Assembly: GCF_002831565.1 (NCBI RefSeq)
Contig: NZ_CP025096.1
Span: 5,248,609-5,312,608 of the forward strand
Direction: 5' to 3'
DNA length: 64,000 nt
Source: Spirosoma pollinicola
GTDB lineage: Bacteria; Bacteroidota; Bacteroidia; Cytophagales; Spirosomataceae
Below are positions 1 through 64,000 of the stretch, piece after piece (the stretch's first letter is position 1; each line of letters opens with the position of its first letter). The notes under the pieces were generated by a model that saw nothing but the letters and a program-made list of their open reading frames with translations, had not been told where the DNA came from and searched no databases. The position numbers were made by a program, and so were the translations under genes.

Positions 1-1279
1 CAGGTTGTTTGTCAGGGGTTTTTACGGCAATCAGGGTGATAATTGCCGACAGGAAAAGAGAACCGGCCATAAAAATATAGGAAGCCCCAAAGCCGCCCGT
101 TGTTCCGTTCAAATAGCCGACAACATACGAACCGGCAAATGACCCGAGGGCACCCAGGCTATTGATAAGTGCCATAGCTCCGCCAGCTACATTCTTGGGT
201 AGAATTTCCGGGATGATAGCAAAAAATGGCCCATAAGGTGCATACATCGCACCACCCGCAATAATCAGCAGCACAAACGAGAGCCAGAAATTAGTAGCAC
301 CAACCAGGTAAGAGGCATAGAACGCAACAGCACCCAGCAACAAAAACGGCCAGACAAACAATTTCCGGTTCTGCGATTTATCCGAAAAATAAGAGGCACT
401 TAGCATACCGATAATAGCCAGAACGTACGGAACTGACGAGAGCCAGCCGGTCTTGACAATATTCATGTTCGGGGCCGCATTAATGATGGACGGAAGCCAC
501 ATAACGAACCCATAGACCCCAATACTCCACAGAGCATATTGAATACTCAGTAGAATGACAATTCTGGATTTGAACGCTTCTGCGTAGTTTTTAACGGGTT
601 TGATTCCCTGTTGCTCTTTCAGCAATTGTTCTTCCACATCCTGTCTTTCAGTTTCAGTCAGCCACGTTGCATCGCTGGGTTTATCGGCTACCAGCCGCCA
701 CCAGAAGAAGGCCCAGATAATAGCCGGGAGTCCCTCCAGGATAAACATCCAGCGCCAACCCACTGCTTTAACCAAATAGCCTGACAATACCGACATCCAG
801 AGGATGGTAGCCGGATTGCCGAGAATTAAAAACGTGTTGGCCCGTGAGCGCTCAGCTTTCGTGAACCACCGGCTTAAAAAAAGCAGCATTGACGGCATTA
901 CCGCACTCTCAACAACACCGAGCATGAAACGAATAACAATCAGCAGATTCACATTACTGATAATGCCGGTTGCCATAGCCAGACCACCCCACAGAATTAA
1001 GGACCAGAAAATCAATTTTCTGGCACTTCTATTCTCTGCATAAATAGCACCGGGGACCTGAAAGAAGAAATATCCCAGGAAGAATAAAGACCCCAACAGA
1101 GACGACATGGACGGGGTAATGTGCAGATCGGCTGCCATGCCACTGGCAGCGCCAAAGCCAAAATTTGCCCTGTCGAGGTAAGCAAGGCTATAGGTAATAA
1201 ACGCGATGGGTATCAGGCGATACCAACGAGAAGGGGCTAATGTCTTTTCCATTGAGTTTCTGGTTGCTGTAGAAAGCAT
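1..1279 (-). CDS. MFS transporter, ACS family (3' end cut by window edge)
   Basis: Inner-membrane carrier of the anion:cation symporter family, which usually imports sugar acids or other organic anions. I translated about 426 codons from the ATG at 1277-1279. The N-terminus has the ACS-typical YLDRANFGFG after the first membrane segment, then GYFFFQVPG, and about twelve hydrophobic stretches with a charged central loop. The last residues read TPDKQP at the window edge, so at most a few codons are missing compared with the usual 420-440 residues. A second ATG at 1250-1252 is possible; the upstream one has a weak AGGGA-like site. The substrate cannot be read from sequence; the neighbourhood suggests an aldonate, uronate or keto-deoxy sugar acid. 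Confidence 0.9.
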   Translation of the reverse strand, partial: MLSTATRNSMEKTLAPSRWYRLIPIAFITYSLAYLDRANFGFGAASGMAADLHITPSMSSLLGSLFFLGYFFFQVPGAIYAENRSARKLIFWSLILWGGLAMATGIISNVNLLIVIRFMLGVVESAVMPSMLLFLSRWFTKAERSRANTFLILGNPATILWMSVLSGYLVKAVGWRWMFILEGLPAIIWAFFWWRLVADKPSDATWLTETERQDVEEQLLKEQQGIKPVKNYAEAFKSRIVILLSIQYALWSIGVYGFVMWLPSIINAAPNMNIVKTGWLSSVPYVLAIIGMLSASYFSDKSQNRKLFVWPFLLLGAVAFYASYLVGATNFWLSFVLLIIAGGAMYAPYGPFFAIIPEILPKNVAGGAMALINSLGALGSFAGSYVVGYLNGTTGGFGASYIFMAGSLFLSAIITLIAVKTPDKQP

Positions 1280-1391
1280 ATTTCCCTGATTTTATACGCA
1301 AACAGGCTCGCAAGCTTAGTAATATGGCTGTATATCTACCCCAGATTAGCCAGCATGTTATTTTATGCTCATTCTGTTGACAACGACTAAA

Positions 1392-1423
1392 AGAAAGGGA
1401 GTGTCTGTAGACACTCCCTTTCT
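1392..1423. terminator. Perfect 15-bp hairpin with 2-nt loop
   Basis: Arms 1392-1406 (AGAAAGGGAGTGTCT) and 1409-1423 are perfect inverted repeats separated by GT. The hairpin lies about 110 bp upstream of the 1-1279 gene and 360 bp downstream of the 1780-3102 gene. No strong U-tract follows on the minus strand, so it could be a backup terminator or a structured leader. Confidence 0.45.
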
Positions 1424-1721
1424 AAAAAACCCTAAAGATGTACTTGATTTTATAGTTTAAAGATAAACGTAATTGTATGAATTATACTATTTATCAAAAT
1501 TCTAAGGTATAATGTATTTATAGGCTATATTGTCTGTTATTGCTGCGTTTATGTATGTAAAGATAAAATATTAGTTTGATAATATGCAAATCGGGTTAGG
1601 TTTATTTTGTTTGAAACTAAGTCAATTATTGCAATTTCTTTAAATTGTACAATTTGATTTCTATGCGTAAAAGGCGGAACGTGCTGAGAATTAAGGCAAA
1701 AAACCGTCCGATGTATATTTT

Positions 1722-1760
1722 GCAAAAAGCCATACCTGTCACACAGGTATGGCTTTTTGC
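1722..1760. terminator. Bidirectional intrinsic terminator
   Basis: Perfect 18-bp inverted repeat (1722-1739 and 1743-1760) with a 3-nt loop. The outer part of the stem is AAAAA/TTTTT, giving a T-run on either strand. It starts about 20 bp after the stop of the minus-strand transporter at 1780, the expected position for a Rho-independent terminator. Confidence 0.8.
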
Positions 1761-1779
1761 TGACCGAAAGTAAGTGTGT

Positions 1780-3102
1780 TTAATCAATTGTAACTTCCTG
1801 AATGCCCTGTGTAACAACGCGTTCTATTTTCCCAACCAGAAAAATGTAAGAACAAGCACCAATGAAGCCAATCGTTCCGATGAATATTAAGGCAGGTTCG
1901 AAATTTCCATCTTTAGCCAGGTACCCGATAACGATAGGGACCACAATAGAGGCCAGATTTCCCATGAAGTTAAAGACTCCCCCAGTTAGTCCAATCAGGT
2001 TCCTTGGCGACAGGATAGAGACAAACACCCACGAGATCAAGGCCATGCCTGAGCCAAAAAAAGCCAGAGCCATGAAGAAGATGATCAATGTGGTGTCATT
2101 GGTATAATTCGCGCCAATGATGCTAACCGATAACAGGAGGCCGACAATAATAGGTGTTTTGCGCGCTACGCTTACCGATGTTCCCCGCCTGACAAACCGA
2201 TCAGAGAGAAAGCCAGACAGCAGCAGTCCGGCACAGGCCGCCAAAAAGGGCACCGAAGCCAGATAACCCGATTTGATGAAATCCATGCCCCGATACTTTA
2301 CCAGATACGTTGGAAACCAGGTCAGGAAAAACCAGAGGCTGGCATTCACAGAAAACTGCCCGATATAAACACCCCACAGCGTTCGGCTGGAAAAGACCTG
2401 CTTCACATTGGCCCATTTCCAGATATTGACCTTAGCCGCGGTCTTGTCTTTTGCTCTGAAAACTCCGCCACCATCTTCAATATAATCCAGTTCAGCCTGA
2501 TTTACCCCCTGATGTTCCAACGGGTCCCGATAGAACAAATACCAGACAATGCCCCAAACAAGGCCCACTAAACCTGTAGTGATGAACAGGCCTTTCCAAC
2601 CTGCATAGTATTGAACCGTCACAAGAACCGGCGTCAGAAAAGCTAACCCGATAAACTGCCCCGAAACGTACATGGCAATGGCCGACGCCCGCTCACTATC
2701 CGGAAACCAACTCGTTACGACCCGGTTGTTGATTGGATAAGAAGGTGCTTCAAAAGTCCCGGTAGCCAATCGCAATGCAAATAGACTGGCAAACCCCCGA
2801 ACAAACCCCTGCGCTACCGTTACCAGAGACCAGGTGATCAAACAGAATGCATACAGAACACGCGGACCAAAGCGGTCGGCAATCAATCCGCCCGGAATTT
2901 GCAAAGCGGCATACGCCCACCCAAACGCCGAAAAAATCCAGCCCAACTGCGCCGGTGATAGCTCCAGATCAGTACTTAATGACGAAGCTGCTACAGCCAG
3001 GTTCGTGCGATCAAGATAGTTAATGGCTACATTGACAAAGACGAGGGCTAACATCCCGTAGCGAACCCGGGTCGGTTTAGGTTTGCCGCTTAACTGTTCC
3101 AT
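1780..3102 (-). CDS. MFS transporter, ACS family
   Basis: A complete 440-residue major facilitator, the normal ACS length. The N-terminus carries NYLDRTNLAVAASS, the same DRxN signature as the transporter at 1-1279 and as GudP/ExuT/DgoT-type aldarate, hexuronate and galactonate carriers. It has about twelve hydrophobic segments, a central cytoplasmic loop near residues 205-230, and the motif SDRFVRR in the second half. No Shine-Dalgarno sequence is visible before the ATG at 3100-3102. It lies downstream of an SDR dehydrogenase and a sugar isomerase/epimerase on the same strand, so it probably imports a sugar acid handled by them. The substrate is inferred from family and context only. Confidence 0.92.
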   Translation of the reverse strand: MEQLSGKPKPTRVRYGMLALVFVNVAINYLDRTNLAVAASSLSTDLELSPAQLGWIFSAFGWAYAALQIPGGLIADRFGPRVLYAFCLITWSLVTVAQGFVRGFASLFALRLATGTFEAPSYPINNRVVTSWFPDSERASAIAMYVSGQFIGLAFLTPVLVTVQYYAGWKGLFITTGLVGLVWGIVWYLFYRDPLEHQGVNQAELDYIEDGGGVFRAKDKTAAKVNIWKWANVKQVFSSRTLWGVYIGQFSVNASLWFFLTWFPTYLVKYRGMDFIKSGYLASVPFLAACAGLLLSGFLSDRFVRRGTSVSVARKTPIIVGLLLSVSIIGANYTNDTTLIIFFMALAFFGSGMALISWVFVSILSPRNLIGLTGGVFNFMGNLASIVVPIVIGYLAKDGNFEPALIFIGTIGFIGACSYIFLVGKIERVVTQGIQEVTID

Positions 3103-3134
3103 TTTATGAGATTTAGTGTTTAGGTATCCAGGTT

Positions 3135-3254
3135 GCGGTATATGGTTTGACGGTTTATAGTATTCGGTTTACAGTATTCGGGGGCTAGCTCACTGGCAGC
3201 AGCCGCTCCGCTGTAGCGACGAACCGTAAACCAAATACCATAAACCGAATACCG
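3135..3254. repeat. Imperfect intergenic inverted repeat
   Basis: Arms 3159-3182 and 3231-3253 pair with about 4 mismatches (core GTATTCGGTTTA). The left half is internally repetitive (GGTTTANNGTATTCGG-like units). The element fills the spacer between the SDR gene and the MFS gene and ends 3 bp before the SDR stop codon. It is one of the one-strand C-poor hairpins of this window. Confidence 0.6.
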
Positions 3255-3256
3255 TA

Positions 3257-4042
3257 TTATCTGGCTGTCCAGCCGCCGTCTACAGTAAGCATAGAGCCAA
3301 CCATAAAGCTACTGGCGTCGCTGGCCAGAAAAATAGCCGCGCCCTGAATCTCCCGCAAATGACCCCACCGACCTAGGGCGGTAGCACCCACCACAAACTT
3401 CAACCCCTCTTCGGTATCGGCGATGGGCAGGTTCATTTCGGTTAGAAAGGGACCGGGGCAAATAGCATTCACGTTGATGTTGAAGGGGGCCAGCTCCAGC
3501 GCGAGGGCGCGGGTCATCTGCACAACGGCCCCTTTGCTGGAGGTGTAGGGCGTGCGGTTCGATAGTCCAACCAGACCGAGTGTGCTGGCTAGATTGATGA
3601 TACTGCCCCGCCCAGCTTTTTTCATAATCGGTGTAACGGCCCGGCAGCAAAGCCAGGTGCCAGTTACATTGACCTCCATTACTTTACTGAAGTCTTCCGG
3701 CGTCAGCTCGTCGATGGCCCCGCGAATGTTGATTCCGGCGCTGTTGATTAGAATATCGACAGTACCAAACGCGGCTACGGCTGCGTTAACCATCGCTTCG
3801 GCCTGATCGGTCTTTGAAATATCGGCGGCAAACGAAATGGCTTTTATGCCATAATCGGTGCTCAATTCCTGAGCCGCTGCTGCGCCTTCATCAGCATTGC
3901 GGTTTACTAACATGACATTGGCCCCTGCCGAGGCTAATCCGGCTGCCATAGCAAGCCCAAGTCCTTTGGAGCCACCCGTAATGATGGCCGATTTTCCGGT
4001 AAGGTCAAATTGTTTGATGCCCGGAAGTAGTTCTTTACTCAT
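3257..4042 (-). CDS. SDR family oxidoreductase (gluconate 5-dehydrogenase-like)
   Basis: A 261-residue classical short-chain dehydrogenase, probably cytoplasmic because no signal peptide is present. The nucleotide-binding motif TGGSKGLG is at residues 22-29, NSAG at 100-103, and the catalytic Ser153, Tyr166 and Lys170 are in YTSSK context. The C-terminus ends in the family-typical substrate region with GSMLTVDGGW. Closest family feel is gluconate 5-dehydrogenase or 2-deoxy-D-gluconate 3-dehydrogenase, which interconvert aldonates and keto-aldonates; the exact substrate is not readable. It sits between an MFS sugar-acid transporter and a sugar isomerase/epimerase on the same strand, separated from each by a long inverted repeat. 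Confidence 0.9.
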   Translation of the reverse strand: MSKELLPGIKQFDLTGKSAIITGGSKGLGLAMAAGLASAGANVMLVNRNADEGAAAAQELSTDYGIKAISFAADISKTDQAEAMVNAAVAAFGTVDILINSAGINIRGAIDELTPEDFSKVMEVNVTGTWLCCRAVTPIMKKAGRGSIINLASTLGLVGLSNRTPYTSSKGAVVQMTRALALELAPFNINVNAICPGPFLTEMNLPIADTEEGLKFVVGATALGRWGHLREIQGAAIFLASDASSFMVGSMLTVDGGWTAR

Positions 4043-4102
4043 TTTTGATTGTTAAGGGTTGTATTAGTCTGGGCCAAGCCAGAGTGACAGTACTCTTGGC
4101 TA

Positions 4103-4221
4103 TTTTGTCATCCCGACGAAGGACCGGGCCGCCGGAGCGGGGATCTTCGGAGAAATGGAAAACTTCGCCTTCACCGAAGATCCCCGCTCCGGCGGCCCGG
4201 TCCTTCGTCGGGATGACAAAA
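4103..4221. repeat. Perfect 48-bp inverted repeat
   Basis: Arms 4103-4150 and 4174-4221 are perfect reverse complements over 48 bp, separated by 23 bp. The arms are GC-rich (GACCGGGCCGCCGGAGCGGG region). It lies between the sugar isomerase/epimerase gene (stop at 4229) and the SDR gene (start 4042). It is the longest perfect palindrome in the window. Confidence 0.95.
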
Positions 4222-4228
4222 CAAACCA

Positions 4229-5287
4229 TTACACCAGTCCTAATTTGGTTTTGCTGTAATTAATGCAAGCGACAATGTTATCTTCTTCGAGGGCGAGTTT
4301 CTCTTCGGCACTTAACTGGGCCACGCGGGGTAGGCCGCCGGGATAGTTGTGCCCCCTGACCGTTCGCAGCATTCGGGCCAGATCGGAGCCCGGCACGCTG
4401 CTCATCGTTTCCCAGTAGGCATTGGTTAAACAGGGAATTTCCAACGGATCGCGTGTGATCATTTCCAGGCTAAAGGTGCCCGCTGGATTATGCTTTTTGC
4501 ACAGATCAATCATCTTGGGCAGGTCCAGTATCCCTTTTCCCATTGGTACTTCGGAAAGCAGAAACCCATCTGGATATTCTTCAACCGCCATGTCTTTAAC
4601 GTGTGTGCTAAAGGTATACGGGGCCAGCGTCTGGACAACCTCCATCGGATCTTCCAGCAAGGCCATGCTATTGCCAAAATCGAGCGTTACGCCAATCCAT
4701 TCGCTGTTGACCTGTTTTAGCAGATTTACCAGGTCTGGCGCCCGCCAATCCTTGTGGTTTTCGATACCGAGTTTGACTTTATACTTCCGCAGAACAGGTT
4801 CGGCCAGTTGCAGCGACGCTAATGCGCTCTTTTTTAACTCGGCAAAAGCTTCGGGAGAGTGGTAGGTTTCGTAGCGTCGGCCGCTCGAACAAACTGTTCG
4901 CAATACCTGTGCGCCCGCTTCCCGTGCATTGACAACGTCCTGCTCAAATTTTGGGACATCATCTGCTTTTTTTGGTAAGCCAATCGACCCTTCCAGATAA
5001 AGGCCATATTTCTCTCGCTCCTCGCGCACTTTTTTGGCAAAATCAGTCGACCAGCCGTTTACGATTACCTGCACCCCACCGGCACCAAGTTGGTGGCAAT
5101 GATCCAGCAACTGAATGGCATTGGTAAAAGCCGGATACTTCTTGCTGTCCGTTTTCGAATTCCAGCGACTCCAGTACGAATGCACCACAATGCCCATTCG
5201 TACCTCTTTTAAAAAGGATGGTATCTGCGGAAACGACAGGGCCATAGCACCGAGCGAAGCAGTTTGTAAAAAATCTCGTCTTTCCAT
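4229..5287 (-). CDS. Sugar phosphate isomerase/epimerase-like TIM barrel, Tat-exported
   Basis: A 352-residue xylose-isomerase-like TIM-barrel protein (AP endonuclease 2 family). Likely divalent-metal ligands are E176 (GIENHKD), D203 (TLDFGNS), H229 (STHVKD) and E275 (SLEMI). The N-terminus MERRDFLQTASLGAMAL is a Tat-type signal, common in Bacteroidota members of this family and pointing to the periplasm. The likely role is epimerisation or isomerisation of a free sugar or keto-sugar; the substrate is unknown. It starts 25 bp downstream of the large heme protein on the same strand, so the two are probably cotranscribed. Confidence 0.85.
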   Translation of the reverse strand: MERRDFLQTASLGAMALSFPQIPSFLKEVRMGIVVHSYWSRWNSKTDSKKYPAFTNAIQLLDHCHQLGAGGVQVIVNGWSTDFAKKVREEREKYGLYLEGSIGLPKKADDVPKFEQDVVNAREAGAQVLRTVCSSGRRYETYHSPEAFAELKKSALASLQLAEPVLRKYKVKLGIENHKDWRAPDLVNLLKQVNSEWIGVTLDFGNSMALLEDPMEVVQTLAPYTFSTHVKDMAVEEYPDGFLLSEVPMGKGILDLPKMIDLCKKHNPAGTFSLEMITRDPLEIPCLTNAYWETMSSVPGSDLARMLRTVRGHNYPGGLPRVAQLSAEEKLALEEDNIVACINYSKTKLGLV

Positions 5288-5312
5288 TGGAGTAGGTGGC
5301 TAATAGGGTATG

Positions 5313-7880
5313 TTATTTTCCGCTGGTTGCTTTGCCTTCAATAATGTAGTTGTTCAGCTCTTTCGCCGTCCACGGAACAACCCGGCCCTGCGATGTAACC
5401 CGCGTCATACCCACCACACGCTTCCCAATGGGACCGGCATTGTTGCCCCACTCATTTCGGATATACATCAGGATAGCAGTAATCGAACCGTCGTCCATTG
5501 TCGAATGGGCGGGCATAACGGGCAGTATATCAGGCACATCATACACCTTTTTGGCAACTTCTACCGGTCCTTCCATGCCGTGTAGAATGATGAGAGACAA
5601 GCGTTTCTCGTCGCCCAAAACCCAGTCGGAGCCGATGAGCGGGGGAGCAAATCGTTTCAATCCGCTCCCATCGGTACCATGACAGCCTGAGCAGGTGCTG
5701 AGGTAGATCTGCCGGCCTGATGCGAACAGTTTCTGCTCGTCGTCATTTAACAGGCTCTTCTTCGGTAATGCTGTTCGACTGGCAACGTGGCCTGGCCACT
5801 CGAACATGGCACTTAGTACGGCAAGGCGTGTGGGTTCTATTTTGCCGGTTGGCTGGGTTAGGAGTTTGGGTGCAACAGCCAGTTTAATTGGCTTCAGTTT
5901 GCTGGTACTTCCCTGAATTGACAGGCTGGTGAGCACCGCCTTTTCCTGCCAGCTTGAGGCTATCTTATTCGTGTTCAGCCTGTTCAGAAGCGCGGCTAAT
6001 TCTGCCGGGTTGCGTTTGCGAATAACCGATGTTGTAAGCATTTCCAGAAAAATTTCTTTCGCCGGTTCCTGGGCCTGCCATTGGGGAGACGTTAGCAGAT
6101 TTTGCAGGAACGCGAATTCCTGATTGTAAAGGCTACTGAGTGCAGCATCCCGAATCAGGGCCGATTCGCCGTAACGATTCACAATTCCAGCCAGCAGTTG
6201 ATGCGCTGCGGGTTGGTCGAGAACCCCGGCCGCAAAGGTCATTTGAAGGATTTGTTCGATGGGGGCCTTCTCCCATTGGGCCACCAGTTGCTGACCCAAT
6301 TTTGTCCGAACGGTTTTGTCTGTCTTCGCAAACGGCTCAAGTAAGCGCAGGGTGGTTGTTTGAATAAGTGGGTCGGCGTCGGTCAGCAGACTGAAAAGTA
6401 CGTCCGGACTACTTAATTTCATACCGTCCAATGTCCACAAGGCATGAAAACGGGCCAGATTATTATCTCCTTTTACGACTACATCTGTTAACGCCTGACG
6501 GGTGCTTTTGTCGTTTCGCTCGATCAGCAACCGCTGGGCCATGTCGCGGTGCCATCCGTCGGGATTGGCCAGTTCGGCAACCAGATCTTTCGATGAGGCC
6601 GTCGATAGTTTTTTGGGAGCTGAGGCTTGCCAGTTCTCCGGCACGATTCGCCAGATACGGCCATAGTGTACAGGAAGAACAAGATCCCGCTCAATTGTCT
6701 TTTCTTTCAGATAGGGTGTCACGTAGGCGCTATGCTGAATAAGGCCCCTATACATATCGGCTACATAAAGCCCGCCATCGGGGCCGGTTGACAGGGCGAC
6801 TGGCCTGAATCGTTCATCGGTCGACGCCAGGAATTCTTTGCCGGGATGTGGATCATGAGCCGCAATCAGGAGCTCTTTGTTCTCCGATACATTACGTTTG
6901 ATCAGGTTCCCGGCAGGTTCGCACACAAATACGTTGCCATAAAAAGGCTTCGGTAAGGTCGTTCCCCGATACACCAGTGGCGAGCAAGCGGCTGTAAATT
7001 CACGCAGATGGCCTTCTTTGTCCAGTGTGCCCGGTATATACCCCCGGTTAACTGCCGGGTTGGGTCGGATGGGGTAAACCCGACGGTCGATGGTCAGGCC
7101 GTGGTCAATACCCGTGGTAGGGGTATGGTGTTTATTGCGGGACAGGTAATTTGGCGGAACCAGATCGGCGTGGAGCTGCGACCAGTTGTAGTTATAATAC
7201 AGACGTCCCCGGTCATCGTGACTGATGCCCCACTGCCCGCGGGCTTCGGTACTGTCACGCAGCCATTTGCCATCAACCTCATGGTATCGGAAGCGGGATT
7301 TGGCATTGTAGAGCCAGTTGTCCATGCTGCGCCAAAGCCCGTTGCCCGAATGTTCGGGCAGGCCGCTACCGGCGTAGTCTTTGTCAATCAGTGTTTTTGT
7401 GTCAGCTTTTAGATCTCCATTGGTATCTTTGGTGAGCCACAGCGCCCCGTTTTCGGCAACTAGGGCACCTCCTTCGACCAAGGCCAGCGCTCTTGGCATG
7501 ATGAGACTATCGAGGTAAACTTTACTAACGTCCATCTGACCGTCGCCGTTGGTATCTTCCAGCACTGATATGCGCCCAACGGGTTTATCCTCGCCTTCGC
7601 CGTTTATATTCGGCATGAAGCCGCGCATTTCAACCACCCAGAGTCGCCCGTTTTCATCGAACGTAATAACGACCGGGTCCTGAACCAGAGGTTCGGCTGC
7701 AACGAGCTGGATTTTCAGGCCTGGCTCAAGCTGAAAAGTCGCTTGTTCTTCGGTAGGTGTTCGGGCTGGCGATGGGCCTTCATCCAGCAAACTGCCGAAC
7801 TTGGCTTTAAAGCTCAGGAGGCAAAAAAGGCCGATACCCAGCAGGCAAACAAAGTAGACGGGCTTAACCATGAAATTCAA
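5313..7880 (-). CDS. PVC-type heme-binding CxxCH beta-propeller/HEAT protein
   Basis: An 855-residue exported protein with an N-terminal hydrophobic signal (residues about 5-23). Residues about 45-400 form a beta-propeller of the membrane-bound dehydrogenase type, with LEDTNGDGQMD and repeated LYVADMYRG-like strands. A HEAT-like helical section follows, and a cytochrome c domain closes the protein with heme site C730-SG-C733-H734. This architecture is typical of PVC-type CxxCH proteins, thought to oxidise sugars or alcohols and pass electrons to heme. The substrate is unknown. It shares a probable transcript with the TIM-barrel gene downstream. The 7881-8137 spacer separates it from the divergent FAD oxidoreductases. 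Confidence 0.85.
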   Translation of the reverse strand: MNFMVKPVYFVCLLGIGLFCLLSFKAKFGSLLDEGPSPARTPTEEQATFQLEPGLKIQLVAAEPLVQDPVVITFDENGRLWVVEMRGFMPNINGEGEDKPVGRISVLEDTNGDGQMDVSKVYLDSLIMPRALALVEGGALVAENGALWLTKDTNGDLKADTKTLIDKDYAGSGLPEHSGNGLWRSMDNWLYNAKSRFRYHEVDGKWLRDSTEARGQWGISHDDRGRLYYNYNWSQLHADLVPPNYLSRNKHHTPTTGIDHGLTIDRRVYPIRPNPAVNRGYIPGTLDKEGHLREFTAACSPLVYRGTTLPKPFYGNVFVCEPAGNLIKRNVSENKELLIAAHDPHPGKEFLASTDERFRPVALSTGPDGGLYVADMYRGLIQHSAYVTPYLKEKTIERDLVLPVHYGRIWRIVPENWQASAPKKLSTASSKDLVAELANPDGWHRDMAQRLLIERNDKSTRQALTDVVVKGDNNLARFHALWTLDGMKLSSPDVLFSLLTDADPLIQTTTLRLLEPFAKTDKTVRTKLGQQLVAQWEKAPIEQILQMTFAAGVLDQPAAHQLLAGIVNRYGESALIRDAALSSLYNQEFAFLQNLLTSPQWQAQEPAKEIFLEMLTTSVIRKRNPAELAALLNRLNTNKIASSWQEKAVLTSLSIQGSTSKLKPIKLAVAPKLLTQPTGKIEPTRLAVLSAMFEWPGHVASRTALPKKSLLNDDEQKLFASGRQIYLSTCSGCHGTDGSGLKRFAPPLIGSDWVLGDEKRLSLIILHGMEGPVEVAKKVYDVPDILPVMPAHSTMDDGSITAILMYIRNEWGNNAGPIGKRVVGMTRVTSQGRVVPWTAKELNNYIIEGKATSGK

Positions 7881-8137
7881 ACGGCTTAATAACGTTCAGT
7901 GTATCTTGATATTACTCGAACACCTTCTGACAAAAAGCCGGGCAAGCTTCACAAATACTACTATTGTTTCTATAAATTTCACAACTAGCTAATCATCCCG
8001 GCCGGATGGGGGTTTACGCTGTGGTGTGATTACGAATATAGCCTAAAGTAAACCAGTACGCAGCCGTTCTTTAAGGTTGAGTAAAGCGAACCAACAAACC
8101 GATTCGTTGATCGCATTTAACGACATACAGAGCATTT
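7881..8137. promoter_or_regulatory. Divergent intergenic region (presumed promoters)
   Basis: A 257-bp spacer between the minus-strand heme protein and the plus-strand FAD oxidoreductase, so it must hold both promoters. Unlike almost all other long spacers here it has no long inverted repeat. A TACTATTG at about 7959-7966 is one base off the Bacteroidota -7 consensus TAnnTTTG, but no matching -33 TTTG is placed correctly, so I do not assign a promoter. Confidence 0.4.
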
Positions 8138-9880
8138 ATGAAAAATGTAGACAGTAGGGAGAGAAAGGGATTTGGCTATAACATGTTGAACGCCTTTTTG
8201 TGGGCGTTGACCCTGGGTATTTTTGTGTTGACGACAAATGCCCTGGCAACTGCTCCCATGCGAACCCGCCCTGCCTTGCTGCGGCAGGCTGTGGTGCGGC
8301 ATTCCGATGTAATTGTTTACGGTGGAACATCGGCGGCTGTGATGGCAGCGGTACAGGTTAAGAAAATGGGTAAATCGGTGATCATCGTTTCCCCCGATGT
8401 TCATTTGGGCGGCTTATCGTCGGGTGGTCTGGGCTTTACCGATACGGGTAATAAAGAAGTAATTGGCGGGCTGGCCCGTGAATTTTATCAGCGGTTATAC
8501 CAGCATTATCAGACAAAAGACGCCTGGAAATGGCAGAAACAAGAAGAATACGGCAATAAAGGGCAGGGTACACCCGCCATTGATGGGACCAGTCGAACGA
8601 TGTGGATTTTTGAACCTCATGCCGCCGAACAGGTTTTTGAGGATTTTGCCAACGAGTACAAACTGACAATCTACCGGAATGAGTGGCTCGACCGGTCGGC
8701 AAAAGGTATCACCAAACGTGCCGGCAGTATTCGCTCCTTTCGAACGCTGAGCGGTACAACATACGAAGGAGAAATGTTCATCGACGCCACCTACGAAGGC
8801 GATTTGATGGCCGTTGCGGGGGTAAACTACCACGTAGGTCGCGAAGCCAACAGCGTTTACGGTGAAACCTGGAATGGCGTTCAGGCGGGCGTTTTTCAGC
8901 ATGGGCATCACTTCAAAGTTAATGTGAGTCCCTACAAAACACCGGGCGATCCGGCCAGCGGACTACTCCCCGAAATATCGTCCGAGAAGATAGCCGCCAA
9001 CGGAACCGGAGATCGTAAAATACAAACCTATTGTTTTCGTATGTGCCTGAGCAATCACCCCGATAACCGGGTGCCGTTCCCTAAACCCGAAGCCTACAAC
9101 GCCGACCGGTATGAACTGCTGGCGCGGGTGTTTGCCACGGGCTGGCGCGAAACTTTCGACAAATACGACCCGATCCCGAATCGAAAAACCGACACGAACA
9201 ACCACGGCCCATTCAGCACAGATTATATTGGTAAAAACTATGACTATCCCGAAGCAACCTACGAGCGTCGGAAGCAGATCATCAAAGATCATGAACTGTA
9301 TCAGAAAGGTCTGATGTATTTCCTGTCCAACGACCCGCGCGTTCCGGCCGATGTACAGAAACCGATGCAGCAATGGGGGCTGGCCAAAGATGAATTTAAA
9401 GACAACGGAAACTGGCCGCATCAGCTTTACATTCGTGAAGCCCGGCGTATGCTCGGCGTTTTTGTCATGAAAGAAGCCGACGCGTTGGGCAAAACCACTG
9501 TTCCCGAACCCATTGGTATGGGCTCATATGCACTCGATGCCCACAATGCTCAACGGTATGTTAAAGACGATGGGTTTGTGCAGAATGAAGGCGATATCGG
9601 CGTACACCCCGACAAGCCCTATTCGATTGCCTATGGGTCTATTTTGCCGAAAGAAAATGAGTGCAAGAACCTGCTGGTGCCGGTATGTGTATCCAGTTCG
9701 CACATAGCTTACGGCTCTATCCGGATGGAGCCCGTGTTCATGATTTTAGGGCAGTCGGCAGCAACAGCGGCAGTTTTGAGTATCAATAACAAGGTTAGTC
9801 CGCAGCAGTTACCATACGAAACGCTAAGCAAGGTTTTATTGAGCGACAAGCAGCGATTGACGCTGAATGCCGCGAATTGA
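8138..9880 (+). CDS. Exported FAD-dependent oxidoreductase
   Basis: A 580-residue protein with an N-terminal dinucleotide-binding fold: VIVYGGTSAAVMAAVQ then VHLGGLSSGGLGFTD, characteristic of the FAD_oxidored family. A hydrophobic signal peptide (LNAFLWALTLGIFVLTT) follows residue 16, so the ATG at 8183 is an equally good or better start and would give 565 residues. The protein is probably periplasmic. Family members are flavoenzymes often found in Bacteroidota polysaccharide loci; their reaction is poorly known. A second, distinct FAD protein follows 96 bp downstream, and a GH20 hexosaminidase lies beyond it. Confidence 0.85.
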   Translation: MKNVDSRERKGFGYNMLNAFLWALTLGIFVLTTNALATAPMRTRPALLRQAVVRHSDVIVYGGTSAAVMAAVQVKKMGKSVIIVSPDVHLGGLSSGGLGFTDTGNKEVIGGLAREFYQRLYQHYQTKDAWKWQKQEEYGNKGQGTPAIDGTSRTMWIFEPHAAEQVFEDFANEYKLTIYRNEWLDRSAKGITKRAGSIRSFRTLSGTTYEGEMFIDATYEGDLMAVAGVNYHVGREANSVYGETWNGVQAGVFQHGHHFKVNVSPYKTPGDPASGLLPEISSEKIAANGTGDRKIQTYCFRMCLSNHPDNRVPFPKPEAYNADRYELLARVFATGWRETFDKYDPIPNRKTDTNNHGPFSTDYIGKNYDYPEATYERRKQIIKDHELYQKGLMYFLSNDPRVPADVQKPMQQWGLAKDEFKDNGNWPHQLYIREARRMLGVFVMKEADALGKTTVPEPIGMGSYALDAHNAQRYVKDDGFVQNEGDIGVHPDKPYSIAYGSILPKENECKNLLVPVCVSSSHIAYGSIRMEPVFMILGQSAATAAVLSINNKVSPQQLPYETLSKVLLSDKQRLTLNAAN

Positions 9881-9889
9881 ACGAACAAT

Positions 9890-9970
9890 TATGTATGGGC
9901 CAAGCTCCAGGTTGGCCTCAGGTGTTAGATTTTGAAGTTCAAGGCCAAGTTCCAGCTTGGCCCATACATA
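9890..9970. repeat. Intergenic inverted repeat (GGCCAAGCT type)
   Basis: The outer arms (TATGTATGGGCCAAGCT, starting 9890, ending 9970) are perfect over 17 bp, with partial pairing inwards (TTGGCCT). Each arm also folds on itself, for example GGCCAAGTTCCAGCTTGGCC. It lies between two FAD oxidoreductase genes and stops 6 bp before the start of the second. Confidence 0.8.
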
Positions 9971-9976
9971 CCCTGG

Positions 9977-11701
9977 ATGAATCGACGACATTTTATTGAA
10001 CGTTTATCTCTCAGTAGCGGAGCGGCCTTAACCGTTCCACTATTTTCATTTCCGGATACTGCAACTGCACAAACACACGGGTTGCTAAATCGATCAAGTC
10101 AGGCCGAACGAGCCGCCGATGTGGTTATTGCCGGTGGCGGACTGGGCGGTTGTGCCGCTGCGCTGGCCGCTCTTCGGAATAAGTTAACGGTGATCCTGAC
10201 CGAAGAAACCGACTGGATTGGGGGCCAGATGACCCAACAGGGCGTACCACCCGACGAACACCAGTGGATTGAAACCCACGGAGCAACCCAGCTTTACCGC
10301 GATTTTCGGACAGCCATCAGGGACTATTACAAACAGCATTACCCGCTGACAGATGCCGCCAAAGTCAGCAAATTCCTGAATCCGGGCGATGGGGCAGTTT
10401 CCCGTTTGTGTCACGAGCCGAAGGTAGCGTTGGCGGTTCTGGAGCAGATGATGGCCCCATACCTGAGTTCCGGCCAGTTGACACTATTTCTCGAACATAA
10501 AATCACCGGAGCCGATGTGCAGGGCGACCGGGTGCGGGCGCTAAAAACCGTCAGCCAGCGCACGGGCAAGGAAATCATTCTCACAGCGCCCTATTTTGTA
10601 GATGCTACCGAACTGGGTGATTTATTGCCGTTAACCGGCACCGAATTCGTGACCGGAACCGAATCGCAACGCGAAACGCGGGAGTTGCACGCGCCCGAAA
10701 AAGCTGACCCCAACAACTGTCAGGCGTTTACCATGTGCTTTGCGATGGATTACGTTGCGGGAGAGAATCACGTCATCGACAAACCCAAAGAGTGTGATTT
10801 CTGGCGAAATTATGTCCCCAGGGTCACGCCAGTCTGGTCGGGCAAATTGCTTGACTTGTCCTATTCGAACCCTAAAACACTGGAGCCCAAACAGCTGGGT
10901 TTTCACCCGGAAGGTATTGCCACGGGCGATAAACTAAACCTGTGGAACTACCGCCGGATGATTAGTAAAGCCAATTTCAGGCCGGGCGCGTATATAGGTG
11001 ATATTTCTGGTGTTAACTGGCCACAGAATGACTACACGATGGGCAATTTGATTGGGGCCACCGACAGGGAGTTTAAAAAACACGTTGAGCGGGCCAAACA
11101 AGTAAGCTTGTCACTGCTCTACTGGCTGCAAACCGAAGTTCCGCGCCCGGATGGCGGACAAGGCTGGCCCGGTATCCGCTTTCGACCCGACATTATGGGC
11201 ACTGAGGACGGTTTGGCTAAATACCCCTATGTCCGCGAATCCCGTCGGATTAAAGCGGTGTTTACCGTTCTCGAAGAGCACGTTGGAGCCGAGAATCGTG
11301 CATTAATGACGGGCAAAAAGGAAGGCAATACATCCGCCGAATTTTACGATAGCGTCGGTGTAGGCTATTACCACATTGATTTACACCCCAGCACCGGCGG
11401 TAATAACTACATCGACTTTGGGTCATTGCCGTTCCAGATTCCGTTAGGAGCCCTGTTGCCCAAACGCATGGAAAACCTGTTGCCCGCCAACAAAAACATT
11501 GGCACGACGCATATCACGAATGGTTGCTACCGGCTGCACCCCGTAGAGTGGAGTATTGGCGAAGCGGCAGGCATGCTCGTCGCCTATTCGCTCAACAAAA
11601 AAGTCATACCCCGTGCCGTTCGGGAGAAGGAGCAACATTTGGCTGACTTCCAGAAAATGATCCGCTCGCAGGGCATCGAAACCCACTGGCCGAAAGTGTG
11701 A
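9977..11701 (+). CDS. Tat-exported FAD-dependent oxidoreductase
   Basis: A flavoprotein of 574 residues from the ATG at 9977. I chose this start because it gives MNRRHFIERLSLSSGAALT, a Tat signal, while an upstream ATG at 9932 lies inside the inverted repeat. The FAD fold is marked by DVVIAGGGLGGCAAALAALR and TDWIGGQMTQQG. The C-terminal part, with NTSAEFYDSVGVGYYHID and TNGCYRLHP, fits the FAD_oxidored family. It is only distantly similar to its upstream neighbour, so the pair probably does related but different periplasmic oxidations. The Tat signal suits a cofactor-loaded enzyme. The substrate is unknown. Confidence 0.87.
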   Translation: MNRRHFIERLSLSSGAALTVPLFSFPDTATAQTHGLLNRSSQAERAADVVIAGGGLGGCAAALAALRNKLTVILTEETDWIGGQMTQQGVPPDEHQWIETHGATQLYRDFRTAIRDYYKQHYPLTDAAKVSKFLNPGDGAVSRLCHEPKVALAVLEQMMAPYLSSGQLTLFLEHKITGADVQGDRVRALKTVSQRTGKEIILTAPYFVDATELGDLLPLTGTEFVTGTESQRETRELHAPEKADPNNCQAFTMCFAMDYVAGENHVIDKPKECDFWRNYVPRVTPVWSGKLLDLSYSNPKTLEPKQLGFHPEGIATGDKLNLWNYRRMISKANFRPGAYIGDISGVNWPQNDYTMGNLIGATDREFKKHVERAKQVSLSLLYWLQTEVPRPDGGQGWPGIRFRPDIMGTEDGLAKYPYVRESRRIKAVFTVLEEHVGAENRALMTGKKEGNTSAEFYDSVGVGYYHIDLHPSTGGNNYIDFGSLPFQIPLGALLPKRMENLLPANKNIGTTHITNGCYRLHPVEWSIGEAAGMLVAYSLNKKVIPRAVREKEQHLADFQKMIRSQGIETHWPKV

Positions 11702-11803
11702 TTAAGTACCAAACAGCTTCCAGCTGTTTGAGCCGTAGGCTAAGTTAGATGGCACATTAGCCGCTTCGCGGCTCAAACAGCTGGAAACTGTTTGGTACTT
11801 AAT
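11702..11803. repeat. GGCTAA-core inverted repeat, AACAGC variant
   Basis: The arms ATTAAGTACCAAACAGC.TTCCAGCTGTTTGAGCC (left from 11702, right ending 11803) match with one mismatch over about 33 bp. Each arm contains the palindrome AAACAGCTTCCAGCTGTTT. The inner edges carry GCCGTAGGCTAA and TTAGCCGCTTCGCGGC. A close copy lies at 34651-34746. Confidence 0.92.
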
Positions 11804-11862
11804 CATACCTAAACCCTTCTCCCATTTACCTGTCTAATCGGCAATTCACTTATCTAAACTGA

Positions 11863-13680
11863 ATGTATAAATTAATCGCGTTACTATTTCTGGCCATTAC
11901 GGCTTCGGCCCAATCATCAATTCCTGCTCTGATTCCTGCTCCGCAAACGCTTGAACCCGGTACGGGTAGGTTTGCTATTACGGCGCAAACGCGGTTAGCC
12001 ATCCTGACGCCCGTGGCCGATATTCGCCGGATGGTGACCGACAACCTGCCTGGAATTCCTACTTCCGATGTCCCTAAATTAACGAAGGCTATTACGGTTC
12101 GTCTGGCTCCCATTGCTGGTGTTGGGCCGGAAGGTTATGACCTCACTATTACACCAACGGGCATAACGTTGACGGCTCCTGAAGCCGCCGGGCTGTTCTA
12201 TGGCTTACAAACGATGCGCCAGTTGATGCCCGTTGCCAAAACGTTTCGGGGACAGTCGATTCCGGCGCTACACATTCGCGACCAACCCCGTTTTGGCTGG
12301 CGCGGATTGATGCTGGATGTGAGCCGTCATTTCTTCGACAAAGCCTTCGTGAAGCGGTATATCGACCAGATGGCGCAGTATAAATTCAATGTTTTTCACT
12401 GGCACCTAACCGACGATCAGGGTTGGCGTATCCAGATCAACAGCCTGCTGAAACTGACCGAAGCGGGTGCCTGGCGTGTACCGAGAACCGGAAGCTGGGG
12501 GACGATTGAGAATCCTCAACCCGGTGAAGTTCCTTCATACGGAGGCTTCTACACGCAGGATGATATTCGCGAAATCGTTCAGTACGCACAGGATCGACAC
12601 ATTACTATTGTGCCCGAAATCGACATGCCGGGTCATATGATGTCGGCTATTGCGGCTTACCCCGGCCTGACTTGCGGCAAAAAGCAAGTGCTTGTTCCCA
12701 CCAACGGCAAATTTTATAAGCTGGAAGACAATACCCTGAATCCATGCACCTATGGTACGTACTTGTTTATCGACAAGGTATTGACCGAAGTGGCGCAGCT
12801 ATTTCCGGGGCCTTACATCCACATTGGGGGCGACGAAGCGTATAAAGGTTTCTGGACTACTTGCGAGGAGTGCAAGGCCACGATGACGGTCAATAACCTT
12901 AAAACGGTGGAGGAATTGCAAAGCTACTTCATCAAGCGGGTGGAGAAAATCGTGCAGTCGAAAGGTAAAAAGCTCATCGGGTGGGACGAAATTCTGGAGG
13001 GCGGTATCACCCCCGACGCTACGGTGATGAGTTGGCGGGGTATGAAAGGAGGTATCGAAGCCGCTAAACAGGGCCATCCGGTTATCATGACGCCATCCCA
13101 ATTCTGCTACCTTGATCTCTACCAGGGCGAACCCTCCGCTGAGCCCAGCACCTACAGCATGGCCCGACTAAGCACCTCCTATTCATTCGATCCTGTTCCC
13201 GACAGCGTGCGGGCCGACCTGATTCTGGGTGGACAGGGCAACCTCTGGACAGAATCCGTACCCAACAGCCGCCATGCCGAATACATGACCTGGCCAAGGG
13301 CCTTTGCTATCGCCGAAGTACTCTGGTCGCCTAAATCAAAACGCAGCTGGCCGGATTTTATCGGCCGGATGGAAGCCCATTTCAAGCGGTTTGACGCTCA
13401 GGACGTAAACTACGCCCGCAGCGTGTATAACCCCATTGTTACCCTGAAAAAGAATTCGACGGGTATAACGCAAGTGGTGCTTAGTCATGAACTGCCCGAT
13501 ACGTACCTCTATTATTCTACAGACAACACGGTGCCCGATACTCATTTTCCGCTGTACACCCAACCGTTTCTACTGCCAAAAGGAGCCGAACGGGTAAAGG
13601 TAATAGCCTATCGAAATGGCAAACCCATCGGAAAAATGGTAGAGGTGATGTTGCCAACAGTGGCGAAAGCCGTTCAGTGA
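11863..13680 (+). CDS. Beta-N-acetylhexosaminidase, GH20
   Basis: A 605-residue family 20 glycoside hydrolase that removes terminal GlcNAc or GalNAc from oligosaccharides. It has a Sec signal peptide (MYKLIALLFLAITASAQS), an N-terminal GH20b-type domain, and a catalytic barrel starting around residue 145 with WRGLMLDVSRHFF and FHWHLTDDQGWR. The catalytic pair is D324-E325 in HIGGDEAYKGFW. A chitobiase/hexosaminidase C-terminal domain follows (TYLYYSTDNTVPDT). It is the only obvious glycosidase in the window, making N-acetylhexosamines a likely substrate of the surrounding genes. Inverted repeats flank it on both sides. Confidence 0.95.
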   Translation: MYKLIALLFLAITASAQSSIPALIPAPQTLEPGTGRFAITAQTRLAILTPVADIRRMVTDNLPGIPTSDVPKLTKAITVRLAPIAGVGPEGYDLTITPTGITLTAPEAAGLFYGLQTMRQLMPVAKTFRGQSIPALHIRDQPRFGWRGLMLDVSRHFFDKAFVKRYIDQMAQYKFNVFHWHLTDDQGWRIQINSLLKLTEAGAWRVPRTGSWGTIENPQPGEVPSYGGFYTQDDIREIVQYAQDRHITIVPEIDMPGHMMSAIAAYPGLTCGKKQVLVPTNGKFYKLEDNTLNPCTYGTYLFIDKVLTEVAQLFPGPYIHIGGDEAYKGFWTTCEECKATMTVNNLKTVEELQSYFIKRVEKIVQSKGKKLIGWDEILEGGITPDATVMSWRGMKGGIEAAKQGHPVIMTPSQFCYLDLYQGEPSAEPSTYSMARLSTSYSFDPVPDSVRADLILGGQGNLWTESVPNSRHAEYMTWPRAFAIAEVLWSPKSKRSWPDFIGRMEAHFKRFDAQDVNYARSVYNPIVTLKKNSTGITQVVLSHELPDTYLYYSTDNTVPDTHFPLYTQPFLLPKGAERVKVIAYRNGKPIGKMVEVMLPTVAKAVQ

Positions 13681-13683
13681 ATT

Positions 13684-13836
13684 GGCGCGGGTGTTCAGTG
13701 ATCTGGCGCGGGTATTTACCCGTGCCTTCTCATATAGCAAGCCGGTCCGGCGCCCCGGTTCGCTTGCGTCAGTGAATACTGACTTCATTAAAAGGCACGG
13801 GTAAATACCCGCGCCAGATCACTGAATACCCGCGCC
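13684..13836. repeat. GGCGCG family inverted repeat between convergent genes
   Basis: 45-bp arms (13684-13728 and 13792-13836) match at 44 of 45 positions. They contain CGGGTATTTACCCG, itself a palindrome. The 63-bp centre contains CAGTGAATACTGACTTCATT, whose reverse complement recurs in the element at 26022-26123. It lies between the convergent GH20 and SGNH genes and probably ends both transcripts. Confidence 0.95.
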
Positions 13837-13848
13837 AGACTCTAAGTA

Positions 13849-15627
13849 TCACTTCAAATACGGCTTCAACGCTCCCACCAGCTTTCGGTAACCTTCGGGG
13901 TTGGGGTGGAGGCCGTCCGTAAATAATGACTCATCCACTTTGCCGTCGGGTTTTGTCAGAATAGCAGCAGGTTGAATAAACGTTACATTGAGTTCGCCCG
14001 TGATCTGGGTTATGGCTTCGTTGAGGGCCGCTACTCGTTTCTCTTCATCCCGGCGGGGCAAAATGGCGATCATCAGGATGTCGGCGGTGGGTTGCCGGGA
14101 TTTGATGGCCTGCACCAGAAATTTAAGCCCGGCAACAATCTCGGCTTCTGTGTTTGCAAAAATGTTGTTGGTGCCGATCATCAGCACAACCTGTTCCGCT
14201 TTGTAGCCGTCCAGTTCGCCGTGATACACACGCCACAATACGTTTTCGATTCGATCCCAGCCGTAACCCAGGTTTTGTACTTTTAACGGCTCCATCACGC
14301 TGGCCCAGGAATCGCCCCCCTGTACATAAGGGCCTTTGGGCTCACCGCCCCAAAAGTGAGTAATCGAATTGCCCATAAACACAATGCGGGGTGGTTTCGC
14401 TTTTAGACGGGCCATAACATCGTGGTGGCGGGTTTCCCAGTCGTATGACTTCGCGTCGCGGTATTGCGTGCGGGGCTTCGTGGTCGAAAACGGGCCAACA
14501 GGTTCATTCAGGATTGTGCGAATGATTTTCTCGTAGGCATCGGCATATTGCTGCATGCCTAAATCCGTTGGGTGCGTTCCATCGACCATCGCATCCATAT
14601 CCAGATTGATTTGCGATTTAGGTAACAGGTAAAGCCCCTTCACACCTTCACCTTTCAGTTGAGCAAACGCCTGACGCATGATCCCATTCGCTTCCGTATA
14701 ATATTGCTGCCGAATAGGACTGATGCTACCGTCGGTATAGCCCGCGTGTTCGACCAGCAAAATAGGGGTGGCTGCGTGTTTCTGCCGCAGCATTTTCACC
14801 GATTCAAGAATGCGGCTTTTGATCTCGTCGGGTTTTATGCCTACGGTCGAAATCAGGTTGGGCAGACAGTCAAGCACATACAGGCTGGCATCCACCTGCG
14901 AGACATAGGCAATGACCTCTTTTTCGAGTCGGCCATTGCCCGAAAAACCCAGGTTAATCAGCGGGCGATCTAGCTTGCGACCCAGGATAGACGTCCAGGC
15001 CATACCAGGTCGGGAGGCACAGGCCCCCTGTGCTATGGATGTGCCGTAAACCACAATCGGTTTATCGGGCCGAACGGCCAGCGGTGTCAGCGTAACTCCT
15101 TTTGGTACGCCGATTTCGAGCCACTGAACGGAGTTGTACAAGGGAAGAAATAACCGGTATTCACGTCCTTTCTGGTGGTAGGTATCGTTAGGTTCCAGAT
15201 TGGCAAATCGGTACTGGATTGTATCGCCGAAGGTATATTTACCGGCAGCCCAAAGCCAGTCGCCATCGCTGTTGCCCGCGTACAGATCAACACCACTAAC
15301 ACCCGTGGCGGGCATGTGGGGGAGGGCCTGCTTACCGCTGACAACATACCGGACGACTATCTGATCGGTACTGGCGCGAAACCGGATCATCAGCCCCGCC
15401 GAACTGTGCGACAGATTCCAGACCTCTTTACGAACGTTTTTCTCAGCTACAGCGGGCAGGCGATCATAGGGATTCTGAATGTCTTTACCCATCCAGGCTT
15501 GTCCTTCAATAACAGGGAAATCGTTTTTGGCCGGATTCCACCAGACGTATTCGACGGGTGTTTGCGCAAGGGTGATCTGACTGGTGTACAAAGCCAGAAG
15601 CAAACAGAGAAGCAACTTTTTTTTCAT
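13849..15627 (-). CDS. Double-domain SGNH/GDSL esterase
   Basis: A 592-residue secreted esterase with two SGNH hydrolase domains. After the signal peptide (MKKKLLLCLLLALYTSQITLAQ) comes a jelly-roll domain with the GVDLYAG motif at 112-118 (GxDLY family). The first hydrolase domain has GTS with Ser197 and a DGTHP block at 349-353. The second starts around 412 with IVFMGNSITHFWGG (Ser421), GTNNI, and a GLHPNPEGY block near the C-terminus. Such proteins remove acetyl or other esters from plant or microbial polysaccharides. The two domains may act on different esters. It is transcribed toward GH20 and divergently from the SusC gene at 15972. Confidence 0.9.
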   Translation of the reverse strand: MKKKLLLCLLLALYTSQITLAQTPVEYVWWNPAKNDFPVIEGQAWMGKDIQNPYDRLPAVAEKNVRKEVWNLSHSSAGLMIRFRASTDQIVVRYVVSGKQALPHMPATGVSGVDLYAGNSDGDWLWAAGKYTFGDTIQYRFANLEPNDTYHQKGREYRLFLPLYNSVQWLEIGVPKGVTLTPLAVRPDKPIVVYGTSIAQGACASRPGMAWTSILGRKLDRPLINLGFSGNGRLEKEVIAYVSQVDASLYVLDCLPNLISTVGIKPDEIKSRILESVKMLRQKHAATPILLVEHAGYTDGSISPIRQQYYTEANGIMRQAFAQLKGEGVKGLYLLPKSQINLDMDAMVDGTHPTDLGMQQYADAYEKIIRTILNEPVGPFSTTKPRTQYRDAKSYDWETRHHDVMARLKAKPPRIVFMGNSITHFWGGEPKGPYVQGGDSWASVMEPLKVQNLGYGWDRIENVLWRVYHGELDGYKAEQVVLMIGTNNIFANTEAEIVAGLKFLVQAIKSRQPTADILMIAILPRRDEEKRVAALNEAITQITGELNVTFIQPAAILTKPDGKVDESLFTDGLHPNPEGYRKLVGALKPYLK

Positions 15628-15971
15628 AATCTAATCCCAACCGTGGGTGATGAAACGGACTGAGAAACAACCCGACGTACCAGCATAAAGAGGATTGAAC
15701 GTACTATCTAATGGCTTTATATGTTAAGAAAACATCGCACTAGTCAGCCGGATTTTTAACCACATTTTAATGGCTGGTTATACTCAGTACTGCTCTTGCG
15801 ATTCCTGTTAATTTTATATTAACAATCAATTATTTATAGAAAGGTTAAATTAAAGGATAGTTTATAATTTTTTTGATTAATTGGCGGATATTGCTCTTAA
15901 ATTCTGCACTTTGCCAATAAATGGATATTTTCTATTTAACACTTTCTTCATAATTAACCTCAGCTAACACT
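15628..15971. promoter_or_regulatory. Divergent 344-bp promoter region with a GTTAAT/ATTAAC palindrome
   Basis: AT-rich spacer that must hold the promoters of the SGNH esterase (minus) and of susC (plus). A perfect palindrome GTTAAT-TTTAT-ATTAAC lies at 15807-15823 and could be an operator. A possible weak susC promoter is TTTG near 15870 followed 22 bp later by TAAATTCT (15897-15904), two bases off the consensus. There is no long inverted repeat and no gene. Confidence 0.4.
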
Positions 15972-18900
15972 ATGCTTAAACACTTACTTTGCTGTTTTTT
16001 GCTGGTAATTACTGCAGCCGGACCACTCTGGGCGCAAAACCGACAAATAACGGGTACTCTGCGCGATGAGCAGGGCCAGGCCATATCCGGAGCAAACGTG
16101 GTTATCAAAGGAACCACACGGGGCACTACTACCGATGCCGTAGGGGAATTTAAACTGTCGGTACCAAATGAAGCAACTACACTAACGGTGTCATCCGTAG
16201 GGTATACCGGAAAGGATGTAGCTGTTTCATCGAGCCAAAGCCAGCTTAGCGTAACGCTGGTAAGCGATGATCGGGTGCTGGGCGAAGTGGTCGTAACGGC
16301 CCTGGGAATCAAGCGGGAAGCCAAAGCATTGAGCTATGCTACCCAGACGATCAAACCCGCCCAGATCAATGAAGTTCGCGACGGTAATGTGCTGAATACC
16401 CTACAGGGTAAAATTGCGGGTGCGTATATCACCCAGGGTTCGGGCGGGCCGGGTACGGGTTCGCGTATTGTCTTGCGCGGTAACCGCTCCATTCAGGGTA
16501 CGAACAATGCCCTGATGGTGGTTGATGGCGTTCCGATCAACAATAGCACGTTTGGACAGGCTACCAGCGACTTCGGCAGCGTGGCCAACTCGGATGGTGC
16601 GTCGAACATTAACCCCGACGATATTGAAAACGTAACGGTTCTGCGTGGGGCATCGGCTGCCGCGCTCTACGGTAGTCAGGCTGCCAACGGTGTTATTCTG
16701 ATTACGACCAAGCGGGGTAAAGCAGGCCGGGTGTCGGTCGATGTGAACTCCGGCGTTTCTATCGACAAACCCTTTGCACTGCCAATGGTGCAGAACCAGT
16801 TCGGACAGGGCATTGGCGGTAAACTGGACCCTGCCGTTGGTGCGAGCTGGGGCGCAGCCATGACGGGCCAGTCGTATACCAACTATCTTGGTAACGCCGA
16901 TACGTACACGGCACAGCCCAACAACATTCGTGACTTCTTCCGTACGGCTGTGAGTTTTAACAACTCTATCGGTATTACGGGTGGTTCAGAAAAATCGCAG
17001 ACGTATTTGTCGTACACCAACAACGCGTTGCAGGGAACGGTGCCAGGTAATGATCTGATGCGCCATACCATCAACCTGCGGTTGTCGAACCAGATCAGCT
17101 CGAAGTTTTCGACCGATGCGAAAATCACGTACATCAATCAGTCGGTGGTGAACAAACCCCGGACGGGTGAGGAAAACGCGCCTGTGATTGACCTATACCA
17201 GATTCCCCGTAACGTTGGTATCGCTACGGCACAGAACTACCAGGCTCCCAATGCGTTTGGCCTGCCAACGCCAACCGCCTGGCCGTCAACGCTGTCGTCG
17301 ATCTACCAAAATCCTTACTGGGTGACCAATCAAACGGCCATCAATCAATACCGCGACCGGGTGATCGGGTTTATCCTGGCGAAGTACCAGCTAACCGACT
17401 TCCTGAGCATTCAGGGACGGGCCAACCTCGACAAGTATTTCGATAAAAACGAAGAAAGCTACGGACAGGGCACGATTTTGTGGGCCAACCAAGCGGGGGG
17501 TAAATTCGCCCGGAATAACATTGTGAATACCCAAAGCTGGTATGACCTGTTGATCGAGGGTAAAAATAAACTTAGTTCAGACCTCACCATCGACTATCAG
17601 GCCGGGGCTATTATTCAGGATACCCGCTTTCAATCGACCAATGCCACGGCAGACGGTCTGAACGTACCGAACCGGTATAACCTGAACTTTGGTACCAACC
17701 AGACGCTCGGCGATGATTATTCACGTGTGCAAACACAATCGTTGTTCGGGCAGGCGTCGCTGGCTTGGCGGGATGCTATTTTCATCAATGCCAGTTTGCG
17801 CAATGACTGGTCCTCGACCTTACCAAAGCCTTACTCGTTCCAGTACCCATCGGTTGGTGCATCGGTTGTGTTATCTGATCTGCTGAAACTTTCGGGGCCC
17901 CTGTCGTTCCTGAAAATCAATGGCTCCTTTGCGCAGGTAGGTAACGGAGCGTCGCCGTATCTGCTGCAGACAAACTACTCCTACAGCCAGGGTGCCGGTT
18001 CCGGATTCATTAGCCGGGATGGTACACAGGCCATTGGTAACCTGAAACCTGAGATCACGAAAAGTCTGGAATTTGGTGTCGATGCCCGCTTCTTCAGCAA
18101 CCGCATTGGCGCTACGGTTACCGCCTATAAAACCAACTCGATCAACCAGTTGCTGAAACTTGGGCTGGCACCTGCTTCAGGATTCAGCGACCAGTACATC
18201 AACGCGGGCGATATCCGGAACATGGGTCTTGAAGTAGTTATTAACGGAACGGCTATCAAAACCGATCGGTTGACCTGGGATCTGACGCTGAACATGGGCC
18301 TGAACCGGAACAAAATCGTGAGCCTTTCGCCCGATATAAAAACGGCTTTCCTTTCCGGCGGCTATGGCCGGTCGGCATCGCCGATTGTGCAGGAGGGTGG
18401 CGCTTATGGTGATATCGTATCCTATCGCTGGGCGAAAGATGCCAATGGTCAATACATGATTGGTTCTCAATCAAACAGTACGACCGTTTCGGAGGCATCG
18501 GTTGTGTCCACAGGCTTGCCTGTGGCTACGAAAGAGCAGGAGTTTATTGGGAACTTCAACCCAAAAATGCTTCTGGGCTTTACAAACACATTTACGTTCA
18601 AGGGCTTCTCGCTTCGCTTCCTAGTCGATGCCCGTTTAGGCGGTATAGCCGTTTCGGGTACGGAAATGAACCTGGCGTTCAGCGGTATTCCGGAAGTAAC
18701 GGCACTGAACCGGGCCGGTGGCTGGGTATTGCCGGGTGTTACGGCTGGCGTTGCCGGTGCCGATGGCGTTACCATGATTGGTGCGGGTAAAACGAATTCG
18801 CAGGCGATTACGGCCGAGCAATTCTGGCAGACGGTATCGGGCAAACGCTACGGATGGGGTGAATTTTTTGCCTACGATGCTACCAACGTTCGCCTTCGGG

Positions 18901-19151
18901 AGATTTCGATCGGCTACGGCATTCCGGTACCTTCGAATTCCTTCATCAAGTCGGCTCGTTTGTCGTTCGTGGCGCGTAACTTATTCTGGATTTATCGCGG
19001 TAGTTCCCTACTGGATATTCCCGGTATTGGCAAACGCAAGATGTGGTTTGATCCTGACGTTAACATTAGTAACGGTAACTTCCAGGGCGTTGAATACGGT
19101 ACCCTGCCATCGAACCGGAGCCTCGGTCTGAACCTGAAACTTTCTTTTTAA
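15972..19151 (+). CDS. SusC/RagA-type TonB-dependent outer-membrane transporter
   Basis: A 1059-residue SusC-like porin that imports glycans across the outer membrane with its SusD partner, driven by TonB. It has a signal peptide, a carboxypeptidase-D regulatory-like domain (GTLRDEQGQAISGANVVIKG), a TonB-box-like region (GEVVVTALGIKREAKAL) and a plug domain with IVLRGNRSIQGTN and ALYGSQAANGVILITTK. A long beta-barrel ends in LGLNLKLSF, with the terminal phenylalanine of outer-membrane proteins. There is no STN domain, so it should not signal directly to an anti-sigma factor. susD follows 19 bp downstream. The substrate is unknown. Confidence 0.96.
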   Translation: MLKHLLCCFLLVITAAGPLWAQNRQITGTLRDEQGQAISGANVVIKGTTRGTTTDAVGEFKLSVPNEATTLTVSSVGYTGKDVAVSSSQSQLSVTLVSDDRVLGEVVVTALGIKREAKALSYATQTIKPAQINEVRDGNVLNTLQGKIAGAYITQGSGGPGTGSRIVLRGNRSIQGTNNALMVVDGVPINNSTFGQATSDFGSVANSDGASNINPDDIENVTVLRGASAAALYGSQAANGVILITTKRGKAGRVSVDVNSGVSIDKPFALPMVQNQFGQGIGGKLDPAVGASWGAAMTGQSYTNYLGNADTYTAQPNNIRDFFRTAVSFNNSIGITGGSEKSQTYLSYTNNALQGTVPGNDLMRHTINLRLSNQISSKFSTDAKITYINQSVVNKPRTGEENAPVIDLYQIPRNVGIATAQNYQAPNAFGLPTPTAWPSTLSSIYQNPYWVTNQTAINQYRDRVIGFILAKYQLTDFLSIQGRANLDKYFDKNEESYGQGTILWANQAGGKFARNNIVNTQSWYDLLIEGKNKLSSDLTIDYQAGAIIQDTRFQSTNATADGLNVPNRYNLNFGTNQTLGDDYSRVQTQSLFGQASLAWRDAIFINASLRNDWSSTLPKPYSFQYPSVGASVVLSDLLKLSGPLSFLKINGSFAQVGNGASPYLLQTNYSYSQGAGSGFISRDGTQAIGNLKPEITKSLEFGVDARFFSNRIGATVTAYKTNSINQLLKLGLAPASGFSDQYINAGDIRNMGLEVVINGTAIKTDRLTWDLTLNMGLNRNKIVSLSPDIKTAFLSGGYGRSASPIVQEGGAYGDIVSYRWAKDANGQYMIGSQSNSTTVSEASVVSTGLPVATKEQEFIGNFNPKMLLGFTNTFTFKGFSLRFLVDARLGGIAVSGTEMNLAFSGIPEVTALNRAGGWVLPGVTAGVAGADGVTMIGAGKTNSQAITAEQFWQTVSGKRYGWGEFFAYDATNVRLREISIGYGIPVPSNSFIKSARLSFVARNLFWIYRGSSLLDIPGIGKRKMWFDPDVNISNGNFQGVEYGTLPSNRSLGLNLKLSF

Positions 19152-19170
19152 CCTGAAACTATCGTCAATT

Positions 19171-20724
19171 ATGACATCCTATAAAACGATATTACGGCAG
19201 ACAGTTGTGGCGGCCTGCCTTTCGGCCCCTTTGTTCTGGGCTGTTGGTTGTACCAAGAATTTCGACGAGATAAACACCAACCAAACCAAGATCACCATTA
19301 TCGGTGCTGGCGAAATTCCGTATCTTTTCTCGAAAGCGCAATCGGCAGCCACGCTCCCCGGTGGCAATTATCAGGTTGGTCAGAACCTCTTTTCTGACCA
19401 GTATGCCCAGTATTTCGCCTGCGTCGCTACGTATTTCCCATCCGATCGGTTCGTAATTCGGATGGACTGGCTGGGCGGTCCCTGGACGTCGCTTTACACG
19501 CAGGTCGTTCCCCAGTTGAAAACGATTATGTCGAGTACAGACGCCAACTCGGCCGAGTACGCACTGGCCAGTATCTGGTGGGTATATTCGTTTCACCGCT
19601 GGACAGATTACGTCGGACCTATCCCGTATTTCAAAGCGGGCGATCCGGCCACATCGGTACCCTATGACGCGCAGGACAAAATCTACGATGATTTCTTCAA
19701 ACGTCTGGCCGCTGCCACGACGGTGTTGAAAGCCAAGACGACCGAAAAACCCTTTGGTGCTTTTGACTTGGTGTATGGCGGTGACGCGAACAAATGGATA
19801 AAATTTGCCAATACGCTTCGCCTGCGGTTAGCCTTACGTATCTCGAAAGTCGACCCTGCCCGTGCCAAAACAGAAGCTGAAGCGGCTGTGGCTGGTGGTG
19901 TATTGACAACCAGCCCCGACGACGATGCACTCGTTCAACGCAGTACCAAAGGTGGCGACAACAACGGTCTGGCTATCATGTCGGACTGGAACGAGTTTCG
20001 GATGAGTGCCGCTATGGAATCGGTGCTGAAAGGCTACGAAGATCCACGGTTGCCAACCTACTTTATGCCCGCTGTAAAAACCAACACCTACGAAGGGCTA
20101 CGGAACGGGCTGGGTACAACGCAGCTAACTGAGACCGTCAATACGGCTGATTATAATTCGCACGTGGGGGCGCGCTGGACGTCAACCGGATTAGGAACGG
20201 CTCAAAACGTGATGGCCACGGCTGAGTCGTATTTCCTGCGTGCCGAAGGGGCGTTGAACGGCTGGGCTATGGGTGGTACGGCTAAGGATTTTTACAACAA
20301 AGGCATTGCCATGTCGATGGCCCAATGGGGTGTATCCGACGCTGCTGCTGTTACGGCTTACCAGAACAGCGCGAAAACGCCCGTTGCGCCAAACGATTTC
20401 CTGAAGTCGGCACCCTTAAGCAACATTCCGGTAGCCTGGGGCGGCACCGAAGCCATTCAGCGTGAGCAGATTGGTACCCAGAAATGGCTGGCTATTTTCC
20501 CGGATGGGTTTGAAGGCTGGGCCGAATACCGCCGGACGCGCTTTCCAAAACTATACCCCGTCGTTAGTTCGGATAACCCGGATATTCCAGCCGGTGGTGT
20601 ACTGCGTCGTATCCCGATTCTGTTGGTTGAACAGCAAACCAACGCCGTTGAAGCCAAAAAAGGGGCAGCCTTATTGGGCGGACCCGACAAGGTGACTACG
20701 CCATTATGGTGGGATAAGAACTAA
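19171..20724 (+). CDS. SusD/RagB-family lipoprotein (SusD-like 2 type)
   Basis: A 517-residue surface lipoprotein that caps the SusC barrel and binds glycan. The lipobox ends at Cys27 (FWAVGC), followed by TKNFDEINTN, which is typical of this subfamily. The middle contains tetratricopeptide-like helices (ASIWWVYSFHRWTDYVGPIP). The C-terminus has EGWAEYRRTRFPKLYP and ends TTPLWWDKN, a subfamily hallmark shared with the SusD proteins at 35375 and 58689. It is cotranscribed with the SusC gene 19 bp upstream. Confidence 0.95.
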   Translation: MTSYKTILRQTVVAACLSAPLFWAVGCTKNFDEINTNQTKITIIGAGEIPYLFSKAQSAATLPGGNYQVGQNLFSDQYAQYFACVATYFPSDRFVIRMDWLGGPWTSLYTQVVPQLKTIMSSTDANSAEYALASIWWVYSFHRWTDYVGPIPYFKAGDPATSVPYDAQDKIYDDFFKRLAAATTVLKAKTTEKPFGAFDLVYGGDANKWIKFANTLRLRLALRISKVDPARAKTEAEAAVAGGVLTTSPDDDALVQRSTKGGDNNGLAIMSDWNEFRMSAAMESVLKGYEDPRLPTYFMPAVKTNTYEGLRNGLGTTQLTETVNTADYNSHVGARWTSTGLGTAQNVMATAESYFLRAEGALNGWAMGGTAKDFYNKGIAMSMAQWGVSDAAAVTAYQNSAKTPVAPNDFLKSAPLSNIPVAWGGTEAIQREQIGTQKWLAIFPDGFEGWAEYRRTRFPKLYPVVSSDNPDIPAGGVLRRIPILLVEQQTNAVEAKKGAALLGGPDKVTTPLWWDKN

Positions 20725-20742
20725 GTTTTTTTAAATCTATTC

Positions 20743-20825
20743 AACACAGAGATACGGAGGGTATCACAGAGAATACGGAGAAGACTTCTCTGTTATCTCC
20801 GTGCTGTTCTCCGTATCTCTGTGTT
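20743..20825. repeat. Intergenic inverted repeat between susD and the FG-GAP gene
   Basis: Perfect 17-bp outer arms (AACACAGAGATACGGAG at 20743-20759, complement at 20809-20825). Looser internal pairing includes a second CACAGAGAATACGGAG unit. It may act as a terminator or attenuator after the susCD transcript. Confidence 0.85.
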
Positions 20826-20837
20826 TACATTCACGCT

Positions 20838-23800
20838 ATGAAATCCATAGGCTATTCGTTTCTCTTCCTGATTGTTTTCGCGTCCTGCGACAGCCAGGAT
20901 ACGCTGTTTGAGAAATTGCCCTCGGCCCAAACCAATATCACGTTCAAAAATGCACTGGAAGAAGCCCCCGATTTTAATGTACTGAAATACGGCTATTTCT
21001 ACAACGGTGGGGGCGTAGCTGCGGCTGATTTTAATAATGATGGCTTGACGGATTTGTACTTCACGGGCAATCTAAGTCCCAACAAACTCTATCTGAATAA
21101 AACCGAACCCGGTTCCGGCAAACTAACTTTCGACGATATCACTGAAAAAGCCGGTGTTGGGGCTGCTGATGGCTGGAACACGGGCGTCTCGGTCGTTGAC
21201 ATCAATGCCGATGGCTGGCTCGATCTGTATGTGTGCCGATCAGCCGCTACAGACGCCAGACTGCGCCGTAATCTGCTCTTCATCAATAATAAAGATTTCC
21301 GGGATGGAGGTCCAACATTTACGGAGAAAGCCGCCGAGTATGGTCTCGATGATCCGGCGTATTCAACCCAGGCCGCTTTCTTCGATTACGATCGGGATGG
21401 CGATCTGGATTGCTTTCTGCTCAATCACTCGGTGCAGGAGTATGCGGGTTTTAGCCGCATGATCAGCGATTTCAAACAGCAAACGAACGCCAATTATGCC
21501 AGCAAACTTTACCAGAATCAGAACGGTAAGTTTGTGGATGTGTCGGCCTCGGCGGGCATGGTTTCCAACGTGCTGAGCTTTGGACTGGCCGTGGCTGTAA
21601 CCGATTTCAACAACGATGGCTGGCTCGATTTCTATGTCTCCAACGATTACAACGAGAACGATTATCTCTACATCAACCAGCAGGATGGAAAATTCAAGGA
21701 GGTCGTTCGGGATGCTATGGGCCACACGTCGCTCTATTCGATGGGGTCCGATGCCGCCGATGTGAACAACGACGGTCGAATCGACCTGCTCACGCTCGAC
21801 ATGCTCCCCGAACGCAATGAGCGCATCAAATTGACTTCTGGTGATGACAATTACGACAAGTATACCCAGTTGCTCCGGTCGGGTTTCCACCACCAGACCA
21901 TGCGCAATATGCTTCAGTTGAATGTGGGCGAGGAGGGAGGAAAGGGAGTAGGGGGAGGAAAGGGACGAGAGGAAAAAAACAGCAGCAATTCCCTCTCGTC
22001 CCTTTCTTCCCCTTCCTCCCCCTCTTCCCTTCCCCTTTTCAGCGAAATTGGCCAGATGGCGGGCATTTCCAATACCGACTGGAGCTGGGCGGGGTTATTT
22101 GCCGATTTCGATAATGATGGCTGGAAAGATCTGTTCGTGACCAACGGCTATGCCCGCGATTATACCAACATGGAGTTCCTGAAGTTCACGATGGATGAGC
22201 AGTTGAAAGCGCGTCAACCGGGAGCTCAACCGACTTCGATGGACCCTATGGCCGTAATCGCCAAGATGCCGAGCATCAATGAGCCGAACTTCATATACCG
22301 AAATTCGGGGAAGCTGACTTTTACGAACGAAACCAAAGACTGGGGATTTGACGAGCCAACGCAGTCAAACGGGGCGGTGTATGCTGATTTAGACAACGAT
22401 GGTGACCTGGACTTAGTCATCAACAACGTGAATGCCGAAGCAGGTATCTACGAAAACCATTCCGACAAAAAAGCACAGAATCACCATTTATCACTTCAAC
22501 TAAAAAGCCCGAATCCTGCCTACCTGATGGGCGCACGGGCAACCGTCTGGGCTGGTGGACGGATGCAGGCGCAGGACTTCATGCCGGTACGGGGTTTTCA
22601 GTCGGCCATGTACGGCCCGTTGCTGTTTGGGTTAGGTAAAGCAACATCTGTCGATTCGGTGTCGATTCGCTGGGCCGATGGGAAAACACAGTTTGTGCGG
22701 CCCAAAGCAGGTAACCAACTCACGATTACCTATGCGCCAACGACTGATACCCCTTCGTCTGTTTTGCAAACGCCCTTTTGGCAGGCTATCAGTGGACTGA
22801 ACTGGACGCATCAGCAGGAGTCTATCAATGATTTCAAAATTCAGCCTTTGCTGCCGTATATGCTGTCGCCAACGGGGCCTTATTTTGCCGTTGGCGATGT
22901 GAATGGGGATGGACGCGACGATGTGTTTGCCGGTGGCGGACGCGGTCAGGGTGGGCAAGTGCTGATTGGCGGCACTAGCGGCTTTACGCCTATGTCTCAA
23001 CCCGCATTGCTTGCCGACCGGGCTTGTGAAGACGCTGGAGCGGACTGGGTTGATGTAGATGGTGACAAGGATCTGGATTTGGTTGTGAGTAGCGCTGGCT
23101 ACGAACTCCCCGTTGACGACGCCCGGTTGCAAGTCCGCCTGTACCTGAACGATGGCAAAGGACACCTGACGAAAGCACCGAATTTCCCCAATTTACAGGT
23201 GAGCGCATCCTGCGTTCGGTCGGGCGATGTGGATGGCGATGGCGACCTCGACCTGTTCATTGGCGCTCGGGTGGTGCCGGGTAACTACCCTGAAACACCC
23301 GTTAGTCACCTCTTGATAAATGATGGGAAAGGGCGTTTCTCGGATGTGACTGGTCAGCAACCCGCGCTGGCTCAGCTTGGCATGGTTACGGATGCCGCGC
23401 TTGCCGATCTTACCCGCGACGGTCGGCCGGAGTTGATTGTGGCTACCGACTTTGGTCCGGTACAGGCTTTCTCGTTTCAACAGGGACAACTGCAACGGCT
23501 CAACAATGGACTCTCGGCCATAACGGGTTGCTGGAATCGGTTGTTGGTTCAGGATTTCGATAAAGACGGCAATCCCGACATAATAGCGGCCAACGCTGGT
23601 CTGAACAGCCAGTTTCAGGCTACTGATGATCGGCCGTTGACGCTGTACGGGATTAAAAACGTGGCCGGGAATTTACTGCCTATCCTATCAGGCTACGACC
23701 GGAATAACAAAGCCGACAAACAGCCGCACCCGTTCAACGCACGCGATGAAATGCTTGATCAAGTGGTGAGCTTGCGGAAGAAATTCACCGATTACACCAC

Positions 23801-24251
23801 TTATTCGAAGGCTAATATTACTGATTTATTTGAGCCGGACGAGCTGAAACGGGCGCAGAAACTTGACGCAACGACCCTACAAACGGTGTTGTTCCGCAAT
23901 AGTGGCGGAACAAATGCCAAATTTACCAGCCAGCCGTTACCCATTGAAGCCCAGATGGCTCCGGCTTATGCGCTAGCGGCTATCGATGTCAATCGCGATG
24001 GATTACCCGACTTAATTATTGGCGGAAATCGCGAGTACAACCGTGTTCGGTTAGGCAAGGACGATGCCAATCGGGGGCAATTGTTCCTGAATCAGGGGAA
24101 AGGGCGTTTCACTTATGTGCCAATGGCGCAATCGGGCTTAGAGTGGAACGGCGATGTGCGTGACATTACTCCTGTACAGGTGGCCGGGCGTACCGAGTTA
24201 TTGATTGGGACTACGGGGCAAGCTGTGCGGGTGTTTGAGTTGGTGAGGTGA
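20838..24251 (+). CDS. FG-GAP/VCBS repeat lipoprotein with ASPIC/UnbV domain (CRTAC1-like)
   Basis: A 1137-residue exported lipoprotein (lipobox Cys17, IVFASC). It is built of FG-GAP/VCBS beta-propeller repeats, each with a calcium-binding DxNxDG-type loop, such as DFNNDGLTDLY, DINADGWLDLY and DVNNDGRIDLL. An ASPIC/UnbV domain lies around residues 545-635 (GARATVWAGGR to SIRWADGKT). A second set of FG-GAP repeats fills the C-terminal half. Such proteins often follow SusCD pairs and are thought to sit at the cell surface; the exact role is unknown. Residues about 365-399 are an abnormal Gly/Glu/Lys then Ser/Pro/Leu low-complexity insert encoded by a palindromic DNA element (see 21926-22040), placed exactly where relatives have a short loop before FSEIGQ. 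Confidence 0.9.
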   Translation: MKSIGYSFLFLIVFASCDSQDTLFEKLPSAQTNITFKNALEEAPDFNVLKYGYFYNGGGVAAADFNNDGLTDLYFTGNLSPNKLYLNKTEPGSGKLTFDDITEKAGVGAADGWNTGVSVVDINADGWLDLYVCRSAATDARLRRNLLFINNKDFRDGGPTFTEKAAEYGLDDPAYSTQAAFFDYDRDGDLDCFLLNHSVQEYAGFSRMISDFKQQTNANYASKLYQNQNGKFVDVSASAGMVSNVLSFGLAVAVTDFNNDGWLDFYVSNDYNENDYLYINQQDGKFKEVVRDAMGHTSLYSMGSDAADVNNDGRIDLLTLDMLPERNERIKLTSGDDNYDKYTQLLRSGFHHQTMRNMLQLNVGEEGGKGVGGGKGREEKNSSNSLSSLSSPSSPSSLPLFSEIGQMAGISNTDWSWAGLFADFDNDGWKDLFVTNGYARDYTNMEFLKFTMDEQLKARQPGAQPTSMDPMAVIAKMPSINEPNFIYRNSGKLTFTNETKDWGFDEPTQSNGAVYADLDNDGDLDLVINNVNAEAGIYENHSDKKAQNHHLSLQLKSPNPAYLMGARATVWAGGRMQAQDFMPVRGFQSAMYGPLLFGLGKATSVDSVSIRWADGKTQFVRPKAGNQLTITYAPTTDTPSSVLQTPFWQAISGLNWTHQQESINDFKIQPLLPYMLSPTGPYFAVGDVNGDGRDDVFAGGGRGQGGQVLIGGTSGFTPMSQPALLADRACEDAGADWVDVDGDKDLDLVVSSAGYELPVDDARLQVRLYLNDGKGHLTKAPNFPNLQVSASCVRSGDVDGDGDLDLFIGARVVPGNYPETPVSHLLINDGKGRFSDVTGQQPALAQLGMVTDAALADLTRDGRPELIVATDFGPVQAFSFQQGQLQRLNNGLSAITGCWNRLLVQDFDKDGNPDIIAANAGLNSQFQATDDRPLTLYGIKNVAGNLLPILSGYDRNNKADKQPHPFNARDEMLDQVVSLRKKFTDYTTYSKANITDLFEPDELKRAQKLDATTLQTVLFRNSGGTNAKFTSQPLPIEAQMAPAYALAAIDVNRDGLPDLIIGGNREYNRVRLGKDDANRGQLFLNQGKGRFTYVPMAQSGLEWNGDVRDITPVQVAGRTELLIGTTGQAVRVFELVR
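21926..22040. repeat. Palindromic element inserted in frame in the FG-GAP gene
   Basis: A purine-only left half (about 21926-21972) pairs with a pyrimidine-only right half (about 21991-22040). The inner 14 bp AAAGGGACGAGAGG match perfectly, and the remainder matches with small gaps. It encodes about 35 residues without a stop. The composition is unlike the host gene and like the C-poor hairpins found in nearby spacers. Confidence 0.85.
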
Positions 24252-24354
24252 TGGACCGGTTTACCACACAATTTAATTTTGACAATTTTATAATTTACCC
24301 ATGATTAACCTTACCACCTACTATCCACCAGTCTTTTTACTATGATTTTCTGAT

Positions 24355-24367
24355 ATTAACTGTTAAT
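24355..24367. promoter_or_regulatory. ATTAAC-T-GTTAAT palindrome upstream of the sigma factor
   Basis: A perfect 13-bp palindrome 28 bp before the predicted sigma start. Its half-sites are the same hexamers as in the palindrome at 15807-15823, in the opposite order. It could be an operator or a chance AT-rich match. The surrounding 24252-24394 spacer has no long inverted repeat, consistent with it being a promoter region. Confidence 0.3.
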
Positions 24368-24394
24368 TTTCCTCTTACAAAAAAGCGGAGTATT

Positions 24395-25003
24395 TTGGAT
24401 CAGCGACATCGTATTATCGAAGAGAACGAATACTTACTAGAACTCTGGCACAAAGCAAAAGCCGGAGATAAGGTGGCCTTTTGCCAACTCGCCGAGAAAC
24501 AGTACCGCTCCTTATTTGCCTACGCCACCAATTTCACGGAAGATCGGGACTTTATAAAAGATTCGATACAGGAAATTTTCATCCGAATCTGGGAGAAACG
24601 GGCTACGATTGACATTCAGTATGTGTCGATTTACCTGTTCAAATCGCTTCGTAATCAGCTCTTGCAGGAATTTCGCCGGAGCAAGCCTGAACGCTCATCC
24701 CTGCACAGTCCAGAAGTAAGTGAACTGTCTGACTGGCAAACGATTGAAACCGAAATAGAACAGGGCGAAACCGATTCAGAAAGCCAGCATAAAGTCCGGC
24801 AAGCTATCAATACGTTGCCGAAACGCCAGCAGGAAGTCGTTTTTCTGAAGTTTTACAACGGGCTTGAAAACGACCAGATTGCCGCATTAATGGAAATAAA
24901 CCGCCAATCGGTGGCCAACCTGTTATACAAAGCGCTTGGGGCGCTCAAAAGCCAGATGGCTTTTTATCAATTCTGGTTGATGGTAAGTTTTATGGCCTGG
25001 TAA
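24395..25003 (+). CDS. ECF-type RNA polymerase sigma factor
   Basis: A 202-residue sigma-70 family factor. Region 2 spans about residues 25-95 (YATNFTEDRDFIKDSIQEIF). Region 4 spans about 130-185, with LPKRQQEVVFLKFYNG and a helix-turn-helix NDQIAALMEINRQSVANLLY. The only plausible start is TTG at 24395, preceded by a GCGGAG ribosome-binding-like site. In Bacteroidota such factors normally sit next to a FecR anti-sigma gene and an STN-type SusC. Here neither is adjacent; the only FecR is at 40685-41806. It follows the susCD/FG-GAP genes on the same strand after a 143-bp spacer, so it probably has its own promoter. Confidence 0.92.
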   Translation: MDQRHRIIEENEYLLELWHKAKAGDKVAFCQLAEKQYRSLFAYATNFTEDRDFIKDSIQEIFIRIWEKRATIDIQYVSIYLFKSLRNQLLQEFRRSKPERSSLHSPEVSELSDWQTIETEIEQGETDSESQHKVRQAINTLPKRQQEVVFLKFYNGLENDQIAALMEINRQSVANLLYKALGALKSQMAFYQFWLMVSFMAW

Positions 25004-25086
25004 CGCGGACATCTTGTCCGCGTAGCCGTAGGCTAACTAGGTGAAATCTTATTTTAGCCTACGGCTACGCGGACAAGATGTCCGCG
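25004..25086. repeat. GGCTAA-core inverted repeat, CGGACA variant, between convergent genes
   Basis: Perfect 33-bp arms (25004-25036 and 25054-25086) around a 17-bp loop. Each arm contains CGGACATCTTGTCCG, itself a palindrome, then TAGCCGTAGGCTAA. The element exactly fills the gap between the sigma factor stop and the TAG stop of the SMP-30 gene; that TAG matches the GTAGCGCGG edge seen in the copies at 27431 and 32567. Confidence 0.96.
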
Positions 25087-26007
25087 CTACTTCTGTTGCA
25101 TAGCCCACTCCCGGCCCGGCGTGTCGACGCGGAAGGTCTCCATATTGCCCTGATCCTGCAACGTAATATAGGCAGTGCGGCCATCTTTGCCGCCAAACGC
25201 AATATTGGTTGGCTTTTGACCCGTCAGCGTTATCTCCTGAATCACCTTCCCTGCGGGCGATACTTTTGCAACGGTGCCTTTGCCGTATCGTACAATGTAC
25301 AGGTTTCCGGTAGCGTCGCAACGCATACCATCCATGCCGAAGTCAGGAAATTCGATGAGTAACCGCTTGTTGCTCACCTGACCACTCGCTGATAAATCAT
25401 ACACCCAAACCTTACGCTGAGCCGACTCATTGACGTATAGTTTTTTGTTGTCAGGGCTTACTTCAATGCCGTTGGTGGTGCCCATATTGGCTTCGAGCAG
25501 CGTCACTTTTCCATCGGTATCAATGCGCCAGATATTGCCGGTATTTTCTTTCCAGTTTGGGTCGCTGGCATACAGTCGACCTTTGCTGTCGATAGCAATA
25601 TCGTTGGGCTGGTTCATGCGGGCTTCATGAGCGAAAACGCTTAGCTTTTTCGTGCCCATAACCACTTTAAGGATGTTGTGCTTTGGGTAATCGGCAATGA
25701 ACATATCGCCCGCTTTATTGAAGCGAATCCCATTGCCAATGCTGCCTTCGGGTAACTCCACAAACACGCTCGCCTGTCCGGTAGGGGTGATCTGTCCAAT
25801 CGTACCCTGCTTGCCAAAATTTACGGCGTAGATCGTTCCTGCTTTATCAACCGCCGGTCCTTCGACTCCCGATGTAAACCCATTAACTGGCGTAAAAACG
25901 CTGGATTTGAAGAGGTCATCCGAAACAGACATACGACTTGCCGATAAGAACAGGATGCTAATAATCAGAAGAGTAAAAGTAATAAATGGGGTTATGCGAG
26001 TTGACAT
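25087..26007 (-). CDS. SMP-30/gluconolactonase family protein, exported
   Basis: A 306-residue six-bladed beta-propeller of the SMP-30/gluconolactonase/LRE family, which hydrolyses aldonolactones with a divalent metal. An N-terminal hydrophobic signal (TPFITFTLLIISILFLSA) indicates export. Family features include GVEGPAVDKAG, NQPNDIAIDSKGRLYASDP, TNGIEVSPDNKKLYVNES and FGMDGMRCDATGNLYI; E52-type, N and D metal ligands are plausible in these blocks. It is the last gene of the long minus-strand run, downstream of an amidohydrolase. In that context it could open lactones made by the quinoprotein or sorbosone-type dehydrogenases in this window. Confidence 0.88.
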   Translation of the reverse strand: MSTRITPFITFTLLIISILFLSASRMSVSDDLFKSSVFTPVNGFTSGVEGPAVDKAGTIYAVNFGKQGTIGQITPTGQASVFVELPEGSIGNGIRFNKAGDMFIADYPKHNILKVVMGTKKLSVFAHEARMNQPNDIAIDSKGRLYASDPNWKENTGNIWRIDTDGKVTLLEANMGTTNGIEVSPDNKKLYVNESAQRKVWVYDLSASGQVSNKRLLIEFPDFGMDGMRCDATGNLYIVRYGKGTVAKVSPAGKVIQEITLTGQKPTNIAFGGKDGRTAYITLQDQGNMETFRVDTPGREWAMQQK

Positions 26008-26021
26008 ATGTGTTGATCGTT

Positions 26022-26123
26022 TCTGGCGCGAGCATTTGCTCGTGCCAGTTTATGAAGTCAGTATTCACTGACGCAAGCGAATGCTTGCTTTATTCAAAGG
26101 CACGAGCAAATGCTCGCGCCAGA
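26022..26123. repeat. GGCGCG family inverted repeat, CGAGCA variant
   Basis: Perfect 25-bp arms (26022-26046 and 26099-26123) containing the palindrome CGAGCATTTGCTCG. The 52-bp centre includes GAAGTCAGTATTCACTGACG, the reverse complement of a centre segment of the element at 13684-13836. The arms differ from that copy by matched changes on both sides. Confidence 0.94.
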
Positions 26124-26135
26124 CGCGAAAAATCA

Positions 26136-27419
26136 CTACGATCTCGGTTGCTGCGTTACGACAACCGGGTTGGCTATGCCGTTCAGGTCATACACAATTT
26201 TGCCTTTGCGAATGGTCATTTCGCATTCCAGCTTTTGTTTGCCCTCGATCTTATGGCCAGTATAATCAAAGAAACCGAAATAACCGGTATCCCGCACCTC
26301 AAATTTGCCCTCATGCAGGTTCAGAATCGCCACATCGGCCACGGAACCAACGGACAAACTGCCCAATTCTGGACGCTTAATGGCTTGTGCCGGACTCCAG
26401 GTGCTGGCTTTAATAACGCTTTGTAAATTCATACCCATTGCCATAAACTTCGACATGACATTGAGCATATCCTTCATGGCGTTGTTCATGCTGCCGGTAT
26501 GAATATCGGTGCTGATCGTGTTGGGGTAAAAGCCGCTCTTGAGAGCCGGGATCGCTTGCGAAAACGCGAAGCTGATGCCGCCATAGCCCACATCAAAAAT
26601 GATCCCTTTCTTCTGGGCTTCCCATACAAACGGCTTCACTTTATTAGTCGTCACATCCAGAATGGGCTCCCGCGTCTTCAACTGGCCAAAGCAATGCGTG
26701 AAGATATCGCCCGGACGAAGCCGCTTCAGAAATAAGTCTTCAATAGACAGGGTTGGGGTGCTGCCGCCGAAGTCGATCATAACGGGAACGTTAGCCAGCT
26801 TTCCGGCTTCCACAGCGCGGTCGGTGGGTGTCCAGTCGTAGCCGTTGAAATGGGCTAACTTTACGCCTACAACCAGTTCGGGGTACTTCTTCGCCATGTC
26901 GGCGGTTTGTTTGGCGTCCATGTCATTGACATTTTGCTCAAACGTTCCACCCCGCATACCGCTCCCGACAATGTTTAGGAGGGCCAGCACACGCGTCTGC
27001 GATCGGTCGATGGTTTGTTCTTTGAATGTTTCAAAATCGCGCCAGCCCGAACAACCCGCATCCACAATGGTCGTTACGCCGTTGCGGAAGGTGAAGCCAT
27101 CGGGCGGGAGTGCGTTGGGACCGTTGCTATAGGTCTGGTCGAGATTTGTGCCAAAAAAGACGTGCGTGTGAATGTCGATGATACCGGGTGTCACGTACAA
27201 TCCTTTGGCATCAACCACCTGAACCGCCCCTTTGGGATCAATAGATTTGGCAACAAGCGCAATTTTGCCATCGGCAATGGCGACGTCCATGATGCCATTG
27301 ATATTGTTTTTCGGGTCGATCACATGCCCGCCTTTGATAACGACGCTGTACGGTTGCGCGACGACAAGTTGACTCAGCGCATAGCAAAGGGAGAAGAGAA
27401 TTAGGAAGGTTTTTTTCAT
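26136..27419 (-). CDS. Exported amidohydrolase/deacetylase (cog3964-like), copy 1
   Basis: A 427-residue amidohydrolase-superfamily enzyme from the ATG at 27419. I chose it because it begins the Sec signal MKKTFLILFSLCYALSQ; an upstream ATG at 27443 lies in a repeat. The metal-binding HxH is H84-H86 in IIDIHTHVFFGT; a candidate bridging Lys lies in VVGVKLAHF and the final metal Asp in STDIHTGSM. It resembles cog3964 proteins, once annotated as dihydroorotases but shown for some members to deacetylate acylated hydroxy or amino acids. It is strongly similar to the copy at 31298-32542. Both lie directly downstream of PLP enzymes, suggesting N-deacylation before ammonia elimination. The substrate is inferred. 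Confidence 0.87.
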   Translation of the reverse strand: MKKTFLILFSLCYALSQLVVAQPYSVVIKGGHVIDPKNNINGIMDVAIADGKIALVAKSIDPKGAVQVVDAKGLYVTPGIIDIHTHVFFGTNLDQTYSNGPNALPPDGFTFRNGVTTIVDAGCSGWRDFETFKEQTIDRSQTRVLALLNIVGSGMRGGTFEQNVNDMDAKQTADMAKKYPELVVGVKLAHFNGYDWTPTDRAVEAGKLANVPVMIDFGGSTPTLSIEDLFLKRLRPGDIFTHCFGQLKTREPILDVTTNKVKPFVWEAQKKGIIFDVGYGGISFAFSQAIPALKSGFYPNTISTDIHTGSMNNAMKDMLNVMSKFMAMGMNLQSVIKASTWSPAQAIKRPELGSLSVGSVADVAILNLHEGKFEVRDTGYFGFFDYTGHKIEGKQKLECEMTIRKGKIVYDLNGIANPVVVTQQPRS

Positions 27420-27430
27420 AGTTGAGGGGA

Positions 27431-27504
27431 GTAGCGCGGACATCTTGTCCGTGTAGCCGCAGGCTTGAATTGTTACGGCTACACGGACAAGATATCCGCG
27501 CTAC
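27431..27504. repeat. GGCTAA-core inverted repeat, CGGACA variant
   Basis: The 29-bp arms (27431-27459 and 27476-27504) begin GTAGCGCGGACATCTTGTCC and match with one mismatch. The central GGCTAA part is shortened to AGGCTTG. It is placed between the PLP enzyme stop (27506) and the amidohydrolase start. Confidence 0.92.
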
Positions 27505-27505
27505 A

Positions 27506-28726
27506 TTACACAGCTGCTTTTGTCAATTCATCTTTTATGCGTTTGGCCACTATTTTTTCCTGGCCGGGCTTCAACATCCAGACGGTTACACCGATGTTGC
27601 TGGGGCCGCTGCCACCGACTTCAATCGAGGGGTCGCCTTTGCGTAGATTTTCCTGTAACTCTTTGCCCGTGATGTGCAGTTTCGCGGGGTCCCACGAGAT
27701 ACGTAAGGTTGGCGTATGGTTACCTAGTGGCGGCACGTGGACTTCGGTCGTTACGCCGTTGACTGTTTTGACCGTGTTTTCGATATGGGCCGTGTTTTCT
27801 TCCCACATCCTCCATACTTTGTCGTGGTCTTCATTGATAAACCGCTCCAGGGCAACATACATCCCCAGAATTTCCTCTTTGTTGACCTTCATACCCCGCC
27901 CTATATTGAACCCACGGGGTGGCATATGCAGACGAGCCGCCGATATGATGTCTTTTTTGCCCATCAGTAACCCGGCACTCTGCGGACCGCGCATGGCTTT
28001 GCCGCCCGAAATGACGACAAAATGAAAGCCCATATCGTTGAATTTCCAGAGGTTTTCGACGGGCGGCACATCGGCGGCAATGTCGATGGACGTTGGAATG
28101 TTGTGTTTCTTCCCCAAGGCTACCCATTCTTCGTGCATGATCTTGCCTTTGTCGGCTTCGATGTGCAGAAAGTGCATCAGGGCGGTTTTCTCGTTGATGG
28201 CCTTCTCCACGTCTTCGGCTGTTTCGACAACCACAATTTTACAGCCTGTGTTGGTTAGAGCATGGTTGTAAACAATGTCGTGGGCTTTCTGGCAGATAAC
28301 CTCGGTTTTCATGCCGGTGCCCTCCAGATGGGGCAGCATCTCTACTTTTTTCTGATCCATTCCGGTCAGAATTCCCGCCAGTCCGAGGGTCATACCGGAG
28401 AAGGCCCCTGAGGTGACAACGGCCGCTTCGGAGTGAACCATCTGCGCGATTTTCACCCCGACTTTGTCCTGAATTTCGTCGAGCAGACAAAATTCTTTCG
28501 CGCCATAATTAATGGCATCCAGTACCTCGTCGTGCATCAACGAGCCGGTCATGTAGGTGAGTGTGCCAGCCGCATTGATGAACGTGCGTATGCCGAACTC
28601 TTTGAACAGGTCGCGTTTGGGCGTGGGTTTGGCTTCGGCCTCAAGCGATAGAGGAAGTCCGCCCACCAATCCGCCTAAAATGGGGACGCTCGAAAGGCGT
28701 TTGATGAGTTTGCGTCTGCTTAACAT
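27506..28726 (-). CDS. Tat-exported SelA/DgaE-like PLP enzyme, copy 1
   Basis: A 406-residue fold-type I PLP enzyme from the ATG at 28726, chosen because it starts the Tat signal MLSRRKLIKRLSSVP (motif SRRKLIK). The Schiff-base lysine should be Lys243 in SGGKAMRGPQSAG, the signature of the selenocysteine-synthase-like family that includes D-glucosaminate-6-phosphate ammonia-lyase. The likely role is elimination of ammonia from a 2-amino sugar acid or beta-hydroxy amino acid, giving a 2-keto product. RidA starts just upstream (28790) and the amidohydrolase follows. Periplasmic placement of a PLP enzyme is unusual; Tat export of the folded, cofactor-loaded protein would explain it. A paralog lies at 32664-33887. 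Confidence 0.87.
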   Translation of the reverse strand: MLSRRKLIKRLSSVPILGGLVGGLPLSLEAEAKPTPKRDLFKEFGIRTFINAAGTLTYMTGSLMHDEVLDAINYGAKEFCLLDEIQDKVGVKIAQMVHSEAAVVTSGAFSGMTLGLAGILTGMDQKKVEMLPHLEGTGMKTEVICQKAHDIVYNHALTNTGCKIVVVETAEDVEKAINEKTALMHFLHIEADKGKIMHEEWVALGKKHNIPTSIDIAADVPPVENLWKFNDMGFHFVVISGGKAMRGPQSAGLLMGKKDIISAARLHMPPRGFNIGRGMKVNKEEILGMYVALERFINEDHDKVWRMWEENTAHIENTVKTVNGVTTEVHVPPLGNHTPTLRISWDPAKLHITGKELQENLRKGDPSIEVGGSGPSNIGVTVWMLKPGQEKIVAKRIKDELTKAAV

Positions 28727-28789
28727 GGGAAGGGAAACGGTTAAGAGTTTTGTTTTTGGAAGCTGTCGCGTGGCGTCCATGCTACAGAA

Positions 28790-29260
28790 TTAGATATACG
28801 CGATGCAATCCATTTCAACTAGTGAATCGCCCGGAACACCGCCATAAACGGCAACTGTTGTACGAACGGGAGGCTTTTTGCCAAAGCGGCCTTTGTAGAC
28901 TTCGTTCATGCCTTTGTAGTCGTTGAGGTCGTGCAGGAATACGCTTACTTTCAGGACTTTCTCCATCGATGAGCCTGCCTTGATGAGTTCTTTCTCAAGC
29001 TCCTTCAGTACCTCATCGGTGTGCACTTTAATGTCGCCCTCTTTGTGATAGCCTTTGCCCGCTACAAACACCAGGTTGCCCATTTTGGTAGAACCTGAGA
29101 ATAATGGAACATCATCCTGCATGACCACGTTGAAGACTTCTTTTTCGGCGGCAGCTTCGGTAACAGGTGCAGCGATGGTCTTGCTGGCAGCACCCAACCC
29201 AACGATACCGGCGGCAGATGCGAAAAGGCGTTTAAGAATAGAACGGCGTTGTGTTTCCAT
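28790..29260 (-). CDS. Tat-exported RidA family protein, copy 1
   Basis: A 156-residue Rid/YjgF protein. The cytoplasmic family is about 125-130 residues; the extra N-terminus METQRRSILKRLFASAAG is a Tat signal (QRRSILK). The conserved arginine that binds the carboxylate is R133 (PPVRTTVAV) and the acidic residue is E149 (LVEMDCIAY), so it should be active. RidA hydrolyses the reactive enamines and imines released by PLP dehydratases and ammonia-lyases, which fits its position 63 bp upstream of the PLP enzyme. It starts 22 bp after the dehydrogenase gene ends. Its paralog is at 34755-35213. Confidence 0.9.
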   Translation of the reverse strand: METQRRSILKRLFASAAGIVGLGAASKTIAAPVTEAAAEKEVFNVVMQDDVPLFSGSTKMGNLVFVAGKGYHKEGDIKVHTDEVLKELEKELIKAGSSMEKVLKVSVFLHDLNDYKGMNEVYKGRFGKKPPVRTTVAVYGGVPGDSLVEMDCIAYI

Positions 29261-29282
29261 GAGAAATTGACCTGGTTAATTG

Positions 29283-31088
29283 TTATCGTTTGCTTTTTAA
29301 AGTAGGCTTACGTTTTGGGGTATTCTCTTTCCGCTCCTGCTGGTTGATCGCCAGCCGGACTTCATTGACCTCGGCCGCGCTGATGCTATCGGCCGTGTTG
29401 CCGAAGTTCTGCCGGATGTGGGTCAATACTTCAGAAAGCTCCTCATCTTTCAGGAAGCTGTGTTGCGGCATGGCGTTGTTATACGATTGTCCTTTGACCT
29501 CAATGGGACCTTCCAGACCTTTTAGTAGCACTGAAATCAGCTTTTTCTTATCGCCCGTTACCCATTCCGAACCGGCTAAAGGTGGAAACCGCTGCGAATC
29601 GCCAAGGCCGTTGCGCTGGTGGCAAGCCGAGCAGTAAACGCCATAAACTTTACCGCCTGCCACAGGTCGGTCTCTGTCCAGATCGTCCGTAATACTATCC
29701 GGGTCGCGGATGTTCGAAAGGGTTTTACGCTTTTCCATCTGGGCCAACTGAGCCGCACCAAAGGTCTGTTTGTTGCCTTTGTAAGTCACACGCCAGATCT
29801 TCCCTTTCTCTGTTTCGGCGAAATACAGCGAGCCATCTGGCCCCATAGCAACACCCATTGGGCGATAGGCTGCATCGCTTACGTTCACGATTGGGTCGAC
29901 CCCAGCAAAGCCATCGGCAAAGACTTCCCAATCGCTGGACAGCGTGCCCTTTTTAGCGGGGACGAAGCCAATAAAATAACCCGCCTGCGGATAGGGAGCC
30001 CGGTTTGTGGAACCATGAAAAGCAATAAATGCCCCGTTTTTATACCGCTCTGGGAAGCCATTCGTGGCGTTGGTGCCCTGATAAAACAGGATGTCGTTGG
30101 GTGCCCAGTGCGCAGGAAAGCCAATTAGCGGCTTTTCATAATCGCCACAACGGCCAACCAGTTTTCCATCGCCCCCATATTCGGGATTGAGGAGTTTTTT
30201 ACCCTGAATCTGATCGTAATAGCAATAGGGCCAGCCGCCATGCATACCGTCTTTCACCTGGAAAAGCTCTTCAGCCGGAAACACGGCACTTTGCCACGGA
30301 CTGTATTTTTCAGCCCATAACATCAGTAAATCATCGCGTCCGTGCTGAAGTGCATATAAACTATTATTGGCCGGGTTCCAGTCCATGCCCACCACGCTCC
30401 GCAGGCCGGTGGCGTAACGATACCCGTCTTTCTGGGTCTGATCGGTTTTGTTGGCATCGAACCGCCAGATGCCGCCATGATCTTCCAGCATCGGGCAGGG
30501 GTCAATACCGGCCATGTTGGGCGTCCGATTTTTGGGCTGACATCCGTTAGAAGCCGCTCCGAAGGCAACGTAAATATGGCCGTCATTGTCGAAGGTAACG
30601 GGTTTGGCAATGTGTTCGTGCAGTCCGTGTTTGTGGTCGTCGGTCAGGATAGTTTCCATTGGACTACTGGGCACCAGCTCACCCGGCTTGAGTTTGTAGC
30701 GAAACACGTTTAGCTCAGAACTGAAATACAGGTAACCGTTGTAGATGCGCATGGCGGTTCCATAAGCTCGCTCCTTACCGATACCGCCGAACGTTTTGAT
30801 GATGTCGGCCCGACCATCGCCATTCGTATCCCGCAACGCGATAACCGATTCGTCTTTGTTTCGCGCGAAGCGGGCTTTCACATAAATGTCGCCGTTTTCA
30901 TTGACAGCCAGGTGCCGGGCGCGACCAGGAAGGCTATCGACAACGACCGTAGCTTCAAAGCCTTCGGGCAGAAAAAGCCCACCGTTGGCTTCGGTCTGAA
31001 TGGGCAGTCCATTTTTTGTCGCCCGCTGCGTAAATCCGACAAAAGCCAGTAGGGCGAGGATAAGGCCTTTGATGTAAAATTTTGTCAT
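29283..31088 (-). CDS. Sorbosone/glucose dehydrogenase-type beta-propeller with cytochrome c domain
   Basis: A 601-residue exported protein with an N-terminal signal (IKGLILALLAFVGFTQ). Residues about 35-450 form a soluble PQQ-dependent-sugar-dehydrogenase/sorbosone-dehydrogenase-like propeller (DTNGDGRADIIKTFGG, GLRSVVGMDWNPA, GPDGSLYFAETEKGKIWRV). A C-terminal cytochrome c domain binds heme at C486-SA-C489-H490. It would oxidise a sugar or aldose in the periplasm and pass electrons to heme. It sits between the two amidohydrolase/PLP/RidA modules, cotranscribed with the downstream RidA. PQQ use is a family property and is not visible in sequence. Confidence 0.87.
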   Translation of the reverse strand: MTKFYIKGLILALLAFVGFTQRATKNGLPIQTEANGGLFLPEGFEATVVVDSLPGRARHLAVNENGDIYVKARFARNKDESVIALRDTNGDGRADIIKTFGGIGKERAYGTAMRIYNGYLYFSSELNVFRYKLKPGELVPSSPMETILTDDHKHGLHEHIAKPVTFDNDGHIYVAFGAASNGCQPKNRTPNMAGIDPCPMLEDHGGIWRFDANKTDQTQKDGYRYATGLRSVVGMDWNPANNSLYALQHGRDDLLMLWAEKYSPWQSAVFPAEELFQVKDGMHGGWPYCYYDQIQGKKLLNPEYGGDGKLVGRCGDYEKPLIGFPAHWAPNDILFYQGTNATNGFPERYKNGAFIAFHGSTNRAPYPQAGYFIGFVPAKKGTLSSDWEVFADGFAGVDPIVNVSDAAYRPMGVAMGPDGSLYFAETEKGKIWRVTYKGNKQTFGAAQLAQMEKRKTLSNIRDPDSITDDLDRDRPVAGGKVYGVYCSACHQRNGLGDSQRFPPLAGSEWVTGDKKKLISVLLKGLEGPIEVKGQSYNNAMPQHSFLKDEELSEVLTHIRQNFGNTADSISAAEVNEVRLAINQQERKENTPKRKPTLKSKR

Positions 31089-31134
31089 TGGAGTTGAGAG
31101 TAAAAAAAGGGTTAAAAATTACCACCCCCGGTTT

Positions 31135-31278
31135 ACCACCCCCAACCCCCTCCTAAAACAGGAGGGGGCTATGCCAAAGGGGATTCCACTCTCGGTTCCA
31201 CTTATAATAGGAGGGAACTAGAACAAGAATACCCCGTTACAAAGCCCCCTCCTGTTTTAGGAGGGGGTTGGGGGTGGT
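31135..31278. repeat. CCCCTCCT family inverted repeat
   Basis: Perfect 36-bp arms (31135-31170 and 31243-31278), each containing the palindrome CCCCTCCTAAAACAGGAGGGG. The roughly 72-bp centre (CTCGGTTCCACTTATAA...) is conserved in the copy at 45667-45802. It lies between the amidohydrolase (copy 2) and the dehydrogenase gene. Confidence 0.96.
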
Positions 31279-31297
31279 CCGACCGGGGACGGTAAAC

Positions 31298-32542
31298 TCA
31301 CTTCGAATCAGCTATGCCAATCCCATTCAAATCATACACGACTTTGCCACCTTTGATGGTCATTTCGCATTCGAATTTCTGCTTGCCCATCATTTTATAG
31401 CCTGTTTTGTCATAAAAGCCGAATGTTCCCTGCCGCATTGAGAAAATAGCTACGTCGGCAATGGCGCCCACTGACAAGTGCCCCAGGTTTTCGCGGTGAA
31501 TTACCTGTGCCGGAGTCCAGGTGCTGGCTTTAATGACACTTGGAATATCTTCGCCCATCGCCACGAATTTGGACATGATGCTGAGCATATCTTTCATAGA
31601 GCCGTTCATGCTGCCGGTGTGCAGATCGGTGCTGATTGTTGTTGGATAAAACTTGGCTTTGATGGCTGGAATCGCCTGTGAGTAGTTGAAGCTGGCCCCT
31701 CCATACCCCACGTCGAATACGATTCCTTTTTTGCGGGCTGCCCAGGCAAATGGCTTCACCGTTTTGGTCGCTTCGTCTACAATTGTCTCCCGGACATTGC
31801 CTTCCAGCAGGGTATAGGCATGGGTGAAAATATCGCCCGGACGGAGGTGCTTCATGAATAGCTCTTCGAGCGATAGGGGTGGGTTGTTACCGCCAAAGTC
31901 AATGATAACGGGCATATCGGCCAGTTTTCCGGCGGCTACTGCATGATCGACGGGTGCCCAGCTTGGTCCCTGAAAGTGGGCAACTTTAAAGCCGACCACG
32001 TCATTTTTGTTTTCGAGCGCGACCTTAGCGGCCATCTTGGGGTCCATGTCGGTGGTGTCCTGCTCGAAAACGCCCCCGCGCATACCTTCGCCAACGATGT
32101 TCATGAACGACAGAACGCGTGTCTTCGATGTAAAAATGATGTTCTTCTTGAACGTTTCGAAGGACTTCCACCCAGCACCACCCGCATCGACAATGGTGGT
32201 TACGCCTACGCGAAAGGTGAACCCGTCCGGCGATACCGCCACAAGTCCATTGCTGAGATAGTGGTCAGGTTCGGTGCCATAAAACACGTGCCCGTGAATG
32301 TCGATCAGGCCGGGTGTTACATACATACCCTTGGCATCGACAACCTGTTTGGCCTGTTTTGCATCAATCGACTTCGCTACCTGCGTCACCTTTCCATCGG
32401 TGATAGCCACGTCCATAATGGCGTCGATGTTGTTTTTCGGGTCAATCAAATGCCCGCCTTTTATGACGATGCTGTATGGCTGCGCCAGGGCGGAAAGGCT
32501 GAGGAAGGAGAGTAGGAATAGAAAAAGGTATCTGTTCTTCAT
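31298..32542 (-). CDS. Exported amidohydrolase/deacetylase (cog3964-like), copy 2
   Basis: A 414-residue amidohydrolase-superfamily enzyme with a Sec signal MKNRYLFLFLLSFLSLSALAQ. The HxH is H83-H85 in LIDIHGHVFYGT. FKVAHFQGP holds the likely bridging lysine and STDLHTGSM the metal-binding aspartate. Long identical or near-identical blocks, such as VIKGGH(V/L)IDPKNNI and DVGYGG, make it a paralog of the protein at 26136-27419. Part of the active-site edge differs (IDIHGHV here, IDIHTHV there), so the two could prefer different substrates. It follows the second PLP enzyme across a 121-bp spacer that holds an inverted repeat. Confidence 0.87.
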   Translation of the reverse strand: MKNRYLFLFLLSFLSLSALAQPYSIVIKGGHLIDPKNNIDAIMDVAITDGKVTQVAKSIDAKQAKQVVDAKGMYVTPGLIDIHGHVFYGTEPDHYLSNGLVAVSPDGFTFRVGVTTIVDAGGAGWKSFETFKKNIIFTSKTRVLSFMNIVGEGMRGGVFEQDTTDMDPKMAAKVALENKNDVVGFKVAHFQGPSWAPVDHAVAAGKLADMPVIIDFGGNNPPLSLEELFMKHLRPGDIFTHAYTLLEGNVRETIVDEATKTVKPFAWAARKKGIVFDVGYGGASFNYSQAIPAIKAKFYPTTISTDLHTGSMNGSMKDMLSIMSKFVAMGEDIPSVIKASTWTPAQVIHRENLGHLSVGAIADVAIFSMRQGTFGFYDKTGYKMMGKQKFECEMTIKGGKVVYDLNGIGIADSK

Positions 32543-32566
32543 GGGTAAAGGGTATCTGGTATGTAG

Positions 32567-32663
32567 CGAGTAGCGCGGACATCCTGTCCGCGTAGCCGTA
32601 GGCTAAAATACGGCTTGAGATGGTTAGCCTACGGCTACGCGGACAAGATGTCCGCGCTACTCG
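32567..32663. repeat. GGCTAA-core inverted repeat, CGGACA variant
   Basis: 40-bp arms (32567-32606 and 32624-32663), 39 of 40 identical, beginning CGAGTAGCGCGGACATC and ending TAGCCGTAGGCTAA. It stops at the stop codon of the PLP enzyme (32664). It is nearly identical to the element at 25004-25086. Confidence 0.96.
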
Positions 32664-33887
32664 TTACACGGCTGCTTTCGTAAATTCTTCTTTCAGCCTT
32701 GCCGCTACGATCTTATCTTGGCCGGGCTTCAGCATCCATGTCGTCATACTGATGCCAGTTGGTTCGCCGACGACTTCGATGGATGGGTTTCCATTACGTA
32801 GATTTTCCTGTAATGTTTTGGTAGTCAGGTTGATCTTGCCCGTATCCCAGGTGACGCGCATCGTCGGTGTGTGATTGCCTAAGGGTGGCGCATAGGTTTC
32901 GACGGTGATACCGTTGATACCTTTCACCGCCCCCGAAATGGTGGCTACCCGGTCTTCCAGTATTTTCCACTCTTTCTGATGATCGGTGGCGATGAATTTG
33001 TCGAGGGCGACGTACATCCCCAAGATTTCTTCTTTGTTGACTTTCATGCCCCGGCCAATGGTCGACCCGCGTGGCGGCATACTGAGCCGGGCGGCTGCGA
33101 TGTACTGCTTTTTGCCCATCAACAAGCCAGCACTTTGTGGACCGCGCATGGCTTTACCACCCGATACGCAGACCAGATCGAACCCCATGTCATTGAATTT
33201 CCAGAGATTTTCAACGGGAGGCACATCGGCGGCAATGTCGATCATGGTAGGGATATTGTGCTTCTTGCCCAGATTTACCCATTCCTGATGCTGAATTTTA
33301 CCCTTATCGGACTGGATGTTCAGGAACCAGAGCAAGGCAGTTTTGTCGTTTATCGCTTTCTCGGCTTCTTCCAGCGTTTCTACCTGAATGATTTTACAAC
33401 CCGTATTAGTCAGGGCGTGCGAATAGCCAATGTTGTGCGCTTTTTGGGCAATCACTTCCGATTTCATATCGGTGCCTTCGAGGTGCGGGAGTAGTTCCAC
33501 TTTTTTCTGATCCATGCCCGTAAGCACGCCCGCCAGCCCCAGCGTCATGGCCGAGAAACAGCCCGCCGTAACCACCGCCGATTCGGCATGAGTCAGGGCG
33601 GCAATTTTTTCGCCCACTTTGGTCTGCACATCATCGAGCATGACGAACTCTTTCGACGATGCATTGATCGTTTCAACAACGTCATCTTCCATGAGCGAAC
33701 CCGTCATGGCGGTGTAAGTGCCAGCTGCGTTGATGAACGTGCGGAGACCTAATTCTTTCAGTACATTCCGTGAAGCAGCTTTGGCCGGAGCCGCCAAAAC
33801 CGATTGCAAAGGAACTGCACTACCAAAAAGACCGCCGAGTAACGGCATCGCCGATAGGTGTTTAATGAGGGTTCTTCTATTGATCAT
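32664..33887 (-). CDS. Tat-exported SelA/DgaE-like PLP enzyme, copy 2
   Basis: A 407-residue fold-type I PLP enzyme from the ATG at 33887, which gives the Tat signal MINRRTLIKHLSAMPLLGG. A further in-frame ATG at 33920 would overlap the upstream gene by 4 bp and add a non-signal leader. The Schiff-base lysine is Lys245 in SGGKAMRGPQSAGLLMGKK, identical to the block in copy 1. The same reaction class is expected: deamination of an amino sugar acid or similar compound in the periplasm. It follows the CBM9-like gene by 29 bp, and together with RidA (34755) and the amidohydrolase (31298) forms the second module. Confidence 0.87.
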   Translation of the reverse strand: MINRRTLIKHLSAMPLLGGLFGSAVPLQSVLAAPAKAASRNVLKELGLRTFINAAGTYTAMTGSLMEDDVVETINASSKEFVMLDDVQTKVGEKIAALTHAESAVVTAGCFSAMTLGLAGVLTGMDQKKVELLPHLEGTDMKSEVIAQKAHNIGYSHALTNTGCKIIQVETLEEAEKAINDKTALLWFLNIQSDKGKIQHQEWVNLGKKHNIPTMIDIAADVPPVENLWKFNDMGFDLVCVSGGKAMRGPQSAGLLMGKKQYIAAARLSMPPRGSTIGRGMKVNKEEILGMYVALDKFIATDHQKEWKILEDRVATISGAVKGINGITVETYAPPLGNHTPTMRVTWDTGKINLTTKTLQENLRNGNPSIEVVGEPTGISMTTWMLKPGQDKIVAARLKEEFTKAAV

Positions 33888-33916
33888 GATGAAATAGATG
33901 TTAAAAATTTTAATGT

Positions 33917-34636
33917 TCACTCAAAAACGAGCGTTCCGAACTTTTTGAATTCGTGGAAACTGCCACTTGTCTTTTGCCAAGACCAGGTTTGGTATCCCTC
34001 GTCATAATCAATGCGGTAGAGATTGCCTCGCCAGGTTGTTCCGGACGTTGGTGCCGCCGAAACGATAGGGTTTAACAAACTATACGGGATAAAAAACTCA
34101 GCCATCCAGCCCTTTATCGTCGCCTTGCTTACCTTATCTCCACCCTGAATACTGGTCGCGTGCTGCACCTTCGATTTGCCGGTGTAATTCCAAGGTTTCC
34201 AGCCCATGAATTTCCCATTCAGATTCGGCACCAGAATAGGTAGTTCGTAATTCAAGGGTGAAACTTCGTACTCAAAATAAATGGGAACTGACTCATCGGG
34301 CCAGAGGAAAACTTCCACCACGTCTTCAGTATACAACGCCCCAAAATCTTCCTGAATAGTTGCCGTCAATTTTTCATCTTCACACTGAAACAGGAAGTAA
34401 ATGCCCGTGCCTGAATATAGCGTTTTTGTCTTCGTTGCTAAGGTTCGCCCCGCCGATTCCTGAACGGTTATGGGCACCCAATCTGTCTTCGCCCACGCGC
34501 TGTTATCGCCAGTTCCGTTCACCTGAAAATCGTCGGTCTTTCGGATACGCAAGTGCGTTTGATCGCTGGTTTGGGCATTGATAGACATGTGGCTGAATCC
34601 GAGTAAAGTAGCTAAAGTGAGCGTGGTGAATTTCAT
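33917..34636 (-). CDS. Carbohydrate-binding family 9-like exported protein
   Basis: A 239-residue protein with a signal peptide (KFTTLTLATLLGFSHMSINAQ) and one CBM9-like beta-sandwich (WAKTDWVPITVQESAGR, TGIYFLFQCEDEKLTATI, DVVEVFLWPDE). Family 9 modules bind the reducing ends of sugars; stand-alone Bacteroidota forms are common beside SusCD loci, though their function is rarely tested. It is inserted between RidA and the PLP enzyme in the second module, with no counterpart in the first, so it may help hold an oligosaccharide substrate. The C-terminus (SWQKTSGSFHEFKKFGTLVF) is typical of the family. Confidence 0.82.
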   Translation of the reverse strand: MKFTTLTLATLLGFSHMSINAQTSDQTHLRIRKTDDFQVNGTGDNSAWAKTDWVPITVQESAGRTLATKTKTLYSGTGIYFLFQCEDEKLTATIQEDFGALYTEDVVEVFLWPDESVPIYFEYEVSPLNYELPILVPNLNGKFMGWKPWNYTGKSKVQHATSIQGGDKVSKATIKGWMAEFFIPYSLLNPIVSAAPTSGTTWRGNLYRIDYDEGYQTWSWQKTSGSFHEFKKFGTLVFE

Positions 34637-34650
34637 TGATTGTATGTTTT

Positions 34651-34746
34651 GTACCGAACAGCTTCCAGCTGTTTGAGCCGAAGGCTAACAATGTCGCTAC
34701 CTTATTAGCCGCTTCGCGACTCAAACAGCTGGAAGCTGTTTGGTAC
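34651..34746. repeat. GGCTAA-core inverted repeat, AACAGC variant
   Basis: Arms 34651-34688 and 34705-34746, GTACC(G/A)AACAGCTTCCAGC..., match with about two mismatches plus inner differences. The palindrome AACAGCTTCCAGCTGTT is present in each arm; inner edges are GAAGGCTAA and TTAGCCGCTTCGCG. It is a close relative of 11702-11803. It lies between RidA copy 2 and the CBM9-like gene. Confidence 0.93.
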
Positions 34747-34754
34747 GGAACTCA

Positions 34755-35213
34755 CTATACATACGCGACACAGTCAATTTCGACCCATGAGTTGCCCGGC
34801 ACGCCAGCATGGACGGCTACCGTTGTGCGCACAGGCGGGTTTTTGCCAAACCGGCCTTTATAAACCTCATTCATCGCTTTGTAATCCTTGAGGTCGTGCA
34901 ACAGCACATTCACTTTCAAAACCTTTTCCATCGACGAACCCGCTTTGATCAGTTCCTTCTCAATCTCCTTAAGCACATGGTCGGTGTGCGAACGGATGTC
35001 CCCTTCGAAGTGAGCCCCCGCCCCCGACACAAATACCAGATTACCCAACTTGGTCGAGCCTGAATACAGCGGGATGTCATCCTGCGCTACAACTCCCGTT
35101 ACTTCCTTTTCGAGCGTTGGCTCAGCCAGAGCTCGGGTAGATGTACCAAGTCCGGCAACACCGGCGATGGAAGTAAAAAGGCGTTTTAAGAGGAATCGGC
35201 GTTGTGTTTTCAT
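34755..35213 (-). CDS. Tat-exported RidA family protein, copy 2
   Basis: A 152-residue Rid/YjgF protein with Tat signal MKTQRRFLLKRLFTSIAG (QRRFLLK). The key arginine is R129 (PPVRTTVAV) and the acid is E145 (WVEIDCVAY). It shares most residues with the copy at 28790-29260, including SGSTK(M/L)GNLVFV and AGSSMEKVLKV. It is the first enzyme gene after the susCD pair on this strand, so induction of the transporter should also induce the module. Confidence 0.9.
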   Translation of the reverse strand: MKTQRRFLLKRLFTSIAGVAGLGTSTRALAEPTLEKEVTGVVAQDDIPLYSGSTKLGNLVFVSGAGAHFEGDIRSHTDHVLKEIEKELIKAGSSMEKVLKVNVLLHDLKDYKAMNEVYKGRFGKNPPVRTTVAVHAGVPGNSWVEIDCVAYV

Positions 35214-35303
35214 GAATCGGTTAAAAAAGGGAAAGGGAGTTTTTTTAGAACTTACTCTAAAATTAACCTACTGCCTGTCAATTTATTAAAAAATATTAGA
35301 AAC

Positions 35304-35370
35304 GTGTTGGTCTTGTGGTTTAGTTGGTGTGGTGTCAGGTTCAGGAACACCACACCAATCAAATCAACAC
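35304..35370. repeat. C-poor inverted repeat downstream of RidA's upstream neighbour susD
   Basis: A perfect 12-bp stem (TTGGTGTGGTGT at 35324-35335, complement at 35347-35358) extends outwards with GTGTTG/CAACAC pairing. The left arm is made almost only of G and T. It lies just after the SusD stop codon (35375) on the minus strand and may act as a terminator or 3'-end stabiliser. Confidence 0.75.
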
Positions 35371-35374
35371 TCAA

Positions 35375-36937
35375 TTACTTGTCCCACCAGACAACGCTGG
35401 AAAGCGTGTTTGTGCCGCCCTGACGGGTACGCGCGTCAAGGAAATTAGTTTTGTTGTAGGTTTCTTCTGAATCGGGGATAACAAAGCGGGTCGGGATTTT
35501 GCCGCCGGTGAGGTTCCCCGGATAGTTCGTTGGCGTGAGAGCCGGATAGCCTGTACGGCGCCAGTTGGAGAAGATCTCGTATTCATCTTCCAGAAAGAGC
35601 GACACCCATTTTTGCGTCTGGATCTGTTCCATTTGCTGCGCCACCGTGCCGCTGGTTTTGTAAGGATTGGCCGTTAGGTAAGCGTTGATACGAGCGTCGG
35701 AAATGGTGCCGCCGGTTCCGAACAATGCCCACTGCCGCATACCGGCTTTAACGGCATTGGGATAGGCTACCGCAGCCGTAGTTCCGCTGGCCCAGCCGCG
35801 TACCGAGGCCTCCGCCAGTAACAGGTTCGTTTCGGCATTTCCCAGAACGATCAGCGGGCTGCTGTACTTCAAGAGCGTGTTGGGGTTTGGCTCCGAGAAC
35901 GAATTGAAGTTGGCCGGTAAGTTGTTGTAGGCCGCGTTTGGCATGCCGCTTTGGAGGGCCGTTGTCGTATCAGCTGTGAAGGTTTTACCATCGGTAGTCG
36001 TCCAGACAATGGAAATCACGTTCAGACGTGGGTCTTTGGTATTCTTCAAATAGTCGATAAACGTTTTGGCATACTTGCCGCCTTCTACATTGTCGCCACC
36101 GGGTGTAACGTAGTCGGTGCTGATCAGGCCGTTGGCGATGAAGTTACGGCTGGCCGTCTGCGAACCGTCGACATAGGCAATGACTGCCCGGTCGGCATCG
36201 TCCAGAATGACACCCCCGGCAATGGCTTTTTCACTCCAGGTTTTGGCCAGAGCCGGGTCCACTTCGGTCAGGCGCATACCCAGGCGCAGCATCAGCGTGT
36301 AGGCAAATTTCTTCCACTTGGTAATGTCACCGCTATACATCAGGTCGGCCGTGCCGAAGGTCGCTTTGCTGGCGTCGAAAGCCGAAATCGATTCGTCAAG
36401 CTCTTTCAGCAGATCGGCGTAAATGGCTTGTTGCGTATCGTATTTGGGGCTGTAGTTTTTGTTAGAAAGGGCCTTCCCTGCGTCGAAATAGGGAATATCG
36501 CCATACATGTCCGTCAACCGGTGGAACATATACGCTTTCCAGATGCGAGCCGCCGACAGTTTATTGACATCGAGCGGACTGGTCGACACGGCGTCGATAA
36601 CCTGGCGAATGGAAATGACAGCTCCCTGTCCGGCCAGGGTTCCGGCGTAGGCGCTCCAGTTGCCGGTCGAGTAGCTATAATTGAAGTATTTGTCGCCTGC
36701 TGCCGGTACTTCCTTATAGGTTGCGAACTGCTGCATCGACTGGCCAATGGTCAGGTAAGCGGCTCCGGTAAAGTTGGTGCTTACCCCGTCGAGCTGGGCT
36801 CTGGTGAATAGATAGCCAGGCACAACTTCAGAATATTTATTCGGGTCCACGTTCATCTCTTCGAAACCTTTGTCGCAGGCCGATAAGAGTAGACACAGTG
36901 GAGCTATATACAGTATTTTTTGGATCAGATTGTTCAT
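35375..36937 (-). CDS. SusD/RagB-family lipoprotein (SusD-like 2 type)
   Basis: A 520-residue SusD-like glycan-binding lipoprotein from the ATG at 36937 (another ATG three codons upstream is possible). The lipobox Cys21 ends CLLLSAC, followed by DKGFEEMNVDPNKY. It contains ARIWKAYMFHRLTDMYGDIP and ends LSSVVWWDK, the marks of the SusD-like 2 group. It starts 18 bp after the SusC gene ends, forming a standard pair. It probably selects the substrate for the STN-type SusC. Confidence 0.94.
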   Translation of the reverse strand: MNNLIQKILYIAPLCLLLSACDKGFEEMNVDPNKYSEVVPGYLFTRAQLDGVSTNFTGAAYLTIGQSMQQFATYKEVPAAGDKYFNYSYSTGNWSAYAGTLAGQGAVISIRQVIDAVSTSPLDVNKLSAARIWKAYMFHRLTDMYGDIPYFDAGKALSNKNYSPKYDTQQAIYADLLKELDESISAFDASKATFGTADLMYSGDITKWKKFAYTLMLRLGMRLTEVDPALAKTWSEKAIAGGVILDDADRAVIAYVDGSQTASRNFIANGLISTDYVTPGGDNVEGGKYAKTFIDYLKNTKDPRLNVISIVWTTTDGKTFTADTTTALQSGMPNAAYNNLPANFNSFSEPNPNTLLKYSSPLIVLGNAETNLLLAEASVRGWASGTTAAVAYPNAVKAGMRQWALFGTGGTISDARINAYLTANPYKTSGTVAQQMEQIQTQKWVSLFLEDEYEIFSNWRRTGYPALTPTNYPGNLTGGKIPTRFVIPDSEETYNKTNFLDARTRQGGTNTLSSVVWWDK

Positions 36938-36955
36938 CGTCAGCATGTTAGTTGG

Positions 36956-39900
36956 TTAGAATTTCACCATTAAGTTGACCCCGAGGCTTCTGGTTCTGGG
37001 TACGCCAAACGCTTCCAGACCCTGTGCATTGGTGCTGGTATAGCCCGACTCCGGATCGAAATACTGATTCTTTTTGTCTTTGTAGAGAATGGCCAGATTA
37101 CGCGCCACGAACGAAATCGTTGCCGATTGCAGCTTCAGGAAGGGCAATTTGCTGACAGGCAGGTTGTAGCTCAGAATCACCTGACGAAGCTTCACGAAGT
37201 CGTTGTTGAACATGAATATGGAGGTGTAGTTCTTGTCGTTGTCGTAGTACGTATCGACTTCTTCTTTCGCCCATGTTTTGCTGTATGGGTTCCCCTCCGG
37301 CGTTACGCCCGTAACGGTGATACCGGTTTCACGACCCGGAAGCGTCTCCTGTGGCAGACCAAACCGATACGCATACTGGTACAGGTTCGAGTAAACGATG
37401 CTGCCGAATTTGCCATCGACCAGGATGTTCAGCGAGAAGTTTTTGTAACGGAAATTGTTGGTGATCCCCATCGTTAGTGGCGGGGTACCCTGTCCAATTT
37501 CTTGCAGATCACCCCGCACGGCGTAGCCGCTGGCCGTATTGAAAACAACATTACCACTGGCGTCAGTTTTTTTACTGTATCCCCAAACGGTACCATACGG
37601 TCTGTCCAGAACGTTCCGTACCAGTCCGCCACCAACACCAGTGCCCACGTCGATACCGGTTATGCCATCGGCAAGCCGTTCGATTTTGCTTTTGTTGTAG
37701 GCCATGTTGTAGCTAACATCCCAGGTAAAAGGGCCCTTGCTAACGGGCGTTCCGGTCAGCAGCAACTCAACACCCTTGTTGCTCAGCACACCCACGTTCA
37801 AGAGCGCAGAGGTATAACCCGACGAAAGGGCGATGTTGGACGTTACGATATCGTCGGTTGTTTTCCGGTTGTAGAGCGTCAGGTCAATACCCAGGCGGTT
37901 ATTCAGGAATTTGGCTTCGAAACCGCCTTCGTAGGTGGTTGAGGTTAGCGGTTTCAGGTCGGGGTTTGGCACCTGCGACGAAGACAGAACCTGTACCGGA
38001 CGGCCATTATGACCACCCTGCTGCATTGAATAGTACTGGTAAATCTGATACGCATTCACGGTAGCACCACCGACCTGTGCCCATGAGGCCCGTAGTTTGG
38101 CAAAGCTGATGGCTTTCGGCAAACGCATCGCATCCGTTAAAATCAACGAGCCTCCAACGGATGGGTAAAAGATGCTGTTGCTCTTTGGATTCAACACCGA
38201 GAACCAGTCCTGCCGACCGGACAGGGTCAGGTAGGCCACGTTTTTATACCCGAAATCGGCCGACGCGAATACCGAATTAATGGCACTCTTCAGGTAGGTT
38301 GGGGTGGTTGTCGAGGTCGCCAGGTTGGTGTAGCTGTAAAAATACGGCACCGTAAATTCGCTACCCGCAATAACGGTCTGATCGAAAATGCTCCGCTGGG
38401 CGTTGAGTCCCGCCAGCGCCGAGAAGCTTATGTTATTAAAATTGGTATTGTAGTTCAGCGTCAGCATGCCGTTGGTTTCCGACGAGGTCGTTTTCCGGGC
38501 TTCATACGTACCCAGCGGCTGATAGGCGTTGTTGGTTGGCTGGACATACTCCGACGAGAAACTATAGTAATCCTGGCTCACACTGCCTTTGAGGAACAGG
38601 TTGTCGAGAATGTCGTAGCGGATGCTTCCCTGGCTGATGAACCGGTGTTTAACGTCATTATTTTTGAATTTATTAATGACGAAATACGGGTTTGGTGCGG
38701 CAGGTACCGGGTTCCATTCCATCTCTTTGCCCGTTACTGGGTCATAACCCGGTGCCAGACTGCGAATGTCGACCACGTTGGCAATCAGGTAAGTAGCCCA
38801 GTGAGGGTTGAAATCGGCATACCCAACTTTAGGGCGGTTTGTGCCTTCTTCCACGTTGTACTGAAACACGGTTTCAACGCTCAGTTTTTTGCCCAGAAAG
38901 GCATTCATGCTGAGGTTCGCAATGCGTCGGGCAAACGAGGAGTTCGGTACGATGCTGTTCGATTGTGTATTGTTCAGACCCAGCCGAAAGTTCATCGTCT
39001 CGCTGCCACCGGTAAAGGCAATCGAGTTGATGTAGTTGCTCCCGGTGCGGTAGAAGTTCTTCAGGTTATCTTTCTGGGGCGAGTAAGGGTGCAATTGGCC
39101 GTCGACCTGAATGGTAGGCAGACCATCCATCCGGGCACCGTACGAAAGCCGTCCTGTACTTTTTGCCTCCGTAATGGTGGTTGGTTTTTTGCCATCCACC
39201 CCCTGGCCATATTCATACTGCCAGTTCGGAATTACGGCGATATCTTCAAAGGTGGTGTTGCTGTTAACCTCCACACCGATTCCTTTCTGGGAACGTCCTT
39301 TTTTGGTGGTGATAAGAATGACACCGTTGGAGGCACGGGCCCCGTAAAGGGCTGCCGCCGGGCCGCCTTTCAATACGCTGATCGACTCGATATCGTCCGG
39401 GTTTATTCCGCCGATACCATCGCCCCGGTCCACGTTCATACCGTTGCCATCGGCTGCGGTGCCACCTGGCGTGCTGTTGTCCATCGGCATCCCGTTGATG
39501 ACGTACAAGGGCTGGTTGTTTCCGTTCAGGGAGCCATTACCGCGGATAATGATCCGGCTTGAGCCGCCGGGGCCGGTGGCCATACCGGTTGCGTTTACCC
39601 CGGCAATTTTACCGGTCAGTGCATTGGCAACGTTGTTTTCACGGGCCTGGGTAAGCTCGTTTCCTTTCACTTCGGTAACGGCGTAGGAGAGGGCTTTTTT
39701 CTCCCGTGCAATACCAAACGCAGTAACCACCACTTCGCCGAGGGTACTGGCTTCCGGAACCAGACTTACCGACAGGTTACTCTGACTGCCCACGGTGACC
39801 TCCTGACGTTTGTAGCCCACAAAACTGAACACCAGTACGGCCGGTACGCCGTCGCGGCCCTGATCGGGAATGTCCAGCGAAAATGTGCCATCGGCAACGG

Positions 39901-40399
39901 TAGTTGTTCCCTTTTGGGTTTCTTTCAATACGACACTTACGCCAGGCAGTGTGGCTCCTTTTTCGTCGAGAACGACCCCGGTTATTTTGCGTTTTGGGGC
40001 TTCCTGTTTTGTTGCCGACTGGCCATTCGACTGCGACTCCTGCCGCTTCAGGATAATACGTTCTTGGAAAACCTCGTAGGCAACCTGATAGGGCGAAAGA
40101 ACCCGGTTGAGTACGTCGGAAAGTGATTCGTTCTGGAATTTATAATTGAGTTTACGCTCTGGCCCGAAGATTTGCGGGTTGTACAAAAACTTGACGTGCG
40201 TGACTGTCTCGATCTTGTCCAACACCTTTTCCACATCGGCGTTGGTCATCTGGAAGGTAACTTTTTGCTCAAGCACCTTCTGTCCATTTACCACGTGGGC
40301 ATGGACCAGGGTCACGAAAGCGACAGAAAGAAAGGCCTGGTAAAATCCAATGCGCATGATTTTCTGTAGTGTCTTTTGACAAAGTACTCGTTTTGACAT
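36956..40399 (-). CDS. SusC/RagA TonB-dependent transporter with STN signalling domain
   Basis: A 1147-residue protein from the ATG at 40399 (MSKRVLCQKT); a longer frame reaches 40453 but adds no signal-like sequence. After the signal comes an STN (secretin/TonB N-terminal) domain at about residues 40-120 (EQKVTFQMTNADVEKVLDKI and FQNESLSDVLNRVLSPYQVA), used to contact a FecR anti-sigma factor. A carboxypeptidase-D regulatory domain (GVVLDEKGATLPGVSVVLKE), a plug (IIIRGNGSLNGNNQPLYVING) and a barrel ending LGVNLMVKF follow. It lies downstream of the FecR gene, so the pair should sense substrate and switch on a sigma factor. It is the only STN-bearing SusC here. Confidence 0.95.
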   Translation of the reverse strand: MSKRVLCQKTLQKIMRIGFYQAFLSVAFVTLVHAHVVNGQKVLEQKVTFQMTNADVEKVLDKIETVTHVKFLYNPQIFGPERKLNYKFQNESLSDVLNRVLSPYQVAYEVFQERIILKRQESQSNGQSATKQEAPKRKITGVVLDEKGATLPGVSVVLKETQKGTTTVADGTFSLDIPDQGRDGVPAVLVFSFVGYKRQEVTVGSQSNLSVSLVPEASTLGEVVVTAFGIAREKKALSYAVTEVKGNELTQARENNVANALTGKIAGVNATGMATGPGGSSRIIIRGNGSLNGNNQPLYVINGMPMDNSTPGGTAADGNGMNVDRGDGIGGINPDDIESISVLKGGPAAALYGARASNGVILITTKKGRSQKGIGVEVNSNTTFEDIAVIPNWQYEYGQGVDGKKPTTITEAKSTGRLSYGARMDGLPTIQVDGQLHPYSPQKDNLKNFYRTGSNYINSIAFTGGSETMNFRLGLNNTQSNSIVPNSSFARRIANLSMNAFLGKKLSVETVFQYNVEEGTNRPKVGYADFNPHWATYLIANVVDIRSLAPGYDPVTGKEMEWNPVPAAPNPYFVINKFKNNDVKHRFISQGSIRYDILDNLFLKGSVSQDYYSFSSEYVQPTNNAYQPLGTYEARKTTSSETNGMLTLNYNTNFNNISFSALAGLNAQRSIFDQTVIAGSEFTVPYFYSYTNLATSTTTPTYLKSAINSVFASADFGYKNVAYLTLSGRQDWFSVLNPKSNSIFYPSVGGSLILTDAMRLPKAISFAKLRASWAQVGGATVNAYQIYQYYSMQQGGHNGRPVQVLSSSQVPNPDLKPLTSTTYEGGFEAKFLNNRLGIDLTLYNRKTTDDIVTSNIALSSGYTSALLNVGVLSNKGVELLLTGTPVSKGPFTWDVSYNMAYNKSKIERLADGITGIDVGTGVGGGLVRNVLDRPYGTVWGYSKKTDASGNVVFNTASGYAVRGDLQEIGQGTPPLTMGITNNFRYKNFSLNILVDGKFGSIVYSNLYQYAYRFGLPQETLPGRETGITVTGVTPEGNPYSKTWAKEEVDTYYDNDKNYTSIFMFNNDFVKLRQVILSYNLPVSKLPFLKLQSATISFVARNLAILYKDKKNQYFDPESGYTSTNAQGLEAFGVPRTRSLGVNLMVKF

Positions 40400-40574
40400 A
40401 GTTTTGGCTTTTGTCGGGTGAAAAATTCGGCACAATGATGTCCCACTCCGCATTATTGCGGATATCGTAATGAGCTTACACGAGGGGCGGTTTTAAGTCG
40501 GGGATGTTAGCGCATCTTCGACTTTTTTTGTGAGCATGTCGGGTCGTCGTTGACCATAGGCGATTGGTTGATTA

Positions 40575-40679
40575 GGTTATTGGTTAAGTGGTTAAATAGT
40601 GGAGTGGTTAATTGGTGGAGTGGTTTTATAGCTTGGTACTATTTAACCACTCCACTATTTAACTACTCCACCAATAACC
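40575..40679. repeat. C-poor inverted repeat between fecR and susC
   Basis: 37-bp arms (40575-40611 and 40643-40679) match at 34 of 37 positions. The left arm is almost free of C and internally repetitive (GTTAAATAGTGGAGTGGTTAA). It lies between the FecR stop codon (40685) and the SusC start, in a roughly 285-bp spacer that probably also holds the susC promoter. Confidence 0.88.
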
Positions 40680-40684
40680 AACAT

Positions 40685-41806
40685 TTAGCAGCCGTTACTG
40701 CTGATAATGATGGTGCCATCCACTTGCTTGTAGGTGGCGTTTATTGTGCGACAGATGAGTTCCAGTTTATCGAAAAGGGGTTCGTCGGAAAAGGACGCCG
40801 TAAGTGAGCAAGTGCGCATGACTTCTTCGTCGAAAACGATTTTTATGCCATACGACTGTTCGAGCGCCGTGAACACCTCGGCAATGGGTGCACGCTTGAA
40901 GGCAAATGTATGCTGTTGAGCCGCCTGCTCCAGCGGAACCGGCTTCTCCACTAAGCTCTTGGTTAAATGCGTTTCGGTTTCGGCGGGGGAAAAGACAATC
41001 TGCTGATTGGGCGTCAGGACAACACCTTCCAGCTTGTAGGTTTCTTTTTTTGCGTTGAGAGCTACCTGATCCTGCGTATAAACGGCCACCCGACCTGTTT
41101 TAACCATAACCTGCATTTGTCGGGCACCTTCAAAGGCCTGTACTGTAAAACTGGTGCCTAATACTTTAGTGACCAGTCCATTAGCATATACATAAAATGG
41201 CTTCGACGGATTCTTGGTGACCTCGAAAAAACCTTTCCCAGACAAATAAATTTCCCGTTTGGCACCCGCAAATGTGCTGGCGTAGCTCACCCGGCTTTTA
41301 GGGTAAAGCATGATCGTGCTTTTGTCCGGCAGGTTTACCAGTTGTGGGGCATTGGTCGTATTGCTTACCTCCAGAAGTGGCTCCGTTACCTGTGTTACCA
41401 ACTCGCTATAGGTCACGCCCGTTTTCTCAGTCTTTGGCTGAAGCAGATACCAGCCAAACAGACCAAGCACAACCAGAATACTGGCAGCCATGCCATACCG
41501 GATCGGCGCAAATTGAAACCACTTTACGGCGACAACCGGACGTTCAAGCGAGTCGTGTAACCGACGGATTTCTGACTGAATTTCTGAATCAGAAATGGCT
41601 ACCCGTTCCGAAAATTGCTGGTCGTAGGAGTGGTGCAGTGAAAGAAGCAGGGAAGCCGCTTTGTCAACGAGATCAGCTTTATCGGGATTTTGAATCAGCC
41701 ACTCCTGCCAGAAAGCACTGGCCGTTGGGTCATTGCTCAATTGCCAGCGTTGGAAAGACGAATCAAGGGCTAATTCTTCGGGTTCTACATCCCTGTACTC
41801 CTGCAT
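40685..41806 (-). CDS. FecR-family anti-sigma factor
   Basis: A 373-residue inner-membrane regulator. The N-terminal cytoplasmic part (1-100) would bind the sigma factor. One membrane helix lies at about 103-122 (YGMAASILVVLGLFGWYLL). The periplasmic FecR domain spans about 140-255 (TIMLYPKSRVSYASTF, YLSGKGFFEVTKN). A C-terminal DUF4974-like domain (APIAEVFTALEQSYGIKIVF) contacts the STN domain of SusC. The usual upstream ECF sigma gene is missing: the 287 bp before it contain only an inverted repeat, and the next gene is a dipeptidase. The partner may be the orphan sigma factor at 24395-25003 or one outside the window. Confidence 0.93.
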   Translation of the reverse strand: MQEYRDVEPEELALDSSFQRWQLSNDPTASAFWQEWLIQNPDKADLVDKAASLLLSLHHSYDQQFSERVAISDSEIQSEIRRLHDSLERPVVAVKWFQFAPIRYGMAASILVVLGLFGWYLLQPKTEKTGVTYSELVTQVTEPLLEVSNTTNAPQLVNLPDKSTIMLYPKSRVSYASTFAGAKREIYLSGKGFFEVTKNPSKPFYVYANGLVTKVLGTSFTVQAFEGARQMQVMVKTGRVAVYTQDQVALNAKKETYKLEGVVLTPNQQIVFSPAETETHLTKSLVEKPVPLEQAAQQHTFAFKRAPIAEVFTALEQSYGIKIVFDEEVMRTCSLTASFSDEPLFDKLELICRTINATYKQVDGTIIISSNGC

Positions 41807-41918
41807 ACGATCTAATGCGCTATTGGTGCATTTGAAGGAAAGATGCAGGAGTCGTTGGCGAATACTCTCTTTTCCGGAATTTTATTTTAATTTTTTTTAA
41901 AATGGCAGATTTTACCAT

Positions 41919-42090
41919 ACCCCGGATTGCATCCGGGGCTAACCATAGTCAACCCCTTTGGGGTTGGGGCATTGATGAGAACCCCGGAGGGGTTGACTTT
42001 GGCTAACCCCGGATGCAATCCGGGGTTAGCAGGTACTTCAGGGTATGACAGATGTGCCTTGTGGCAACAACCCCAACGGGGTTGACTATG
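41919..42090. repeat. Three-part inverted repeat upstream of fecR
   Basis: 39-bp arms (41919-41957 and 41988-42026) match at 36 of 39 positions. They begin ACCCCGGATTGCATCCGGGG, itself a palindrome. A third partial arm (AACCCCAACGGGGTTGACTATG, 42069-42090) repeats the inner edge. It lies between the dipeptidase stop and fecR, where a sigma gene would be expected. Confidence 0.9.
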
Positions 42091-42093
42091 CCA

Positions 42094-43173
42094 TCACCTC
42101 CACGCTCCCCGCAAAAACCGTAGCCAGTTTTTATGGAAGATATTTTCAATGTCCTCGGGCGAGTAGCCTCGCTTGGTGAGCAGTCCGGTCAGATTCTGTA
42201 AGTCGGCGATTGTGTCGAGGTCGCTGGGGGATTGTTCGATGCCGTACGTGCCGTCGAGGTCGCTGCCGATGGCAATGTGCTGGCTGTTGCCGGTGAGCTG
42301 ACAGATGTGGTCGTAGTGGTCGATGATGGTTTCGAGACTGATACCGAATTCGGTGGGGTTGCTCACGCGCTGGGTGAAACCGGGCTTCATCATCCAGGCG
42401 TCGAAGCACCCGCCAACGACCCCATCCCGTTCAGTTAACTGCTTGATCTGGTCGTCGGTGAGTTGCCGCTGGTGTGGCACCAACGCCCGACAGTTGTGGT
42501 GACTGGCCCAGACTGGCCCCTTGTATAAAGACAACGCTTCGGTAAAGCCGTCGTCGGTAAGGTGTGTTGCATCCAGAATAATCCCCAGCCGATCCATTTC
42601 CTTGACCAACTCGCGCCCTTGGGCGGTCAACGGACCCGTCAGGCCGGTGCCGGGCGCATACCGCCCCGTACTGTAATGCGCGGGGCCAAGTGCCCGTAAG
42701 CCATAGTTATAGGCTTTTTCGAGGTACGACAGGTTTACTATCGAGTCGGCACCTTCCAGACTGAGAATATAACCAACGGGCTTCTTGTCGTTGGCAATGC
42801 TTTCGTCGAGCCACAGCGTCAAGTGATTTTCGAGACTGGCCCGATCCAGAATCTGGACCATCTCGCCTGCATCGACCATTGTTTCGTACCAGGCCCGTTG
42901 CGCCTGCGTCATAGCCCAGGCCTGTTCGGGAGAGTTCCAGCCAGCACCGGGCAGGTTGCCGTTGCTTTGGTTGAAGCGGGCAATCTGCGTGGCTACCACC
43001 AGACCGATGTTGCCACGGCGGAGGTCGGGCAGGGAAACGGTGCCTTTCGCCCGGTCTATTTTATCGGTCAAATCCGCTTCCAGTTCGCGGAGTTGATAAG
43101 CCGAAAGCCGGTAGTCCCGGTTCCATTCGATGGCGTTCAGCGCCATGTCGAGGTGGGCGTCGATGATGAACAT
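42094..43173 (-). CDS. M19 (renal dipeptidase-like) dipeptidase
   Basis: A 360-residue zinc dipeptidase of the M19 family. I start at the ATG at 43173 (MFIIDAHLDMALNA) because the upstream codons to 43203 lie in an inverted repeat. The metal HxD is H7-D9; SLEGADSI carries the bridging glutamate, DATHLTDDGF and ASHHNCRAL the histidines, and IAIGSDLDGTYG the final aspartate. There is no signal peptide, so it should be cytoplasmic. M19 enzymes cleave dipeptides, including those with D-residues. Its place at the end of a sugar-acid operon is not explained. It shares the strand with the dehydrogenase-like gene 128 bp upstream. Confidence 0.9.
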   Translation of the reverse strand: MFIIDAHLDMALNAIEWNRDYRLSAYQLRELEADLTDKIDRAKGTVSLPDLRRGNIGLVVATQIARFNQSNGNLPGAGWNSPEQAWAMTQAQRAWYETMVDAGEMVQILDRASLENHLTLWLDESIANDKKPVGYILSLEGADSIVNLSYLEKAYNYGLRALGPAHYSTGRYAPGTGLTGPLTAQGRELVKEMDRLGIILDATHLTDDGFTEALSLYKGPVWASHHNCRALVPHQRQLTDDQIKQLTERDGVVGGCFDAWMMKPGFTQRVSNPTEFGISLETIIDHYDHICQLTGNSQHIAIGSDLDGTYGIEQSPSDLDTIADLQNLTGLLTKRGYSPEDIENIFHKNWLRFLRGAWR

Positions 43174-43188
43174 GTATGTGTTTAGTTT

Positions 43189-43294
43189 TGTACCAGACAG
43201 CATCCCTGCTGTCTGAGCGGAAGGCTAAGTGTTAGTGCAGGGAAATTTATCAGCCGCTATCGCGGCTCAGACAGCAGGGATGCTGTCTGGTACA
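43189..43294. repeat. GGCTAA-core inverted repeat, CAGACAGCA variant
   Basis: Perfect 30-bp arms (43189-43218 and 43265-43294, TGTACCAGACAGCATCCCTG...), each holding the palindrome CAGACAGCATCCCTGCTGTCTG. The inner edge reads AGCGGAAGGCTAA. It is related to the element at 63546-63666 and to the short form at 58621-58667. Confidence 0.95.
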
Positions 43295-43300
43295 GTCAGA

Positions 43301-44296
43301 CTAGTCTTCAGTATTTTCTCCCAGCTTCTTCTTCACCACATCGGCCGGGTATTTGAGGGCCAGTTTACGAATGTCGTAGCTGAATTCTTCGTAGGTTTCC
43401 TTCCAGAGTTTGGCTTCTTCAGGGGTGTATTCGTAGAACCCGTGGGCATTTTGTACGCCTTTGCCCCCCGCTTTCACAATATCGTCGATGAGTTTGGGTA
43501 CTTCGGTCTGGTTGCTAAGGGTCGGGAATAAATCTTTCATAACGGTGTGATAAGCCGCTACGCCCGTCAGGTCCATCCACCGGAAAACACCTACCAATGT
43601 CATCCAGTAGCCGGTATTGTTTCGGCAGGCGCGGTCCACATCCTCAACCGTAGCGTACCCGTTTTCTACCAGATTGAAAGCCTCGCGATACATAGCGTAG
43701 GCCAGCCGGTTAGCAATAAACCCCCGAATATCCTTGCGTACCAGCGTTGGTTCTTTGGCCCATAAATGCGCGAGTTCATAAAGCCAGTCGCCGGTTTGTT
43801 GATCGCTTAAGTCGCCACAGATGATTTCCAGAAAGCGGGTGGTGTGCGAAGGTTCGGCCCAATGCAGACCCAGAAATCGCTCCGGCAACCGAATTTGCCG
43901 CTGGAGAATACTGATCGGAATGGCCGAGGTGTTGCTGGTAATCACAGTATCATCGGCAACAACGGCGTCGATTTTGTTGTAAACGGCTTTCTTGATGGCG
44001 ATATCTTCGAGCGTACATTCAAGTACAAGCCTGCAGGGTTTCAGCAGGCCGTAGTCTTCGGTAATAGTCAGTTTCTCCAGGTAAAGCTCGGGGCTTTTGG
44101 TAATTAGTCCCTTGTCAAATGCTTTGGTCAGATGCTCCCGAATACGGGGCTCGGCCGTTTCCATATCGACCGGGAGCGGGGCAACGGCCACTACCGGATG
44201 ACCTGCAATCAGCAGACAGACGGTAATGCTACAGCCCATCAGACCCAGCCCTACGACGCTTACGGGTATTTCTGCCGGATTTAATGGTTGGTTCAT
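43301..44296 (-). CDS. 3-hydroxyacyl-CoA dehydrogenase family protein (possible L-gulonate-type dehydrogenase)
   Basis: A 331-residue NAD-dependent dehydrogenase with an N-terminal Rossmann motif VVGLGLMG (14-21), TSNTSAIPISILQ, and LHWAEPSH holding the catalytic-type histidine. The C-terminal 3HCDH domain includes FIANRLAYAMYREAFNLV. The same fold covers fatty-acid enzymes, carnitine dehydrogenase and L-gulonate 3-dehydrogenase. Because its neighbours are a hexuronate-type transporter and sugar-acid enzymes rather than CoA enzymes, a sugar-acid substrate is more likely than acyl-CoA (inference). It starts 12 bp after the MFS gene, so the two are cotranscribed. Confidence 0.87.
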   Translation of the reverse strand: MNQPLNPAEIPVSVVGLGLMGCSITVCLLIAGHPVVAVAPLPVDMETAEPRIREHLTKAFDKGLITKSPELYLEKLTITEDYGLLKPCRLVLECTLEDIAIKKAVYNKIDAVVADDTVITSNTSAIPISILQRQIRLPERFLGLHWAEPSHTTRFLEIICGDLSDQQTGDWLYELAHLWAKEPTLVRKDIRGFIANRLAYAMYREAFNLVENGYATVEDVDRACRNNTGYWMTLVGVFRWMDLTGVAAYHTVMKDLFPTLSNQTEVPKLIDDIVKAGGKGVQNAHGFYEYTPEEAKLWKETYEEFSYDIRKLALKYPADVVKKKLGENTED

Positions 44297-44308
44297 TTAA
44301 TGGCCAGG

Positions 44309-45604
44309 TTAAGTAAGTTGGCTTATATCGACTAATTTCGGTTTTCTCGTAAGCAAATGAATGATCAGCCAGGCGATCAGATAGGTGCATCCGCAGATGG
44401 TGAATAACACGTTGTAGCCACCCGATAGGTTTCCGGCTGCTTTGTACGTATCCAGTAAATCACCAACCAGCATCGGGAAGAATATTCCTCCCACGGCTCC
44501 GGCCATCCCTGCAATCCCAACCACTGAGCTGACGGCTTGTTTCGGAAAAAGGTCGGACGCCAGCGTAAATACATTCGTTGCCCAGGCTTGGTGAACGGCC
44601 ACCGCTAAACTAATCAACCCCACGGCTACCCAGACATCCGTTGCAAATTGAGCAAGGATAATGGATAATTCCAACCCGGCAAATATGATAAGAACCGTTT
44701 TTCGGGCTTTCAGCGTTGGCCATCCCCGTTTTATGAGCCAGGACGATAAATACCCTCCGCCAATGCTGCCCACGGTGGTAGCCAGGTAGATAAGCATCAG
44801 TTCCAGGCTCGGCTTTTTTAGATCCAGCTTAAACGTAGATGAAAAGTAGGAGGGAAGCCAGAACAGGAAAAACCAGTAAATGGGGTCAATGAGTCCTTTG
44901 CCCGTAATGAGTGCCCATGTTTGCGGCAACGTGAACAGCTTAAACCACTTGACGGGCAGTTTCTTTTTCGTTTCGGCTTCCTGACCGCTGACGATATACC
45001 TGTATTCTTCTGCCGATAGTCGTTTCTGTTTGGCTGGTATTTCATAAAATACCAGCCAGAAAATGAGCCATACAAATCCCATTGCGCCTGTAATCCAGAA
45101 TACTTCCTGCCAGCCGTAGTTATTCAGTATCCAGGGCACAATCAGCAGGGCCGCTACCACGCCAATGCTTGTCCCGGCATTGAATAGTCCTGTTGCCAGG
45201 GCGCGTTCTTTCTGTGGAAACCACTCTGCTACGGTCTTTACCGCAGCCGGGTAATTTCCCGCTTCGCCCAGCCCTAATCCAACGCGGGCAACGCCAAATC
45301 CAAACGCACTTCGGGCCAAGGCATGGAGCATACCCGCCACACTCCACCAGATGATGGTGACGGTATAGCCTAGTTTTGTGCCAACCTTGTCAATGAACCA
45401 GCCGAACACCAGCAAACCGACAGCGTAAGCAGCCGTGAAGGCAATGACAATCCGGGCGAAATTGGTTTCGGTCCAGCTAAATTCAACCTCTAAAATGGGT
45501 TTTAATAACCCTATTATCTGGCGGTCGAGGTAGTTGATGGTTGTTGCCGTAAATAATAAAATGACGATAATCCATCGGTAGTTATTGGTTTTGGAAATAG
45601 TCAC
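44309..45604 (-). CDS. MFS transporter, hexuronate/aldonate type (ACS family)
   Basis: A roughly 432-residue major facilitator. I place the start at GTG 45604 (MTISKTNNYRW). The frame can be extended to a TTG in the inverted repeat at about 45676, but those codons are repeat sequence. Family signatures are TTINYLDRQIIGLLKP, FGWFIDKVGTKLGY and LGEAGNYPAAVKTVAEWFP, close to ExuT-type hexuronate carriers. It lies in one transcription unit with KDPG aldolase and KDG(al) kinase upstream, which need an imported 2-keto-3-deoxy acid or its precursor. It is the best candidate for that import step. Confidence 0.9.
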   Translation of the reverse strand: MTISKTNNYRWIIVILLFTATTINYLDRQIIGLLKPILEVEFSWTETNFARIVIAFTAAYAVGLLVFGWFIDKVGTKLGYTVTIIWWSVAGMLHALARSAFGFGVARVGLGLGEAGNYPAAVKTVAEWFPQKERALATGLFNAGTSIGVVAALLIVPWILNNYGWQEVFWITGAMGFVWLIFWLVFYEIPAKQKRLSAEEYRYIVSGQEAETKKKLPVKWFKLFTLPQTWALITGKGLIDPIYWFFLFWLPSYFSSTFKLDLKKPSLELMLIYLATTVGSIGGGYLSSWLIKRGWPTLKARKTVLIIFAGLELSIILAQFATDVWVAVGLISLAVAVHQAWATNVFTLASDLFPKQAVSSVVGIAGMAGAVGGIFFPMLVGDLLDTYKAAGNLSGGYNVLFTICGCTYLIAWLIIHLLTRKPKLVDISQLT

Positions 45605-45666
45605 AGGGGGTAGGGGGTTTAGGATGAGTAGAGATTTCGGACGTGGGTATTTACTCGTGCTTTTCA

Positions 45667-45802
45667 CCACCCCCAACCCCCTCCTAAAACAGGAGGGGGC
45701 AATGCCGAAGGATGTTCCACTCTCGGTTCCACTTATAACAGGAAGGAACTAGAACAAGAATACCCCGTTTCAAAGCCCCCTCCTGTTTTAGGAGGGGGTG
45801 GG
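45667..45802. repeat. CCCCTCCT family inverted repeat
   Basis: Perfect 24-bp inner arms (45677-45700 and 45775-45798) containing CCCCTCCTAAAACAGGAGGGG; the left arm extends outwards to 45667. The centre (CTCGGTTCCACTTATAACAG...) is about 85% identical to that of 31135-31278. Just outside, 45640-45665 is a decayed copy of the GGCGCGGGTATTTACCCG arm. The right arm supplies the stop codon of the aldolase gene. Confidence 0.93.
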
Positions 45803-46486
45803 CCGGGCGGCCGATGCCGGTGGTAAGACGGTTGCCGGTGGTGAAATTGCCTTCTGCATTCGTTCGACAAAATCCCGTAGATGGTTTGTCAAGCCAGCCC
45901 AGTTCTTCTCGTTAATAAGCTTCTTGTCGAAAAGGTGGCTCCCGATGCCTAAGCCATCGGCACCAGCCTTAAAATAGGCGGCCATGTTATCGAGGCTGAT
46001 ACCACCCGTAGGCATGAGTTTCAATTGGTTAAGGGGTGCTTTTACATCCTTGATGTATTCTGGGCCGAGCGACGTAGCCGGATACACCTTGACCATCGAC
46101 GCGCCTAATGACCAGGCTTTGTAGATTTCGGAGGGGGTAAATGCACCGGGGAAAATAGGGACTCCGTGCTTCACACAGGCTTTTATGACTTTTTTGCTGA
46201 TGACGGGCGTAACAATAAACTGGGCACCCGCTGCCAGTGCCTTGTCCAGATCGTCGAGCGTGCAAACCGTTCCGGCACCGATGTTCAGGCCCTCGCTGTG
46301 GTGGTCTATTGCCTGTTGAATAATGGCTTCGGCACCGGCAGTGTTCATCGTTATTTCGATGGTTGTCAGGCCCGCTTCCCGGTACACGGGGAGGATTTGG
46401 TTAATGTCATCGGGCTGCAACCCTCTGATAATGCCTACGACGGGCGCTTTATAAAATAACTCCCAGGAGAATGGTTGTCGACTCAT
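45788..46486 (-). CDS. dgoA: KDPG/KDPGal aldolase (2-dehydro-3-deoxy-phosphoaldonate aldolase)
   Basis: A 232-residue class I aldolase that splits 2-keto-3-deoxy-6-phosphogluconate or -galactonate into pyruvate and glyceraldehyde 3-phosphate. Family residues are E44 (TIEITMNT), the AGTV block at 71-74, PGAFTPSE (113-120) and the Schiff-base Lys133 in MVKVYPA. It has no signal, so it is cytoplasmic. Its start overlaps the kinase stop by 4 bp (ATGA), so translation is coupled. The last residues (about 220-232, PPASAARPTPS) are poorly family-like, and the TAA stop lies in the CCTAAAAC loop of the adjacent inverted repeat, suggesting the repeat replaced the original end. The DgoA assignment rests on the DgoK-like neighbour. 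Confidence 0.92.
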   Translation of the reverse strand: MSRQPFSWELFYKAPVVGIIRGLQPDDINQILPVYREAGLTTIEITMNTAGAEAIIQQAIDHHSEGLNIGAGTVCTLDDLDKALAAGAQFIVTPVISKKVIKACVKHGVPIFPGAFTPSEIYKAWSLGASMVKVYPATSLGPEYIKDVKAPLNQLKLMPTGGISLDNMAAYFKAGADGLGIGSHLFDKKLINEKNWAGLTNHLRDFVERMQKAISPPATVLPPASAARPTPS

Positions 46487-47490
46487 TTTGGTAAGGTTAC
46501 GAATTGGATTTGGGCAATCTTGACTTGTCCGGCAATGGTTGCTTGATCAATTAGATCGGCAGAAATAGTCGTTGTTCGTTCACTCAACTGAAGTTCTTCC
46601 ATTGCTAGCTTGTACAGCTCATACAAATTATTTCCACTGCATAAAATCAGTTGCCACTGCTCTTGGTCGACAAGCGTTTTTAGTTCGGCACCTATCAATA
46701 ATCCACTTAAATACAGGGCGTTTTCGGTCTTAGTCAATTTGCCGAACAATTGATTTGTCCGCACCCGAAATAAGCTGTTCAGGATGGATGGAGAATTGGA
46801 TTCATTAACCCCTAATTTGAACGCGTCGAGTTCGTTAGTCGAAAATGTGTTTCGTTCGGTTAGCGAAACAGAGTCCTTTAAAATGCTGTTCATCGCCATA
46901 AGATTAAACACTTCACCGGTCATAAAGGTCTGAAAGTCAATAACCTGCTGATGTTGAATGTAGATGTGCTTTGAATGAGTACCGGGAAAAATAAGAATAG
47001 AGACTTCGGGCGTATAATGCTGTATATCCAATAGCGCCAGTAAACCAATAAGCTGCGTTTCCTCCCCACGCATCACATCGTGCTGCGTTTGAACGCCCGA
47101 AATGAGGGTAATGTCGTGCGGAAAATCGGGCTGTGCCGAAAGTCGTTTTGTGCTGGCCCGGCTACCATCGACCGGAAAAGGCAGGGTCGCATAGGGCACT
47201 TCCTCCATGCCAATGGAAGACGAAGCCATACCGGAAACAATGATAGGAATACCGGCCAGGTTACCCGCTACTTTGGTGGATAATAAATCGACCTGCCTTT
47301 TTAATTGCTGACGAAAGAACTGTGCCCGGACAATTCCCTGACTTTCTCCGTTCATTTTCCAGTCGGTAAACGTACTGGCAACACCTTCCGATGATCTGAT
47401 TTCGCCAATAAGCTGAAGGTTCGTGCTGTCTATGAGCCGTAGCCGAAACGAGGAGGTGCCCCAATCACAACCTAATAGATAGTTTTTCAT
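46483..47490 (-). CDS. dgoK: 2-dehydro-3-deoxygalactonokinase
   Basis: A 335-residue sugar kinase of the DgoK family that phosphorylates 2-keto-3-deoxygalactonate at C6. I start at the ATG at 47490 because it gives MKNYLLGCDWGTSSFRLRLI, the family's phosphate-binding N-terminus; the frame upstream to 47532 overlaps the previous gene. GEVFNLMAMNSIL and LFPGTHSKHI-type sequence (ILIFPGTHSKHIYI) are family features. It is cytoplasmic. It lies 22 bp downstream of the quinoprotein dehydrogenase and overlaps the aldolase by 4 bp, so oxidation, phosphorylation and cleavage genes form one unit. Activity toward 2-keto-3-deoxygluconate is possible too. Confidence 0.9.
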   Translation of the reverse strand: MKNYLLGCDWGTSSFRLRLIDSTNLQLIGEIRSSEGVASTFTDWKMNGESQGIVRAQFFRQQLKRQVDLLSTKVAGNLAGIPIIVSGMASSSIGMEEVPYATLPFPVDGSRASTKRLSAQPDFPHDITLISGVQTQHDVMRGEETQLIGLLALLDIQHYTPEVSILIFPGTHSKHIYIQHQQVIDFQTFMTGEVFNLMAMNSILKDSVSLTERNTFSTNELDAFKLGVNESNSPSILNSLFRVRTNQLFGKLTKTENALYLSGLLIGAELKTLVDQEQWQLILCSGNNLYELYKLAMEELQLSERTTTISADLIDQATIAGQVKIAQIQFVTLPK

Positions 47491-47512
47491 TAATTCACTT
47501 TTTATGTACGAC

Positions 47513-49771
47513 TTACGGTAATGCAAAGGCAACGTATGAACCGCCGGATTTCAGGCCGTAGCGGGTTCCACCCGCAGCAATAGCGATATACTGTTTTCCA
47601 TTCACCATGTAGGTGATGGGCGTGGCAAAACCACCGGCGGGCAATTTGTATTCCCACACGATTTTGCCCGTTTTCTTATCAAATGCCCGAAGCTTTTCGT
47701 CATACGTAGCCGCAATGAAAACCAGTCCGCCTGCCGTTACGATTGGCCCACCGTGATTTTCTGTACCGGTGGGCGGAATGCCTTTCTTTGTCAGTTCCGG
47801 ATATTCGCCCAGCGGCACTTGCCACAGGTACTCACCGGTGTTCAGGTTAATAGCGTTCAATGTGCCCCAGGGTGGTTTGATGGCCGGATAGTTATCCTGA
47901 TCCCGAAACTGTGTGTTGCCATTGTTCAGGTAGGGTGGACTATATGGAAAGTCAGCACCTTCGGGCGTCGCCGTGTTCACCACCGAACTGTGCTGATCAT
48001 TGGCCGCTATGGGCGTTGTCACTGACCTGGTGTCCAGTTTTAGCAGGAAGCGGATAATAGCTTCCCGATCATCGCCGGAAAGATGCCCAAAGGAAGGCAT
48101 CCGGCCGCGTCCAGTTGTCAGAATGGTACTGATTTGTTCTTTGGTCAGTCGTTTGCCAACGTCGGTCAGGTCAGGATACGCCTGCGCTGTTTGACTTGCC
48201 CCGCCCGATTTGCCGCTTGCTGTCTGACTGCCTGCCGCGTGACATACCGCGCAGTTTGTGTTGAACAGGCTACCTCCGCGTGACAAGGCTACGCCATTGC
48301 CCTGAGCGCGAACGTCCCGCATTTTCAGCCACCAGAGCATTGTATTGGCATTTTGATACAGAATGCCGTCTGGGTCGGCGGCATTACCGCCCCACTCGGC
48401 CCCACCGCCAAAGCCATAATACAACGTGCCTTCTTCGCTGGGGGGCATGTATTTGCTGCCATGCCGACTGTTGCGATAGCGGTCGAGTACGTAGGCGTGG
48501 GCTTCGGGCGTGCGGGTCGTGATTTCGTCTTCCGTTAACTCCTGCCGAACAAACGGAGCCGGTTTAGTTGGGACGGGTTGCGTAGGCCAGGGGTGTTCGC
48601 CGGGTAAAGCGGGCGACATGATAACGGGCACCTCCTTTACCGGAAACAGCGGTTTGCCGGTATCCCGATCAAGCACAAACACGTACCCATCTTTAGTCGC
48701 CTGTGCCACCGCATCGACCAGCCGGGGCCGACCGTTGGGGTCGTTATGTTTTACGGTAATGAGGTTGGGTGGACAGGGTAAATCGCGGTCCCACATATCG
48801 TGATGCACGGTTTGGAAATGCCACACCCGTTTGCCGGTTTTTGCATTCAGCGCAATAACACAGTTGGCAAAGAGGTTTTGCCCCTCTCTGGCCCCGCCAT
48901 AAAAATCGACGGAGGGCGAGCCCGTACCGGCATAGACCATACCCCGCTTTTCGTCGACAACCAGCCCGGCCCAACAATTAGCTCCCCCCAGCTTCCTGTA
49001 TGAATCTTTAGACCAGGTTTCGTAGCCGTATTCGCCGGGCAATGGAATGGTTCGGAACACCCATTCCAGCTTGCCGCTCCGCACATTGAACGCCCGAATG
49101 TAGCCCGGTGGCGCGTCGCCCCCTTCGTTCACGGCCGAGCCTGTAATTAACAAGTCTTTATAGATAACGCCCGGTGTCGTAACGCGAATGGACAGGTTGG
49201 CGATCTCATGGCCGAGGGTTTCTTTATCGCCCAGTCCTTCGTGCAAATCGACCGCACCATTGTTGCCGAAGCTTTCGATCAGTTTGCCCGTCGATGCATT
49301 GACGGCATACAGGAACGAGCCAACGGTATAGAGTATCCGTCTGTCATCGCCAGATTCCCAATACATGACCCCGCGTACCGGATGAAATCGGGGTTTCTTG
49401 TCCGGGTCGGCGAAGGGGTCAAACTGCCAGTGTTGCCTGCCGGTGGCGGCATCGACGGCAAAGAGTTTCATGCGGGGCGATGTGCCGTAGAGGACGCCTT
49501 TTATCACAATGGGCTGGCATTGGATGTCCATGCCCCGTTGCGACGCGTCTTTATTATCGCCCGTATCATATGCCCAGGCCAGTTGCAATTGCTTTACGGT
49601 TTGGGTATTGATCTGCGACAAAGGCGAGTAACGATTACCCGCATTGTTACCCCCATAGGTTGGCCAGTCGTCGTTCGGGGGCGACTGTTTAACGGGGGGC
49701 TTGTCGTCTTTCAGGGATATAAAACTTCCCAGAATCAGCAGGCCAACTAAGGATTTCAGGAATGTATTCAT
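47513..49771 (-). CDS. PQQ-dependent glucose-dehydrogenase-like quinoprotein with inserted cytochrome c
   Basis: A 752-residue exported quinoprotein. The signal (FLKSLVGLLILGSFISL) is followed by an eight-bladed PQQ propeller (GNNAGNRYSPLSQI, WAYDTGDNKDAS, RPRLVDAVAQATKDGYVFVL). A cytochrome c domain with heme site C507-AV-C510-H511 interrupts the propeller at about residues 495-600. The propeller then resumes with PPWGTLNAINLNTGEYLWQV and ends ITYMVNGKQYIAIAAGG, as in membrane glucose dehydrogenases. It should oxidise an aldose to the lactone in the periplasm and pass electrons internally to heme. It leads the operon with dgoK and dgoA, tying oxidation to keto-deoxy-aldonate breakdown. Confidence 0.92.
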   Translation of the reverse strand: MNTFLKSLVGLLILGSFISLKDDKPPVKQSPPNDDWPTYGGNNAGNRYSPLSQINTQTVKQLQLAWAYDTGDNKDASQRGMDIQCQPIVIKGVLYGTSPRMKLFAVDAATGRQHWQFDPFADPDKKPRFHPVRGVMYWESGDDRRILYTVGSFLYAVNASTGKLIESFGNNGAVDLHEGLGDKETLGHEIANLSIRVTTPGVIYKDLLITGSAVNEGGDAPPGYIRAFNVRSGKLEWVFRTIPLPGEYGYETWSKDSYRKLGGANCWAGLVVDEKRGMVYAGTGSPSVDFYGGAREGQNLFANCVIALNAKTGKRVWHFQTVHHDMWDRDLPCPPNLITVKHNDPNGRPRLVDAVAQATKDGYVFVLDRDTGKPLFPVKEVPVIMSPALPGEHPWPTQPVPTKPAPFVRQELTEDEITTRTPEAHAYVLDRYRNSRHGSKYMPPSEEGTLYYGFGGGAEWGGNAADPDGILYQNANTMLWWLKMRDVRAQGNGVALSRGGSLFNTNCAVCHAAGSQTASGKSGGASQTAQAYPDLTDVGKRLTKEQISTILTTGRGRMPSFGHLSGDDREAIIRFLLKLDTRSVTTPIAANDQHSSVVNTATPEGADFPYSPPYLNNGNTQFRDQDNYPAIKPPWGTLNAINLNTGEYLWQVPLGEYPELTKKGIPPTGTENHGGPIVTAGGLVFIAATYDEKLRAFDKKTGKIVWEYKLPAGGFATPITYMVNGKQYIAIAAGGTRYGLKSGGSYVAFALP

Positions 49772-49800
49772 TGATGAGTTTAGGTTGTTAATGGGGTTTT

Positions 49801-49975
49801 ACCACCCCCAACCGAAGCGTTGGACCGTCCCCTCCTAAAACAGGAGGGGGCTTAAACAAGGGTACTCTTGGCACAGTCCCATCTTCATACAGGTGGAGCC
49901 AAGAACAGGCTGCCCCTCAGCATAGCCCCCTCCTGTTTTAGGAGGGGACGGTCCGACGCTTCGGTTGGGGGTGGT
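49801..49975. repeat. CCCCTCCT family inverted repeat with symmetrical arm insertion
   Basis: 52-bp arms (49801-49852 and 49924-49975) match at 51 of 52 positions. Compared with the 36-bp arms at 31135 and 56975, both arms carry the same extra 16 bp (GAAGCGTTGGACCGTC-like) between the CCACCCCCAACC part and the CCCTCCTAAAACAGG palindrome. The centre sequence is unlike the other copies. Confidence 0.95.
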
Positions 49976-49989
49976 GTTTTCAGTAAACA

Positions 49990-50979
49990 TTACTTCGTTT
50001 TCTCATAAAACCCGTACACGATCTTCCAGCTAACTTCCTGACCGGGGGCTGCTTCCAGTCGTATGTAGGGCTCGGGGCAGGAGGTGGTTGCGCAGGCCCA
50101 GTAAACCAGTTTTTCCATAGGCTGGTCGCTGGTGATGTGGACGCCCGCGCCCGTTTTCTGGTTCTCGATGCGGATGTTATAATCGGTAGCAACAGGTTTG
50201 AATCCCTGCAAACCGGCGCTGTAGACCTGCTCTTTTTTCTCTAAATCGCGCGAATAAACAAGCCGGTTTCCTTGTGCCTGAATCGTACTGCCAAAGCCCT
50301 TTCCTTCTGCGTTTACCTCGAACGGAAACTGAATGTTAACCGTCGGGCCGGTGGGCTGTTTGTCCAGGATAAAGAAATTGTGGTCGTATACACTCGTCTT
50401 GATCGGCAGCTTGCCAGTGTTGGTCAGGCTGTGTTCCAGCACCATTTCCGGCTTCCCGTTCACGAGTCTCACCGTTTTGCGATAGCGGTAGCCGTAGCCC
50501 GACGGGTCGCTTAGTTCATGCGTGAAGTCGATGCGGTCTTTGTGCCGTTTTACAGTCCATTTTCCGTGGTCGGCTACGTCGTAGTAGGCCGCAAAGGTGT
50601 ACGGTTTGTCATCTGGCTTACGAAGTGTTCCAACACCAATCTTGACGAACGTTTCGCCGGGTTTGGCCTCTGCATAGCCAAGTGGCGTAAACTCTTCGGC
50701 GGGGCCATTGATGGCGTCGTGCATTTTGGGATCATACTTCTCAAACCATTGGTCAATGAAACTATGCTCCTTATAGGTAAGGCTTTTGAACGCCCCGCCC
50801 CAGTCGAAACGAGTACCCTGATAATACCCCTGGCTGGTATCCGGCAGATAAAGAGTAGTTTGAATAATTCCGTTTGACAGGTCAGCCTGTGGCCATTCGG
50901 CTACGGGTAGGGTAGTGCCAATACTGAATAAGGCAAAAACAGGGAGGACGATTCGTTTCAAGAGGCTTAGGTTGTTCAT
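49990..50979 (-). CDS. Exported protein with galactose-mutarotase-like fold
   Basis: A 330-residue secreted protein from the ATG at 50979 (MNNLSLLKRIVLPVFALFS signal); the 37 further codons upstream to 51090 lie in a repeat. The sequence has mutarotase-superfamily features such as GTRFDWGGAFKSLTYKEHSF, MVLEHSLTNTGKLPIKTSVY and YIRLEAAPGQEVSWKIVYGFY, with a late Glu/Asp-rich segment. It could be an aldose 1-epimerase relative or a non-catalytic sugar-binding protein; I cannot point to a complete epimerase active site. It follows a SusD gene and comes before the quinoprotein. Converting sugar anomers before oxidation would fit (inference). Confidence 0.7.
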   Translation of the reverse strand: MNNLSLLKRIVLPVFALFSIGTTLPVAEWPQADLSNGIIQTTLYLPDTSQGYYQGTRFDWGGAFKSLTYKEHSFIDQWFEKYDPKMHDAINGPAEEFTPLGYAEAKPGETFVKIGVGTLRKPDDKPYTFAAYYDVADHGKWTVKRHKDRIDFTHELSDPSGYGYRYRKTVRLVNGKPEMVLEHSLTNTGKLPIKTSVYDHNFFILDKQPTGPTVNIQFPFEVNAEGKGFGSTIQAQGNRLVYSRDLEKKEQVYSAGLQGFKPVATDYNIRIENQKTGAGVHITSDQPMEKLVYWACATTSCPEPYIRLEAAPGQEVSWKIVYGFYEKTK

Positions 50980-51001
50980 GAGTTGATTCGAGTAGAGTAG
51001 G

Positions 51002-51107
51002 TGAAGTAGGTGGAGTAGGTGGTGTGAGTGGAGTGGTGCTAGTGGCGTTCCAGGACCCGACACCACTAGCACCACTCCACCACTACTCACTCACACCACT
51101 CACCTCA
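51002..51107. repeat. C-poor inverted repeat after susD
   Basis: A perfect 18-bp core stem (51028-51045 and 51063-51080, GTGGAGTGGTGCTAGTGG) with longer, looser outer pairing. The left arm is a near C-free run of GGTGGAGTA-like units. It abuts the TGA stop of the SusD gene (51105-51107). Confidence 0.85.
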
Positions 51108-52583
51108 CTGATTCAAATTCGGATTAATTGACGTATCGGTATACGGCAATGGAAACCAATAGTTTGCCTTCGTAATGGCCTTGATGGGTTGCAGATCGTC
51201 GGGGCTTTTGGCTGCATTGGCCGCTTCGACCCGTTCGAGCCGAATCAGGTCAAACCAGCGTGTGCGCTCGCAGGCAAACTCCCAGGCTCGTTCCTGTACC
51301 ACAGCGTCGGCAAATTGAGTGGCTGTCAAGCCGTCGGCTGACGATAACGCTTTGGTGCCCGCAGGTAAACCCCGCAACCGAATCTGGTTGAGCGCATCGT
51401 AGGCCGCCTGATCGGGGCCACCCGCTCCGCGTGCTTTGGCTTCGGCATAAATGGTCAATACGTGAGCGTAGCGCATCATGACCGAAGGTAACGAAATGCT
51501 CGACGTTACGATGTTGCCCTTGATGTACCACTTCTTGTAATACGGGTGCTTGGTCAGGCTTTGCTGCCAGGGAATGGTGGTTGTGCCCAGGCCAAACTCC
51601 GTCCGGAAGGTGGCATCTTTTCGCGGACCAGCGGGGAACGAGTTGAAAAAATTAAGCTCGGCAAACATATCGTCCCAGCCGCCTTCTTCACCCGGCATGG
51701 TGGTATTGCCATAAGTCGCATTGGCCGTACCACTACCAGCCGCAAAGCCACTGATCTGGTAAACGGCTTCGGCAGTGCCCGCCACGGCCGGGTCATTTTC
51801 GAATACGGCCGCAAAGGTTGGCAGAAGTTGAAAACCATAGGTAGCCCGGTTGTCGATTACCTCTTTGGCTTTGGCCGCAGCCAGATCATATTTGTCGGTT
51901 TGTTTCAGGGGCCAGCCCGCCATCGTCAGATACACATCCGCCAGAAACGCCTTGGCCGAACCAACGTTCGGACGACCCGGATCACGTTTGGTGTTGGGCA
52001 GCAAGGTTTCGGCTTTCTTCAAATCAGATATGATTAACTCATAAATCTGCGCTGGTGTCGACTTCTTGATCGTGAGCAAACTATCCGAATATTCACCCGC
52101 CAGAACGAGCGGAATGTTGCCATAAAACCGGGTGAGCCAATAGTAGGAAAACCCACGGATAAAATACGCTTCACCCGCAATGATGTCGATTGTGGCCTTG
52201 GTGCCAACGGTTTTTGAGTAATTATTAATGACGTTGTTCGCACCCTGAATGGCTTTGTAGCAGCCATTATACACCGCCCCCGACCGTTGATTGGTTGTCG
52301 ATACGTTGAACTGGTCAAACTCCCGCCAGTCGGCTTTGTTGCTGGCCGGGTGCGTCGTTACGTCATCGGCCCCAAGCACGGCGCCATTGGCCGATGGGTG
52401 AATAAATCCGTATGTCCATTGGGAACCCAATCCTTTATAAGCACCTGTCAGGGCAGATTCCAGACCATCCTGCGTCGACAGTACATTTGGGCCGTAAAGC
52501 AAGCCCGTCGTATCTTCAGTGAGGTAATTTTTGCAGCCTGCCACCAGCATAACCGCAACTATAAAGAGTGTTATCTTTTTCAT
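51105..52583 (-). CDS. SusD/RagB-family lipoprotein (RagB type)
   Basis: A 492-residue SusD-like lipoprotein; lipobox Cys17 (MLVAGC), then KNYLTEDTTG. It contains GEAYFIRGFSYYWLTRFYGN and QIRLRGLPAGT and ends with WEFACERTRWFDLIRLERVE and a FPLPYTD block, typical of the larger RagB/SusD group with a C-terminal SusD domain. This differs from the other three SusD proteins here. It starts 21 bp after its SusC gene. Probable role: surface glycan binding for the 52605-55595 transporter. Confidence 0.95.
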   Translation of the reverse strand: MKKITLFIVAVMLVAGCKNYLTEDTTGLLYGPNVLSTQDGLESALTGAYKGLGSQWTYGFIHPSANGAVLGADDVTTHPASNKADWREFDQFNVSTTNQRSGAVYNGCYKAIQGANNVINNYSKTVGTKATIDIIAGEAYFIRGFSYYWLTRFYGNIPLVLAGEYSDSLLTIKKSTPAQIYELIISDLKKAETLLPNTKRDPGRPNVGSAKAFLADVYLTMAGWPLKQTDKYDLAAAKAKEVIDNRATYGFQLLPTFAAVFENDPAVAGTAEAVYQISGFAAGSGTANATYGNTTMPGEEGGWDDMFAELNFFNSFPAGPRKDATFRTEFGLGTTTIPWQQSLTKHPYYKKWYIKGNIVTSSISLPSVMMRYAHVLTIYAEAKARGAGGPDQAAYDALNQIRLRGLPAGTKALSSADGLTATQFADAVVQERAWEFACERTRWFDLIRLERVEAANAAKSPDDLQPIKAITKANYWFPLPYTDTSINPNLNQ

Positions 52584-52604
52584 GTTTCAACGAGTTTGAC
52601 GGGC

Positions 52605-55595
52605 TTAGAAACCCAGATTGAGGCCGATTGTGTATGTTTTTGAATTTGGGTAGGAACCGTAGTCGATACCAATTGCTGTATCTGTCGTGGAACCCACGTT
52701 GCTTGTTTCCGGATCGGGCCCTTTGTATTTGGTGATCGTCAGCAGGTTAGTCGCGCTGGCAAATACCCGGATACTTCCTTTGTTGTGAATGAAGGCCGGT
52801 GGTATCGTATAGGACAGGCTCACGTTTTTCAACCGAACAAAACTGCCGTTTTCAATGAATCGGCTGGATTGAGTGAAGGGCTGATAGGTTTTCGTGAACG
52901 CCGGTATGTCCGACGTTTCGTTGCCGGGGCGGTAGTAATCCCGAATTTCCGACAGGATGAACTGCCGGGCATCGCCCGCACCCGACAGCGCAGCCGCCCG
53001 CGTGTAGTTGAGCTTATCGACGCCAAATACACCATTGAAGAACACGTTCAGTGTTAGTCCTTTATACGTAAACGTGTTGTTCCAGCCACCCGTTAATTTA
53101 GGAAATGCGCGGCCAATGATCTGGAAATCATCGGTAGTAATTGAGTTGTCGCCGTTGAGGTCCTGGTAGTGAGGGTCGCCCGGAACGCGGCCAAATTTGG
53201 CAGCCAGATCGGCTTCGTTGGGTTTAAAGGTGCCGAGGTAGTTCAGGCCCCAATAGGAGCCAAGGGGTTCGCCGGGCATGAGCATAAACTCGTTGGTGGT
53301 CGACATACCTGCACCCACACCGGTGCCGGTACCCAGCCGGGGCAAGCCGCCCAGGCTGATAACCTTATTCTGCAAAGTCGACAAATTCAGGTTTGTCTCC
53401 CAGCGGAAACCTGTGCCGGTGAGGGGCGTACCGCCAATTGAAAATTCAAACCCTTTGTTCTCTATTTCGCCAATGTTCCGGGTCTGGGTTCCGCCACCGG
53501 CGTAGCTTGGTAAGGCGGCATTGAGCAATAGGTCGGTGGTGTTTTTGTGGAAATAATCGGCTTCAATGCGAACTCGACCGTTCAAGAACTCCATTTCCAG
53601 CCCTACGTCCGTCTGGCGGGTAGTTTCCCATTTCAGGTTTCTATTTCCCTGATTGCCCTGAATTACGCCCGCCACGGCCGCCGTGTTATTGAACGCGACG
53701 AATGTGGTGGTGTAGGGCGACAGGGTGGCGTATGAATTGATGGCCTGACTGCCCGTCATTCCCCAGCTTCCGCGCAGTTTCAGGTTACTGAAAATGTTGA
53801 GGTTTTTGATGAATTTCTCTTCCGACAACCGCCAGCCTGCGGCTACAGACGGGAAAACGCTGTACCGATTTTCGGGGCTGAACTTGGACGAACCATCGCG
53901 CCGAACGGCGGCCGTTATCAGGTATTTGTCTTTATACGCATAATTCACCCGGCCCAGCAAGGAAAGTAACGTCGATTTCGAATAGGACGAAGCCACCGAA
54001 GCCGCCGAATTGCCGCCTATGTTGTCGTAGCCTAATTGCGGGAATCGCAAACCCGTAGCCGTAGCGGTGAAGTCCCGGTTTGTGAACTGCTGCGTTTCCA
54101 AAACGGCCACCGCTGTGATCGAGTGATTACCAACCGTCAGGTTATAATTCAGATTGTTGGTGTTTTGCAGCGTTACCTGTTCTGCCGAATAGCGGCTGGC
54201 ACTGGGGTTGTTGTTGGAAAGCCGCTTGCCGGTAAAATTGAGATTCTGCGCGTTCAGGTAATTAATGGCATACGACACGTCCAGCGAAAGCCCTTTGATC
54301 GGCAGTTTATAGTTAAGGCCACCAATGGCGTTGAACGTAGCCCGGTCAACATCAGCCGATTGGTCGTATAAGTAGTCGATAGGGTTTCGGTAAACTGACC
54401 CAATTGGGTCCGTAAACGTAGGCTGACCGTCGGCACCGTAGGCGGGTGTGGTAGGTGCCCAGGCCAGTACCTGAATGAGGGCGCCACCGCCATTGGTATT
54501 ATGATTGTGGGTTTTCGATCCCGATAAATTGAGCCGCAGCGATAGTTTGTCGTTAATCTGTGACGTAAAATTAGACCGGAGAATATACCGTTTGAAATCG
54601 CTGTTCTGAACAATACCCGACTGCCCAACGTAGTTTCCCGAAATCATAAAGGTTGTTTTGTCGCTGCCTCCCGAAACCGTCACCTGGTGCTGTTGGCCGC
54701 TTCCTTTTCGGTAGACAAGCCCCTGCCAGTCGGTGCCGCCGGTTTGTTTGAAGCCCGCAACCTGATCGGCCGTAAAAGGCAGATTCGACCCTGTAGCCAA
54801 CGCCCGTGCATTCACAATGTCGGCAAATTCACCGGCGGGCAGTACATCGAAACGCTTGATTATATCCGAAGTACTGGCCTGCCCTTCATACATCACCTTG
54901 ATACCTTTCGACCCTTTTTTTGTCGTGATAATGACTACCCCGTTCGCACCCCGACTTCCGTAAATAGACGTAGACGCGGCATCTTTCAGGATTTGAAGGG
55001 TCTCAATATCACTCGGATTCACGAAGTTGAAATCGGCACCAACAAACCCATCCACCACGTAGAGCGGGTTGTTATTGCCCAACACCGAGTTGGCCCCCCG
55101 AACCCGGATGCGCGAATCACCACCCGGCGCTCCATTGGCCTGGGTTACCTGAACACCGGCCGCCCGCCCCTGTAAAACCTGATCCAGACGGGTAATGGGC
55201 TGTTGAGCAAAATCCTTGGTAGAAATAGCCGTTAACGCACCCGTTACGTCCGTTTTTCGCTGCGTGCCGTAACCAACGACCACCACTTCGTTGAGCGTTT
55301 TCTGATCATCGGCCAATTGAACATTAATAACCGAGCGGCCATCAATCGCCACCGTTTGACCAACATAACCGATGTTCGAAAACACCAGCGAACCCGTACC
55401 CGGTGCATTCAGCGTAAAATTCCCGGATACATCGGTTGCTGTACCCACAGTCGTGCCACTAACTTGGACATTGACGCCCGGCAGCCCCTGATTGTCGGGG
55501 CCGGTGACTTTGCCGGTCACTCTGGAGTTTTGTGCAAAGGCATAGCCCTGGCCCAGAAACAACAGTAAAAGGAAAAGTTTTACATTTTTTTTCAT
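52605..55595 (-). CDS. SusC/RagA-type TonB-dependent outer-membrane transporter
   Basis: A 996-residue SusC-like transporter. Signal (KKNVKLFLLLLFLGQGYAFA), carboxypeptidase-D regulatory-like domain (GKVTGPDNQGLPGVNVQVSG), TonB-box-like LNEVVVVGYGTQRKTDVTGA, plug (IRVRGANSVLGNNNPLYVVD, SIYGSRGANGVVIITTK) and a barrel ending TYTIGLNLGF. There is no STN domain. It lies 48 bp downstream of the DgoD-like dehydratase gene, so uptake and a galactonate-type dehydratase appear to be cotranscribed. Confidence 0.96.
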   Translation of the reverse strand: MKKNVKLFLLLLFLGQGYAFAQNSRVTGKVTGPDNQGLPGVNVQVSGTTVGTATDVSGNFTLNAPGTGSLVFSNIGYVGQTVAIDGRSVINVQLADDQKTLNEVVVVGYGTQRKTDVTGALTAISTKDFAQQPITRLDQVLQGRAAGVQVTQANGAPGGDSRIRVRGANSVLGNNNPLYVVDGFVGADFNFVNPSDIETLQILKDAASTSIYGSRGANGVVIITTKKGSKGIKVMYEGQASTSDIIKRFDVLPAGEFADIVNARALATGSNLPFTADQVAGFKQTGGTDWQGLVYRKGSGQQHQVTVSGGSDKTTFMISGNYVGQSGIVQNSDFKRYILRSNFTSQINDKLSLRLNLSGSKTHNHNTNGGGALIQVLAWAPTTPAYGADGQPTFTDPIGSVYRNPIDYLYDQSADVDRATFNAIGGLNYKLPIKGLSLDVSYAINYLNAQNLNFTGKRLSNNNPSASRYSAEQVTLQNTNNLNYNLTVGNHSITAVAVLETQQFTNRDFTATATGLRFPQLGYDNIGGNSAASVASSYSKSTLLSLLGRVNYAYKDKYLITAAVRRDGSSKFSPENRYSVFPSVAAGWRLSEEKFIKNLNIFSNLKLRGSWGMTGSQAINSYATLSPYTTTFVAFNNTAAVAGVIQGNQGNRNLKWETTRQTDVGLEMEFLNGRVRIEADYFHKNTTDLLLNAALPSYAGGGTQTRNIGEIENKGFEFSIGGTPLTGTGFRWETNLNLSTLQNKVISLGGLPRLGTGTGVGAGMSTTNEFMLMPGEPLGSYWGLNYLGTFKPNEADLAAKFGRVPGDPHYQDLNGDNSITTDDFQIIGRAFPKLTGGWNNTFTYKGLTLNVFFNGVFGVDKLNYTRAAALSGAGDARQFILSEIRDYYRPGNETSDIPAFTKTYQPFTQSSRFIENGSFVRLKNVSLSYTIPPAFIHNKGSIRVFASATNLLTITKYKGPDPETSNVGSTTDTAIGIDYGSYPNSKTYTIGLNLGF

Positions 55596-55643
55596 GGTAA
55601 AATTGATTGAGTAAAAGGGAATTGATTGTGTTTAAAATATTGA

Positions 55644-56891
55644 CTACCAGTCGACTACTGAGCCATCAAGCGCATTGTATAATTCCGGGTTTTTCCAGTC
55701 GTGGCCGATTTTGTCTTTCATTTGAGCTTCGTCCAACTCGACACCCAAGCCGGGCCCTTGCGGAATCATAACCGTTCCATCTTTTTGTAATTTGAAGGGG
55801 TTCTTTAAGTATCCTTCGCCCAGCGAGACTTGCTCCTGTACTAGAAAATTCGGGACACTGGCGGCTAATTGTAGACCAACGGCCAGCGAGATTGGCCCCA
55901 TTGGGTTGTGCGGGGCAATGGGGACATAGTAAGCTTCGGCCATACCTGCAATCAGGCGGCCTTCCGTAATGCCACCCGCATGACAGAGGTCGGGTTGAAC
56001 GATGCTGACGGCCTTTTTCTCCAGCAATTCACGGAAGCCCCATTTGGTGAAAATCCGTTCCCCGGCGGCAATGGGCAGGTGAGTTCCCCGCGCAATGTCG
56101 ACCATCGTATCTACGTTCTGTGCCTGACAGGGTTCTTCCACGAACATGGGCTGGTACTGCTCCAGTTCTTTGATCAGAATTTTGGCGGTCTGCGGTGGAA
56201 TGTTGCCGTGGAAGTCGATGGCAATATCCATATCGTCGCCCCCGGCTTGCCGCAACTCGGCAAAATTATTGATCGCATTTCTAATGAATCGGGGGTTTTC
56301 GATAAAGTTGGCAGGGTCTTTTTTGTACACCCCCGTTTTAATGACGGTGTACCCTTCGGCCTTGCGTTTCTTTATCTCCTCGCCCGAACTCGCCCGGCCA
56401 TATACGCGCACCCGGTCGCGGGTAGGGCCGCCTAGTAATTCGTAAACCGGCACGTTGAGGAGCTTGCCTTTAATGTCCCATAACGCCTGGTCGATACCGC
56501 TCAGGGCGCTCGTCAGGATGGGGCCACCGCGGTAAAAAGCTTGTCGGTAAATGGCCTGCCAGTGGTGAACAATGTGCCGGGGATCTTTCCCGATCAGGTA
56601 CGATTCTACTTCTTTGATGGCCGTTTGTATCGTGAGCGCCCGACCTTCTAGCAGCGGCTCACCCAGTCCGACGACACCCACATCGGTATGGATTTTCAGG
56701 AAGATCCATCGGGGCTTGACCAGAAAGGTTTCCAGCCTGGTAATCTTCACCTTACTGTAATCGGCAAAGTGGCCGGGATTGGCAGCATAGGACGATTTGG
56801 GTAGGGCCATTGCCGTCATACCCGTTACGCCCAACACCGACTGTATGGCCGCTCGTCGGGATATGCCGGTTTTTTTATTTGATGATTTCAT
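55644..56891 (-). CDS. Tat-exported galactonate dehydratase-like enolase-superfamily enzyme
   Basis: A 415-residue mandelate-racemase/enolase-superfamily enzyme resembling DgoD (D-galactonate dehydratase). Blocks shared with DgoD include GRALTIQTAIKEV, YRGGPILTSALSGIDQALW, IVQPDLCHAGGITE and APHNPMGPI. Metal ligands are D226 (DFHGN), E252 (VEEP) and E278 (AGERIF), and H328 is the catalytic base. The C-terminus GPGLGVELDEAQM is DgoD-like. Unlike known cytoplasmic DgoD it has about 45 extra N-terminal residues with a Tat motif (ISRRAAIQSVLGVTG), predicting a periplasmic galactonate dehydratase. The next step (DgoK) has no signal, so the product must be imported. Confidence 0.88.
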   Translation of the reverse strand: MKSSNKKTGISRRAAIQSVLGVTGMTAMALPKSSYAANPGHFADYSKVKITRLETFLVKPRWIFLKIHTDVGVVGLGEPLLEGRALTIQTAIKEVESYLIGKDPRHIVHHWQAIYRQAFYRGGPILTSALSGIDQALWDIKGKLLNVPVYELLGGPTRDRVRVYGRASSGEEIKKRKAEGYTVIKTGVYKKDPANFIENPRFIRNAINNFAELRQAGGDDMDIAIDFHGNIPPQTAKILIKELEQYQPMFVEEPCQAQNVDTMVDIARGTHLPIAAGERIFTKWGFRELLEKKAVSIVQPDLCHAGGITEGRLIAGMAEAYYVPIAPHNPMGPISLAVGLQLAASVPNFLVQEQVSLGEGYLKNPFKLQKDGTVMIPQGPGLGVELDEAQMKDKIGHDWKNPELYNALDGSVVDW

Positions 56892-56974
56892 GCAGGTTCA
56901 GGAGTAAAGGAGATGGTTGTTTAATCGGTTAAGCAAGAGGGGGGTGGGGTGTGAGGGCTTTACCACCCCATTTT

Positions 56975-57150
56975 ACCACCCCCAACCCCCTCCTAAAACA
57001 GGAGGGGGCTATGCCGAAGGGTATCCTTGTCTTTGTCCCGGCAACCTTTATAAGAAAGTTTTCTTACTTCCCCTAAAGACAGGTGGAAACCTTAAAATAG
57101 CTACCCTTATAGAAAGCCCCCTCCTGTTTTAGGAGGGGGTTGGGGGTGGT
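56975..57150. repeat. CCCCTCCT family inverted repeat
   Basis: Perfect 36-bp arms (56975-57010 and 57115-57150), the same as those at 31135. The roughly 104-bp centre is unrelated (GTCTTTGTCCCGGCAACC...). Extra half-copies of the arm tip (TTACCACCCC and GGGGGTGGTAA) lie just outside, as in nested or serial insertion. Confidence 0.95.
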
Positions 57151-57173
57151 TGGGCCAGTTGGGGGTGGTAATC

Positions 57174-58529
57174 CTACGGCCTGATAATCGTCCCATCCAT
57201 TTTTCGTACCTGCCAGTTCGACTTAGTGCTGATGGGATATTTTGCCGCTTCTTTCTCGTTGATATCGACACCCAGACCCGGTACCTCATTGACGGACATA
57301 TACCCTTTGTTCATCGTTGGGCAACCACTGAAAACGGCTTGTGTCTTCTCCGAAAACTGCACCGCTTCCTGAATGCCGAAGTTCCAGACAGCCAGATCAA
57401 TATGCGCGTGAGCTGCGTGCCCTACCGGCGACACATCGCCGGGGCCGTGCCAGGCCGTGCGGATGTTGAACCACTCGCCCAAACGAGCCACTTTTATGGC
57501 CGGGCTGATGCCGCCAATCTGCGAAACGTGTATCCGAATGAAATCGAACCACTGGTTGATCATCGGTTCTTTGAACTCGTTGATGTTGTTGAACAACTCG
57601 CCCATCGCGATGGGCACCGAAGTCGCCTGCCGAAGATTCGCGAACCACTTCATGTTTTCCGGCGAGAACGGATCTTCAATGAAGAACGGTTTGAATTCTT
57701 CTAGCCGCTTGATCATGTTAATGGCGTCGATAGGCTGTACCCGCTCGTGAATGTCATGGAGTAGTTCGATCTCTTCACCGCACTGTTTGCGAACAACTTC
57801 GAACATCTTGGGCACCGATTTCAAATACAGCCGTTCATTCATGTAATTATCCGTTTCGCCCCCAAAGCCAGCGGCTTTAAAATCGGGTTTGTCGGCAGTG
57901 GCACCTACGGCCCCGTAGCCGCCCTGCTGAATACGGATGTATTTGAAGCCATCATCCATGAACTTCTTAACACTGTCGGCGCAGGCTTCGGGGGTATTGC
58001 CGCCCGCGTGGGTGTAGCACGGAATAGCGAAACGAACTTTGCCGCCAAGTAGCTGGTAGACAGGCATATTGGCACGTTTGCCTTTGATGTCCCAAAGTGC
58101 CTGATCGAGTCCGCTCAGGGCGTTGTTAAGGACCGGCCCGTTTCGCCAGTAGGAACTCACGTAAGCGGCCTGCCACATGTCTTCGATATTGTCAACGTCT
58201 TTGCCAACGCAAAACTCGTTGAGGTAGGTGTTGATGGCGACAATGACGGTGGCCGCCCGCTGGGTGAAAGTGGCGCAACCCAGCCCATAAAGGCCCGGCT
58301 CCGTAGTTTCGACCTTCACCACAATCAGGTTAGAGCCTTGTGGAGCCGTGGCGATGGCTTTAACACTTTTGATCTTGACGGGTGCCAATCCTTTGGCATA
58401 CTGCGGGACTACCTGTTGTTCGCGGGCTTCGGCCGTAGAGATACCACCAAAAAGGCTTAACAAACCGGCTGTAGAGCCAGCACCAAGCATTTTTAACGTG
58501 TCGCGTCGGCTTTGATCAGGTTTATTCAT
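57174..58529 (-). CDS. Tat-exported ManD/RspA-like sugar-acid dehydratase
   Basis: A 452-residue enolase-superfamily enzyme from the ATG at 58529, chosen because it begins MNKPDQSRRDTLKMLGAGS (Tat motif SRRDTLK); the frame upstream to 58676 is repeat-derived. Blocks match the D-mannonate/D-gluconate dehydratase (ManD/RspA) group: LLHDIHERVQ with D259 and H261, FFIEDPF with E285, AMGELFNN with E311, and TAWHGPGDVSP with H361. It would convert an aldonate to its 2-keto-3-deoxy form, but in the periplasm. It lies downstream of a SusD gene and upstream of the DgoD-like gene, so two dehydratases of different specificity share the locus. Confidence 0.88.
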   Translation of the reverse strand: MNKPDQSRRDTLKMLGAGSTAGLLSLFGGISTAEAREQQVVPQYAKGLAPVKIKSVKAIATAPQGSNLIVVKVETTEPGLYGLGCATFTQRAATVIVAINTYLNEFCVGKDVDNIEDMWQAAYVSSYWRNGPVLNNALSGLDQALWDIKGKRANMPVYQLLGGKVRFAIPCYTHAGGNTPEACADSVKKFMDDGFKYIRIQQGGYGAVGATADKPDFKAAGFGGETDNYMNERLYLKSVPKMFEVVRKQCGEEIELLHDIHERVQPIDAINMIKRLEEFKPFFIEDPFSPENMKWFANLRQATSVPIAMGELFNNINEFKEPMINQWFDFIRIHVSQIGGISPAIKVARLGEWFNIRTAWHGPGDVSPVGHAAHAHIDLAVWNFGIQEAVQFSEKTQAVFSGCPTMNKGYMSVNEVPGLGVDINEKEAAKYPISTKSNWQVRKMDGTIIRP

Positions 58530-58620
58530 GAATGATTTAGTAAAGAGTTTTGAATGATTGAAAGTCTGATGCTTCGGGTATTTACCGCTTTTAAAACTGA
58601 GCTTATCGGTGCTGATTTTA

Positions 58621-58667
58621 TGTATCAGACAGCAGGCCGGGTGGTCGGAGCCATGCTGTCTGATACA
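58621..58667. repeat. Reduced CAGACAGCA-type inverted repeat
   Basis: 14-bp arms (TGTATCAGACAGCA at 58621-58634, complement at 58654-58667) around a 19-bp loop. It looks like the outer tips of the 63546-63666 type with the inner part lost. Nearby at 58571-58592 is a decayed GGGTATTTACC unit of the GGCGCG family. Confidence 0.8.
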
Positions 58668-58688
58668 CTGATACACTTATTGTAAAAA

Positions 58689-60224
58689 CTACTTCTTATC
58701 CCACCAAACCCGCGTATCGAGCGTGTTAGGACCCTGTCGCGCAATGGCTTCGTTTAATTTGCCCGAGTTAACAACTATCTCGCTGTCAGGGTACGGCATG
58801 CGCCGGATGAAGTCGCCTTTTACTTCAGAGCCGGGATAAGGGTTTTTGGTCAAGGCTGGAAAACCGCTGCGCCGGAAATTGGCGAACGCTTCGTTACCGT
58901 CCAGAAAAGACGCTACCCAGTACTGCGTGTTGATCTGATCCAGTGCTTTGGCGGCATCCAGCGGGTGAGCGTCCAGATACGCTTTGATGGATGCTTCCGG
59001 CAGGGTTGACCCATACGATGCCATTTGTTCCAGATTGGCTCGAATACCTTTGGCAAAATAGTCGGCAGCCGCCCCCGCCACCCATCCGCGAACAGCCGCT
59101 TCGGCCAGCAGGAGTTGAACTTGTGCGTAGGTGATGTGAAATTCGGGAGCGTCAAGTTTAAGCACCGTGTTCAGGTTGACCTGTGAAAAGTCCCACAGGC
59201 TTGCCACATTATTCTGCGCCAGCACGGTATTGATCGAGACATCGTTATAGCCCATCGGCATGCCAATCTGAACTGCCGGGTCAGAGGAGGCCCGTGCGGC
59301 CACCTGCTCCTGACCACCTTTGGCACCTACATAGCGCACGGCAAAAATGGGTAACCGGGGGTCGTTATTGGCCTTCAGATAATTCACAAAGGGGGCAGCG
59401 AGGTAGAAGTTGGTTTTTTCGCGGGCGGCTAAGTGGTTGGCAATGTAGTTGTTGTAAATGGCTGTATGCCGAATGATCGAGTTGTCGGCATTCGATTGGA
59501 ACACCCCACCCGTAACGGCTTTGGTCACATACGACTGGGCCGTTGCCGGATCGACCTTGGTTAAGCGCATGCCAGCCCGTAACATAAAGGAGTATCCCAG
59601 TTTTTTCCATTTAGCCACGTCGCCACCATACAGAATGTCCGTAACAACCGGCGACTGTGCCGTAGTCAGAGCTGCCGATGCTTCGTCGAGCTCCTTCAAA
59701 ATATCCTTGTAGATAGCCTCCTGCGGATCGTATTTGGGCGTGATGATCTCGTTGGTATAGCCCTGTCCCGCTTCAAAATAGGGAATGTCCCCATAAGTAT
59801 CGGTCAGGATCATGAAGATGTAAGCTTTCCAGATACGGGCTGCATTGTAGGTGTTGGATTGTAAGGGATCGCTTTTGGTTTGATCAATCACCGCCACCAG
59901 TTGTTTGAGCACGTTGCGGTAAAAATTTACCCACACCAGGGGTGTATTACCCCCATTGATCTGATCGTAATTAGCCCCCGACAATGAGCTGCCATAAGGG
60001 GTAATGATCTGCTGGACAATGCCGAAATTGTAGGTCAGCATACCCAGCGTACCAAATCCGTCGAGGTAGTTCGTGCTGATAATGCCCTTGTTGAGCACCA
60101 TCGAAGGAGACAGGGACGTTGGGTCAACCTTGTTTATATTCACCTCGTCGAAGCCCTGATCGCAGCCTGAAAGAAGACTCAGTGACAGGCCTAACGCTAG
60201 TATATAATTGAGATTTGTTTTCAT
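58689..60224 (-). CDS. SusD/RagB-family lipoprotein (SusD-like 2 type)
   Basis: A 511-residue SusD-like lipoprotein; lipobox Cys21 (LSLLSGC), then DQGFDEVNINK. It has ARIWKAYIFMILTDTYGDIP and YGGDVAKWKKLGYSFMLRAG and ends NTLDTRVWWDKK, the SusD-like 2 signature, closely resembling the protein at 35375-36937. It starts 47 bp after its SusC gene. Role: surface glycan or oligosaccharide binding. Confidence 0.95.
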   Translation of the reverse strand: MKTNLNYILALGLSLSLLSGCDQGFDEVNINKVDPTSLSPSMVLNKGIISTNYLDGFGTLGMLTYNFGIVQQIITPYGSSLSGANYDQINGGNTPLVWVNFYRNVLKQLVAVIDQTKSDPLQSNTYNAARIWKAYIFMILTDTYGDIPYFEAGQGYTNEIITPKYDPQEAIYKDILKELDEASAALTTAQSPVVTDILYGGDVAKWKKLGYSFMLRAGMRLTKVDPATAQSYVTKAVTGGVFQSNADNSIIRHTAIYNNYIANHLAAREKTNFYLAAPFVNYLKANNDPRLPIFAVRYVGAKGGQEQVAARASSDPAVQIGMPMGYNDVSINTVLAQNNVASLWDFSQVNLNTVLKLDAPEFHITYAQVQLLLAEAAVRGWVAGAAADYFAKGIRANLEQMASYGSTLPEASIKAYLDAHPLDAAKALDQINTQYWVASFLDGNEAFANFRRSGFPALTKNPYPGSEVKGDFIRRMPYPDSEIVVNSGKLNEAIARQGPNTLDTRVWWDKK

Positions 60225-60271
60225 GATGTTTGTCGCTTGGATTTTGTCATTTTTGAGAGACGACAGAAAAA

Positions 60272-63200
60272 TTAGAATCGAACATTCAGGTTAAAACCGA
60301 TGCTGCGGGTAGGGGGCAGACCGGGCCAGAAATCGAGTCCCACGCCATTATCCGACGAAACAAGCGCTTCTTCGGGGTCCATATTTTCCGTCCATTTCTT
60401 GATAATCAGGACGTTGTTGGCTACGGCATTCAGTTTCAGACCTTTGATGAAAAGCCCCTGGGGGAGAAGCTTGCTGAAATCATAGCCCAGCGAAACTTGC
60501 CGCAGTTTCCAGAAGCCAGCGTTAAAGACAAAATCTTCGTTGATTCCCAATGGGTTAATGGATTCGTAGAATGGTTGTACAGCCGCTTTTGTCTGGTTTA
60601 TTTCACCGTTAGGATTGACACCGTTACCGATCACGTAGCCCACATCCCGACCCGGTAGCGTCCGTTTCGACAGGCCGTGGCGCATGTAGTTTATGTTCCG
60701 GCCAGCAATCATTTTATGCCCCAGCTTAAAGTCGATCAGGGCAGATAATGAAATGCCCCGATAGGTGAACGTATTGGTGATACCCCCGAAATAAGTTGGG
60801 AGCGCATTGCCCACATTTTTCAGGGTATTGTTGCGTAGAGGCATGCCGCTATTCTGGTCGAACACCTGCCGCCCCTGTGCATCGCGCAGATACGTGAAGG
60901 TGTACAGTTGCCCGATTGGTTTGCCAACAACCTGATTCAGCGTCCGTCCACCACCGCTGTTCACTGTGATGACAGTATCATTGGGCGACAACCCTAAGCG
61001 CAGGACTTTCGAGGTATTGTAGGAGACGTTGGCGCTTACATCCCACCGGAAGTTCTGGGAAACAACGGGCGAGCCGGTGAGTAGTATCTCAAGGCCCTGA
61101 TTCATACTCCGGCCTACGTTGATCAGCTTGCTGGTATACGACGAGGCATCCGAGATCTGGGCGGCCAGAATCTGATCGTCGGTAGTTTTGTGGTAATAGG
61201 TAAAGTCGAGGCCTAATTTGCTGTTAAACAGCTTTAATTCCAGACCAACTTCGGCTTCCTGAATGCGGAGCGGACGGAGGTTTTTGTTTGGAACGACCGT
61301 TGCATTGATGCCCCCCACCGGTACCAACTGCCCCGACGGATTGGGAAACGAGTTATTGTCAACGGCATAATAAAGCGCGTTGGAATACGGATCTACGTTA
61401 TCCGAACCCACTTGCGCATAGGCTGCTCGCAACTTCCCAAACGACAGCCAGGGGGGCAGGTTTTCAAAGGCCTGTGAGAACACAAAACTGCTCGTAACGG
61501 AGGGGTAAAGAATGCTGCGGTTTGCCGGTGCCAGCGTGGAAAACCAGTCGTTTCGGGCCGTTACGTTCAGGAACATGTAATCCCGATAGGAGAGGGTTGC
61601 CGCCCCAAACAGGGAGTTGATGTTCTTCTCGGCCAGCGCGTAAATAGGGTTTTTGATCCGGCCATTGGCCACCGTGTACAGTCCCGGTGTCACGAAATCC
61701 TGCACCGTCACGCTGTTGTAGTCATTCCGGGCATAACGCGCGTTGCCGCCGAGCGTAATGTCTACGCCAATTTTTCCGAAGGTTTTATTGGCCCCCAGAA
61801 TGAAGTCCAGGTTTCGTTCGGTATTCTGGCGTACATCCTGTGTGTACGAGCCGTTTACGTAGCCAACGGGTGCTTTGGCAATGGGTGCATACCCGTTCGG
61901 AATGTTGTAATCCTGATTACGTATGTAATAGTCCTGAGCAATTCTTGCCTGTAAATAGAGCCAGTCGGTAAACTGGTACTTAAGGGCCACATTGCCAAAC
62001 AGACGGTCGCGCCGGATGTTTTCGAAGTGGCGGCTCATGGAATAGTAGGGGTTGTTACGCACCAGAAAGCGCGAGAACACATACTCATCACCGTTGGGCT
62101 TGGTCTGGTTGTCGCGGAGGGCGTCGAAGGGCATGGAATTGGCCAGGGTGAAAACCACCGTCGAGACCGAAAAATCCTGCGTATTCAACTGGGGCGGGTT
62201 GATGTTATTCTCCTTCGAGTAATTGATATTTCCCGATGCCGTTAACTTGCTGGTGATGTTCTGAGTGAACCCCAGGTTAATTACTTTGCGGTTGAAGGTA
62301 TTATTCTCCATAATTCCCTTGTTGTCGGTATTGCCAAATGACAGGCTGAACCCACCATTCTGCCCGTTATTTGCCACGGTAACGGTGTTGGTAAAGTTGG
62401 TGCCTACGCGGTAGAACTGCTTCACCCGATTATAGACGGGTTCGTAGGGGTAGGTTTTATTGTCGAACAGCACCTGTGTCATGCCCGGCTGAAACTTCTC
62501 GCCGAAGCTCCACACTCCCGATGTAGGGTCTGGAGTGGTGGGTCGTTTGCCGCCCTCACCCTGCCCATATTCGTACTGAAAATCGGTAAAATCCAGTGGA
62601 GTATCGGTGGTGAAGTTGGTGTTGTATGTAACGCTATACCCCTTGCCCGCCCCCCGGCTTTTGGTGGTAATCATGACCACGCCGTCTTTGGCACGGGAGC
62701 CGTATAAGGCCGCTGCGGTAGCGCCTTTCAGCACGGTCATGGTTTCGATATCGTCAGGATTGATACTGCTCAGGCCATCGCCCCCGTCGGAACTGTTGGC
62801 GGCACGTGAGCCAAAATCACCCCCGAGGGAGTAGTTGGAGTTGTCGATTGGCACCCCATTCACTACGATGAGCGGGTTGTTTTGTCCGCTGAAAGACGAC
62901 TGCCCGCGAATACGGATTTTGGCTGTTCCGGCAGGGCCTGTTCCCATCGTGGTAATGTTTACACCCGCCATTTTGCCTTGCAATCCGCTTACAAAATTGG
63001 GCGTACGGTTCACAGAAATCTGATCGGCATTAACCGTTGCGGTTGCATAGCCCAGCGTTTTGGCTTCTTTCTTGATACCTAGCGCTGTAACGATAACTTC
63101 GTCGATGGCTTTGGCATCCTCTATTAATTGTACATTGACGATGGAGCGATTGTTAATTGGTACCGTCTGGCTTACGTAACTGATATAGGAAAAAATCAGC

Positions 63201-63409
63201 GAAGCGGTAGCGGGTGCATTGATCGAATAATTACCTGAAGCATCGGTGGCGGTACCTACCGATGTGCCGCCAACTAGAACGTTTACACCGGGCAGTCCCT
63301 CCTTATCGGGTCCGGTTACTCTACCGGTTATTTTGTTCGTCTGGGCAAATGCCAGACTACTACACACGAGTAGATGAAAAAGTAGAATTAGAGCTTTGTT
63401 CATGTTCAA
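60272..63409 (-). CDS. SusC/RagA-type TonB-dependent outer-membrane transporter
   Basis: A 1045-residue SusC-like transporter (start 63409, or 63403 two codons on). Signal LILLFHLLVCSSLAFAQ, regulatory-like domain (GRVTGPDKEGLPGVNVLVGG), TonB-box-like region (DEVIVTALGIKKEAKTLGYA), plug (IRIRGQSSFSGQNNPLIVVN, ALYGSRAKDGVVMITTK), and a barrel ending IGFNLNVRF. It has no STN domain. With the SusD at 58689 it leads a unit ending in the ManD- and DgoD-like dehydratases. Its N-terminal domain is strongly similar to that of the 52605-55595 transporter, while the barrels differ, suggesting related but distinct ligands. Confidence 0.96.
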   Translation of the reverse strand: MNMNKALILLFHLLVCSSLAFAQTNKITGRVTGPDKEGLPGVNVLVGGTSVGTATDASGNYSINAPATASLIFSYISYVSQTVPINNRSIVNVQLIEDAKAIDEVIVTALGIKKEAKTLGYATATVNADQISVNRTPNFVSGLQGKMAGVNITTMGTGPAGTAKIRIRGQSSFSGQNNPLIVVNGVPIDNSNYSLGGDFGSRAANSSDGGDGLSSINPDDIETMTVLKGATAAALYGSRAKDGVVMITTKSRGAGKGYSVTYNTNFTTDTPLDFTDFQYEYGQGEGGKRPTTPDPTSGVWSFGEKFQPGMTQVLFDNKTYPYEPVYNRVKQFYRVGTNFTNTVTVANNGQNGGFSLSFGNTDNKGIMENNTFNRKVINLGFTQNITSKLTASGNINYSKENNINPPQLNTQDFSVSTVVFTLANSMPFDALRDNQTKPNGDEYVFSRFLVRNNPYYSMSRHFENIRRDRLFGNVALKYQFTDWLYLQARIAQDYYIRNQDYNIPNGYAPIAKAPVGYVNGSYTQDVRQNTERNLDFILGANKTFGKIGVDITLGGNARYARNDYNSVTVQDFVTPGLYTVANGRIKNPIYALAEKNINSLFGAATLSYRDYMFLNVTARNDWFSTLAPANRSILYPSVTSSFVFSQAFENLPPWLSFGKLRAAYAQVGSDNVDPYSNALYYAVDNNSFPNPSGQLVPVGGINATVVPNKNLRPLRIQEAEVGLELKLFNSKLGLDFTYYHKTTDDQILAAQISDASSYTSKLINVGRSMNQGLEILLTGSPVVSQNFRWDVSANVSYNTSKVLRLGLSPNDTVITVNSGGGRTLNQVVGKPIGQLYTFTYLRDAQGRQVFDQNSGMPLRNNTLKNVGNALPTYFGGITNTFTYRGISLSALIDFKLGHKMIAGRNINYMRHGLSKRTLPGRDVGYVIGNGVNPNGEINQTKAAVQPFYESINPLGINEDFVFNAGFWKLRQVSLGYDFSKLLPQGLFIKGLKLNAVANNVLIIKKWTENMDPEEALVSSDNGVGLDFWPGLPPTRSIGFNLNVRF

Positions 63410-63545
63410 TAGAGATTAAGGTTTAAAAGGCAAAATCATCCATTTATATCAATACTTTAAATTGATATAATTACAATTTACGGGGGCTCTGAAAATGACT
63501 CCTCAATCCAGCTATAAGGTCGGATTTTGTATGGTTTTGGTAGTC

Positions 63546-63666
63546 GTATCAGACAGCATCCTGCTGTCTGGCCGTCAGGCTAAAAAATGACCACAAGTAG
63601 TCAAATCCCAATGGGTAAGTAGTGTATTTTAGCCTAACGGCCAGACAGCAGGATGCTGTCTGATAC
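63546..63666. repeat. GGCTAA-core inverted repeat, CAGACAGCA variant
   Basis: 40-bp arms (63546-63585 and 63627-63666), 39 of 40 identical, beginning GTATCAGACAGCATCC. The palindrome CAGACAGCATCCTGCTGTCTG is followed by GCCGTCAGGCTAA. It sits between the third dehydratase-like gene and susC. The rest of the 63410-63676 spacer is AT-rich and shows no gene. Confidence 0.95.
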
Positions 63667-63676
63667 ATGGGCACGC

Positions 63677-64000
63677 TTACCAGTTATGAATGGCACCATC
63701 CGGGCTTTTCAAAATCGGGTGTGGAAACTGCGTTTTGGCCGCTACTTCCAGCACAAACGTTGCTTTTTTGGGATCGAATTTGACACCCAGACCCGGCGCC
63801 GGATTCAGGTATAATTTGCCGTTTTTGAAGTTTATGAAATCCTCATTGAAATAATCGGGCCGTTCGGGTTCACCACCGCCCAGTTCCATCAGGCAGCGCG
63901 TTGGGCTGCTGGAACCAAGTACATGCACCAGTGCCGCCGTGGATAGAGGGCCGGTAAAGTGCGGAATCATACCCGCATAGTGTGTTTCGCACAGAGCGGC
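63677..64000 (-). CDS. Mandelate racemase/enolase-superfamily protein (5' part outside window)
   Basis: Only the last roughly 107 residues are visible; the reading frame stays open to the window edge. They contain CETHYAGMIPHFTGPLST, with a catalytic-type histidine in the final barrel region, and the C-terminal block APGLGVKFDPKKATFV, both typical of the enolase-superfamily C-terminal domain. This would be the third sugar-acid dehydratase-like gene of the locus. Whether it carries a Tat signal cannot be seen. It ends 268 bp upstream of the SusC gene on the same strand. Confidence 0.78.
   Translation of the reverse strand, partial: AALCETHYAGMIPHFTGPLSTAALVHVLGSSSPTRCLMELGGGEPERPDYFNEDFINFKNGKLYLNPAPGLGVKFDPKKATFVLEVAAKTQFPHPILKSPDGAIHNW

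Follow-up and report, generated by a model that had tools for sequence, protein, structure and literature searches.

Several families of short inverted repeats in Spirosoma spacers and small genes flanked by the same repeat kinds

Short mobile spacer hairpins are known from fungal mitochondria, where double-hairpin elements occur in genomes that also hold homing-endonuclease genes; we know of no fixed pairing between their arms and a nuclease. These elements resemble the inverted repeats (IRs) of Spirosoma, as putatively mobile short spacer hairpins, but, unlike them, are organellar.

In bacteria, the excerpts of three reports considered here describe REPIN–RAYT systems as inverted pairs of short palindromes in spacers, accompanied by a low-copy HUH-Y1 gene with the same palindromes on its flanks; 3′ spacers are preferred, and GTAG elements supply stop codons (PMC3733652, PMC6006769, PMC8049555). 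Another layout is that of the rRNA IVS. According to an excerpt of the source, a stem of inverted repeats encloses a PF05635 four-helix S23p ORF, next to which stand short words in tandem, in Coxiella heptamers of GACAGAT; the source regards the IVS as selfish and possibly mobile (PMC4990558). The DUF559 protein VsrA is the cause of the DNA-damage response seen in a Caulobacter methylase mutant, and the excerpt of that report mentions no link of VsrA to dispersed IRs (PMC12907096).

We analyzed a 64,000-nucleotide stretch of the Spirosoma pollinicola chromosome (the window), whose spacers hold IRs of several families (A–G and X). Families B, C, D, and X fit the REPIN–RAYT features given in the excerpts. 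Families A, E, F, and G differ in their partner, which is a DUF559, GIY-YIG, GxxExxY, or four-helix gene and not Y1. A preliminary description had taken the arms to be palindromic in themselves; this applies to the Y1-linked families and family A, whereas the arms of families E, F, and G are not palindromic, a further difference to REPIN–RAYT. In addition, the Y1 genes L001 and L002 of this genome carry subclass-1.2-like motifs, and the excerpts list that subclass without REPs. The family A partner belongs to the same protein family as the Vsr-like DUF559 nucleases. Family G genes share the IVS/S23p layout (a PF05635 ORF inside an IR), but known IVS sit in rRNA genes, whereas family G genes and gene-less arm pairs occupy protein-gene spacers, with one IR inside a protein gene. 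The gene-less copies are MITE-like as inverted-repeat derivatives of a gene-carrying element, but none of their partner genes is a classical transposase of the DDE or another type.

Our best explanation, to which we assign a probability of about 0.7, is that the spacers are taken up by short mobile elements that are non-autonomous and belong to several families without relation to each other. For most of these families, the chromosome holds at another place a small gene flanked by the same kind of repeat. The explanation starts from the observed elements, their spacer bias, their specific pairing with genes, and their gain or loss, and presumes recognition, cutting, and movement.

Inverted repeats of the window

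With a minimum of 18 nt, the window holds 31 IR pairs, of which we listed 25. IRs were called in spacers at a score of at least 14 (match +1, mismatch −2) on our own gene calls, with one 2.1-kb spacer left out of both the census and the shuffle comparison. By this measure, 21 of the 23 co-directional or convergent spacers longer than 75 bp contain an IR, the exceptions being 24252–24394 (score 6) and 35214–35374 (score 12). None was found in the four spacers of 40–75 bp, in the two divergent spacers, or after one dinucleotide shuffle of each spacer (0/29 in the window, 0/265 in the genome sample). The susC–susD type junctions, gaps of 9–20 bp, are too short to be informative on IR absence. The preliminary description was therefore right about the filling of spacers above 75 bp and about the divergent regions, and its count of 22 intergenic elements was correct within one (21 scored, including the terminator-like hairpin at 1722–1760). 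Its claim of at least three unrelated families is borne out and understates the number. That nearly every spacer is occupied describes the window but not the chromosome, where twenty evenly spaced 20-kb samples outside the window gave IRs in 52/169 comparable spacers; the adjoining 20 kb on either side gave 2/5 and 5/9. The window is a dense patch of IR elements relative to the chromosome, and the p value of this difference (2.5e-8) is biased because the window had been picked for its IR density. Above shuffles, 13 of 21 window IRs matched gene flanks. The individual elements are as follows (strand '.' throughout).

4103..4221, '.', family E element (GIY-YIG class) with 52-bp arms; IR score 49; matches GIY-gene arms of other genomes, 19 versus best shuffle 12
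31135..31278, '.', family A element (DUF559 class); score 36; flank match 36 versus shuffle 12
45678..45797, '.', family A element (DUF559 class); score 23; flank match 23 versus shuffle 12
49801..49975, '.', family A element (DUF559 class), insert mirrored in both arms; score 49; flank match 24 versus shuffle 13
56975..57150, '.', family A element (DUF559 class); score 36; flank match 36 versus shuffle 12
25000..25090, '.', family B element (Y1 gene L005); score 34; flank match 20 versus shuffle 12; stop codons of both convergent genes read inside the element
27431..27504, '.', family B element (Y1 gene L005); score 26; flank match 19 versus shuffle 11
32562..32668, '.', family B element (Y1 gene L005); score 39; flank match 21 versus shuffle 13; stop codon of gene 32664–33920 inside
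11699..11805, '.', family C element (Y1 gene L004); score 34; flank match 14 versus shuffle 12
34651..34746, '.', family C element, by likeness to other C copies; score 24; no gene-flank match above shuffles
43189..43294, '.', family C element, by likeness to other C copies; 30-bp perfect arms; no gene-flank match above shuffles
63546..63666, '.', family C element (Y1 gene L004); score 37; flank match 17 versus shuffle 13
13683..13837, '.', family D element (Y1 gene L003); score 43; flank match 17 versus shuffle 14
26022..26123, '.', family D element (Y1 gene L003); score 25; flank match 14 versus shuffle 12
41919..42026, '.', family X element (Y1 gene L002, subclass-1.2-like); score 32; flank match 25 versus shuffle 14
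20743..20825, '.', family F element (GxxExxY class), assigned from its word type alone; score 17; best match GxxExxY 9 versus shuffle 11, not significant
40575..40679, '.', family G element (four-helix class), assigned from its word type alone; score 28; best match four-helix 11 versus shuffle 11
51028..51080, '.', family G element (four-helix class), assigned from its word type alone; score 18; flank match not above shuffles
21934..22030, '.', G-like IR within coding sequence 20838–24251, in frame (IR scan and reading frame)
3151..3247, '.', IR not assigned to a family; score 16; no gene-flank match above shuffles
9890..9970, '.', IR not assigned to a family; score 17; no gene-flank match above shuffles
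1722..1760, '.', ordinary bidirectional terminator-like hairpin outside the mobile set; score 18; A-run in the left arm, T-run in the right arm

An Rfam scan of the window gave no match at gathering thresholds. An assembly artifact is unlikely because the genome is one contig and congeners hold the same kinds of element. Within the reach of our search, the window is free of transposases, as had been noted before: the genome has 7 PF01797 places, all of them outside the window. The genome-wide transposase search was confined to PF01797, and the element and gene flanks that were read contained no classical transposase.

Small genes with matching arms

Four HUH-Y1 genes elsewhere in the genome, with the HUH and Y motifs present, carry palindromes of the window kinds on their flanks: L005 pairs with family B, L004 with C, L003 with D (on one side), and L002 with X. 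Cross-gene IRs of at least 15 occur at 8 of the 10 Y1 loci of this genome. Families B, C, D, and X contribute 10 inverted pairs to the window spacers and more to the genome samples; where REPIN–RAYT palindromes have a GT[AG]G tetranucleotide at their foot, B has GTAG/GTAA and C starts with GTAC/GTAT, and D and X are without either. Judged from sequence, these four families probably work as REPINs with RAYT-type HUH-Y1 enzymes. A RAYT/Y1 gene elsewhere in the genome, proposed as a check in the preliminary description, exists, and the RAYT reading fits about half of the elements. The REP/BIME reading made there suits families B, C, D, and X, whose palindromes match those of Y1 genes, but not families A, E, F, and G with their DUF559, GIY-YIG, GxxExxY, and four-helix genes; window elements of the latter matched no Y1 flank above shuffles. 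One kind of RAYT for all families is ruled out by these other partner genes and their arm specificity.

Family A is partnered with DUF559 (Vsr-like PD-(D/E)XK), family E with GIY-YIG, family F and the related H words with GxxExxY (PDDEXK_3), and family G with a gene for a four-helix S23/IVS-type protein. In its full form, the element consists of one or more arms, the small gene, and the inverted arm or arms. The nuclease assignment of DUF559, GxxExxY, and GIY-YIG is by family membership, with 3hrl as a structure relative of DUF559. In this genome, cross-gene IRs of at least 15 were found at 2/3 DUF559, 3/3 four-helix, 2/6 GxxExxY, and 1/5 GIY-YIG genes, compared with 3/162 control genes. The GIY-YIG matches besides L058 (L059–L062, one of them uvrC-like) have flanks without family E. 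The GIY gene keeps the same place in four Spirosoma genomes, a likeness to RAYTs, and the three four-helix genes of this genome are all sited between protein genes. Among 121 genomes of the taxonomic family, PF05635 is present in 111, PF13366 in 88, and PF04480, counting large proteins, in 58; the GIY type is present in 45.

Within the same taxonomic family, the gene lies inside an IR at 18/32 DUF559, 20/26 GIY, 20/33 GxxExxY, and 25/30 four-helix loci scored, as against 0/30 for HxlR, the single control gene family; the class fractions rest on the best-scoring profile matches listed. Background genes, the other control, reached an IR of 15 in 4 of 366 cases; of these four, the top-scoring one turned out to be a four-helix gene (PF05635), and the next encodes an IS1 transposase. 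The contrast between the gene classes and the controls holds at thresholds of 13–20, with and without coding bases. Scored were 32 of 51 DUF559 loci (29 best-scoring loci, 20 added for their short frames, and two genes of this genome), 30/33 four-helix, 33/34 GxxExxY, 26/30 GIY, and 30/30 HxlR loci; the others were dropped when the frame ran off the locus, when the protein had more than 200 or fewer than 60 amino acids, or near a contig end, and the broken copies L051, L055, and L057 of this genome were left out. Large DUF559-domain proteins (17 loci) were set aside: four could be measured across the gene (scores 10–13), and 13 ran off the locus, three of these with IRs of 18–48 beside the domain.

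The arms are also specific in sequence. For 95 distinct genes with detectable arms, the arm sequence predicted the gene class correctly in 86 cases, and in 76 after pairs with a protein identity of at least 70% had all been excluded; chance would give 0.24, and the best of 2000 permutations reached 0.41. Arm likeness tracks protein likeness within each of the four classes (Mantel p = 0.0145, 0.0055, 0.0005, and 0.0005). In other phyla, IR arms accompany 5/6 solo DUF559 and 2/3 GxxExxY genes, in a sample of 7 of 39 DUF559 and 3 of 8 GxxExxY plasmid records in which environmental organisms were chosen.

Across genomes, counted by motif rules written once the families were known, the element class occurs in 7/8 cells with the gene versus 1/7 without (p = 0.010); the association drops to 7/9 versus 1/6 (p = 0.041) if a weak GxxExxY match in genome G089 is counted as present. 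The rules miss L015 (E) and L023 (F) in this genome as well as L353 (G004) and L361 (G089), which on inspection resemble F, and they place L018, a B element, in F. Genome G004 counts against the pairing in two respects, having E-type elements but no GIY gene that we found and a DUF559 gene but no A-type element in 400 kb.

Turnover, position, and alternative explanations

Many orthologous spacers in relatives hold another family or no element. The family-A element at 49801..49975 is missing from the orthologous spacer in five of six relatives, and the sixth has family C there; the spacer of 43189..43294 has a single family-C palindrome in two relatives, and that of 41919..42026 holds family X in two relatives as well. 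The two nearest relatives keep the family in some spacers (41807, 43204), which counts against the mobile-element explanation. Within this genome, a family-A element of 148 bp is all that distinguishes two 0.5-kb copies, which agree fully over 268 and 249 bp. In this filled/empty pair, the candidate target-site duplication is GGGGGTGG, which stands on both sides of the element, but the element itself also ends in this sequence. Recombination between the 8-bp GGGGGTGG repeats could have removed the element from one copy.

Pooled over five genomes, IRs of at least 18 occupy 68/749 co-directional, 53/162 convergent, and 8/241 divergent spacers, and in 40 co-directional cases they lie closer to the stop codon (median 13 bp) than to the next start (26 bp; p = 0.006). 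This bias is what favors reading the IRs as mainly 3′-end devices (bidirectional terminators or mRNA stabilizers) selected for structure and not sequence, with the small genes merely among them. So does the share of convergent spacers with a hairpin, 25–37% in all five genomes including those poor in these families, so that part of the convergent-spacer hairpins are probably ordinary terminators. We nevertheless consider such a role unlikely as the main explanation. TTTT stands at the 3′ end of only 7 of 61 IRs of at least 18 (opposite T..A polarity, 9/61), the same spacer is without an IR in several relatives, and an arm sequence specific to the enclosed gene class is not predicted by selection for structure. 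The T-run counts rule out intrinsic terminators as a general reading, which is kept for 1722..1760. Termination at 3′ ends, suggested in the preliminary description, is therefore weak as the elements' reason for being, and orthologous spacers often keep neither family nor element.

Alternatively, ordinary transposases not found here could move the repeats, with the nuclease and four-helix genes as captured passengers. This would agree with the repeats without a found gene in some genomes (family E in G004), and it is helped by the fact that we infer the enzymatic link between gene and repeat. It is improbable in view of the recurrence, in distant genomes and also in other phyla, of the same gene class between arms of the same wording, of genes that are single and syntenic in several cases, and of the membership of DUF559, GxxExxY, and GIY-YIG in DNA-nuclease families; the Y1 families, moreover, are a known parallel with the same layout and their own enzyme. 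The IRs could also have arisen in place, from short quasi-palindromes, by replication slippage or template switching and without a mobile element. Arms that run 25, 32, and 29 bp past the family's usual end in three elements (L040 and two in L014), inserts mirrored in both arms, the low-complexity words that form family G arms, and an arm identity of 0.92–0.93 within versus 0.79–0.85 between elements (on a family-A list that includes one chance pair, L009) all speak for such events. They leave unexplained the dispersed fixed-end families (65 family-A cores on each strand, 0 for the reversed-pattern control), the pairing with particular genes, and the clean 148-bp difference, which makes an origin in place very unlikely; slippage or template switching may be part of how arms stay alike.

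Proposed maintenance of the families and its meaning

Most IR kinds match the repeats around a small gene of their own, which suggests that the tiny mobile elements of each family are maintained by a protein specific to it, different from family to family. Each partner protein would recognize the hairpin or cruciform of its own arms in single-stranded DNA and would nick or break DNA at these arms or at the target. Repair synthesis could then copy the arm pair into the new site and could also copy one arm onto the other, so that the arms would stay alike. Insertions would survive mainly behind stop codons, and the families would for this reason share the same spacers.

A broader proposal, which we favor with somewhat less confidence than the explanation as a whole, is that RAYT shares its role with at least four further protein types, all unrelated, and that each type maintains an IR population of its own. 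The others would be DUF559, GxxExxY, GIY-YIG, and the S23/IVS four-helix protein, each with its own conserved arm wording, with the DUF559 and GxxExxY pairs spanning several phyla and the families contesting the same 3′ spacers in one genome.

The CACAGAG words, TGTCATCCCGACG, and CCCCTCC..GGAGGGG are repeatedly met as dispersed repeats in these genomes. In the open-access literature searched, no paper attributes them to an agent and none links DUF559, GxxExxY, GIY-YIG, or four-helix genes to dispersed spacer IRs. If the proposal is true, a common function emerges for three large orphan-nuclease families and the IVS protein, and an agent for many bacterial dispersed repeats that have had no explanation. 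It would assign a role to DUF559, GxxExxY, and S23p proteins and carry the RAYT–REPIN principle beyond HUH enzymes, and a repeat tied to a small nuclease or four-helix gene makes movement directly testable. The 3′ bias may reflect tolerance more than terminator function, and bacterial spacers would read as ground contested by several families of mini-elements.

Inverted repeats in gene spacers

The Spirosoma pollinicola genome is a single contig (C1) of 8,794,837 bp; the window (C1:5248609–5312608) has a GC content of 51%, and a window protein shows 89% identity to its nearest record, from S. fluviale. Scoring matches +1 and mismatches −2, we found inverted repeats (IRs) of at least 14 in 21 of the 23 non-divergent window spacers longer than 75 bp, against 0/29 shuffled window spacers, and in neither of the two divergent ones, which confirms the preliminary observation. 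In twenty evenly spaced 20-kb samples from the rest of the chromosome, 52/169 such spacers carried an IR, and IRs of at least 18 numbered 43 in 400 kb (extrapolated genome total, very roughly 950). The window is therefore a dense patch of elements that occur genome-wide.

Pooling samples from five genomes within the genus bore out the 3′ bias: IRs of at least 18 occupied 53/162 spacers between convergent genes, 68/749 between codirectional genes, and 8/241 between divergent genes. Among codirectional cases, 28/40 lie closer to the upstream stop than to the downstream start (medians 13 versus 26 bp, p = 0.006). Element 25000–25090 includes the stop codons of both genes and element 32562–32668 that of one, a likeness to GTAG REPs, which often contain stop codons (PMC3733652). 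A T-run of terminator type occurs in only 7/61 IRs of at least 18; 1722–1760 is a terminator-like hairpin.

By sequence, the window elements sort into at least seven groups, and among the copies read it is the same end of the arm that lies outermost.

Sequence types of the window element families
Family A: CCACCCCCAACCCCCTCCTAAAACAGGAGGGGG
Family B: GTAGCGCGGACATCTTGTCCGCG
Family C: GTACCAGACAGCATCCTGCTGTCTG
Family D: GGCGCGAGCATTTGCTCGTGCC with GTCAGTATTCACTGAC
Family E: TTTTGTCATCCCGACG..GGATCTTCGG
Family X: ACCCCGGATTGCATCCGGGG with AGTCAACCCC
Families F and G: imperfect short-word runs, CACAGAG; GTGGAGTGG

A G-like IR (21934–22030) lies in frame within a VCBS/ASPIC-type protein gene (20838–24251). 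In an alignment of 62 homologues, the loop at this place holds inserts that differ greatly in length; several look like purine/pyrimidine word repeats that have been translated, whereas the insert is missing from three homologues. At 26136–33920, two amidohydrolase and two SelA/DgaE-like genes follow in repeated order, which suggests a duplication of this catabolic cluster.

Small genes flanked by the repeats

HUH-Y1 (RAYT-type, PF01797) genes occur at seven places in the genome, and a protein search added three loci; at nine of them both the HUH and the Y motif are present and the matched region is uninterrupted by stop codons. An IR of at least 15 spans the gene at 8/10 Y1 loci versus 3/162 control genes, which confirms the earlier lead to a RAYT gene. 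L005 sits between family B palindromes, L004 adjoins those of family C, and L003 has a family D palindrome on one side. The palindromes of L006/L028 (GTAGTACCGACCGTCCCGGTCGG) and the double palindrome flanking L007 are of kinds found again in samples L010 and L024 and absent from the window; the palindromes at L030 and L033 are of further, separate kinds, and the decayed L036 has no flanking palindrome. These Y1 families add new members to the REPIN-RAYT system, whose RAYT genes are reported to be present in single copy and maintained by vertical descent (PMC8049555). L001 (C1:3768279–3768623) and L002 (C1:1045471–1045812) carry subclass-1.2-like motifs (DHIH with YILNQ/YIKKQ), and both have cross-gene IRs, L002 adjoining family X palindromes; since PMC6006769 tabulates this subclass without REPs, these repeats are a small novelty.

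A 131-aa gene at C1:325841–326149 encodes a DUF559 protein (PF04480; structure relative 3hrl), is flanked by two family-A pairs, and takes its last residues from repeat sequence. This raised the question of non-HUH partners for the remaining families, and the genome was searched for PF04480, PF13366 (GxxExxY), PF01541 (GIY-YIG), and PF05635 (four-helix), with the flanks then read. Another DUF559 gene (L049) is enclosed by one IR of CCCTCACCCCAACCCCTCTCCC type, and a GIY gene (L058) has a complete family-E pair on either side. H- or F-type words flank the GxxExxY genes L052, L053 (on one side only), L054, and L056, and G-type words flank all three four-helix genes on both sides. No arm words were found on the flanks read of the degenerate copies L051 and L055 or on those of the other four GIY matches; L057, likewise degenerate, has a trace of them. 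The DUF559 protein at L038:1800–2195 has a C-terminal TTPNPLLKQEGA translated from the family-A repeat itself, so similar tails of database proteins may be translated repeats. A DUF559 protein is responsible for a DNA-damage response in a Caulobacter mutant (PMC12907096).

We compared window IRs with arms of other genomes and own-genome Y1 flanks, using 20 shuffles per IR. Above-shuffle matches were obtained for 13/21 (four DUF559, one GIY, eight Y1), and two further IRs resemble the C copies and are placed in that family. Word type alone assigns 20743, 40575, and 51028 to F and G, and IRs 3151–3247 and 9890–9970 matched none of the gene flanks examined.

Standalone genes were scored across 121 genomes from this taxonomic family, own genome and own genes included. 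Cross-gene IRs of at least 15 were present at 18/32 DUF559, 25/30 four-helix, 20/33 GxxExxY, and 20/26 GIY genes and at 0/30 HxlR controls, a contrast stable at thresholds 13–20 and with coding bases removed. Among 366 background genes of 80–200 aa from five genomes, four reach 15 and two reach 17; the top-scoring one is itself a PF05635 four-helix gene and the second an IS1 transposase. By arm sequence, 86/95 genes had their nearest neighbor within their own gene class; with pairs of at least 70% protein identity barred, 76/95 still did (chance 24%; maximum of 2000 permutations 41%). Inside each class, arm likeness tracks protein likeness (Mantel p 0.0145, 0.0055, 0.0005, and 0.0005). Among genes fetched from plasmid records, similarly worded arms enclose 5/6 solo DUF559 genes (Cyanobacteriota, Pseudomonadota, and Deinococcota) and 2/3 GxxExxY genes (Gemmatimonadota and other Cytophagales); the exceptions are Synechocystis B12 and Persicobacter, and a large DUF559 protein also lacks such arms.

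Against the pairing, motif rules found E-type elements in genome G004, although the search for GIY genes had no match there, and no A-type elements in 400 kb of it despite a DUF559 gene. Genomes G089 and G114, which have neither DUF559 nor GIY genes, had no A, E, or F elements by these rules, and one G089 IR (L361) is F-like by eye. Elements were present in 7/8 table cells with the gene versus 1/7 without (p = 0.010), or 7/9 versus 1/6 (p = 0.041) if the weak GxxExxY match of G089 is counted as a gene.

Turnover, arm likeness, and interpretation

Eight window spacers were compared with orthologues from one to seven relatives apiece. Spacer 45671–45787 holds an A element here and, in relatives, D (two), an E-like IR (one), other IRs (two), or none (two). 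Spacer 49772–49989 holds a 175-bp A element here and C in S. fluviale; three other orthologues measure 21, 44, and 39 bp, a fourth is 86 bp long and lacks an IR, and a fifth relative has overlapping genes instead of a spacer. Against turnover, the two nearest relatives retain X at 41807, C at 43204, and G at 50980, and one retains A at 56892. L051 (C1:8774348–8774533) is a second, truncated DUF559 gene copy with its upstream flank (∼0.5 kb identical). Over 268 and 249 bp the two copies match completely, and precisely one family-A element of 148 bp sets them apart, absent at L051 and bearing GGGGGTGG at both edges in the filled copy; the difference is a recent insertion or loss. Four Spirosoma genomes have the GIY gene at a common position, and shared positions are also seen for two DUF559 pairs and a single GxxExxY pair; the four-helix genes compared share none.

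Arms are 0.92–0.93 identical within elements and 0.79–0.85 between elements (families A, E, C, and B; n = 13, 5, 3, and 3; no significance test). Inserts are mirrored across both arms at 49801, 4103, and L023. Three elements have arms that overrun the family's usual end, by 25, 32, and 29 bp. Arm-to-arm copying would explain all three features; alternatively, insertion into a pre-existing hairpin would explain the overruns. Small GC-rich, GGACCGCCGAAGCGG-like inserts, mirrored in both arms (49801–49975, 4103–4221, L023:16169–16281, and L353), cross element families, occur in another species, and may represent a separate, very small repeat.

Repeat pairing for DUF559, GxxExxY, and GIY-YIG was not found in the open literature searched. 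Family G is related to the intervening sequences of rRNA, sharing the four-helix ORF, the IR layout, and short words; there, that ORF lies within an inverted repeat that adjoins GACAGAT heptamers, and such elements were already suspected of being mobile (PMC4990558). The preliminary interpretation was partly right, in its RAYT lead, and too narrow; several families go with non-RAYT small genes. On the best reading, several families of short IR elements would coexist, most of them tied to their own small gene, and RAYT would be one kind among at least five protein kinds tied to IR families.
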